Assembly (NCBI GenBank): GCA_003265685.1 | Contig: KZ836126.1 | Span: 1 to 37,384 of the forward strand | Reading direction: 5' to 3' | Length of the DNA: 37,384 nt | Source: Piscinibacter caeni | GTDB taxonomy: Bacteria > Pseudomonadota > Gammaproteobacteria > Burkholderiales > Burkholderiaceae_C | Shown: in pieces, positions 1 through 37,384 of the stretch | How the letters are laid out: each line of letters begins with the position of its first letter | Position numbering within the stretch: the stretch's first letter is position 1 | Notes under the pieces: model-generated | What the model saw: the letters and a program-made list of their open reading frames with translations, nothing else | Told to the model about the DNA's origin: nothing | Databases searched by the model: none | Translations under genes and position numbers: made by a program

Positions 1-435
1 CGCGGCCTCGTGGTCGCCGGCCTGCTGGGCCGCCTCGGCGCGCTGCGCCAGCGCGAGCGCGTGGCGCGCCTGGCGCTCGGCGCGCAGGCGCCGCAGCCAG
101 TCGGCGAACTCACCCTCGGGCGGGTCGGGCAGGCCGGCCAGCAGCTCGTCGGCCTCGTCCAGGTCGTGCGTCACGCCGGCGGCCAGCGCCAAGGTGGCGC
201 TGCCCTCGACCAGCGCACGGCCGCATTGGCGCTTGAGCTGGAAGAGACGCTGGCGCAGCGCATTGCGCGCCGCCTCGGCATCGCTGTCGGGCCACAGCAG
301 CGCGGCCAGGCGGTTGCGCGCGGTCGGCCCCTGCAGCGCCAGCCAGGCCAGCAGCGCGGCATCGCGCGCGGCCAGCGGGCGAGCGCCGCCGTGTGCGTCC
401 ACGGCTTCGGGCGATCGGCGCAGTCGCAGCAGCAT
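1..435 (-). CDS. BTAD/SARP-type transcriptional regulator, N-terminal part (cut by window edge)
   Basis: The frame is open from an ATG at 435-433 to the window edge, giving 145 codons with no stop; the gene continues outside. The protein begins MLLRLRRSPEAVDAHGG, then an Ala/Leu-rich stretch with LLAWLALQGP, LAALLWPDSDAEAARNALRQ and LFQLKRQCG. This is the pattern of the winged-helix plus bacterial transcriptional activation domain found at the start of SARP-like and large AAA/TPR regulators. In that family the N-terminus binds DNA and the remainder senses a signal, often through an ATPase and TPR region; whether that follows here cannot be seen. The gene is divergent from the TIR-domain gene at 579, with 143 bp between them, so it may control it. 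The Shine-Dalgarno is weak. The start is the only ATG that makes sense in this frame. Confidence 0.72.
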   Translation of the reverse strand, partial: MLLRLRRSPEAVDAHGGARPLAARDAALLAWLALQGPTARNRLAALLWPDSDAEAARNALRQRLFQLKRQCGRALVEGSATLALAAGVTHDLDEADELLAGLPDPPEGEFADWLRRLRAERQARHALALAQRAEAAQQAGDHEAA

Positions 436-578
436 GGGGATATTCCGGCGCGCCGCATGGTACGGCGCCAGGCCCGGTTCTACGCCGCGCCGCGTTAGGC
501 GCGCGTTACGGCCGGCCCCCGCCGGCGGTGGACAAGCGCGGCGACACGCCTTCCAATCGCGCGCCAGGGGGACGCGGC
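436..578. promoter_or_regulatory. Divergent intergenic region between the BTAD regulator and the TIR gene
   Basis: These 143 bp separate two divergently transcribed genes and so must hold both promoters or their regulatory sites. I see no convincing sigma-70 hexamers. The only feature assigned with confidence is the purine-rich ribosome binding site AGGGGG at 566-571 ahead of the TIR gene. The AT-richest point, GATATTCC near 439-446, sits immediately upstream of the BTAD start codon. Confidence 0.4.
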
Positions 579-2012
579 ATGGAATCGATCTTCATCAGCT
601 ACCGGCGCGAGGATTCGGAAGGCCAGGCCGGTCGCCTGTACGACGACCTGGCGGCGCGCTTCGGCGAGGATCGGGTGTTCATGGACGTCGCCGGCATCGG
701 CGTGGGCAGCGACTTCCGCAAGGTCATCGAGGAGCGCGTGGCACGCTGCGCGGTGCTGCTGGTGGTGATCGGCAAGCGCTGGCTCGACGCGCGCGACGCC
801 GCCGGCCAGCGGCGCCTGGACAACCCGGCCGACTTCGTGCGGCTGGAAACCGCCTCGGCGCTCAAGCGCGACGGCATCGCGGTGGTGCCGGTGCTGATCG
901 GCGGCGCCACCATGCCCGAGGCGCGCGACCTGCCGCCCGACCTGCAGGCGCTCGCCTTCCGCAACGCCGCGCCGCTGTCGCACACGCGCTGGCAATCCGA
1001 CCTCGACGTGCTGGCCGCCGAGCTGCACCGGCTGCTGAACGCCGGCATCGAGACCACGCTGCCGCCGCCACCCACCTCGCGCCGCACGCAGGGCAGCCGG
1101 CGCGCCACGCGGCGCATGCCGTGGACGGCGATCGCGCTGCTCGCGGGGGCGGTGCTGGTGGCGGTGCCGGCCGGCTTCTTCCTCTACGCCAAGTACGAGG
1201 TGATGGTGGCCGAGGACGCGCTGCGCATCGCGCGGGCGCGCGCCGAGGCGACCGCGGCCGAGGCCGACGCGGCCGAGCGGCTGCGCCGCCAGCAGCTCGC
1301 CGCGGCCGAGGAGAAGGAGCAGGCCGCCCGCCAGGCCGAGGAAGCCGCCAGCGCCGCGCGCGCCGAGGCGACGGCGGCCGCGGCGCGCCAGGACGAGGAG
1401 GCGGCGCGCGTCGCCAGGGCCGCCGAGGAGGAGGCGCAGCGCAAGGCCGACGAGATGGCCGAGGTGGCGCGGCGCGAGACGGCCGCCGCCGAGCAGGCGC
1501 GCGAGGAGGCCGAGCGCAAGGCGGAGCAGGACCGGCTCGCCCGGCTCGAGCTGGAGCGCGCCGCGAAGCAGGCCAGCGTGGCCGGCGAGCGGACCTTCGG
1601 CGGCGGCAAGGCGGCGGTGGCGGCCGCGCCCGCCGTGCGCAGCCCGGAGGAACTGATCAAGGCCCAGCCGCCGGCGGCCGGCACGCCCGCGGGCACACCC
1701 GTCAAGTGGCAGCTCAGCGCCAACTGCGGCGGCCGCGTCGAGGCCGCCGGCACGGTGAGCTTCGCGCTGCAGCCCAGCGGCGACGGCGTGCGGGTGGGCG
1801 TGCAGCTCAACCTCGCCGGCGGCGGCTACACGGTCAGCGGCGGCGCGCAGCAGCAGTTCGACCGGCCGCAGCCCTCGTACCGCATCGCCAGCACGGCCAG
1901 CTGGAAGGGTGCGCGCGAGTTCAGCACGCAGCAGGAGTTCGAGGTGTTCGCGCAGGAGGGCGTGCGCTTCGCGCGCGCCGAGCAGCGCAACCTGCGCACC
2001 AGCTGCCCCTAG
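579..2012 (+). CDS. Membrane-anchored TIR-domain protein with coiled coil and C-terminal domain
   Basis: A 477-residue protein. Residues 1-155 form a bacterial TIR domain: the opening FISYRREDS, the RVFMDV strand, and [11 protein letters not shown], where E90 aligns with the catalytic glutamate of NAD-cleaving TIR domains; [11 protein letters not shown] follows. Residues 181-204 form a hydrophobic membrane segment ([15 protein letters not shown]). Residues 205-345 are a long Ala/Glu/Arg-rich helical stretch with coiled-coil character. From about 375 a beta-rich domain follows with two cysteines, C383 and C476, placed to form a disulfide. With TIR in the cytoplasm, the coiled coil and last domain would be periplasmic. 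Typical bacterial TIR proteins in defence make signalling nucleotides or deplete NAD+; that activity here is inferred from the motif only. The start was chosen for the AGGGGG at 566-571; an upstream in-frame ATG at 393 lies in the divergent gene. A histidine-kinase gene follows. Confidence 0.85.
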
Positions 2013-2082
2013 GAGCCTGCGCCGGCCGGCCGCGGAGTGGCTTGCCGTACCATGCGGCGGCCCACCTCCCCGCCCCGCCAAC

Positions 2083-4350
2083 GTGCCCCATACCCTGCGC
2101 AGCCGGTACTTCCTCGGCAGCTTCGCCGTGCTGCTGGCCATGCTCGGGCTGCTGCTGTGGAACGCGCAGAGCCTGATGCAGCAGGCCATCGAAGAGCGCT
2201 TCGAGGCCGAGCGTGCCGCCTACGGTCCGCTGCTGGGCGCAGCCGTCGGCCCGCTGCTGGCCGCACGCGACTACGCGACCATCGCCGAGCTGGTGGCCAG
2301 CAACACCGCCGAGGGCCACCTGGCCTTCGTCGAGGTGTCCGATGCACGCGGGCAGCGTGTCGCCGCGGCCGGCGACCCGTCCCTGCCGGGGCTGCGCAGC
2401 GCGAACCAGCCGGTGCTGCTGGCCGGCCAGCGGCTCGGCGAGCTGCGCTTCGGCATCACCACCGATGCGATGGTCGACAGCCGCGCCCGCCTGTGGCGCA
2501 ACAGCCTGGCGATCGGCCTGGCGGTACTGGCCGCCGGCGCGCTGCTGCTGGCGCTGGCGACGACCTGGCTGACCGCCGGCTTCCGGCGCCTGTCGCAGGC
2601 CAGCCGGCGGGTCGCCGAGGGCGACGTCTCGACCCGCCTGCCGCCCAGCGGCGTGCGCGAGCTCGACGAGGTGTCGGCCGCCTTCAACCTGATGGCCGAG
2701 GCGGTGCAGGGCCAGCTCGCGCAGCGCGCCGACAACGAGCGTTACCTGCGCCTGGTGATCGACACCTTGTCCGAAGGCCTGGTGGTGCTGGCGCCGGACC
2801 TGCGCGTGCTGGACTGCAACGAGGCCATCGTGCGCCTGTTCGGCACGACGCGCGAGCAGTTCCTGGCCTCCGGGCCCGGCGGCCAGGCCGTCTGGATGAC
2901 CCCCGAGGGCATGTCGCTGCGCGTCGAGGAGCGGCCGAGCGCACGGGCCCTGGTGACCGGGGAGCCGCAGCGCGACGTGCTGAGCCGGCTGCGCCGTGCC
3001 GACGGCAGCGAGATCTGGATCAGCGTCAACGCCACGCCGCTGCTGCGGCCCGGCCAGCCGCGCCCCTATGCGGTGGTGGCGACGGTGACCGACGTCACCC
3101 GCCATGTCGAGGCCGAGCGGCGCCTGCGCGACAGCAACGACGAGCTGGAGCGCCGCGTGCGCGAGCGCACCGCCGAGCTGCAGCAGGCCAAGGAGCTGGC
3201 CGAGCAGGCGAGCCACGCCAAGAGCGACTTCCTCTCGCGCATGAGCCACGAGCTGCGCACGCCGCTGAACGCGATCCTCGGCTTCGCGCAGCTGCTGGCG
3301 ATCTCGCAGCGCTCGCACGAGGGCGAGCTGAAGAAGGTGCGCCAGATCGAGTCGGCCGGCTGGCACCTGCTGGAGCTGATCAACGACGTGCTCGATCTGT
3401 CGCGCATCGAGGCCGGCGCGATGAGCACCTCGGCCGAGCCGGTCGAGCTCGGCGAGCTGGTCGCCGGCTGCCTGCCGCTGGTGCAGGCGCAGGCCGCCGA
3501 GCGCGACATCGCGCTGGCCGCGCCGCCGCCCGCGCAGCCGGCCTGGGTGCTGGCCGACCGCAAGCGCCTGCGCCAGGTGCTGGCCAACCTGCTGTCCAAC
3601 GCCGTCAAGTACAACCGGCCGGGCGGGCAGGTGGAGGTGAGCGTCGAGGCGGGCGAGGACGGCGCGCCCGGGCACGCCGTGCTGGCGGTGCGCGACACCG
3701 GGCGCGGCTTCACCGAATCGCAGCTGCAGCAGCTGTACCAGCCGTTCCAGCGCTTCGAGCAGCCCGGCGAGGCGATCGAGGGCACCGGCATCGGCCTGGT
3801 CATCACGCGCCGGCTGGTCGAGCTGATGGGCGGTCGCATCACGGTCGACTCGGCGCCCGGCGTGGGCTCGACCTTCCGGGTCGCGCTGCCGCGCGCCGAG
3901 CCGCCGCAGGCACGCGCGCTGCCCGAGGCGGCCGGGGCGCCGCCGGCGACGCTGCGGCCGGCGCGCCTGCTGTACGTCGAGGACAACCCGTCCAACGTGG
4001 AGCTGCTGCGCCAGGCGCTGGCGCTGCGGCCGTCCGTCGCGCTGCAGGTGGCCACGGACGGCCTGCAGGGCCTCGCGCTGGCGCAGCAGGAGCGCTTCGA
4101 CCTCGCGATCGTCGACATCGGCCTGCCGGGGCTGGACGGCATCGAGCTGTGCCGGCGCCTGCGCGCCGAGCCGGCCACGCGCGCGCTGCCGCTGATCGCG
4201 CTGTCGGCCAACGCGATGCGCGAGGACATCGAGCGGGCCCGTGCCGCCGGCTACGCGCTCTACCTGACCAAACCGGTGGACGTGGCGCAGCTGCTGGCCG
4301 CGGTCGACCAGCTGCTCGCCGCGCAGCCCGCCGACGCCACACTCTCCTGA
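2083..4350 (+). CDS. Hybrid sensor histidine kinase (HAMP-PAS-HisKA-HATPase-REC)
   Basis: A 755-residue inner-membrane kinase. TM1 lies near residues 5-25 ([18 protein letters not shown]), a periplasmic sensor of about 115 residues follows, then TM2 near 140-165 and a HAMP linker containing [16 protein letters not shown] domain follows (residues 220-345), then a coiled coil, and the HisKA box SHELRTPLN with phospho-acceptor H389. The ATPase domain shows [10 protein letters not shown] (N box), RDTGRGF (G1) and GTGIGL (G2). The C-terminal receiver carries YVEDNPSN and acceptor D678 in IVDIGLPG, with a late KP. GTG at 2083 is proposed as start because it directly precedes TM1; longer readings begin inside the TIR gene. 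The stop is 6 nt before the PhnD-like gene, so the two are probably co-transcribed and the binding protein may be a sensory partner. No separate response regulator with an output domain is next to it. Confidence 0.88.
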
Positions 4351-4356
4351 CCGCCG

Positions 4357-5181
4357 ATGGACCCTCGACTCACCCGCCGTGCCGCCGTGCTGCTGCTGGG
4401 CGCCCTGGCCGGGCGGCTGCGCGCGGCCGAGCCGCTGCGCATCGCGCTCGCCCCCTTCCTCTCGCCGGCCGCGCTGCTGCAGGCGCACCGGCCGCTGCGC
4501 GAGCACCTGGAGCGCACCCTGCAGCGCCCGGTCGAGATGGTCACCGCGAAGGATTTCCGCGCGCTGCTGGAGGCGACGCGCCGCAGCGAGCACGACGCGG
4601 TGATGCTGCCGGCCCACCTGGCCCGGCTGGCGATGCTCGACTGGGGCTACGCCCAGCTGGCCGGCACCGTGCAGACGCTGGACGTGCTGGTGCTGGTCAA
4701 GGACGACGGCCCGGTGCACAGCCCGGCCGACCTGCGCGGACGGCGCGTCGGCATGCTGGACGCGCTCTCGCTGACCGCCACCGTCGGCCGCCAGTGGCTC
4801 GCGGCGCAGGACCTGGCCGAGCGCGTGACGGTGGTCGACCAGCCCTCGATCAACAGCGCGCTGTACGCACTGGAGCGCGACGAGGTGGCGATGATCGTGG
4901 CCGGGCGCACCCAGCTGCACAACCTGCCGGCCGCGACGCCGCGCCGCGAGCGCGTGCTGGCCACGGTGCGCGACATTCCCGGCCCGGTGTACGTGGCGCG
5001 CCCGGGCTTGCCGGCCGCCGAGCTGGCGGCGCTGCGCGCCGCGATGCTCTCGTTCGAGCCCAACACCGCACTGCAGCCGAGCGCCGCCAACAGCGCCCCG
5101 CGCCTGCTCGACGCGGCGGCGCTGGCCGCGCTCGACCCGTATGTCGAGATCGCCCGGCGCGCGCTGGGCGGCACGCGCTGA
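4357..5181 (+). CDS. PhnD-like periplasmic phosphonate/phosphate-type binding protein
   Basis: A 274-residue protein with an N-terminal export signal (LTRRAAVLLLGALAG, cleavage probably near RAAEP). The mature part matches the PhnD/PtxB type of periplasmic binding protein: LRIALAPFLSP at the first strand, LREHLERTLQRPVEMV, DAVMLPAHLARLA, and the hinge-proximal ADLRGRRVGMLDALSLTATVG. Members bind phosphonate, phosphite or other small ligands for ABC importers. No permease or ATPase of that system is nearby. Instead the gene follows a hybrid histidine kinase by 6 nt, and binding proteins of this family are often found beside sensor kinases as ligand-receptive partners. I infer a sensing rather than a transport role. 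The stop overlaps the next start by one base (TGATG at 5179-5183). The ligand cannot be read from the sequence. Confidence 0.82.
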   Translation: MDPRLTRRAAVLLLGALAGRLRAAEPLRIALAPFLSPAALLQAHRPLREHLERTLQRPVEMVTAKDFRALLEATRRSEHDAVMLPAHLARLAMLDWGYAQLAGTVQTLDVLVLVKDDGPVHSPADLRGRRVGMLDALSLTATVGRQWLAAQDLAERVTVVDQPSINSALYALERDEVAMIVAGRTQLHNLPAATPRRERVLATVRDIPGPVYVARPGLPAAELAALRAAMLSFEPNTALQPSAANSAPRLLDAAALAALDPYVEIARRALGGTR

Positions 5182-6254
5182 TGCGCGTCGACCTGGCGGC
5201 GCTGCGCCGGCATGCGATCGGCCGCAGCCTGTTCGCGCCGACCACGCTGCCGCGCGCCATCGAGCGGCTGCGCTTCGTGCAGGCCGACCCGATCCGCGCG
5301 CCGGCGCGCGCGCAGGACCTGACGCTGCGCCACCGCGTGCGCGACTACCGCGCCGGCGAGCTGGAGCGGCGCTACCCGCGGCTGGCGATCGAGGAGGACT
5401 TCTTCGTCAACTACGGCTTCCTGCCGCGCACCCTGCAGGCGCTGATGCACCCGCGCGAGCCGCGCCAGCCATGGGACCGCACGCACCGCGCGCGGGCGCA
5501 GGCGGTGCTCGAGTTCGTGCGTGCGCGCGGCGTGGTGCACCCGCGCGAGGTGGATGCCGAGTTCGCGCACGGCAAGACGCGCAACTGGTTCGGCGGCACC
5601 TCCAACGCCAGCACGCAGCTGCTCGACGGCATGCACTACCGCGGCCTGCTGCGCGTGGCGCGGCGCGAGGGCGGCATCCGGCTCTACGCGGCGCGCGACG
5701 GCTCGCCGGCGCCGGCCGATCCGGCGGCCGCCTTCGATGCGCTGGTCGACGCCGCGGTGCAGAAGTACGCCCCGCTGCCGGCGCCCACGCTCGGCGGGCT
5801 GCTCAGCGGGCTGTGCGGGGGCGCGCCGCAGTGGCGCGGCGAACGCGCCGCGGCGCTGGCGCGGGCGCAGCGGCGCCTGGCCGGCACCACGCTGGAGGGC
5901 GTGCGCTGGTACTGGCCACCGGGCGAGCGCTTCGTGCGCCGCGACGGCGGCGACACGCTGCGCCTGCTCGCGCCCTTCGATCCGGTGGTGTGGGACCGGC
6001 GCCGCTTCGAGCTCTTCTGGGGCTGGGCCTACCGCTTCGAGGCCTACGTGCCGGCGCCGCAGCGCCGGCTCGGCTACTACGCGCTGCCGCTGCTGTGGCG
6101 CGAGCAGGTGATCGGCTGGGGCAACGTCGCCGCCACACCCGGGGGCCTGGACGCGCGCTTCGGCTACGTCGCCGGCCGCGCGCCGCGCGAGCCCGCGTTC
6201 CGGCGCGAGCTCGAGGCCGAGCTCGAGCGGCTGCGGGTGTTCCTGCAGGGCTGA
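5181..6254 (+). CDS. YcaQ/HTH_42-family winged-helix DNA glycosylase
   Basis: A 357-residue protein of the HTH_42 (DUF1006/YcaQ) family. The N-terminus carries RFVQADPIRAPARAQDL, in which Q34 and D36 form the QxD pattern of the YcaQ branch (the AlkZ branch has QxQ). Further family marks are EEDFFVNYGFLP, the internal winged-helix region with VHPREVDAEF, NWFGGTSNASTQLLDGMHYRGLLRVARR, and the C-terminal FDPVVWDRRRFELFWGW and YALPLLWREQVIGWGNV. Escherichia coli YcaQ excises alkylated bases and unhooks interstrand crosslinks, so a cytoplasmic DNA-repair role is likely; the natural lesion here is unknown. The ATG overlaps the stop of the PhnD-like gene by one base, consistent with translational coupling, although no functional link is obvious. 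The length is a little shorter than E. coli YcaQ (about 410 residues). Confidence 0.82.
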   Translation: MRVDLAALRRHAIGRSLFAPTTLPRAIERLRFVQADPIRAPARAQDLTLRHRVRDYRAGELERRYPRLAIEEDFFVNYGFLPRTLQALMHPREPRQPWDRTHRARAQAVLEFVRARGVVHPREVDAEFAHGKTRNWFGGTSNASTQLLDGMHYRGLLRVARREGGIRLYAARDGSPAPADPAAAFDALVDAAVQKYAPLPAPTLGGLLSGLCGGAPQWRGERAAALARAQRRLAGTTLEGVRWYWPPGERFVRRDGGDTLRLLAPFDPVVWDRRRFELFWGWAYRFEAYVPAPQRRLGYYALPLLWREQVIGWGNVAATPGGLDARFGYVAGRAPREPAFRRELEAELERLRVFLQG

Positions 6255-6303
6255 CGCCGCGGCGCGCCCGCCGGCCGCACCCGCCGCGCCCGCCGCGCCC
6301 GCT
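6255..6303. other. Short convergent intergenic region with CCGCCGCGC tandem units
   Basis: These 49 bp lie between the convergent stops of the glycosylase and the DUF3857 gene. They are almost pure G/C and contain near-tandem CGCCGCGCC units around 6280-6300. I see no clear stem-loop with a U tract, so any terminator here would be non-canonical. Confidence 0.35.
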
Positions 6304-9117
6304 TCAGCGCCGGCCCAGCCGCGCCAGCTCGAACCCGGCGGCGATGTGTTCGTAGTAGCCGGTGATGCCGTGGCTGCGGCACTTTTCGAACGCCTCGCGG
6401 GCCGCCTCGACGCGGCCCTGCACGAGCTGCACCTGCCCGACATAGAACCAGGCCTCGGCCAGCGCCAGCGTGCGCTCGTCGCCCTGCAGCTTGTCGACCT
6501 CGGCCAGCAGCGCCTGCGGCGTCAGGTCGCCCACCAGCATCGCCAGCACGGGCCGCGGCCAGGCGCCGCGCGGATCCTGGCGCGCCATGGCCAGCAGGTC
6601 GGCGGGCAACGGCGAGCGCGCCCGCTGCAGCGTCCAGATCTGCCACAGGCGCGGGTAGAGCTCGGCGTTGCCGTCTTCGTCCGGCGCCGCCGCCAGCGCG
6701 AAGTCGGCCGCAGCCTCGGTCAGCCGGTCGAGGTAGACGCGCACCATGCCGCGTGTGTAGTGGATGCTGCGGGCGTCGGTCGGGCCCAGCCCGAGGGCGC
6801 GTGTCAGCGCCGCCTCGGCGGCGTCGAACTCGCCCTGGAACAGGAGCACCTCGCCGCGGCAGGCCCAGGACGCCGCGAGGTCGGGTGCGATGCGCACCGC
6901 CTCGGCCGAGTCGGCCAGCGCGTCGGCGATGCGCTCCAGGTTCGCCAGCGCCCGGGCGCGCCTGCAGTACACGCGCGCCAGGTCGTCACCCTGGTTCAGC
7001 CCGGAGCGGATCGCACCGGCGGCCAGATCGACGCGTTCCTGCATTTCGCGCCGCATGGCCGACGCCGCCGGCGCGTCCTCGGGCGCGGCGGCCTGGCCGA
7101 TCATCTGCTTCTCGACCACGACGCGCCCCGGGATGAGCCCGTCCAGGCGCTGGAGGTCCTGGATCAGCAACTGGGTGTCGGCCGCGGCCAGATCGGTGGC
7201 CTTCGTGCTCAGGCGCAGGCGGAACTCGTACCTCGACCCGCGGAACGAGGTCTGCGCCTCGGCGCGGAAGAGCTTGCCGTCCATCGCCTGCGACGACGGG
7301 TCCATGCGTGCGCTGACCTGCGCCGGCCAGAGCACCGTGAGCGTGTAGCGCCGCTCCATCGGGAAGTCGGTCGCGCGCAGCGGGAACTTCCGCTGCAGGC
7401 TGGGCGGCAGCTTGAGCAGGCCGCGCAGCGCGCCGGCCGAGTAGGCCATCAGCCAGCCGCCCTGGTGCGGCTGCGCCAGCTTCGGCACCCTGAATCGCGC
7501 GCTGTAGCCGAAGTGGTTGCGCTGCAGGTCATCGATCGGCACCGGATCACCCAGCAGCTCGATGCCGGCCAGGCGCTTCTCGTAGGCTTCGAGCGCCACC
7601 TGGCGCCGCTGCTCGGGCGGGATCAGGGGCCAGACGGTGCGCAGCACCTCGGCGGCGCCGTCGCTCGCCGTCATGCGCAGCTCCAGCGTGCCCTCGGCGC
7701 CGAGCTGGGCGAAGGTGACGCGCTCCTCCACCTCAAGCATCGGCGGCGCGCGGGTCGCGCTGCCGGCCAGCTCGATCGGCCCGGTGGTCCGCGGGGCGGC
7801 CGGCAGGCCCTGCATCCAGGGCGGCGGCTGCGCGATCGAGCGCAGGTCGGCCGCCTGCGGCGCCGACGTGGGTTCGAGATAGACGGTCGCCTTGTCCACC
7901 GTGGCCTGGAGGACCACGTGATCGAAGGGCCAGGGTGACGGCAGCACCTTGGCGGGGGCACGCGGCCCCTGCAGCGACACCAGCACCGGCGTCGCCTCGA
8001 CGCCCAGGCGCCGCAGCAGGGTCAGCAGCAGGTAGGTCTTGTCCTTGCAGTCGCCGTAGCGCTTGGCGAGCACGAAGTCGGGCGCATGGGGCCGGTGCGA
8101 GCTCTCGCCGATCGACACCGAGAAGTTGCGGATCTCGCGCTGCACCCAGCGCATCGCCGCGGCGACGCGTTCGGTCTCGGTGGGCAGCTGCGACAGCCTG
8201 GCGAGCAGCGCCTCCAGCTCCTCGGGCACCGCGGCCAGCGGCGGGAAGAGTGCGTCGGCCCAGCGCGCGACCTCGTTCCAGTCGGCGAATTCGCTGAACT
8301 GCAGCATGCGCCACTTGAAGTAGTCGCTCGGAACCAGCGGCTCGTCGGGCAGCGCCTCGATCGCGCGTTGCTCGAAGCGCAGCGTGCGCATGCCCCCCGC
8401 CGTCTCGACCCTCGGCTCGACGCCGCCGGTGCGGTAGTCGCCGAGCATGCGCCAGGCGACCGCACGCTGCACCGGGTGCGACAGCACGACCCGGCGCCAC
8501 TCGGTGGGCAAGGGCCCGTCCCACCCGAAGCCGTCGAAGAAGCGGCCGCCGAACACCGGGTTGCTGCCCTCGAGCAGGTAGGCCACGCTGAGCGTGTCGC
8601 CGACACGCACGTCCGGGATCACCAGCGCGACGGTGATGCTGCCGCTGTAAACGCCGCGCTCGAAGCCGGTTTCGCGCTCGAGAAAGCGCACGTCGACCTT
8701 GGTGGTGAGGTCGATCACGGCATCGCCACGCAGCAGTCGCACCGAGTGCAGGTTGATGCGCTGGTACTGCGGCACGTACTCCAGCGTGTGCTGGCCGATC
8801 TCCCCGAGCGCCGCACTGTCGTTGACCTGGATGGCCCGATCCACGAAGGTCTCGACCGACTCGCCGACGCGGACCTGCGTGTCGCGCAGGCGCAGCACCA
8901 CCGGATCCTTGCGCTGCGTGGGCGGTGGCGCCTGGCGCTCGACCCACGTCGGCAAGGCCGCACCGCGCACGAACGACCCCCCGACCTCCTGGATCTCGCG
9001 CATCGGCGGGGCGCCGCCCGCCGGCGCGGCCGCGCCGGCCGTCGCCGCACACAGCAGCGTCGCGCCCGCGCACAGTGCGGCACGGCCCAGCCGGGCCACA
9101 GACGAGGCGATGTTCAT
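6304..9117 (-). CDS. Secreted DUF3857 / transglutaminase-like protein with C-terminal TPRs
   Basis: A 937-residue protein starting at the ATG at 9117, preceded by a strong ribosome binding site (GAGGGAGGAC on the minus strand, 9133-9124). Residues 1-30 form a Sec signal peptide ending in an Ala-rich cleavage region. A DUF3857 domain follows (about 55-240, with QYQRINLHSVRLLRGD). The transglutaminase-like core has C357 in RYGDCKDK and H400 in PFDHVV; the third position, usually Asp in DPT, is E415 in LEPTS. The C-terminal 230 residues are tetratricopeptide repeats (ARALANLERIADALADSAEA and following units). Proteins of this architecture are common in Bacteroidetes and Proteobacteria, with a presumed periplasmic or surface protease or amidase-like role, and are little characterised. 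The Asp-to-Glu change may alter activity. The gene lies just upstream of the MFS gene on the same strand but probably has its own promoter. Confidence 0.85.
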   Translation of the reverse strand: MNIASSVARLGRAALCAGATLLCAATAGAAAPAGGAPPMREIQEVGGSFVRGAALPTWVERQAPPPTQRKDPVVLRLRDTQVRVGESVETFVDRAIQVNDSAALGEIGQHTLEYVPQYQRINLHSVRLLRGDAVIDLTTKVDVRFLERETGFERGVYSGSITVALVIPDVRVGDTLSVAYLLEGSNPVFGGRFFDGFGWDGPLPTEWRRVVLSHPVQRAVAWRMLGDYRTGGVEPRVETAGGMRTLRFEQRAIEALPDEPLVPSDYFKWRMLQFSEFADWNEVARWADALFPPLAAVPEELEALLARLSQLPTETERVAAAMRWVQREIRNFSVSIGESSHRPHAPDFVLAKRYGDCKDKTYLLLTLLRRLGVEATPVLVSLQGPRAPAKVLPSPWPFDHVVLQATVDKATVYLEPTSAPQAADLRSIAQPPPWMQGLPAAPRTTGPIELAGSATRAPPMLEVEERVTFAQLGAEGTLELRMTASDGAAEVLRTVWPLIPPEQRRQVALEAYEKRLAGIELLGDPVPIDDLQRNHFGYSARFRVPKLAQPHQGGWLMAYSAGALRGLLKLPPSLQRKFPLRATDFPMERRYTLTVLWPAQVSARMDPSSQAMDGKLFRAEAQTSFRGSRYEFRLRLSTKATDLAAADTQLLIQDLQRLDGLIPGRVVVEKQMIGQAAAPEDAPAASAMRREMQERVDLAAGAIRSGLNQGDDLARVYCRRARALANLERIADALADSAEAVRIAPDLAASWACRGEVLLFQGEFDAAEAALTRALGLGPTDARSIHYTRGMVRVYLDRLTEAAADFALAAAPDEDGNAELYPRLWQIWTLQRARSPLPADLLAMARQDPRGAWPRPVLAMLVGDLTPQALLAEVDKLQGDERTLALAEAWFYVGQVQLVQGRVEAAREAFEKCRSHGITGYYEHIAAGFELARLGRR

Positions 9118-9212
9118 GTTCTTGTCCTCCCTCGGCCGATCATGCGTGCGCGACACCGCCCGGCCGTTGACAGCCCTCAACCCACCGGCGCCGCCGCCGG
9201 CGATGTGGCGAG

Positions 9213-10391
9213 CTACCCGCCCGAGGGGGCCGTCGTCCCGGCCAATGGCCGCTGCCGCCAGGCCAGCAGTGCGCCCAGCGCCAGCAGGGCGGCCGAGAGC
9301 ACGAAGCCGCGCTGCAGCCCGCCGGCGCCGTCGGCCACGCGGCCGACCAGGCCGGGGCCGACGATCTGCCCGGCCGCGAACACGATCGTGAAGGCCGCGA
9401 TGCCGCCCGGCCAGGCGGCCGGCGGCAGGTTGTGCCGCACCAGCGCGGTGGAGGCCGCCACCACCGACAGGAACACCGCGCCGAACAGCGCGCCCGACAG
9501 CGCCACCACCAGCGGCTGCGTGCCCAGCACCGGCAGCAGCGTGGCCAGCGCGAGCAGCGCGTTGAGCAGCGCCATCGGCACCCCGCCGCGCTGGCGCTGC
9601 AGCAGCCCGGCCCACAGCCAGGACGAGGCGATCACCCCGGCCCCGAGCAGCATGTAGAAGGCGCTGATCGCGACCGTGCCCAGGCCCTGCTCGCGCAGCA
9701 GCGTGACGATGAAGGTCATGTAGCCGATGTAGCCGAGGCCGAAGCAGCCGTAGCCGGCCAAGCCGAAGGCGAAGTCGCGCGGGCGCCAGCCCAGCGCCGC
9801 CGCGGCGGCGCCGGCCGGCGCGCCGTCCACGCCGCGCGTGCCGGCAGCCATCGCCAGCGTGGCCAGCAGCGCGAGCGCCGCCAGCGCCTGCCAGGCCGCG
9901 GGCCAGGGCAGCGGCGGCGCGATCAGCGCCGAGGCGATGATGCCGGCGCCGGTGCCGCCGTAGTACAGCCCGAGCACCAGCGCCGGCCGCAGACCGCCGC
10001 CCTGCCCGAGCCGCGCCGCCAGCAGGCCGCCGGAGACGAAGGTGGCCGCGCTCGCCAGCCCGGTCAGGCCGCGCAGCGCGTACAGCGCGGCGTCGTGGCG
10101 CACCAGGCCGTGCGCGGCCAGCAGCAGCGCGCTGCCCCAGCCGCCGGCCAGCAGCAGGGTGCGCGCGTCCCAGCGCGCCAGCGCGCGCGGCGCGAGCAGC
10201 GCGCCGGCCAGGTAGCCGGCCGCATTGACGGTGTTCATCGCGCCGGCGGTGAAGTAGCTCCAGCCCAGGTCGGCGCGCATCGGCGGCAGCAGCAGCGCGT
10301 AGGCAAAGCGCGCCAGCCCGAGCGAGACCGCGGCGCCGAGCGCGAGCGCCAGCGCGGCGAGCAGCGTGCGCCGGGCGTCGGTGTCGTTCAT
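9213..10391 (-). CDS. YbfB/YjiJ-family MFS transporter
   Basis: A 392-residue inner-membrane protein with about 12 hydrophobic segments. The N-terminal LARFAYALLLPPMRADLGWS followed by AGAMNTVNAAGYLAGALL is the characteristic start of the YbfB/YjiJ (MFS_4) family. Later marks include LGYIGYMTFIVTLLREQGLG and the C-terminal FAAGQIVGPGLVGRVADGAGGLQRGF. The substrate of this family is not established; members are usually annotated as putative efflux carriers. The start ATG (10391-10389) overlaps the stop of the upstream HAD phosphatase gene (ATGA), so the two are translationally coupled. Reading frames extending further upstream run into the phosphatase gene and are not real starts. Confidence 0.88.
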   Translation of the reverse strand: MNDTDARRTLLAALALALGAAVSLGLARFAYALLLPPMRADLGWSYFTAGAMNTVNAAGYLAGALLAPRALARWDARTLLLAGGWGSALLLAAHGLVRHDAALYALRGLTGLASAATFVSGGLLAARLGQGGGLRPALVLGLYYGGTGAGIIASALIAPPLPWPAAWQALAALALLATLAMAAGTRGVDGAPAGAAAAALGWRPRDFAFGLAGYGCFGLGYIGYMTFIVTLLREQGLGTVAISAFYMLLGAGVIASSWLWAGLLQRQRGGVPMALLNALLALATLLPVLGTQPLVVALSGALFGAVFLSVVAASTALVRHNLPPAAWPGGIAAFTIVFAAGQIVGPGLVGRVADGAGGLQRGFVLSAALLALGALLAWRQRPLAGTTAPSGG

Positions 10392-11185
10392 CCGCGCGCG
10401 GCCAGCAGCGCGGCGGCGAACTCGGCGAAGCCGGCGCCGCGTGCGCCCGCGGTGATCCAGGCCGGCCAGACCTGCAGCTGCGCCGCGAAGTCGCGCAGGT
10501 TCGCGACGCCGACCGAGCAGGGGAACTGCGCGAACATCACCTGGTCGTTGGTCGAGTCGCCGACGTAGGCCCAGCGCGCCGTCTCGTCGTCGAGGCTGCG
10601 GCCGAGCAGGCGCCGGACGATCCAGCGCGCGCCCGCCAGCTTGTCGTGCGTGCCGAACCAGCCGTTGACGTGGATCGAGCTGACGGTCGCGTTCATGCCC
10701 CCGGCGCGCATCAGCGCCACCACCTGCGCGATGCGCGCCGCGTCGAGCGCGGCGAACTCGGCGTGGTCGACCGCGATGTCGGTGACGCGCCCGGCACTGT
10801 CGCGCGCCAGCGTCGCGCCGGGCACCTCGGCGAGCACGCGCTGCGCCACCTCGGCGAGCCTGACCGCGTTGCGCGCGCGGGTCGCCTCGTCCTGCAGGTA
10901 CTCGGTCTGCAGCGCGCCCTGCGCGTCGCGGAACAGCGCCACCGCGCCGTTCTCGGCCACGATCGCGCGCACCGGCCAGGCCTGCGCGAACGGCACGCTC
11001 CAGCCCATCGGCCGGCCGGTGACGGCAATCACCGGCAGGCCCGCGGCGTCGAGCCGCTCGAGCGCGGCCAGCGCCGCGGGTTCGATCGCGCCGTCGCGCG
11101 TCAGCGTGTCGTCGATGTCGGTCAGAACCCCGGCAAGGCCCGCCAGCACGGCACGGGGACAGTCGGCAAGCGGTCGGACGGGCAT
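10388..11185 (-). CDS. HAD-superfamily (subfamily IIB) phosphatase
   Basis: A 265-residue cytoplasmic protein. Motif I is LTDIDDTLTRDG with nucleophile D23 and general acid D25. Motif II is VIAVTGRPMGW, and motif IV is YVGDSTNDQVMF. A Cof/IIB-type cap lies between them (AIVAENGAVALFRD, and VSSIHVNGWFGTHDKLAGARWI, where the lysine is motif III). This layout resembles sugar-phosphate phosphatases such as mannosyl-3-phosphoglycerate, trehalose-6-phosphate or sucrose-phosphate phosphatases; the substrate is not assignable. The ATG at 11185 was chosen because a further upstream GTG or ATG would run into the divergent thioesterase promoter region. It is the first gene of a two-gene unit with the MFS transporter. 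Confidence 0.8.
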   Translation of the reverse strand: MPVRPLADCPRAVLAGLAGVLTDIDDTLTRDGAIEPAALAALERLDAAGLPVIAVTGRPMGWSVPFAQAWPVRAIVAENGAVALFRDAQGALQTEYLQDEATRARNAVRLAEVAQRVLAEVPGATLARDSAGRVTDIAVDHAEFAALDAARIAQVVALMRAGGMNATVSSIHVNGWFGTHDKLAGARWIVRRLLGRSLDDETARWAYVGDSTNDQVMFAQFPCSVGVANLRDFAAQLQVWPAWITAGARGAGFAEFAAALLAARG

Positions 11186-11235
11186 CGCGCGAGTCTCGCA
11201 TGCGCTCACAATCCGCCTGCCCCGGAGGAAACACG

Positions 11236-11739
11236 ATGGACCTGCCCGCCCACCAGCTGACGATGACGGTGCTGATGACACCCGACACGGCCAACTTCGC
11301 CGGCAACGTGCACGGCGGCACGATCCTGAAGCTGCTCGACCAGGTGGCCTATGCCTGCGCCAGCCGCTACGCCGGGCGCTACGTGGTGACGCTGTCGGTC
11401 GACCAGGTGATGTTCCGCCAGCCGGTGCACGTGGGCGAGCTGGTCACCTTCCTGGCCAGCGTCAACCACACCGGCACCTCGTCGATGGAGATCGGCATCA
11501 AGGTGATCGCCGAGGACATCCGCACCCAGGTCGTGCGCCACGTCAACAGCTGCTTCTTCACGATGGTGGCGGTGGACGACGATCGCAAGCCGGTGCCGGT
11601 GCCGCCGCTGCGCCCGTTCACGCCCGACGAGAAGCGCCGCCACGCCGCAGCGCAGGTGCGCCGCCAGCTGCGGCAGGAGTTGAACCAGCGCTACGAGGCG
11701 CTCCACGCGGTACCGGGCCCCGCTTCGACCCACCCCTAG
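11236..11739 (+). CDS. Hotdog-fold acyl-CoA thioesterase (YciA/ACOT type)
   Basis: A 167-residue protein preceded by a clear ribosome binding site, CGGAGGAAACACG, directly upstream of ATG 11236. The fold signature is GNVHGGTILKLLDQVAYACA, with N24, H26 and D35 in the positions used by YciA-type thioesterases, followed by VTLSVDQVMFRQPVHVGELV and SSMEIGIKVIAED. The length suits a single hotdog domain with a charged C-terminal helix (RRHAAAQVRRQLRQELNQRY). It hydrolyses acyl-CoA thioesters in the cytoplasm; chain-length preference cannot be read. It is divergent from the HAD phosphatase, with 50 bp between starts. An upstream in-frame ATG at 11200 has no ribosome binding site and was rejected. 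Confidence 0.9.
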   Translation: MDLPAHQLTMTVLMTPDTANFAGNVHGGTILKLLDQVAYACASRYAGRYVVTLSVDQVMFRQPVHVGELVTFLASVNHTGTSSMEIGIKVIAEDIRTQVVRHVNSCFFTMVAVDDDRKPVPVPPLRPFTPDEKRRHAAAQVRRQLRQELNQRYEALHAVPGPASTHP

Positions 11740-11837
11740 TTGCCTCGCCTCGCGGGTTTGCCCCGAGTCGGTCCCGGGCCGGTCGGTCCACCCTCTTCGT
11801 CGTACCGGCGCCGTGACGCCGGGCAGGAGGGATTTCC

Positions 11838-14645
11838 ATGGCCACCGTCACCGCCAGCGCGAACTTCAGCAACGTCGACGTCGAGATCAGCGAATGGGTG
11901 AATCCCGCCGTCACCCCGGGCTTCTTCGACAACGCCAACTTCGTCGCGCCGTCGGGCAGCGTCTACCAGGACTATGCGCAGTCGCTGTTCACCACCGATA
12001 ACTACCGCACCGTGTGGGCCGGCACCGGGCTGGCCTGGAATGCGGGCAACCACACGCTGACGGCCGGCACGATCAGCGGCATCTTCGGCCAGAACCTGGT
12101 GGGCGGGAACTGGGTCACCGAGTTCTCGATCGAGGGCTTCAGCGTCGCCGCCACGCTGGTGTCGGCCGCGCTGAACAGCACCGGCACCGCCGACGACCGC
12201 ACGCTGATCGCGTCCGTCTTCGCCGGCGCCGACACGTTCAACCTGTCGGGCGAGGCCGACACCGTCGACGGTTACGCCGGCAACGACACGCTCAACGGCA
12301 ACGGCGGCAACGACCTGCTGCAGGGCGGCACCGGCAATGACCGCGTCAACGGCGGCACCGGCACCGACTGGGCCGTGTACCGGGATGCCGGCGCCGCGGT
12401 GCGCGTGGTGCTGGGGGCGGCGGGCGCGCAGAACACCGTCGGCGCCGGCAGCGACACGCTGGTGAGCATCGAGGGCGTGTTGGGCAGCGCGTTCGCCGAC
12501 ACGCTGAGCGGCTCGAGCGGCAACGGCGTGTTCGAGCTGTTCTCCGGCGGCGCCGGCAACGACACCATCAACGGCGGCGTGATCAGCGACACCGTCAACT
12601 ACACCGACGGCAACCAGGTCGAGTACTGGCCGACGGCCGCCAGTGGCGTCAACGTCAACCTGAAGACCGGCATCGCGAGCGACGGCCAGGGCGGCACTGA
12701 CCGCCTGATCAACATCGACTTCGTGATCGGCACCGGCTTCAACGACACGATGACCGGCAGCGACGGCACGCTGTTCGAGGCCTTCACCGGCCTGGGCGGC
12801 AACGACAGCTTCAACGGCGGCAGCCTCGCCAACGGCAGCGCACGCATCAACTACAACAGCTCGCCGGCGGCGGTGATCGTCGACCTGCTGGCCGGCAGCG
12901 CACAGGATGGCTACGGCAGCGTCGACACCTTCACCAACATCAACTTCGTGCGCGGCTCGAACTTCAACGACACGCTGCGCGGCTCGAACGCCACGACCTA
13001 CAGCGAGAGCTTCGAGGGCCGCGCCGGCAACGACCTGATCGACGGCCGCGGCGGCATCGACCAGGCCCGCTACGACAACGCGGCCGCGGCGGTCAACGCC
13101 AGCCTGGTCAGCGGCAGCGCGAGCGGCGGCGACGGCGTCGACACCCTGCTGAACATCGAGAACCTGCGCGGCTCGGCCTTCAACGACACGCTGACCGGCA
13201 ACGCCGGCGACAACGCGCTCGACGGCCGCGCCGGCAACGACACCTTGAGCGGCGGCGAAGGCGACGACACCTTCACCGGCGGCGCCGGCAACGACAACCT
13301 GGTCGGCGGCACGCAGCTGACCTTCGACTACGTCAGCTACACCAGTGCCGGCAGCGCGGTGACGGTCAACCTCGGCACCGGCACGGCCAGCAGCAGCACC
13401 GAGGGCACAGATGCGCTGAGCGGCATCGAGGGCGTGTTCGGCAGCGCCTTCGCCGAGGCACTGACGGGCAACGGCAGCAACAACTACCTGCGCGGGAATG
13501 GCGGCGCGGACACCCTCAACGGCGGCGCCGGCACCGACATCGCCGACTACTCCACCGCCAGCGCCGCTGTCACGGTTGATCTGCAGGCCGGCACCGGCAT
13601 CGCGCCGGACGGCACCGATGTGCTGAGCGCGATCGAGAGCGCCTTCGGCTCGGCCTACAACGACATCCTGCGCGGCGATGGCGGGGCCAACTCGCTGCGC
13701 GGCCGCACCGGCAACGACACGCTGGACGGCCGCGGCGGCTTCGACCGCGCCGACTACCGCTCGGCCGCCGGCGCGGTGACCGTCAGCCTGGTGAGCAACA
13801 CCAGCAGCGGGGCGGACGGCAACGACACGCTGATCAGCATCGAGGACGTGCGCGGCTCCGAGTTCTACGCCGACCGCCTGACCGGCAGCAGCGCCGGCAA
13901 CATCCTCGACGGCATGGGCGGCAACGACACGCTCTCCGGCGGCGCGGGCAACGACACCCTGGTCGGCGGTGACGGCAACGACTCGCTCGTGGGCGGCAGC
14001 GGCAGCGACACGCTGCAGGGCGGCAACGGCAACGACATCTACGTCGTGGCCGCCGGCGACACGGTCAGCGAGACCGGCACCGTGGCCAGCACGGCTGACC
14101 AGGTGCGCAGCAGCGTGACCTGGACGCTGGGCGCGAACCTGGAACGCCTGGTGCTGACCGGCAGCACCGCGATCAACGGCACCGGCAACTCGCTGGCCAA
14201 TGTGCTCACCGGCAACGCGGCCGCGAACGTGCTGTCCGGCGGGGCGCGCAACGACACGCTCAGCGGCGGCGCCGGCAACGATGTGCTGGTCGGCGGGGCC
14301 GGCAACGACAGCCTGATCGGCGGGGCGGGGCTGGACAGCTTCCGCTTCAACACCGCGCTGTCGGCCACGACCAACGTCGACCGGGTGGCCGATTTCGTCG
14401 CGGCCGACGATCGCTTCCAGCTCGACGACTTGGTGTTCGCGGGCATCGGCCCGACCGGCACGCTCGCCACGGGAGCGTTCCGGCTCGGCACCGGGGCCGG
14501 CGACGCGAACGACCGCATCGTCTACAACAGCGCGACGGGCCAGCTCTTCTTCGATGCCGACGGCAACGGCGCCGGCGCGCAGGTGCTGTTCGCGACGCTG
14601 ACGGCCGGTACCGCGGTGACGGCGTCGGATTTCGTGATCATCTGA
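11838..14645 (+). CDS. Large RTX calcium-binding protein (type I secretion substrate)
   Basis: A 935-residue acidic protein with start ATG 11838 behind GGCAGGAGGGATTTCC. There is no N-terminal signal peptide. Residues 1-136 form a domain I do not recognise. RTX nonapeptides (GGxGxDxLx type, often GNDTL) occur in four groups: about 137-178, 454-492, 684-736 and 792-838. Between residues 177 and 683 there are seven copies of a roughly 48-residue unit of the type DxxxY...AVxVxL...TDxLxxIExxxGSxFxDxLxG. The C-terminus has FFDADGNGAGAQVLFATL and ends SDFVII, a typical C-terminal type I secretion signal. Expected fate: export by an ABC/MFP/OMP complex and calcium-dependent folding outside the cell. 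No enzymatic domain is visible, so an adhesin or matrix role is possible. No type I transporter gene is in the window. It shares a terminator-like hairpin with the convergent RTX gene. Confidence 0.87.
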   Translation: MATVTASANFSNVDVEISEWVNPAVTPGFFDNANFVAPSGSVYQDYAQSLFTTDNYRTVWAGTGLAWNAGNHTLTAGTISGIFGQNLVGGNWVTEFSIEGFSVAATLVSAALNSTGTADDRTLIASVFAGADTFNLSGEADTVDGYAGNDTLNGNGGNDLLQGGTGNDRVNGGTGTDWAVYRDAGAAVRVVLGAAGAQNTVGAGSDTLVSIEGVLGSAFADTLSGSSGNGVFELFSGGAGNDTINGGVISDTVNYTDGNQVEYWPTAASGVNVNLKTGIASDGQGGTDRLINIDFVIGTGFNDTMTGSDGTLFEAFTGLGGNDSFNGGSLANGSARINYNSSPAAVIVDLLAGSAQDGYGSVDTFTNINFVRGSNFNDTLRGSNATTYSESFEGRAGNDLIDGRGGIDQARYDNAAAAVNASLVSGSASGGDGVDTLLNIENLRGSAFNDTLTGNAGDNALDGRAGNDTLSGGEGDDTFTGGAGNDNLVGGTQLTFDYVSYTSAGSAVTVNLGTGTASSSTEGTDALSGIEGVFGSAFAEALTGNGSNNYLRGNGGADTLNGGAGTDIADYSTASAAVTVDLQAGTGIAPDGTDVLSAIESAFGSAYNDILRGDGGANSLRGRTGNDTLDGRGGFDRADYRSAAGAVTVSLVSNTSSGADGNDTLISIEDVRGSEFYADRLTGSSAGNILDGMGGNDTLSGGAGNDTLVGGDGNDSLVGGSGSDTLQGGNGNDIYVVAAGDTVSETGTVASTADQVRSSVTWTLGANLERLVLTGSTAINGTGNSLANVLTGNAAANVLSGGARNDTLSGGAGNDVLVGGAGNDSLIGGAGLDSFRFNTALSATTNVDRVADFVAADDRFQLDDLVFAGIGPTGTLATGAFRLGTGAGDANDRIVYNSATGQLFFDADGNGAGAQVLFATLTAGTAVTASDFVII
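12366..13886 (+). repeat. Seven degenerate copies of a ~48-residue module inside the RTX protein
   Basis: Seven imperfect in-frame units begin at DWAVYRDAGAAVRVVL (residue 177) and continue with copies starting DTVNYTDG, ARINYNSS, DQARYDNA, DYVSYTSA, DIADYSTA and DRADYRSA (residue 636). Each ends near a GSxFxDxLxG motif that leads into an RTX turn. The copies have diverged at the DNA level, pointing to old duplication rather than recent expansion. One related unit (DTVSYRDAGAAVTASL) also occurs in the neighbouring RTX protein. Confidence 0.75.
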
Positions 14646-14670
14646 GGCGCCCCCGGCGGGGCCGCCTCAG
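14642..14670. terminator. Bidirectional hairpin containing both stop codons of the convergent RTX genes
   Basis: A near-perfect inverted repeat: C14642-G14670, then seven pairs from T14643-A14669 to G14649-C14663, one C/C mismatch (14650/14662), four more C-G pairs (14651-14654 with 14658-14661) and a 3-nt GGC loop. The left end is the TGA stop of the first RTX gene and the right end is the complement of the TGA stop of the second. There is no U tract on either strand, so strength as an intrinsic terminator is uncertain. The geometry fits a shared bidirectional terminator. Confidence 0.7.
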
Positions 14671-16781
14671 CCGAACAGCATCACGTCCGCCACGCTCGTG
14701 GCCGCGGTGCCGCTCAGCAGCGCGAGCAGCGTCAGCTCGCTCGCCTCGACCTGGGCGTCGGTGTCGCCCGAGCTGAACCGGTACAGCGCCGAACTGCTGC
14801 CGTTGTCGACCATGAAGAGCGCATCCTGCCCGAGCGCATACGCGCTCATCGCGCTGCCGATGCGCGCCGCGGCGCTGGCGGCCGTGATCGCGCCGGCGAT
14901 GTTGCCGCCGACGATCACCAGCTCGGCCGAGGGCGCGAAGCCGCCCGGGCCGCTGACGCGGACCGCGCCCTCGAGCAGCGCATCGCCGTCGCCGACTGGC
15001 AGGCGCGTGCGGTCGATCATCAGTGTGTCGGTGCCGCTGACGAAGTCGGTGATCGTGTCGCTGCCGACCGTGTCCCGCAGCACGAAGCCGTCGGCCCCGG
15101 CGCCACCGGTCAGGCGGTCGCTGCCGGCGCCGCCGTCGAGCCGGTTGGCGCCGGCGTTGCCGGTCAGGCGGTCGGCGAAGCGCGATCCGACCAGGCGCTC
15201 GATGCCCAGCAGCGTGTCCAGCCCCGATCCGCCGGTGGCCTGTGCCGCGCTGGTCGCGAGCGAGGCCGTGACCGCCGCGCCGGCGTCGCGGTACGACACG
15301 GTGTCGATGCCGCCCAGGCCGTCGAGCACGTTGTCGCCGGCGCCGGCGTAGAGCACGTTGGCCAGCGCATTGCCGGTGCCGTTGGCGGCGGACGCGCTGA
15401 GCAGACGCAGGTTCTCGACCGCGCCCAGCCGCTGCAGCGAGTAGCCGGTCCAGGCCCAGACGGTGTCGGTGCCGCCGGCGGCCAGCTCGCTGACCACGTC
15501 CTGCACGCTGTCGACGATGTAGGTGTCGTTGCCGGCCGCGCCGATCAGCGTGTCCCTGCCGGAGTAACCGTCCAGCGTGTCGGCGCCGGCGGCACCCTGC
15601 AGGCGGTCGTCGTAGCGCGTGCCGACGACCGAGAAGCGCTCGACGCCGTTGAACCGGATCTCGAGGCCGTCGGCCCGGGCGTAGCCGGCGCCTCCGCCGA
15701 ACTGCACCAGTTCGACGGTGGCGGACAGGTCCCCCAGGCGCGACAGGTCCAGGTGCAGGGTGTCGCTGCCGACCCCGCCGTCGAGCACCGGCGAGCCGCT
15801 GGGCGAGTCGAGGCCGGAGCGTTCCCAGGACCATTCGAGGCGGTCGTTGCCGGCGTCGCCGTAGGCGTCGCTGCGGCCGTGCACGCGCAGCAGGTCGTCG
15901 CCGTCGCCGCCGCGCATCCGGCCGGCGGCGAAGCTCGGGTCGGGCGTGAGGTAGCCGCTGTCGAGCGTGTCGTTGCCGAGGCCGCCGAGCAGCAGGTCGT
16001 GGCCGAAGGAATCCTGCAGCACGTCGTTGCCGGCGCTGCCGTCGAGCGTGTCGACGGCCAGGTCGGCGCCGCCGGCCAGCGAGTCGTTGCCGCCGCCGCC
16101 GACCAGCCGGTCCGCCCCGTCGCCGCCGAACAGCGTGTCGGCGCCGAGGTCGCCCGCCATCGAGTCGTTGCCGGCCCCGCCGTCGAGGCTGTCGTTGCCG
16201 TCCCCGCCGCGCAGCGTGTCGTTGCCGGCGATGCCGCGCAGCGTGTCGTGGCCGGCGGCGCCGGCGATCGAGTCGTTGCCGTACCAGCCGGCCAGGGTCT
16301 CGCCGGCGCTGCTGCCGGCGAGCGTGAGTGGCGCCGACTCGATCGTGAAGTTGAGCTGGTAGCGCCCGGAGCCGGACTGCCCGTAGGCCCACAGCGAGAC
16401 GTAGAAGTCGCCGCTGGCCTGTGCCGTGTAGGTGATGTACGGATCGTAGCCCCCCACCGAGCCGTTGTCCGCCACGCCGGAGTCGTCCGACTCCGCGAGC
16501 CGGTTCAGCGCCGCGTCGCCGAGCCAGAGCACCGTGTCCACGTCGGAGGTGCCGGGCAGGCCGTTGTCGACGTCGAGCGTGAGGACGTCGCCGGCGCGCA
16601 GCTGGAGGCGGAACACGTCGACATCGCTGGGGGTCGCGAGCGAGCCCTCGAGAATGAGGCTCGGCAGGCTGCTGCTGAACACGCCCCGCGTCAGCGCCTC
16701 GGGGCTGGCGACCTCCAGCGGCAGGGACATCGCGGCGAAGCTCCAGTCGTTGGGCTCGCCGATCTCTCCGATGCTGCTCAT
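14667..16781 (-). CDS. RTX calcium-binding protein with N-terminal PPC-like domain
   Basis: A 704-residue protein. ATG 16781 follows an AGGAGG at ideal spacing; the in-frame ATG 21 nt further upstream lies before that site. No signal peptide is present. Residues about 45-150 match a bacterial pre-peptidase C-terminal (PPC) beta-sandwich: SDVDVFRLQLRAGDVLTLDV, TVLWLGDAALNRLAESDDSG and GDFYVSLWAYG. RTX nonapeptides run from about 164 to 235 (GGDGNDSLDGGAGNDSMAG) and recur near 350-400 and 540-570. A TDTVW...Y.L..LGAVENLRL motif, also present in the other RTX protein, lies between. The last 130 residues look like a type I secretion tail. Predicted role: secreted calcium-binding protein, perhaps binding carbohydrate or surface polymers through PPC. 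It converges on the first RTX gene and is divergent from the metalloprotease gene, so the three may be co-regulated. Confidence 0.85.
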   Translation of the reverse strand: MSSIGEIGEPNDWSFAAMSLPLEVASPEALTRGVFSSSLPSLILEGSLATPSDVDVFRLQLRAGDVLTLDVDNGLPGTSDVDTVLWLGDAALNRLAESDDSGVADNGSVGGYDPYITYTAQASGDFYVSLWAYGQSGSGRYQLNFTIESAPLTLAGSSAGETLAGWYGNDSIAGAAGHDTLRGIAGNDTLRGGDGNDSLDGGAGNDSMAGDLGADTLFGGDGADRLVGGGGNDSLAGGADLAVDTLDGSAGNDVLQDSFGHDLLLGGLGNDTLDSGYLTPDPSFAAGRMRGGDGDDLLRVHGRSDAYGDAGNDRLEWSWERSGLDSPSGSPVLDGGVGSDTLHLDLSRLGDLSATVELVQFGGGAGYARADGLEIRFNGVERFSVVGTRYDDRLQGAAGADTLDGYSGRDTLIGAAGNDTYIVDSVQDVVSELAAGGTDTVWAWTGYSLQRLGAVENLRLLSASAANGTGNALANVLYAGAGDNVLDGLGGIDTVSYRDAGAAVTASLATSAAQATGGSGLDTLLGIERLVGSRFADRLTGNAGANRLDGGAGSDRLTGGAGADGFVLRDTVGSDTITDFVSGTDTLMIDRTRLPVGDGDALLEGAVRVSGPGGFAPSAELVIVGGNIAGAITAASAAARIGSAMSAYALGQDALFMVDNGSSSALYRFSSGDTDAQVEASELTLLALLSGTAATSVADVMLFG

Positions 16782-17032
16782 GGACTGCCCTCCTGGCTGC
16801 ACCCTACCGCCGCGCCGGTGGTGCGGTGCCGCCAGCGTACGCGGGCCGGCGCGCGGTGGCCACGGCAGTCGCCCGTACCCGGCACCGGATCCCCGGCGTC
16901 GCGCCGAAGCTAGGGGTGGTGCCGCCGCCGCGGCAGCGCAAGATCGCCGCCGACGGGTGGCCGGCGCGGCCCGTCGATGCTCCTGTTGCGCCGGATCGCT
17001 GCCCCGCAGCGCGCCCCCACAGGAGGTCCGTC
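16782..17032. promoter_or_regulatory. Divergent intergenic region between RTX and metalloprotease genes
   Basis: This is the longest gap in the window (251 bp), between divergently transcribed genes. It holds both ribosome binding sites: AGGAGGG just before the RTX start (minus strand) and AGGAGG at 17021-17026 before the metalloprotease. I cannot point to convincing promoter hexamers. The CTAGGGGTGG around 16910-16920 is one of the few less GC-biased spots. The frame open across this gap has no coding character. Confidence 0.4.
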
Positions 17033-19297
17033 GTGAACGACTCGCTCAAGCTCGCCTTCGACCGGCTGTTCGACGAGGCGGTGAAGGTCCGCATCAAGCT
17101 GTTCAGCCTGTCCATCCGCGGCATCGAGGTCAGCCAGGCCACGCAGTACCACGATGCCGCTGCGCACCTCACCGACCCGGCCGACCGCGGCCCGGACAAC
17201 TCGATCCCGCTGATCGCCGGCAAGTCGGCGCTGGTGCGGGTCTACGTGGGCCACTACGAGACCGACCTGCCGGGCGTGACGGGCACGCTGACGGTCGCGC
17301 GCCCCGGCCTCGACGGACGCTGGACGCCGCTGGCCAGCCCGGCGGCGCTCGGGTCCGCCAGCGTGACCGCGCGCGCCGCGCCCGCCTACGCCGACGAACG
17401 CGGGCGCCTGTCGTGGACGCTGAACTTCCGCCTGCCGGCCTGGCTGGTGCGCGGCCGCCTGCGGCTGACCGCGCAGGTCAGCGCACCGGACGGACGCAGC
17501 GACACGATGACGGTCGACGTCACCGCGGGCCTGCTGCAGACGCTGCGCGTGCGCGGCATCCCGATCCGCTACCAGGGCCCGGACAACGCCGGCAACCCGA
17601 TCAGCCTGGCGCGCCCGACGCTGGGTGACTTCGCCCTCACCGCCGGCGACGCGGTGGCGATGTTTCCGGTCGCGGACCAGCCCGACATCACGCTGACCGG
17701 CGACTTCAACTGGTTCGCGCCGCTCGACGGCGCGCCGGACCCCAAGGACCCCGGCGGCTGCGCGCCGAGCTGGAACGCGCTGCTGTACTGGCTCAACCTG
17801 ATGAAGACGGCCGACGGCAACCGCAGCGACCGCATCTACTACGGGCTGCTGCCCGGCGGCACGCCGATCGGCTTCAACAACGGCTGCGGCGGCAACGGCG
17901 GCGTCGGTGCCGGCCTGGTGGGCGACTCGGCGCCGTTCGCGCACGAATGCGGCCACGTGCTGGGTTTCGGCCACGCCCCCTGCGGCCTGACCGACGGCGA
18001 CCCGAACGACCCGGCCTACCCGGCCTACGAGCCCTACGACACGCCGACCGCGCGCATGGCCTCGATCGGCGAGTACGGGCTCGACACGCGCGGCCCCTCA
18101 GTGCTCTCGCCGAACACGGTGCGCGACTTCATGTCCTACTGCGGCCCCGGCTGGATCGGGCCGTACCACTACCGGGCGCTGCTGCAGCACGCGCTGCTCG
18201 ACCCGCGCCGCGTCGAGGAACGCGGGCCGCGCCTGCCCGACTGGGTCAACGACCGCTTCCTGCCGGAGCTCGACCTGCCGCGCCCCGGCCCGGTGGAGAT
18301 CGACCCGCGACTGATCCGCACCGGGCCGTCCGCGCCGCAGCGTCTCCTGACCGTCAGCGCGCTGATGCGCAACGGCCGGCTCGAGCGCGCCGACCTGCTG
18401 CGCCTGCCCACACGCCCGGCCGCGCTCGGGCCGGTGCTGCCCGGCAGCCTGGTCGAGCTGATCGATGCCAACGGCGAACTGCTCGACCGGGCCCGGCTGC
18501 GCCGCGTGCCGCTGTTCGGCGGCTGCCGCTGCGGCTGCGGCGGCGCGGCCGGCGCGCAGGACGACCCCGGCTTCGAGACCGGCCTGGTGCAGGCGGTGCT
18601 GCCCGATCGCGACGACATCGCGTCGGTGCGCCTGGTGCGCGACGGCCAGCCGCTGTGGACCCGCGACGGCGGCGACGGCCCGCCGCGCATCGGCGGGCTC
18701 TCGGCCACGATCGAGGGAGACAACCTGGTCGCCGGCTGGTGGATCGAGCCGGCGGGCAACGCCTTCGGCGCGCCGCTGCAGGTGCTGCTGCGCGGCTCGA
18801 GCGACGACGGCGCCGACTGGCAGGTGCTCTGGTTCGGCCCGCCGCTGGACGAGGTGCCGCCCACCGGCGCGACGGTGTCGCTCGCCGGCGTGCGGCCCGG
18901 CCGGCTGCTCGTGCAGGCCGTCGCCTGCGACGGCTTCCACACGGCGGTCAGCGAATCGGTCGAGGTCGAGGTGCCTGCGCGGGCGCCGACGGCCCTGATC
19001 CTGTGGCCGCGCGACGGCGGCAGCGTGCGCTGCGGCGAGCCCGTGGTGCTGCGCGGCATGGCGGTCGCCGCCGACGGCTCGCGGCTGCCCGGCGACGCGC
19101 TGGCGTGGGAGCTGGACGGCCGCCGCATCGGCACCGGCCACGAGCTGGAAGGCGAACTCGGCGGCTGGGAGGGCGAGCACCGCGTCGTGCTGCGCGCGCG
19201 CGACGGCCAGGGCGAGGCGGTCGCTGAAGCGGTCTTCACGGCCACCTGCTCCGGCGAGCCGCCGCGCCGGCTGCACGGCAGCGGCGACGCCGGCTGA
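17033..19297 (+). CDS. Metzincin-type zinc metalloprotease with C-terminal beta-sandwich domains
   Basis: A 754-residue protein with GTG start 17033 behind AGGAGGTCCGTC. The zinc site is HECGHVLGFGH (H304, E305, H308, H314, with the metzincin glycine G311). A Met-turn follows in DFMSYCGPGW (M367), a combination typical of metzincins, so an active endopeptidase is expected. The first 290 residues include an Ig-like stretch (SALVRVYVGHYETDLPGVTG). After the catalytic domain come a Cys-rich loop (GGCRCGCGG, near 500) and Ig/fibronectin-like regions to the end. No Sec or Tat signal, transmembrane segment, RTX repeat or type I signal is visible, so the export route is unclear. Cys at position 306 inside the zinc helix is unusual. 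The gene sits beside two RTX genes and its stop is 3 nt from the convergent SDR stop. I cannot assign it to a named peptidase family with confidence. Confidence 0.8.
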   Translation: MNDSLKLAFDRLFDEAVKVRIKLFSLSIRGIEVSQATQYHDAAAHLTDPADRGPDNSIPLIAGKSALVRVYVGHYETDLPGVTGTLTVARPGLDGRWTPLASPAALGSASVTARAAPAYADERGRLSWTLNFRLPAWLVRGRLRLTAQVSAPDGRSDTMTVDVTAGLLQTLRVRGIPIRYQGPDNAGNPISLARPTLGDFALTAGDAVAMFPVADQPDITLTGDFNWFAPLDGAPDPKDPGGCAPSWNALLYWLNLMKTADGNRSDRIYYGLLPGGTPIGFNNGCGGNGGVGAGLVGDSAPFAHECGHVLGFGHAPCGLTDGDPNDPAYPAYEPYDTPTARMASIGEYGLDTRGPSVLSPNTVRDFMSYCGPGWIGPYHYRALLQHALLDPRRVEERGPRLPDWVNDRFLPELDLPRPGPVEIDPRLIRTGPSAPQRLLTVSALMRNGRLERADLLRLPTRPAALGPVLPGSLVELIDANGELLDRARLRRVPLFGGCRCGCGGAAGAQDDPGFETGLVQAVLPDRDDIASVRLVRDGQPLWTRDGGDGPPRIGGLSATIEGDNLVAGWWIEPAGNAFGAPLQVLLRGSSDDGADWQVLWFGPPLDEVPPTGATVSLAGVRPGRLLVQAVACDGFHTAVSESVEVEVPARAPTALILWPRDGGSVRCGEPVVLRGMAVAADGSRLPGDALAWELDGRRIGTGHELEGELGGWEGEHRVVLRARDGQGEAVAEAVFTATCSGEPPRRLHGSGDAG

Positions 19298-19300
19298 ACG

Positions 19301-20053
19301 TTAGTAAGTTGCCCGCCCGCCCGAGAGGTCGAACACCGCGCCGGTGGAGAACGAGCAGTCGTCCGAGGCCAGCCAGGCGATCAGCGCCGCGGCCTCGTGC
19401 ACCTGCAGGAAGCGGCCCATCGGGATCTTCGACAGCATGAACGCGATGTGCTGTTCCGACATCTGGTCGAAGATCGCCGTCTTCGCGGCGGCCGGCGTGA
19501 CCGCGTTGACCAGCACGCCGCGCGTGGCCGTCTCCTTGGCGAGCGACTTGGTCAGCGCGATCAGCCCGGCCTTGCTCGCGCTGTAGTGCGAGGCGTTCGG
19601 GTTGCCTTCCTTGCCGGCGATCGACGCGATGTTGACGATGCGGCCCCAGCCGCGCTGCAGCATGTGCGGCACCACCGAGCGGCAGGTCAGATAGGGCGCG
19701 ACGAGGTTCACCTCGAGCACCCGGCGCCACACCTCGGGCGCCAGCTCCCAGGTGGTGCCGTTGCCGCCGGTGATGCCGGCGTTGTTGACCAGGATGTCGA
19801 TGCGCCCGTGCGCGCGCAGCGCCGCACCGGTGGCGGCCTCGACGGCGAGCTCGTCGGTCAGCTCGACGGTGTGCGCGTCCACCGTGCCGAGCGCCGCGAG
19901 CGCCTCGCGCGCCTGCTGCAGCAGCGGCGCATCGACGTCCCACAGCACGACGCTGGCCCCCGAGAGCAGCATGCGCTCGGCCACCGCGTAGCCGATGCCC
20001 TGCGCGCCGCCGGTGACGACGGCGACGCGACCGTTCAGGTCGATCTGGTTCAC
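19301..20053 (-). CDS. Short-chain dehydrogenase/reductase of the sugar-acid locus
   Basis: A 250-residue classical SDR. The cofactor loop is TGGAQGIG (14-21) and D39 at the end of strand 2 (LWDVD) suggests NAD(H) preference. NNAG lies at 90-93, and the catalytic residues are S144, Y157 and K161 (YSASK). The C-terminal region reads TPAAAKTAIFDQM and ends in FDLSGGRATY. Such SDRs in sugar-acid operons oxidise hydroxyls of 2-keto-3-deoxy acids or related polyols; the exact substrate is not readable and general 3-oxoacyl-ACP reductase names would be misleading. The start is GTG 20053, which overlaps the denD stop (GTGA). It is the last gene of a four-gene leftward operon with gntR, otnI and denD. 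It ends 3 nt from the metalloprotease stop. Confidence 0.85.
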   Translation of the reverse strand: MNQIDLNGRVAVVTGGAQGIGYAVAERMLLSGASVVLWDVDAPLLQQAREALAALGTVDAHTVELTDELAVEAATGAALRAHGRIDILVNNAGITGGNGTTWELAPEVWRRVLEVNLVAPYLTCRSVVPHMLQRGWGRIVNIASIAGKEGNPNASHYSASKAGLIALTKSLAKETATRGVLVNAVTPAAAKTAIFDQMSEQHIAFMLSKIPMGRFLQVHEAAALIAWLASDDCSFSTGAVFDLSGGRATY

Positions 20054-21051
20054 TTCAGTCCTGCCAGCGCGGCGGTGTTGCCGGCCCGCTCGCAGTCGGC
20101 GATGTACTGCCGCACGATGTCGGCGAAGCTCTCGTCGGGCTTCAGCCCGAGGGCGGCGGCGCGCTGCGCGCTGGCGCCCTGGGGCCAGTTGGCCACGATG
20201 CCGGCGATGCGCTCGTCGCGCTCGAAGCGCACGCGGGCACGCACCGCGGTGCCGGCCACCTGCTCGAGCGCCTCGAGCATCTCGCCCACGCGCACGTTCA
20301 GCGCCGGCAGGTTCAGCGCGGTGCGGCCGCCGTAGGCCTCGCGGCTGGCCTCGTAGACGGCGATCAGCGCGTCGACCGTGCGCGCCGGCGACGCGACCGG
20401 GTGCGAGACATCGGCCGGGACCGGGCAGATCGCCGTCTCGCCGGCGAGCGGCTCGCGGATGATGCCGCTGAAGAAGGACGAGGCCGCGCCGTTCGGCCGC
20501 CCCGGGCGCACGGTGACGGTCATCAGCCGCGCGCTGCGGCCGTCGAGATAGCCCTTGCGCGTGTAGTCGGCGACCAGGTGCTCGCAGATCAGCTTGTGCG
20601 TGCCGTAGCTGGTCTGCGGCGCCGGCAGCGTGGTGTCGGTGACGATGGCCGGCAGCGGCACCGCTGGATCCGGCCCGAACACCGCCACCGAGCTGCTGAA
20701 CACGAAACGCGGAACCTGGCCGGCACGGCGGAAGCCGTCGAGCAGCGCACGTGTCGAGTCGAGGTTGGAACGCAGGCCGAGCTCGAAGTCGAGCTCGCAT
20801 TCGCCGGAGACGGCCGAGGCGAGGTGGAACACGCCGCCGAAGCCCTCGCCGCCCAGGCCCGCGGCCTGCTCGAGCAGCGCCCCGGTGCGCGCCTCGACGC
20901 GCGGGTCGGCCAGCAGGTCCGCCGGCGGCGCGAACTGGTCGGCCAGCACCAAGCGCTCGAGCGGGCGCCCGGCCAGCGTGCCGCGCGCGAGCAGCGTGCG
21001 CGCCAGGCGCGCGCCGACGAAACCGGCGCCGCCGGTGATCAGGAGCTTCAT
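20050..21051 (-). CDS. denD: D-erythronate dehydrogenase-like extended SDR
   Basis: A 333-residue extended SDR starting [17 protein letters not shown], with the glycine motif at 7-13. It has [26 protein letters not shown], the catalytic pair Y149 and K153 in TSYGTHK, and [20 protein letters not shown]. The length and the SAVSGECE and [14 protein letters not shown] signatures match DenD, which oxidises D-erythronate to 2-oxo-D-erythronate with NAD+. The next gene upstream is an OtnI-type isomerase, as in described erythronate clusters, which supports the call. The ATG overlaps the otnI stop by 4 nt and its own stop overlaps the SDR start by 4 nt. The pathway's kinase and aldolase are not nearby, so the true substrate could be a different aldonate. 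Confidence 0.82.
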
Positions 21052-21848
21052 GGGGTCTGACGTCGGTAGGGTTGGAACCAGCCGAGCCCGGCCGAGGTGC
21101 CGGCCCGCGGCCGGTACTCGGCGCCGATGTGGCCGGCGTAGCCGAGTTCGTCGATCAGCGCGAACAGGTAGGAGTAGTTCACTTCGCCGCGGTCGGGCTC
21201 GTGGCGTTCGGGCACGCCGGCGATCTGCAGGTGGCCGACGCGGCCCTTGCCGAGTGGGTTCTGCAGGTAGTGCCGCAGCTTCATCGCCAGGTCGCCCTCG
21301 ACGATCTGGCAGTGGTACAGGTCCATCTGCACCTTCAGGTTGGGCGCGCCGACCTCGGCCACCACCGCATGCGCCTCGTCCTGCCGGTTCAGGAAGAAGC
21401 CGGGGATGTCGCGGGTGTTGATCGGCTCGATCAGGAACTGCAGCGCCGGCGCCTGGGCCGCGGCCCAGGCGAGGCGCTCGACGTAGGTGGCGCGCAGCGC
21501 GGCGCGTTCCACGCCGGGCGGCGCGAGCCCGGCCATCACGTGCACGCGCGGGCAGCCGAGGGCCTGCGCGTACTCGACGGCGAGCGCGATGCCGCAGCGG
21601 AACTCGTCCTCGCGCCCGGGCAGGCAGGCCAGGCCGCGCTCGCCCTTCGCCCGATCGCCCGGCGGGGCGTTGAACAGCACCTGCTGCAGGCCGTGCGCGG
21701 CCAGCCGCGCGGCGATCTCGCCGGCCGGGTGCTCGTAGGGGAACAGGTACTCGACCGCGTCGAAGCCATCCGCCGCAGCGGCGGCGAAGCGCTCGAGGAA
21801 GCCGTGCTCGCCGTACATCATCGACAGGTTGGCGGCGAACCGCGGCAT
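21048..21848 (-). CDS. otnI: 2-oxo-tetronate isomerase / hydroxypyruvate isomerase family protein
   Basis: A 266-residue TIM-barrel protein of the Hyi/OtnI family: [20 protein letters not shown] at the start, [43 protein letters not shown] and [10 protein letters not shown]141, D176, Q208 and E244 occupy the places of the divalent-metal ligands of E. coli Hyi. OtnI interconverts 2-oxo- and 3-oxo-tetronates after DenD or LtnD; hydroxypyruvate isomerase activity is also possible. The ATG at 21848 overlaps the regulator's stop by one base (TGATG). A GTG three bases upstream is an equally plausible start and would give GTGA coupling. The position between gntR and denD favours a tetronate or related sugar-acid role. 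Confidence 0.8.
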
Positions 21849-22624
21849 CACCGCCTCCGCGCCTTGCGGGTGATCACCCCGCCCTCCTCGAGGCGGCGCT
21901 CGCCCTGCAGGATGTGCTCGGTGGCGTGGCGGCGCGCGGCGACGGCGTCGTGCACGGCGATCGCCTCGACGATCGCGCGGTGCTCGCGCCGCACCTGCTC
22001 CATGAAGTCGCGCCGGCGCGCCTCGTTGCCGCGCGTGATGCGCATGCCCTCGCGCAGGTACTGCTCGAGGAAGCCGAGCAGGCGGCTGAACTGCGGGTTG
22101 CCGGTGGCCTCGCCGATGGCGCGGTGGAAGGCCAGGTCCTCGGCCACGCCGTCGCGGCCCTCGGCCACGGCGCGGTCGATCGCGGCGAGCGCGCGCTTCA
22201 GGCCAGCCACCTGGGCGCGCGTGGCGCGCTGCGCGGCCAGCGCGGCGATCTCGCCCTCCAGCACGCGGCGCACCTCGACCACGTGCACCACGGCCTCGAC
22301 CGACTCGAGCACGGACGGGTCGAAGGCGAGCGGCTGGTTCTCGTCGGGCTCGACGACGAACACCCCCGAGCCCTGGCGCGACTGCAGCATGCCGCGCGAC
22401 TTGAGCTGGTGCACCGCCTCGCGCACCACGGTGCGCGAGACGCCGTGCGCGGCGGCGAGCTGGGCCTCGGTGGGCAGCCGGTCGCCCGGGCGCAGCGCCC
22501 CGCCCTCGACCTGCGCGGCCAGCAGCGCGGCGAGCCGGTCCGACAGGCGCTCGGCCACCAGCCGCCCGGGCGGCGCGGCGGCCCGGCGCGGCGGCTGCGG
22601 GACGAGGCCGATTGACATGGTCAT
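21848..22624 (-). CDS. GntR-family regulator, FCD (FadR-type) subfamily
   Basis: A 258-residue regulator. The winged helix spans about 22-92 ([20 protein letters not shown], then [20 protein letters not shown] and QGSGVFVV). The FCD effector domain follows, with metal-binding [17 protein letters not shown] and later EHRAIVEAI and RRHATEHIL histidines. FCD regulators of sugar-acid operons are usually repressors released by a pathway intermediate. It is the first gene of the leftward operon and is divergent from the importer operon, with 67 bp between starts, so it probably controls both. Two in-frame ATGs, 22624 and 22618, are possible starts. There is no good Shine-Dalgarno before either, and a -10-like TATGAT lies so close that the mRNA may be leaderless. 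Confidence 0.87.
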
Positions 22625-22626
22625 CA

Positions 22627-22640
22627 GGTTATCATACAAG
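22627..22640. promoter_or_regulatory. Candidate GntR operator / promoter in the divergent region
   Basis: The AT-rich GGTTATCATACAAG stands out in GC-rich surroundings and lies between the two divergent operons. Read on the minus strand it contains ACTTGTAT, which matches half of the Bacillus subtilis gnt operator ATACTTGTATACAAGTAT, and TATGAT (22636-22631), one mismatch from a -10 box, only 6 nt before the regulator's ATG at 22624. I found no -35 at normal spacing. Autoregulation and control of the importer operon are inferred. Confidence 0.55.
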
Positions 22641-22691
22641 TTTGGCTCTCCACAACGGCTTTCGCGGGCAAGCGAATCAGGGCAACGTCGT

Positions 22692-23768
<1,077 letters not shown>

Positions 23769-23811
23769 CCCCCCACACGCTCCCCACACGCCCACGACAG
23801 GAGACAAGCCC

Positions 23812-25131
23812 ATGGACAACTTCAACCGCCGCCGCTTCCTCGAAGGCGCTGCCGCCACCACCGCGCTCGGCGCCGGCACGATCTGGGCGCCTGCCGTGCA
23901 CGCGCAGTCCGCCCCCGCCTACAAGCCCGAGGCGGGCGCCAAGCTGCGCGTGCTGCGCTGGAGCCGCTTCGTGCAGGGCGACATCGACCAGTACATGAAG
24001 AACGTCGCCGCGTTCACCGCCAAGACCGGCGTCGAGGTGCGGGTCGACAACGAGGGCTGGGAGGACGTGCGGCCCAAGGCCGCGGTGGCCGCCAACACCG
24101 GCGCCGGGCCCGACATCATCCTGTCGACCAACGACGACGCCAACCTCTACCCCGAGAAGCTGCTCGACGTCACCGACCTGTGCGAGTACCTGGGCCGCAA
24201 GTACGGCGGCTGGTATCCGGCCTGCGAGGCCTACCTGCGCCCGGACGGCAAGAACTGGATCGGCGTGGCGCTGGGCGCGGCCGGTGCGATGCTGGTGTAC
24301 CGCCAGAGCCACGTGAAGGCGGCCGGCTTCGACACCTTCCCGAAGGACACCGCCGGCTTCCTGAAGCTGCTTCAGGGCCTGAAGGCCAAGGGCACGCCGG
24401 CCGGCATGGCGCTGGGCAACGCCACCGGCGACGGGCTGTGGTGCAACTGGCTGATCTGGTCGCACGGCGCCATGCTGGTCGACAAGGACAACAAGGTCGT
24501 GATCGACAGCCCCGAGACGCTCAAGGCGCTCGAGTACGCCAAGGAGATGTACGCCACCTTCGTGCCCGGCACGCTCTCGTGGCTCGACCCGAACAACAAC
24601 AAGGCCTTCCTCGACGGCCAGGTGAGCCTCACGAACAACGGCATCTCGATCTACTACGCCGCCAAGAATTCGAAGGACGAGAAGATCGCGGCGATGAAGG
24701 AGGACATCCACCACGCCAACTACCCCATCGGGCCGGTGGGGGTGCCGACGGAGTCGCACCTGTTCTTCAACCAGATGATCATGAAGTACACCAAGTACCC
24801 GCAGGCGGCCAAGGAGTTCCTGCGCTTCATGATGGAGCAGGAGCAGTTCGACCCCTGGCTGCAGGCGGCCGGCGGCTACATCGCCCACCCGCTGGATGCC
24901 TACTCCAAGAGCGCGGTCTGGACGGTGGACCCGAAGCACACGCCCTACCGCGACTGCGTGAAGAACATGCGGCCGGCCGGTTATGCCGGCAAGCTCGGCT
25001 ACGCCTCCGCCGGCGCCGGCGCGGACTTCATCGTCGTCAACATGGTGGCCGAGGCGGCGAGCGGCTCGAAGACGCCGAAGGAAGCGGCCGAACGCGCCCA
25101 GAAGCGCGCCGAGCGCTACTACAAGGTCTGA
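23812..25131 (+). CDS. Extracellular solute-binding protein of the MalFGK/Ugp-type importer (Tat signal)
   Basis: A 439-residue periplasmic binding protein behind CAGGAGACAAGCCC. The start NRRRFLEGAAATTALGAG is a twin-arginine (Tat) signal, with cleavage probably after VHAQS. The mature part follows the family 1 (maltose/glycerol-phosphate) binding fold: LRVLRWSRFVQGDIDQYMKN, NTGAGPDIILSTNDDANLYP, LYRQ-like AGAMLVYRQSHVKAAGFDTF, then GLWCNWLIWSHGAM and GPVGVPTESHLFF. The ligand is presumably a sugar, polyol or sugar acid catabolised by the neighbouring enzymes. It is separated from its permeases by a 104-bp repeat-like region able to form hairpins. Tat export suggests folding before export, as for many such proteins in Burkholderiales. 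Confidence 0.9.
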   Translation: MDNFNRRRFLEGAAATTALGAGTIWAPAVHAQSAPAYKPEAGAKLRVLRWSRFVQGDIDQYMKNVAAFTAKTGVEVRVDNEGWEDVRPKAAVAANTGAGPDIILSTNDDANLYPEKLLDVTDLCEYLGRKYGGWYPACEAYLRPDGKNWIGVALGAAGAMLVYRQSHVKAAGFDTFPKDTAGFLKLLQGLKAKGTPAGMALGNATGDGLWCNWLIWSHGAMLVDKDNKVVIDSPETLKALEYAKEMYATFVPGTLSWLDPNNNKAFLDGQVSLTNNGISIYYAAKNSKDEKIAAMKEDIHHANYPIGPVGVPTESHLFFNQMIMKYTKYPQAAKEFLRFMMEQEQFDPWLQAAGGYIAHPLDAYSKSAVWTVDPKHTPYRDCVKNMRPAGYAGKLGYASAGAGADFIVVNMVAEAASGSKTPKEAAERAQKRAERYYKV

Positions 25132-25235
25132 GCTTGGCCCCCCCCCGAAGCGCCTTCGGCGCTCCCCCCCGGGGGGGCGCCGCCAGCGGACCGGCAAAGC
25201 CGGATCCGCGGCGACCGCTTGGAAGCTTCTGATCG
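25132..25235. repeat. Intergenic C/G-tract repeat with stem-loops between binding protein and permease genes
   Basis: This region contains three strong inverted repeats. AGCGCC-TTC-GGCGCT lies at 25149-25163. Seven C's facing seven G's occupy 25164-25177, extended by GGCG/CGCC at 25158-25161 and 25178-25181. CGGACCGGC-AAA-GCCGG-A-TCCG lies at 25187-25208, with one bulged A. This arrangement resembles a family of dispersed intergenic repeats I associate with Comamonadaceae and relatives; that identification is from memory and needs a genome search. Position after the binding-protein gene parallels the REP elements between malE and malF in E. coli, where hairpins stabilise the upstream mRNA. 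Confidence 0.65.
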
Positions 25236-26141
25236 ATGTCCCTTCTGTCGCGCCTCCAGAACAGCCGCAACGCGCTCGGCCTGGTGTTCATGCTGCCGGC
25301 CGCGGTGCTGTTGCTGCTGTTCCTCACCTACCCGCTCGGCCTGGGTACCTGGCTCGGTTTCACCGATGCCAAGGTGGGCCGCGGCGGGCAGTGGATCGGG
25401 CTGGAGAACTTCGCCTTCCTGGTGGGCGACTCGGTCACGCAGCTGGCGCTGTTCAACACGCTGTTCTACACGGTGGTGGCGAGCCTGCTGAAGTTCGGCC
25501 TCGGCCTCTGGCTCGCGCTGCTGCTGAACAAGAACCTGCCGTTCAAGAGCTTCTTCCGCGCCATCGTGCTGCTGCCGTGGATCGTGCCGACCGCGCTGTC
25601 GGCCATCGCCTTCTGGTGGATCTACGACGCGCAGTTCTCGGTGATCAGCTGGGTGCTCGTGAAGCTCGGCCTGATCGACCGCTACATCGACTTCCTCGGC
25701 GACCCGTGGAACGCGCGGCTGTCGACCATCGCCGCCAACGTGTGGCGCGGCGTGCCGTTCGTGGCCATCTCGCTGCTGGCCGGGCTGCAGACCATCTCGC
25801 CCTCGTACTACGAGGCCTCGGCGATCGACGGCGCCACGCCCTGGCAGCAGTTCCGCCACGTCACGCTGCCGCTGCTCTCGCCGATCATCGCGGTGGTGAT
25901 GACCTTCTCGGTGCTGTTCACCTTCACCGACTTCCAGCTCATCTACGTGCTGACGCGCGGCGGCCCGCTGAACGCCACCCACCTGATGGCCACGCTGGCG
26001 TTCCAGCGCGCGGTGCCCGGCGGCGCGCTCGGCGAGGGCGCGGCGCTGGCCACGCTGATGGTGCCGTTCCTGCTGGCGGCCATCATGTTCAGCTACTTCG
26101 GCCTGCAGCGGCGGGCCTGGCAGCAAGGCGGTGACAAGTGA
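25236..26141 (+). CDS. Sugar ABC importer permease, MalF/UgpA type
   Basis: A 301-residue inner-membrane protein with six hydrophobic segments, beginning LGLVFMLPAAVLLLLFLTYP. The EAA loop that contacts the ATPase reads EASAIDGATPWQQFRHVTLP near 200. It pairs with the permease encoded immediately downstream and with the ATPase at 22692. The ATG at 25236 lacks a strong Shine-Dalgarno but follows GGAAGCTTCTGATCG. The stop overlaps the start of the next gene (GTGA). The hairpin-rich gap before it probably lowers permease expression relative to the binding protein. Confidence 0.9.
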   Translation: MSLLSRLQNSRNALGLVFMLPAAVLLLLFLTYPLGLGTWLGFTDAKVGRGGQWIGLENFAFLVGDSVTQLALFNTLFYTVVASLLKFGLGLWLALLLNKNLPFKSFFRAIVLLPWIVPTALSAIAFWWIYDAQFSVISWVLVKLGLIDRYIDFLGDPWNARLSTIAANVWRGVPFVAISLLAGLQTISPSYYEASAIDGATPWQQFRHVTLPLLSPIIAVVMTFSVLFTFTDFQLIYVLTRGGPLNATHLMATLAFQRAVPGGALGEGAALATLMVPFLLAAIMFSYFGLQRRAWQQGGDK

Positions 26142-27010
26142 GCACGGCCCAGGACGACATCGTCGGGATGGACTATCTCCAGTCCGTGCCGCGGCGCTGG
26201 GTCACGACCTACCTGCCGCTGGGCGCCTTCGTCTTCATCCTGCTGTTCCCCTTCTACTGGATGACCGTCACCTCGTTCAAGCCGAACGAGGAGCTGCTCT
26301 CGCGCGAGGGCAATCCGTTCTGGGTGGTCAGCCCGACGCTGGCGCACTTCAAGAAGCTGGTGTTCGACACCGCGTACCCGGACTGGATGTGGAACACCGT
26401 GCTGGTGTCGGTGGTGGCCACGGCGATCTCGCTGGCCGCCTCGGTGCTGGCCGCCTACGCCATCGAGCGGCTGCGCTTCACCGGCGCCAAGCCGGCGGGC
26501 GTGGCGATCTTCCTGGCCTACCTGGTGCCGCCGTCGATCCTGTTCATCCCGCTGGCAGCCATCATCTTCCAGCTCGGGCTGTTCGACACCCGCTTCGCGC
26601 TGATCCTGTCGTACCCGACCTTCCTGATCCCGTTCTGCACCTGGCTGCTGATGGGCTACTTCCGCTCGATCCCGTTCGAGCTGGAGGAATGCGCGCTGAT
26701 CGACGGTGCGAGCCGCTGGCAGATCCTCGTCAAGATCGTGCTGCCGCTGGCCGTGCCGGGGCTGATCTCGGCCGGCATCTTCGCCTTCACGCTGTCGTGG
26801 AACGAATTCATCTACGCGCTGACCTTCGTCTCCTCCTCCGAGGTGAAGACGGTGCCGGTCGGCGTGGTGACCGAGCTGGTCGAGGGCGACGTGTACCACT
26901 GGGGGTCCCTCATGGCCGGCGCGCTGCTCGGGTCGCTGCCGGTGGCCTTCGTGTACTCGTTCTTCGTCGAACACTACGTCTCCGGCATGACCGGCTCGGT
27001 GAAGGAGTGA
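26138..27010 (+). CDS. Sugar ABC importer permease, MalG/UgpE type
   Basis: A 290-residue inner-membrane protein starting at GTG 26138, which overlaps the upstream stop (GTGA). It starts with a hydrophilic leader and a first membrane segment LPLGAFVFILLFPFYWMTVT, then SFKPNEELLS typical of MalG-type proteins. The EAA loop reads EECALIDGASRWQILVKIVL, and SWNEFIYALTFVSS precedes the last segments. It completes a MalFGK2-style importer with genes 22692, 23812 and 25236. The next gene (dehydrogenase) begins 4 nt after the stop, with an AAGGAG inside the end of this gene as its ribosome binding site. Confidence 0.9.
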   Translation: MSTAQDDIVGMDYLQSVPRRWVTTYLPLGAFVFILLFPFYWMTVTSFKPNEELLSREGNPFWVVSPTLAHFKKLVFDTAYPDWMWNTVLVSVVATAISLAASVLAAYAIERLRFTGAKPAGVAIFLAYLVPPSILFIPLAAIIFQLGLFDTRFALILSYPTFLIPFCTWLLMGYFRSIPFELEECALIDGASRWQILVKIVLPLAVPGLISAGIFAFTLSWNEFIYALTFVSSSEVKTVPVGVVTELVEGDVYHWGSLMAGALLGSLPVAFVYSFFVEHYVSGMTGSVKE

Positions 27011-27014
27011 CCCG

Positions 27015-27953
27015 ATGAGCGACACGCGCGCGACGATCGGTTTCGCCGGCCTAGGCCTGATGGGCCGCGGCATGGCGAGGAACATCCTGGCCAAGGGCTG
27101 GCCGCTGGTGGTGCTCGCGCACCGCCGGCGCGAGGCGGTCGAGCAACTCAAGGCGCAGGGGGCACGCGAGGCCGGCACGGCGCGCGAGCTGGCGCAGGCC
27201 TGCGACATCGTGCACCTGTGCGTGACCGGCTCGCCGCAGGTCGAGGCCCTGGTGCGCGGGCCCGACGGCCTGCTGGCCGGGGCCGATCCCGCCAAACGCG
27301 CGGGCCTCGTGATCATCGACTGCTCCAGCTCCAACCCGGTGTCCACGCTGGCGCTGGCCGCCGAGGCGGCCGAACGCGGCGTGCACTTCGTCGACGCGCC
27401 GCTGTCGCGCACCCCCAAGGAGGCCGAGGCCGGCACGCTGGACACCATGGTCGGCGCCGCGCCCGAGGTGTTCGCGCGCATCGAGCCGGTGCTGCGCTGC
27501 TGGGCCGGCCTGGTGGTGCACCTCGGCCCGGTGGGCCTGGGCCACAAGATGAAGCTGATCAACAACTTCGTCGCGATGGGCTATGCCGCGCTGTTCGCCG
27601 AGGCGCTGGCGATCGCGCGCAAGGCCGGGCTGTCGATCGCGCAGTTCCATTCGGTGATCGGCTCGGGCCGCATGCGCAGCCCGTTCTACGACACCTTCAT
27701 GCAATGGTCGCTGGCGGGCGACGAGAACGCGCACCGCTTCACGATCAGCAACGCACACAAGGACATGCGCTACCTGGCCGCCATGGCCAACGAGCTGGGC
27801 GTGGTGAACACGCTGCAGGCGCAGGTGAAGAACAGCTTCGCCGCGATGGAGGCGGCCGGCCAGGGCGAGCGCTTCGTGCCGATGCTGGCCGACTTCGTCG
27901 CCGCGCTCAACGCCCTGCCGCCGGCGGCCCAGGAACCGAGGAGTCCCGCATGA
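27015..27953 (+). CDS. Beta-hydroxyacid dehydrogenase (3-hydroxyisobutyrate/L-threonate dehydrogenase family)
   Basis: A 312-residue NAD(P)-dependent enzyme. The Rossmann motif is IGFAGLGLMGRGMARNI (GxGxMG at 12-17). The catalytic region is GLGHKMKLINNF with lysine K180 and N184. The substrate motif, normally DAPVSGG-x-x-GAxxGTL, is here DAPLSRTPKEAEAGTL (127-142), so the Gly-Gly is lost. Family members oxidise beta-hydroxy acids such as 3-hydroxyisobutyrate, tartronate, D-glycerate or L-threonate (LtnD). With DenD and OtnI homologues in the same locus, an LtnD-like role is tempting, but the changed motif argues for a distinct substrate. It is translated from an AAGGAGTGACCCG site, and its stop overlaps the dehydratase start (ATGA). 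Confidence 0.83.
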   Translation: MSDTRATIGFAGLGLMGRGMARNILAKGWPLVVLAHRRREAVEQLKAQGAREAGTARELAQACDIVHLCVTGSPQVEALVRGPDGLLAGADPAKRAGLVIIDCSSSNPVSTLALAAEAAERGVHFVDAPLSRTPKEAEAGTLDTMVGAAPEVFARIEPVLRCWAGLVVHLGPVGLGHKMKLINNFVAMGYAALFAEALAIARKAGLSIAQFHSVIGSGRMRSPFYDTFMQWSLAGDENAHRFTISNAHKDMRYLAAMANELGVVNTLQAQVKNSFAAMEAAGQGERFVPMLADFVAALNALPPAAQEPRSPA

Positions 27954-29683
27954 GCAGCAGGAAGAAGGCACCGGGCGAACTGCGCAGCCAGCAGTGGTTC
28001 GGCCGCCAGGACCGCGACGGGTTCAACTACCGCAGCTGGGTCAAGGGCAAGGGCGTGCCGCACGACCAGTTCGACGGCCGCCCGGTGATCGGCATCTGCA
28101 ACACCTTCAGCGAGCTGACGCCCTGCAACTCGCATTTCCGCACGCTGGCCGAGCAGGTGAAGATCGGCGTCTACGAGGCGGGCGGCTTCCCGCTCGAGTT
28201 CCCGGTCATGTCGCTCGGCGAGACGCTGCTGCGGCCCACCGCGATGCTCTACCGCAACCTCGCCAGCATGGATGTGGAGGAGAGCCTGCGCGGCAACCCG
28301 GTCGACGGCGCGGTGCTGCTGATGGGCTGCGACAAGACCACGCCCAGCCTGATCATGGGCGCGGCCAGCGTCGACCTGCCGACCATCGGCGTCTCCGGCG
28401 GCCCGATGCTCAACGGCCGCTGGCGCGACCAGCAGCTCGGCTCGGGCACCGGCGTGTGGAGCATGAGCGAGCAGGTGCGTGCCGGCACGCTGAAGCTGCA
28501 GGACTTCTTCGAGGCCGAGAGCTGCATGCACCGCAGTCACGGCCACTGCATGACCATGGGCACCGCCTCGACCATGGCCTCGATGGTGGAGGCGCTCGGC
28601 GTGGGCCTGCCCGGCAACGCCGCCTACCCGGCGGTGGACGGGCGGCGCAACGTGCTGGCGCGCGAGGCAGGCCGGCGCATCGTGCAGATGGTGCACGAGG
28701 ACCAGAAGCTCTCCTCCATCCTCACCCGCGAGGCCTTCGAGAACGCCATCCGCACGCTCGCCGCGATCGGCGGCTCGACCAACGCGGTGATCCACCTGAT
28801 CGCGATCGCGCGGCGCGTCGGCGTGCCGCTCGCGATCGACGATTTCGACCGGCTCGGCAGCGAGCTGCCCTGCCTCGTCAACCTGCAGCCCTCGGGCCAG
28901 TTCCTGATGGAGGACTTCTGCTACGCCGGCGGGCTGCCGGCGGTTATGAAGGAGATCCTGCCGCTGCTGCACGCCGGCCACGTCACCGCCAGCGGCAGGA
29001 CGGTGGCCGAGAACGTGGCCTCGGCGCAGAACTGGAACCCGGACGTCATCAAGACACGCGCCGAGCCGTTCAAGGACAAGGCCGGCATCGCCGTGCTGCG
29101 CGGCAACCTCGCGCCGCGCGGCGCGGTGATCAAGCCCAGCGCCGCCACGCCCGCGCTGATGACGCACACCGGCCGCGCGGTGGTGTTCGAGACCATCGAG
29201 GACTTCCACGCCCGCATCGACGACGAGAACCTCGACGTCGACGAGACCTGCGTGCTGGTGCTGAAGAACTGCGGCCCCAAGGGCTACCCCGGCATGGCCG
29301 AGGTCGGCAACATGCCGCTGCCGCCCAAGGTGCTGCGCAAGGGCATCACGGACATGGTGCGCATCAGCGATGCGCGCATGAGCGGCACGGCCTACGGCAC
29401 CGTGGTGCTGCACACCGCGCCCGAAGCCGCGGCCGGCGGCCCGCTCGCGCTGGTGAACAACGGCGACCTGATCACGCTGGACGTGAAGGCGCGCCGCCTG
29501 CACCTGCACGTGGACGACGCCGAACTCGAGCGCCGCCGCGCCGCCTGGACACCGCCCGCCCCGCCGCTGCCCAGCGGCTACTGGAAGCTCTACGTGGACC
29601 ACGTGCTGCAGGCCGACGAGGGCGCCGACCTCGACTTCCTGGTCGGCCGCCGCGGCGACTTCGTTCCCCGCGACAACCACTGA
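27950..29683 (+). CDS. IlvD/EDD-family sugar-acid dehydratase, L-arabinonate dehydratase-like
   Basis: A 577-residue [2Fe-2S] dehydratase. Cluster ligands fall at C59 (SELTPCNSH), C127 (MGCDKTTPS) and C200 (SHGHCMTMG), the same numbering as described for Rhizobium leguminosarum L-arabinonate dehydratase. The catalytic serine is S478 in DARMSGTAYGTV. EDFCYAGGLPAVM and NCGPKGYPGMAEVGNM are typical of the sugar-acid branch rather than of biosynthetic IlvD. The expected reaction is removal of water from a C5 or C6 aldonate to the 2-keto-3-deoxy acid, with Mg2+ and the iron-sulfur cluster, in the cytoplasm. Substrate (L-arabinonate, D-xylonate, D-fuconate or other) cannot be fixed from sequence. 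The ATG overlaps the dehydrogenase stop by 4 nt. Confidence 0.88.
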   Translation: MSSRKKAPGELRSQQWFGRQDRDGFNYRSWVKGKGVPHDQFDGRPVIGICNTFSELTPCNSHFRTLAEQVKIGVYEAGGFPLEFPVMSLGETLLRPTAMLYRNLASMDVEESLRGNPVDGAVLLMGCDKTTPSLIMGAASVDLPTIGVSGGPMLNGRWRDQQLGSGTGVWSMSEQVRAGTLKLQDFFEAESCMHRSHGHCMTMGTASTMASMVEALGVGLPGNAAYPAVDGRRNVLAREAGRRIVQMVHEDQKLSSILTREAFENAIRTLAAIGGSTNAVIHLIAIARRVGVPLAIDDFDRLGSELPCLVNLQPSGQFLMEDFCYAGGLPAVMKEILPLLHAGHVTASGRTVAENVASAQNWNPDVIKTRAEPFKDKAGIAVLRGNLAPRGAVIKPSAATPALMTHTGRAVVFETIEDFHARIDDENLDVDETCVLVLKNCGPKGYPGMAEVGNMPLPPKVLRKGITDMVRISDARMSGTAYGTVVLHTAPEAAAGGPLALVNNGDLITLDVKARRLHLHVDDAELERRRAAWTPPAPPLPSGYWKLYVDHVLQADEGADLDFLVGRRGDFVPRDNH

Positions 29684-29702
29684 CAACCTGTGAATCCGGC
29701 CC

Positions 29703-29728
29703 AGGCGTCGGGGCCCTCATCGACGCCT
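29703..29728 (+). promoter_or_regulatory. Stem-loop between dehydratase and second binding-protein genes
   Basis: A perfect 8-bp inverted repeat, AGGCGTCG at 29703-29710 and CGACGCCT at 29721-29728, encloses a 10-nt loop in the 65-bp gap. No U tract follows, so it is more likely an mRNA-processing or partial-termination element than a full terminator. The ribosome binding site AGAGGAGA of the next gene follows about 9 nt downstream. Confidence 0.5.
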
Positions 29729-29748
29729 CAGATCCAGAGGAGACCCGC

Positions 29749-30867
29749 ATGCTGTTCCGTACGCCCATCGCCGCCGCCGTCGCGCTGGCGGCTGTTTCCC
29801 TCGCGCAGGCCGCACCGCCCAAGGTCGTCACGGCGCCGAATTCGGACCCGCAGTGCTTCGCGCCCTGGTCGGCCGGCACAAAGCTGTTCCAGTACCCGGC
29901 CAAGAAGGGCCCGTACCGGGTGGCGCTGGCCAACGGCTACATCGCCAACACCTGGCGCATCCAGATGATCAAGACGGCCAAGGCCTATGCGGCGCAGCCG
30001 GAGGTGGCCGCCAAGCTGAAGGAGTTCAAGGTCGTCTCGACCGGGGAAGACGTCGCCGCGCAGATCGCGGCGGTCAACAACTTCATCGACTCGGGCTACG
30101 ACGCGATCGTCGTCAACGCCCAGAACCCGGCTGCCTTCAAGCCGGTGATCAAGCGCGCCAACGACGCCGGCGTGGTGCTGGTGGCCTACGACAACATCCT
30201 CGACACCGAGGAGGCCATCAACGTCAACGTCGACCAGAAGGGGCTGGGCATGTACTGGGCCGAGTGGCTCGTCAAGCACGTCCCCAACGGCGGCAAGGTG
30301 CTGGAGGTGCGCGGCGTCTCGGGCACCTCGGTCGACCGCGACCGCCACGACGGCATCCACGAGGTGCTCAAGAAGTCCGGCAAGAAGTGGGACGTGGTCG
30401 AGGTGATCGGCAAGTGGGACGACCCGACCGCGCAGAAGGTCGCCGCCGACGCGATCGCGGTGCACAAGAAGTTCGACGCGATCACCGCGCAGGGCGGCGA
30501 CACCGGCGTGGTGCAGGCGATGATCGACGCCAAGCACCCCTTCGTTCCGTTCGGCGGCGAGACGGAGAACGGCTTCCGGAAGTTCTGCGCCAAGTACTCG
30601 GGCCAGGGCCTGAAGTGCGCCTCGGCCGGCACCGGGCCGGCCCAGGTGGCGGTGGCGATGAAGGTCGCGCTGGCGGCGCTCGAGGGCAAGGTGCTGCCGC
30701 AGTCGATCAAGCTGCCGCTGGCCAAGGCCGAGGACCCGAACATGAAGGACGGGCAGGACTTCTACGAGAAGCAGTCCGACAACTTCTTCGTCGGCAACTC
30801 CTTCCCGACCTGCGGCATCAACTTCTCGGCGCAGGAGATCATGGGCCAGACCGAGGCCAACAAGTAA
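29749..30867 (+). CDS. Periplasmic sugar-binding protein of an RbsABC-type importer
   Basis: A 372-residue protein behind CAGAGGAGACCCGC. The signal peptide is FRTPIAAAVALAAVSLAQAA. The mature part shows the periplasmic-binding-protein type 1 (ribose/xylose) fold: YRVALANGYIANTWRIQMIK, AQIAAVNNFIDSGYDAIVVN, VVLVAYDNILD, DRDRHDGIHEVLKKSGKKWD and AITAQGGDTGVVQAMIDA. Four cysteines in the mature protein are more than usual for the family. It delivers substrate to the two permeases and the dual ATPase that follow. The ligand is unknown; a pentose, polyol or tetrose fits the neighbouring enzymes. It has its own ribosome binding site and lies behind a small hairpin, so it may be expressed above the flanking genes. 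Confidence 0.9.
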   Translation: MLFRTPIAAAVALAAVSLAQAAPPKVVTAPNSDPQCFAPWSAGTKLFQYPAKKGPYRVALANGYIANTWRIQMIKTAKAYAAQPEVAAKLKEFKVVSTGEDVAAQIAAVNNFIDSGYDAIVVNAQNPAAFKPVIKRANDAGVVLVAYDNILDTEEAINVNVDQKGLGMYWAEWLVKHVPNGGKVLEVRGVSGTSVDRDRHDGIHEVLKKSGKKWDVVEVIGKWDDPTAQKVAADAIAVHKKFDAITAQGGDTGVVQAMIDAKHPFVPFGGETENGFRKFCAKYSGQGLKCASAGTGPAQVAVAMKVALAALEGKVLPQSIKLPLAKAEDPNMKDGQDFYEKQSDNFFVGNSFPTCGINFSAQEIMGQTEANK

Positions 30868-30893
30868 CCCGCCGGCGCCACCGGGGAGCGGCC

Positions 30894-32444
30894 ATGGCAC
30901 TGCTCGAAATGCAGGGCATCTCCAAGCGCTACGGCGGGGTGCGGGCGCTGCAGGAGGCGAACCTCGTGATCGAGGCCGGGCGCATCCACGCGGTGCTGGG
31001 CGAGAACGGCGCGGGCAAGTCGACCCTGATCAAGATCATGGCCGGCGTGGTCGCGCCCGACGAGGGGCGCATGCTGCTGGACGGGCAGCCCGTGTCCTTC
31101 GCCTCGCCGGCCGCGGCCAACGCGGCCGGCATCGTCTGCATCTTCCAGGAGCTGTCGCTGATCCCCGACCTCCCGGTGGCCGACAACATCCTGATCAGCA
31201 ACCCGCCGCGCCGCTTCGGGCTGATCGACCGGCGCGCGCAGCGCCGCCTGGCCGAGGAGGCACTGGCGCGCGCCGGCGCGCCGGACATCCACCCGCTCGC
31301 GCTGGTGAAGGACCTGCCGCTGTCGCGCCGCCAGATGGTCGAGATCGCCAAGGCGCTGGCGCGCCGGCCGCGCATCCTGATCCTCGACGAGGCGACCTCG
31401 GCGCTGACGGCCGCCGACGTGACCCGGATCTACGCCGTGCTCAAGCGGCTGCGCGCCGAGGGCCTGGCGCTGATCTACATCTCGCACCGCATGCACGAGA
31501 TCGCCGAGCTGGCCGACGAGTGCACGGTGTTCTGCAACGGCCGCAGCGTGGCGAGCTACGCCGCCGGCACCAAGAGCGACCAGGAGGTCGTCGAGCTGAT
31601 GATCGGGCGCGAGTACAGCGGCCAGTTCCCCGCCCGCGGCGCGCGCCCGGCACCCGGCGCCGTGCCGCGCCTGGAGCTGCGCCACCTCCAATGGGGCGAG
31701 CGGCTGCGCGACATCTCGCTGCGCCTGCACGCCGGCGAGGTGATCGGCCTGGGCGGGCTCGACGGCCAGGGCCAGCGCGAGCTGCTGCTGGCGCTGTTCG
31801 GCGTGCTGCGCGGCACCAGCGGCGAGCTGCTGATCGACGGCCGGCCGGTCACCATCACCGGGCCGGACGTCGCCAAACGCGCCGACATCGGCATGGCGCT
31901 GATCCCCGAGGACCGCAAGACCGAGGGCCTGATGCTGCCGATGTCGGTGCGCGACAACCTGTCGTTCGCCGCGCTCGGGCGGCTGTCGCGGGCCGGCATC
32001 GTCGACCGCGCCGCCGAGCGTGCGGCCGTCGAGCAGGTGATGCGCGCGCTGGCGGTGCGCAGCGACGGAACCGATCCGGCCGCCGGCTCGCTCTCGGGCG
32101 GCAACCAGCAGAAGCTGGTGATCGGCAAGTGGCTGCTGATGGCGCCGCGCATCATCCTGCTGAACGACCCGACGCGCGGCATCGACGTCGGCACCAAGCA
32201 GGAGATCTACCAGCTGCTGCACCGCCTGGCCGAGGAGGGCGCGGCCATCCTCTTCTACTCGACCGACTACGACGAGCTGATCGGCTGCTGCGACCGCGTG
32301 CTGGTGATGGTCGAGGGCGCGATCGGGAGCGAGCTGGTGGGCACCGAGATCACCGAGCGGGCGCTGATCGCCAGCGCGCTGAACCTCGGCAACGGCGCGG
32401 GCGCCGACGCCCCGGCCCGACACACCGCCGAGGAGCCGGCATGA
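30894..32444 (+). CDS. Sugar ABC importer dual ATPase (RbsA/AraG/XylG type)
   Basis: A 516-residue protein with two nucleotide-binding domains. The first has Walker A GENGAGKST (36-44), the degenerate signature LPLSRRQMVEIAKAL and Walker B ILILDEATSAL. The second starts near 255, has the family's degenerate Walker A (GGLDGQGQREL), signature SLSGGNQQKLVIGKWL and Walker B IILLNDPTRGIDVG. PEDRKTEGLM is typical of the family. This asymmetry is normal for RbsA-type enzymes. It energises import with the permeases at 32441 and 33417 and the binding protein at 29749. The start follows a GGGGAG site; the stop overlaps the next start (ATGA). Confidence 0.92.
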   Translation: MALLEMQGISKRYGGVRALQEANLVIEAGRIHAVLGENGAGKSTLIKIMAGVVAPDEGRMLLDGQPVSFASPAAANAAGIVCIFQELSLIPDLPVADNILISNPPRRFGLIDRRAQRRLAEEALARAGAPDIHPLALVKDLPLSRRQMVEIAKALARRPRILILDEATSALTAADVTRIYAVLKRLRAEGLALIYISHRMHEIAELADECTVFCNGRSVASYAAGTKSDQEVVELMIGREYSGQFPARGARPAPGAVPRLELRHLQWGERLRDISLRLHAGEVIGLGGLDGQGQRELLLALFGVLRGTSGELLIDGRPVTITGPDVAKRADIGMALIPEDRKTEGLMLPMSVRDNLSFAALGRLSRAGIVDRAAERAAVEQVMRALAVRSDGTDPAAGSLSGGNQQKLVIGKWLLMAPRIILLNDPTRGIDVGTKQEIYQLLHRLAEEGAAILFYSTDYDELIGCCDRVLVMVEGAIGSELVGTEITERALIASALNLGNGAGADAPARHTAEEPA

Positions 32445-33424
32445 ACGCGGACTGGGGCTGGCGGCTGCGCGAGCACCGCGGCACGCTGCTGGCCTTCGCG
32501 GCCTTCGTCGTGATGTTCACCATCTACGCCGCCAACCACCCGGCCGGGCTGAACGCCTACGTCGCGACCACGGCGGCCAACAAGGGCGTGCTGCTGGCGA
32601 TCGTCGCGATGGCGCAGACCCTGGTGGTGCTGACCTCGGGCATCGACCTGTCGGTCGGCATGGTGCTGGTGCTGTCTAACTGCCTGGCCTCGACGATCGT
32701 GGTCGGCTCGCCGCTGTCGGTCGCGCTCGGCGTGGCCGGCGTGCTGGCCACGGGCGCGCTGTGCGGCGCGCTGAACGCGGTGATCGTGATCTTCGGGCGC
32801 CTGCAGCCGATCGTCACCACCATCGCCACCGGCGCGATCTTCTTCGGCGCCGCGCTGGCGCTGCGCCGCGTGCCGGGCGGCGATGTCGACCCGACGCTGG
32901 CCGACGCGCTGACCGGCCAGCTGCCCGGCGGCGTGCCGGCCAGCCTGGCGTTGCTGCTCGCTCTGGTGCTGCTGGTCTGGCTGCCGTTCCGGTTGTCGGT
33001 GACCGGGCGCGCCGCCTACGCGGTCGGCTCCTCGGAGGTGGCGGCCTTCATGTCGGGCGTGCCGATCCGGCGCGCCAAGTTCGCCGCCTACACGCTGTCC
33101 GGGCTGCTGGCCGCGGTGGGCGGGCTGTTCGTCACCTGCATCACCTACTCCGGCGAGGCCTCGGCGGCCAACGGCAGCACCTACACGCTGTACTCGATCG
33201 CCGCCGTCGTGCTGGGCGGCGTGTCGCTGTTCGGTGGCTCGGGCAGCGCGGTGGGCGCGATCTTCGGCGCGCTGATGTTCCGCACCATCGGCGACCTGCT
33301 GTTCGTCTTCAACCTCGAGCCGCTGTGGCAGCCGCTGTTCCAGGGCGTGGTGCTGGCGGCGGCGGTGTGCCTCGGCGCGCTGCGCCTGCTGCACGTGCGC
33401 AACCGGTTGGACTTGTATGGCTGA
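32441..33424 (+). CDS. Sugar ABC importer permease 1, RbsC type
   Basis: A 327-residue inner-membrane protein with about 8-10 hydrophobic segments. Family marks are VVLTSGIDLSVGMVLVLSNC, FGRLQPIVTTIATGAIF, YAVGSSEVAAFMSGVPIRRA and AAVVLGGVSLFGGSGSAVGA. Start ATG 32441 overlaps the ATPase stop. It overlaps the next permease gene by 8 nt (33417-33424). It probably forms a heterodimeric channel with that protein, since both are adjacent, of the same family and clearly different in sequence. Confidence 0.92.
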   Translation: MNADWGWRLREHRGTLLAFAAFVVMFTIYAANHPAGLNAYVATTAANKGVLLAIVAMAQTLVVLTSGIDLSVGMVLVLSNCLASTIVVGSPLSVALGVAGVLATGALCGALNAVIVIFGRLQPIVTTIATGAIFFGAALALRRVPGGDVDPTLADALTGQLPGGVPASLALLLALVLLVWLPFRLSVTGRAAYAVGSSEVAAFMSGVPIRRAKFAAYTLSGLLAAVGGLFVTCITYSGEASAANGSTYTLYSIAAVVLGGVSLFGGSGSAVGAIFGALMFRTIGDLLFVFNLEPLWQPLFQGVVLAAAVCLGALRLLHVRNRLDLYG

Positions 33425-34376
33425 CGCGACCCTGCGCCCGCGCATCGACCCCGCGATCCTCGCCGCCTTCGGCTGCATCGTCGTGCTGCTGGGCGTCGGC
33501 AGCCTGTACTCGAGCAGCTTCCTGTCGCCCGAGTACCTGCTGCAGCAGCTCAAGGTGGCGTCCTTCCTGGGCGTCATCGCCACCGGCTCGATGATCGTCA
33601 TCCTGCTCGGCCAGATCGACCTGTCGGTGCCGTGGGTGGTGGCCGTCGGCGGCATGATGGCCACCGCCGCCACCGGCTGGGGGCCGGTCGGGCAGGCGCT
33701 GGCGATCCCGTTCGGCGTCGGCTGCGGCGTCGCGCTCGGCCTGGTCAACGGCGCGGGTGTCGCCTACCTGCGCCTGCCCTCGATGATCGTGACGCTGGCG
33801 GTCAACGCGATCGCGCAGGGCCTGATGGTGGTGCACACCGGCGGTTTCTCGCCGCAGGACGCGTCGTCGCCGGCGATGCGCTTCATCGCCACGGGCAACA
33901 GCCTGTGGAGCATCCCGAACGCGCTGCTGGTGTGGGCCGCGGTCGGCGCGGGCGCGGTGTTCCTGCTCAGCCGCACGACCTACGGCCGCGTGGTCTACGC
34001 GATCGGCAACCGCGAGCGCGCCGCCTACCTGTCGGGCGCACGCACCCGGCTCGTGGTGCTCGCCAGCTTCGCGCTGGCCGGCGGGCTGTCGGCGTTCGGC
34101 GGCGTGCTGCTGGCCGGTTATGCGAGCAAGGCGGCGCAGGCGATGGGCGACCCCTACCTGCTGCCCGCGATCGCGGCGGTCGTGCTCGGCGGCACCTCGA
34201 TCCTCGGCGGGCGCGGCAGCTACGTCGGCACGGTGGCCGGGGTCATCCTGATCACGCTGCTGCAGTCCATCCTGTCGGTGATGCAGATCGAGGAGTTCGG
34301 CCGCCACGTGATCTACGGCGTCGTGATCATCGCGATGCTGCTGGTCTACGGGCGCGGGCGGCGCCATACGGATTGA
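33417..34376 (+). CDS. Sugar ABC importer permease 2, RbsC type
   Basis: A 319-residue inner-membrane protein of the RbsC family: MIVILLGQIDLSVPWVVAVG, LRLPSMIVTLAVNAIAQGLM, YAIGNRERAAYLSGARTRLV and AAVVLGGTSILGGRGSYVGT. The ATG at 33417 lies 8 nt inside the upstream permease gene, so translation is probably coupled. Having two RbsC paralogues for one importer is seen in some proteobacterial sugar and autoinducer-2 systems. It ends 12 nt before the lactonase gene, which carries the last function of the rightward operon. Confidence 0.92.
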   Translation: MADATLRPRIDPAILAAFGCIVVLLGVGSLYSSSFLSPEYLLQQLKVASFLGVIATGSMIVILLGQIDLSVPWVVAVGGMMATAATGWGPVGQALAIPFGVGCGVALGLVNGAGVAYLRLPSMIVTLAVNAIAQGLMVVHTGGFSPQDASSPAMRFIATGNSLWSIPNALLVWAAVGAGAVFLLSRTTYGRVVYAIGNRERAAYLSGARTRLVVLASFALAGGLSAFGGVLLAGYASKAAQAMGDPYLLPAIAAVVLGGTSILGGRGSYVGTVAGVILITLLQSILSVMQIEEFGRHVIYGVVIIAMLLVYGRGRRHTD

Positions 34377-34388
34377 AGGGAGCGGGGC

Positions 34389-35315
34389 ATGGGCATCGGA
34401 CTGGGCGAGAGCTTCGAGGTGTGGGACCCGCGCTTCGAGAGGCTGGTCTTCGGCAACGTGCACGTCGAGAAGCTCTGGAGCGGCTGCCGCTGGGCCGAGG
34501 GGCCGGCCTGGTTCGCGGCCGGGCGCTACCTGGTGTGGAGCGACATCCCGAACGACCGCATGCTGCGCTGGGACGAGACCGACGGCTCGGTCTCGGTGTT
34601 CCGCCAGCCGGCCATGAACACCAACGGCCACACGGTCGACCTGCAGGGCCGGCTGGTGAGCTGCGAGCACCGCGGGCGCTGCGTCTCGCGCACCGAGCAC
34701 GACGGCACGCGCACCGTGCTCGTCGCGCAGTACGAAGGAAAGCGGCTCAATTCGCCCAACGACGTGGTGGTCAAGAGCGACGGCACGATCTGGTTCACCG
34801 ACCCGAGCTACGGCATCGACAGCGAGTACGAGGGCGACGCCGCGCCCAACGAGCAGGGCGCGCAACGTGTCTACCGCTTCGATCCGGCCGGCGGCGCGCT
34901 GACCGCCGTCGCGAGCGACTTCGTGCAACCCAACGGGCTGGCGTTCTCGCCCGACGAATCGCTGCTCTACATCGTCGACACCGGCGCCACGCACGTGGCG
35001 AACGGCCCGCACCACGTGCGCAGGTTCGGCGTGAACGCCGACGGCACGCTCTCCGGCGGCGAGGTGTTCGCCACCTGCGGCGCCGGGCTGTACGACGGCT
35101 TGCGCGTCGACGTGAAGGGCAACCTGTGGCTCTCGGCCGGTGACGGCGTGCACTGCCATGCGAGCGACGGCACGCTGCTGGGCAAGATCCGCATCCCCGA
35201 GACGGTGGCCAACGTCTGCTTCGGCGGGGCCAAGCTGAACCGGCTGTTCATCTGCGGCACGACCTCGCTGTATGCGGTCTACCTGAACACGCGCGGGGCC
35301 CGGCCCAAGGGCTGA
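34389..35315 (+). CDS. SMP-30/gluconolactonase-family sugar lactonase
   Basis: A 308-residue six-bladed beta-propeller enzyme behind AAGGGAGCGGGGC. The first metal ligand is E37 in CRWAEGPAWF. Further marks are NTNGHTVDLQGRLVSCEH, LNSPNDVVVKSDGTIWFTDP (metal-ligand Asn), FVQPNGLAFSPDESLLYIVD and AGLYDGLRVDVKGNLWLS (metal-ligand Asp). Such enzymes hydrolyse aldonolactones to aldonates with a divalent cation, which would supply the dehydratase at 27950. There is no signal peptide, so it is cytoplasmic. Substrate could be an arabinono-, xylono- or other lactone. It is the last gene of the rightward run, and its TGA is one base from the convergent FUSC stop. Confidence 0.88.
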   Translation: MGIGLGESFEVWDPRFERLVFGNVHVEKLWSGCRWAEGPAWFAAGRYLVWSDIPNDRMLRWDETDGSVSVFRQPAMNTNGHTVDLQGRLVSCEHRGRCVSRTEHDGTRTVLVAQYEGKRLNSPNDVVVKSDGTIWFTDPSYGIDSEYEGDAAPNEQGAQRVYRFDPAGGALTAVASDFVQPNGLAFSPDESLLYIVDTGATHVANGPHHVRRFGVNADGTLSGGEVFATCGAGLYDGLRVDVKGNLWLSAGDGVHCHASDGTLLGKIRIPETVANVCFGGAKLNRLFICGTTSLYAVYLNTRGARPKG

Positions 35316-35316
35316 G

Positions 35317-37383
35317 TCAGGCCTGCTTCAGCGCGCGGTGCAGGTCGCGCGCCGCGAGGCCGGTCTGCGCCGCGACGCGGCCGGCCAGTTGCAGGCGCCA
35401 GAGCAGCCAGGGCAGCGGGTCGGCCTCCGGCAGCGAGGCCGGCGGCCGCGGCGGCGGGCCGGGCTCGACGGCGGCCTTCGGATCGAGCCCCTGCTGCAGC
35501 GCGGCCTCGGCATCGCGCAGCGCGGCCTGCAGCGCGGGGTCGGACGCCTCCACCCGCCCGCGCGAGCGCACCAGCCGGATCATCGACAGCAGCGCCATCA
35601 GCCGCTGCGCGAGGTCGAGGAAGCGCGTCAGCTCGGCCAGCGGCGGGCGCACGCGCGCGGGCTCCGCGGCGGCGCGCTGCAGAGCGACGCCGATGGCACC
35701 CAGCGCCTCGTAGGCCTGGCGGCGTGCGATGCGCTGGGCCGAGCTGTCCTCTGGCGGGTCGGCCAGCGCGTGGCGGGCGTAGTCGCGCAGCGCGGTGCCG
35801 GCGCGCGAGAGGTGGCGCGGCAGCGCGCGGCGTTCCCACGACGGCAGCACGAAGCTGAAGCCCCAGGCGAGCAGCGCGCCGAGCAGGGTGTCGGCCAGCC
35901 GCTCGGCCACCGGGAAGCCGAGCGCCGGCTGCGCGAGGTGCGCCTGCAATAGCGACATCACGGTCGCGGCCACCGCCGTGAGCAGGTAGCGCTCCAGCGC
36001 GAAGCCGTGCGCGATGCCGACGGCGGCGAGGAACATCACCGTCATCAGCGGTGTCGAGGGCCGCCAGGCCAGCGCCAGCACCAGCAGGCAGCCGAGCAGC
36101 GTACCGCCCACCCGCTGGTTGCGCCGCGCCAGGGTCTGCTCGAGGTTGCCGCGCAGCACCACCGCGACGCTGAGCACCAGCCACTGCGGGTGCGAGGCCC
36201 AGGGCAGCGCGAGCGCCAGCGCGTAGGCGCCGCCGAGCGCGAGCGCGGCGCGCAGCGCGTGGCGCAGCACGGGCGAGGCGAGCGTGAACTGCGCGCGCAG
36301 GCTGGCCAGCGGCCACTGCTCCGGGGCGACGAAGCGGCGCAGCTCGGCGCGGGCGAGCGGCAGGTCCTCCTCGGCGCCGCCGGCGGCGAGCTCGCCGATG
36401 CGCCGCGATTCGGCGCCCAGCAGCGTGACACGCCCCTGCAGCGCCGGCCCCAGCACCGCGAGCGCGCCCTCGGTGGGCACCGGTGGCGGGGGCGCCGCGG
36501 CGTCGGCCGACGACAGCTCGGGGTGGACGCCGCGCAAGGCCTCGCGCGAGGCCTGCAGTTGCGCCGCGAGTTGCTGCAGCGCCTGCGCGAGCCAGGCGCG
36601 CCAGGCCGGGCCGGCCGGGTCGTCGGCGATGCGATCGAGGTCGAGCAGGCCGGCGAGCAGCAGGTCGCGCAGGTCGATCAGGCGCAGCAGCAAGGCGGCC
36701 TCGCGGCGCGAGCGTGCGTCGTCGGGGGCGCTGAACACCTGGTCGCGCGCGGCCTGCAGGCGCTCGGCCAACACGCCCTCCTGCACCACCCAGGCGCGCT
36801 GGAACGCGTCGCCGTCTTCCGTCGTTGCCGCCAGCAGCGCGGCGCGCCGGCGCAGCAGTTCGGCCATCGCCTGCAGCGCATTCGCGAGCGCCAGCGTGGC
36901 GTAGCGGCGCCGCAGCAGCCCAAGGCACAGCAGGGCCCAGGCAAGGTAGGCCGCCGCGCCGGCCAGGTGCGCGGCGAGCCAGGGCAGCGGCGGCGTGTCG
37001 TGCGGCAACGCCATCGTGAACACCATCGCCAGCACCGGCACGAAGGACATCGGCCCGGCGCGCGGTCCCCACGCGAGCGTCAGCGTCGACCCGAAGGCGA
37101 GCACCGCGATCACCATGCCGAGCGCGACCGGATGCGCCGCGAGCAGCAGCACCAGCAATGCGGAAGCAATGCCGATCAGCCCGGTGGCGACGATGCGGCG
37201 CCACGCGCGCGCCGGGGTGCCGGGCTGGTCCGCGAGGCTCGCGAAGATCGCGCCGCTGGTGGCCCAGGCCGCCGGCGCCGGGCCCGCCAGCGCCACGGCG
37301 CCGAGGTGGATCAGCGCCACCCCGAGGGCGACGGTCGCGCCGCTGATCACGTGGGCGCTCGGGCGCGCGAGCCAGGCCTTCAT
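35317..37383 (-). CDS. FUSC-family inner-membrane protein (YccS/aromatic-acid-exporter-like)
   Basis: A 688-residue protein with start ATG 37383 at the window edge; a longer start outside cannot be excluded. The layout is N-terminal membrane block (about 10-160), a soluble helical region, a second membrane block (about 385-520, with HPQWLVLSVAVVLRGNLEQT and RNQRVGGTLLGCLLVLAL) and a helical cytoplasmic tail. The second block carries the FUSC signature. The family includes YccS and the AaeB aromatic-acid efflux pump; its substrates are mostly unknown. No HlyD-type partner lies in the window. It is convergent with the lactonase and has no evident link with the sugar-acid genes. Confidence 0.85.
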   Translation of the reverse strand: MKAWLARPSAHVISGATVALGVALIHLGAVALAGPAPAAWATSGAIFASLADQPGTPARAWRRIVATGLIGIASALLVLLLAAHPVALGMVIAVLAFGSTLTLAWGPRAGPMSFVPVLAMVFTMALPHDTPPLPWLAAHLAGAAAYLAWALLCLGLLRRRYATLALANALQAMAELLRRRAALLAATTEDGDAFQRAWVVQEGVLAERLQAARDQVFSAPDDARSRREAALLLRLIDLRDLLLAGLLDLDRIADDPAGPAWRAWLAQALQQLAAQLQASREALRGVHPELSSADAAAPPPPVPTEGALAVLGPALQGRVTLLGAESRRIGELAAGGAEEDLPLARAELRRFVAPEQWPLASLRAQFTLASPVLRHALRAALALGGAYALALALPWASHPQWLVLSVAVVLRGNLEQTLARRNQRVGGTLLGCLLVLALAWRPSTPLMTVMFLAAVGIAHGFALERYLLTAVAATVMSLLQAHLAQPALGFPVAERLADTLLGALLAWGFSFVLPSWERRALPRHLSRAGTALRDYARHALADPPEDSSAQRIARRQAYEALGAIGVALQRAAAEPARVRPPLAELTRFLDLAQRLMALLSMIRLVRSRGRVEASDPALQAALRDAEAALQQGLDPKAAVEPGPPPRPPASLPEADPLPWLLWRLQLAGRVAAQTGLAARDLHRALKQA

Positions 37384-37384
37384 C

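What the first reader, a model, noticed from the sequence alone, without database searches (positions are those of the whole stretch)
19301..35315. Mosaic sugar-acid catabolic locus lacking the expected kinase and aldolase
One GntR/FCD regulator sits between two divergent operons. These combine tetronate enzymes (DenD-like, OtnI-like), a beta-hydroxyacid dehydrogenase, an NAD-type SDR, an L-arabinonate-dehydratase-like [2Fe-2S] enzyme and an SMP-30 lactonase. Known erythronate/threonate pathways need OtnK (kinase) and OtnC (aldolase). Non-phosphorylative pentose pathways need a KDA aldolase, or a KDA dehydratase plus a semialdehyde dehydrogenase. None is here. The set may form a new route in which the C5/C6 branch feeds into a C4-acid branch, or the missing steps lie elsewhere.
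Basis: partly seen in the sequence, partly recalled or inferred. Interest (0 to 1): 0.72.

Follow-up and report, generated by a model that had tools for sequence, protein, structure and literature searches.

The report
Split four-carbon sugar-acid degradation locus
This is a mostly ordinary set of genes for eating four-carbon sugar acids, joined to a sugar-acid dehydratase and a second sugar importer; the two enzymes that seemed to be missing sit elsewhere in the same genome, and in some relatives they sit in the same run of genes.

Summary
The gene set is confirmed, with one addition: an ABC ATPase (22692-23768, +) heads the right-hand operon. "Lacking kinase and aldolase" holds only for this contig: the genome has ltnD-otnK-otnC on contig C48 (OtnK 639 bits, cut-off 350; OtnC 234, just under its cut-off of 250). 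In a single-contig genome of the same genus, DenD and OtnK are also far apart. In two Rubrivivax MAGs the same kinds of regulator and importer flank an unbroken run FCD-LtnD-OtnK-OtnC-OtnI-DenD-SDR, so the window's left operon is that run without LtnD-OtnK-OtnC. The OtnK tree shows the C48 kinase is another lineage, not the displaced copy. A putative 11-base operator is conserved between regulator and ATPase, but its exact form occurs once in the genome and not at C48, so co-regulation is not shown. The dehydratase's nearest solved relative prefers D-gluconate; in many relatives it sits among gluconate/idonate-type genes, and candidate downstream enzymes lie on other contigs. No new route is needed. 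A kinase-free route is not excluded: two MAGs carry a minimal set without a detected OtnK.

The parts
19301..20053 (-). SDR-family dehydrogenase, last gene of the left operon
   Evidence: Pfam PF13561/PF00106; found beside DenD in 19 of the 28 DenD-bearing loci among 80 and, cut off by the locus end, after DenD in L185 and L189
20050..21051 (-). DenD, D-erythronate dehydrogenase family
   Evidence: NCBIfam NF043036 360.2 bits, cut-off 325; tree
21048..21848 (-). OtnI, 2-oxo-tetronate isomerase family
   Evidence: NCBIfam NF043033 379.9 bits, cut-off 325; 72-75% identical to the OtnI next to OtnK-OtnC in G206, G220 and G221, 64-69% in G214 and G225
21848..22624 (-). GntR/FCD regulator (ATG start at 22624; a TTG start at 22639 is possible)
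   Evidence: PF07729 and PF00392; translation
22629..22639 (-). TTGTATGATAA, putative operator between the FCD gene and the divergent ABC operon
   Evidence: one match in the window with one mismatch allowed (0.05 expected); the exact pattern TTGTATGAYAA occurs once in the whole genome; conserved in relatives
22692..23768 (+).
   Evidence: NF008653 494.6 bits, cut-off 432
23812..25131 (+). CUT1-type ABC solute-binding protein
   Evidence: PF13416
25236..26141 (+). CUT1-type ABC permease A
   Evidence: PF00528
26138..27010 (+). CUT1-type ABC permease B
   Evidence: PF00528
27015..27953 (+). beta-hydroxyacid dehydrogenase (HIBADH/GlxR-like), substrate not resolved
   Evidence: PF03446 and PF14833; below all NCBIfam cut-offs
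27950..29683 (+). IlvD/EDD sugar-acid dehydratase with C-terminal His
   Evidence: closest solved chain 8ej0 (PuDHT), 982 bits
29749..30867 (+). CUT2-type sugar-binding protein
   Evidence: PF13407
30894..32444 (+). CUT2-type ABC ATPase
   Evidence: PF00005; AraG/XylG/RbsA-like, below the cut-off of those models
32441..33424 (+). CUT2-type permease A
   Evidence: PF02653
33417..34376 (+). CUT2-type permease B
   Evidence: PF02653
34389..35315 (+). SMP-30/gluconolactonase-family lactonase
   Evidence: PF08450 168 bits; nearest solved chains 3dr2 and 3e5z

Best explanation
The locus is a split tetronate (C4 sugar-acid) system joined to a sugar-acid dehydratase module. Left operon, FCD-OtnI-DenD-SDR: DenD oxidises D-erythronate at C2 and OtnI isomerises the 2-oxo-tetronate to 3-oxo-tetronate. 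The product is then phosphorylated by OtnK and decarboxylated to dihydroxyacetone phosphate by OtnC, both encoded with an L-threonate dehydrogenase (LtnD) on another contig, C48. The CUT1 ABC importer brings in the tetronate or a precursor, and the FCD protein represses the divergent promoter until its ligand arrives. The right-hand dehydratase (Dhdt) makes 2-keto-3-deoxy acids from (2R,3S) C5/C6 aldonates that arrive through the CUT2 importer and the lactonase; downstream enzymes from elsewhere in the genome (candidates on C56, C23, C69) finish the job. Shown here: gene content, presence and lineage of OtnK and OtnC, gene order in relatives, a conserved putative operator. Inferred: every substrate, all regulation, and the roles of the SDR and the HIBADH-like protein.
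For: DenD and OtnI pass equivalog cut-offs. The own genome has OtnK (639.2, cut-off 350) beside OtnC (233.9, cut-off 250) and LtnD (466.9, cut-off 350) on C48. G220 and G221 carry FCD-LtnD-OtnK-OtnC-OtnI-DenD-SDR divergent from MalK-SBP1-PermA1-PermB1. OtnK is over cut-off in 20 of 26 genomes that I chose from the 80 behind the loci and in the single-contig same-genus genome G091 at 0.85 Mb, with DenD at 4.06 Mb. Of the 30 best-scoring DenD loci returned for the family, 16 have at least one of LtnD, OtnK, OtnC, OtnI within about 1.5 kb. The window's DenD lies in a 34-row clade (100/100) that also holds the DenD of G220 and G221. The putative operator is also found upstream of ltnD in L152, L154 and L163. 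Dhdt is closest to PuDHT and ends in the His reported as fully conserved in sugar-acid dehydratases. C56 holds a 77% identical dehydratase with an AraD1-family protein (499.9, cut-off 340) and an aldehyde dehydrogenase; an SMP-30-like protein and a sugar importer beside it were recognised by eye from the translations and not searched.
Against: OtnC is slightly below its cut-off (233.9/250). The putative operator's exact form occurs once in the genome and C48 has none with up to 2 mismatches in the 20 kb scanned. 17 of the 21 OtnK loci scanned have none within one mismatch, among them the unlinked OtnK-OtnC pairs of G200-G203 and G091. The OtnK tree puts the C48 kinase outside the in-operon clade, so it was not simply moved. 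6 of 26 genomes had no OtnK match. 14 of the 30 DenD loci showed no Otn gene or LtnD in their short flanks. The SDR-linked DenD clade sits on a long branch (0.46), which leaves room for a changed substrate. The OtnI model also matches proteins 46-55% identical to the window's, several of them beside distant LtnD-like genes, so the score alone is weak. OtnI is absent from the locus in L103, L106 and L111.
Confidence: 0.66

Rival explanations
1. Kinase-free route: DenD, the SDR and the dehydratase act together on one sugar acid, or Dhdt dehydrates L-threonate to 4-hydroxy-2-oxobutanoate, so OtnK and OtnC are not needed.
For: L103 and L106 have SDR-DenD-FCD divergent from MalK-SBP1-PermA1-PermB1-Dhdt with the exact 11-base site, and no OtnK was found in their assemblies G204 and G205, about 4.0 Mb each. 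PuDHT dehydrates L-threonate at about 12% of its D-gluconate rate (PMC9314677, passages).
Against: The own genome and the six same-architecture relatives examined (G200-G203, G091, G193; G193 and G202 look like one assembly) have OtnK. G204 and G205 are MAGs whose completeness was not told. Sugar-acid dehydratases need (2R,3S) substrates (PMC9314677, passages); D-erythronate is (2R,3R) (recalled). The C-terminal His of PuDHT favours longer acids.
Confidence: 0.1
2. Pentose/hexose pathway: the SDR and/or DenD act as aldose or keto-deoxy-acid dehydrogenases, SMP-30 opens the lactone, Dhdt dehydrates, and C56-type enzymes finish; the tetronate names are misleading.
For: SDR passes the 'glucose 1-dehydrogenase' subfamily cut-off (216.8/215). 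Dhdt orthologues in many relatives sit with a gluconokinase (over cut-off) and with gluconate 5-dehydrogenase-like and L-idonate 5-dehydrogenase-like proteins (both below cut-off; one representative of each cluster scanned). The same kinds of protein serve Routes I-III (PMC6336799, passages).
Against: SDR and DenD sit in runs with LtnD, OtnK, OtnC and OtnI in G220 and G221; DenD and OtnI pass equivalog cut-offs.
Confidence: 0.17
3. Two pathways that merely share a regulator: tetronates on the left with the CUT1 importer, aldonates on the right with Dhdt, CUT2 and SMP-30, without metabolic linkage. This overlaps with the best explanation and differs only in denying any link.
For: In L075 and L096 (G220, G221) the tetronate genes and Dhdt are neighbours, but a second FCD regulator and other genes lie between them. 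The CUT2-SGL cassette is absent after Dhdt in L039.
Against: In the window PermB1, HIBADH and Dhdt overlap or lie within five bases of each other, so they are probably co-transcribed (coordinates).
Confidence: 0.4

Closest known systems
Bacterial D-erythronate/L-threonate pathway (LtnD/DenD, OtnI, OtnK, OtnC; Zhang et al. 2016 as told in PMC12540250 and PMC10580937, passages)
   Same: DenD and OtnI in the window; LtnD, OtnK and Aldolase_II-type OtnC in the same genome; relatives with all in one run of genes
   Different: Split over two contigs; CUT1 ABC importer, FCD regulator and an extra SDR; a dehydratase module joined to the importer operon
[quoted passage not shown]
   Same: Same enzyme families
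   Different: DeoR-family regulator VdtR and an mfs gene there; FCD regulator and two ABC importers here; no dehydratase mentioned in the passages seen
PuDHT, sugar-acid dehydratase of Paralcaligenes ureilyticus (PDB 8EJ0/8EPZ; PMC9314677 and PMC11316719, passages)
   Same: Closest solved chain (982 bits); C-terminal His; aligned over nearly the whole length
   Different: Native pathway of PuDHT not described in the passages seen; substrate of the window enzyme untested
Non-phosphorylative pentose Routes I-III (PMC6336799, abstract and passages)
   Same: Acid-sugar dehydratase, lactonase, SDR, sugar ABC importer
   Different: No DHDPS, FAH or HpcH family match on this contig; candidates elsewhere in the genome

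Membership tests
D-erythronate/L-threonate (Otn) pathway | C2 dehydrogenase (DenD or LtnD) | tested here: met
   DenD in window 360.2/325; LtnD on C48 466.9/350
D-erythronate/L-threonate (Otn) pathway | 2-oxo-tetronate isomerase OtnI | tested here: met
   379.9/325; the model also matches other proteins 46-55% identical to it in relatives
D-erythronate/L-threonate (Otn) pathway | 3-oxo-tetronate kinase OtnK in the genome | tested here: met
   C48, 639.2/350
D-erythronate/L-threonate (Otn) pathway | Aldolase_II-type decarboxylase OtnC in the genome | tested here: inconclusive
   next to OtnK on C48; best model is OtnC, but 233.9 is below the cut-off of 250
D-erythronate/L-threonate (Otn) pathway | All steps in one locus | tested here: not met
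   OtnK and OtnC on C48; no putative operator there
D-erythronate/L-threonate (Otn) pathway | Activity on tetronates | not testable with these tools
   needs enzyme assay or growth test
Sugar-acid dehydratase (SADHT) class of IlvD/EDD | Conserved C-terminal histidine | tested here: met
   protein ends ...FVPRDNH; feature from PMC11316719
L-arabinonate dehydratase (NF009559) | Score over curated cut-off | tested here: not met
   853.5 against 882
L-threonate dehydrogenase (NF043037), HIBADH-like gene at 27015-27953 | Score over curated cut-off | tested here: not met
   133.5 against 350
Non-phosphorylative Route II (Weimberg-type) | KDP dehydratase and KGSA dehydrogenase in the same locus | tested here: not met
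   no DHDPS or FAA_hydrolase match on C58; AraD1-family protein (over cut-off) and aldehyde dehydrogenase (498 against 770) on C56
Non-phosphorylative Route I (Dahms-type) | HpcH- or DHDPS-type aldolase in the same locus | tested here: not met
   none on C58; HpcH-family genes follow paralogous dehydratases on C23 and C69

The most novel reading that the evidence does not exclude
The minimal conserved unit FCD, SDR-DenD, CUT1 importer and Dhdt (as in L103 and L106, where no OtnK was found) runs a kinase-free degradation of a sugar acid: DenD and SDR oxidise or epimerise it and Dhdt dehydrates it. The Otn enzymes would then be a second outlet that only some genomes have linked to the same regulator.
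Probability: 0.1. Interest if true: 0.55.

Novelty: new variant of a known kind. Interest (0 to 1): 0.22.

Why it matters
It shows how an apparent pathway hole in one locus can be filled by an unlinked operon of another lineage, and how a tetronate module, a sugar-acid dehydratase and a swappable importer cassette are recombined in Burkholderiales. It names a concrete importer and a regulator site that make tetronate uptake testable, and an SDR partner of DenD whose job is open.

Tried and rejected
Rejected: 'kinase and aldolase are missing' from the genome. Rejected: 'the C48 block is the same block moved'; the OtnK tree separates the in-operon kinases of G220, G221 and G224 from the other 30 rows. 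Not supported: 'same regulon in this genome'; the exact pattern TTGTATGAYAA occurs once in it, and the 20 kb of C48 scanned has no site with up to 2 mismatches. Rejected: my own first impression that the CUT1 importer lacks an ATPase; I had not scanned that reading frame, and the gene is at 22692-23768.

Led nowhere or dropped: the FCD consensus TNGTNNNACNA (recalled) gave no match in the 13 regions scanned; the conserved variant was found. My gene caller, trained on this GC-rich window, missed genes in several loci, so the cluster counts are lower bounds; L103, L106, L111, L075 and L096 were re-called. In one search protein 3 (LtnD) and protein 9 were given in a wrong frame and returned nothing; LtnD was repeated correctly, the other was dropped. 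The OtnI family search (25 of 26 genomes over cut-off) does not separate OtnI from related isomerases. Rows dropped before the trees: one search took DenD of at least 40% identity and 90% length (67 loci), left out L182, L187, L188, L190 and one identical sequence, and added the window (63 rows; the partial DenD of G224 is not in it); one search left out L096, L173, L178, L211, L213, L217-L220 and L223 of 42 and added the C48 kinase (33 rows). Some rows are not independent: G193 and G202 show the same OtnK coordinates, and G091 and L053/G203 are almost identical. Literature searches for a described identical cluster: (listings, 20, 15 and 15 papers shown of 23, 28 and 33); no listed title or abstract start described one; subscription papers are mostly not held.
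Full report
Check of the observation. The window is bases 1-37384 of contig C58 (37645 bases) of a 6.87 Mb, 310-contig genome of 99.33% completeness and 2.81% contamination. One gene was missed: a UgpC/MalK-type ABC ATPase at 22692-23768, so the CUT1-type importer is complete. The left operon is FCD-OtnI-DenD-SDR. The right operon is MalK-SBP1-PermA1-PermB1-HIBADH-Dhdt, followed by a CUT2-type importer (SBP2-ATP2-PermA2-PermB2) and an SMP-30 lactonase. DenD and OtnI pass their NCBIfam equivalog cut-offs; the dehydratase is just below the L-arabinonate dehydratase cut-off and the HIBADH-like protein far below all. 'Operon' here is read from strand and spacing; no transcript data were available.

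The missing enzymes. Searches of the own genome found one SBD_N kinase and, next to it, one of three Aldolase_II proteins, both on C48. [quoted passage not shown] The gene upstream is an L-threonate dehydrogenase (466.9, cut-off 350). In a single-contig genome of the same genus, G091 (5.40 Mb), DenD is at 4.06 Mb and OtnK at 0.85 Mb, that is 3.2 Mb apart, or 2.2 Mb the other way round if it is circular. Its DenD locus has the window's order with an LtnD between FCD and OtnI (L215). Of 26 genomes that I chose out of those behind the 80 loci, 20 have OtnK over cut-off and 6 have no match (G204, G205, G209, G212, G217, G219).

Relatives show the unsplit run. One search found 446 relatives of the dehydratase and kept the best 80. 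Of these 80 loci, 28 also carry a DenD, and 19 of those 28 have the SDR beside it. In L075 and L096 (Rubrivivax MAGs, genomes G220 and G221) the regulator and the CUT1-type importer sit next to FCD-LtnD-OtnK-OtnC-OtnI-DenD-SDR on one strand (the SDR is cut off by the ends of the short loci). In G224 the order is FCD-OtnK-OtnC-DenD with a MalK homologue on the other side (L165). In L037, L039, L053 and G091, LtnD remains at the locus and OtnK-OtnC is elsewhere; in the window and in L035, LtnD is also gone from the locus and stands before OtnK-OtnC elsewhere. The OtnK tree groups the in-operon kinases of G220, G221 and G224 (100/100) apart from the other 30 rows, C48 included. The reading is therefore loss of the in-operon block and service by an unlinked OtnK-OtnC of another lineage, not a move. 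The DenD tree puts the window's DenD in a 34-row clade (100/100) that holds the DenD of G220 and G221, next to DenD of OtnC-OtnI-DenD clusters; the branch leading to it is long (0.46). A look at DenD that did not start from the dehydratase, though it took the 30 best-scoring of the listed loci, found at least one of LtnD, OtnK, OtnC, OtnI beside DenD in 16 and none in 14, with only about 1.5 kb of flank held; 81 of 200 family genomes have a DenD over cut-off.

Regulation. The sequence TTGTATGATAA lies between the FCD start and the ATPase gene. It matches once in the window (0.05 expected with one mismatch allowed), and the exact pattern TTGTATGAYAA matches once in the whole genome. Of 12 regulator-ATPase regions scanned in relatives, 8 have it exactly, 3 with one mismatch and 1 with two. 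These are homologous regions, two pairs of them from near-identical genomes, and part of the site could be coding if FCD starts at TTG 22639, so this alone is weak. Over the 80 loci (1.45 Mb), 10 carry it within one mismatch, against about 1 expected. In 21 OtnK loci (20 of the 30 plus L212; 87.8 kb), 4 carry it within one mismatch, against none in 30 Markov-model resamplings; by position three of these (L152, L154, L163) lie upstream of ltnD and one (L165) between FCD and MalK. The other 17 do not carry it, among them the unlinked OtnK-OtnC pairs of G200-G203 and G091. The C48 operon has no such site, so co-regulation in this genome is not shown.

The dehydratase. Its closest solved chain is 8ej0 (982 bits), which PMC11316719 identifies as the sugar-acid dehydratase of Paralcaligenes ureilyticus. 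That enzyme prefers D-gluconate, then D-xylonate, then L-threonate (about 12%), and of four C5 acids tested took only the (2R,3S) one (PMC9314677, passages). The window enzyme ends in the conserved histidine. In many of the 80 loci its orthologue sits with a second FCD regulator (cluster c3, 47 loci), a gluconate 5-dehydrogenase-like SDR (c1, 47), a gluconokinase (c14, 21) or an L-idonate 5-dehydrogenase-like protein (c18, 18); these are lower bounds and the names rest on one representative each, of which only the gluconokinase passes its cut-off. C5/C6 aldonates are therefore the likelier substrates, and D-erythronate, which is (2R,3R) (recalled), is unlikely. The own genome has a 77% identical dehydratase on C56 beside an AraD1-family protein (499.9, cut-off 340) and an aldehyde dehydrogenase whose best NCBIfam match is alpha-ketoglutaric semialdehyde dehydrogenase (498, below its cut-off of 770). 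Two further paralogues (52%) on C69 and C23 are each followed by an HpcH-family protein. Two PF01081 (KDPG-type) aldolases are on C31 and C95; the one on C31 follows the most distant paralogue (33%), probably an Edd-Eda pair.

Conclusion. The gene list is right and the local absence of kinase and aldolase is real, but the genome is not missing them, and relatives show where they belong. The tetronate reading of the left operon and the CUT1-type importer is the best supported. How the dehydratase, the HIBADH-like protein and the SDR take part is inferred. The most novel reading left open is a kinase-free use of the minimal set seen in L103 and L106; both are MAGs in which OtnK was not found.

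Noticed in passing
window 29749-34376: The CUT2-type importer genes exist as two alleles at the same site. Window and L035 are 94-99% identical in seven other locus proteins compared (OtnI, is 88%) but only 60-72% in SBP2/ATP2/PermA2/PermB2; the window's allele matches L037 and L061 (84-94%), L035's matches L053 (82-90%).
   Followed up: partly
L103 and L106: Minimal SDR-DenD-FCD / MalK-SBP1-PermA1-PermB1-Dhdt unit with the exact 11-base site in two MAGs without a detected OtnK.
   Followed up: partly
L036 and L082 (Aquincola MAGs): Dhdt is preceded by an LtnD-like and the HIBADH-like dehydrogenase, two further genes and an SDR; in L036 the two genes are the N- and C-halves of a transketolase, those of L082 were not searched. 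A different mosaic of the same module.
   Followed up: no
window 11838-14645 (+) and 14667-16781 (-): Two convergent genes for proteins with RTX calcium-binding nonapeptide repeats, the second with a weak match to a serralysin C-terminal domain.
   Followed up: no
window 579-2012 (+): Protein with an N-terminal TIR domain (PF13676, 43 bits); context not studied.
   Followed up: no
G000:C11:18820-19764: A second, distant DenD-like protein in the same genome (232 bits, below the 325 cut-off; 33% identical to the window's DenD).
   Followed up: no
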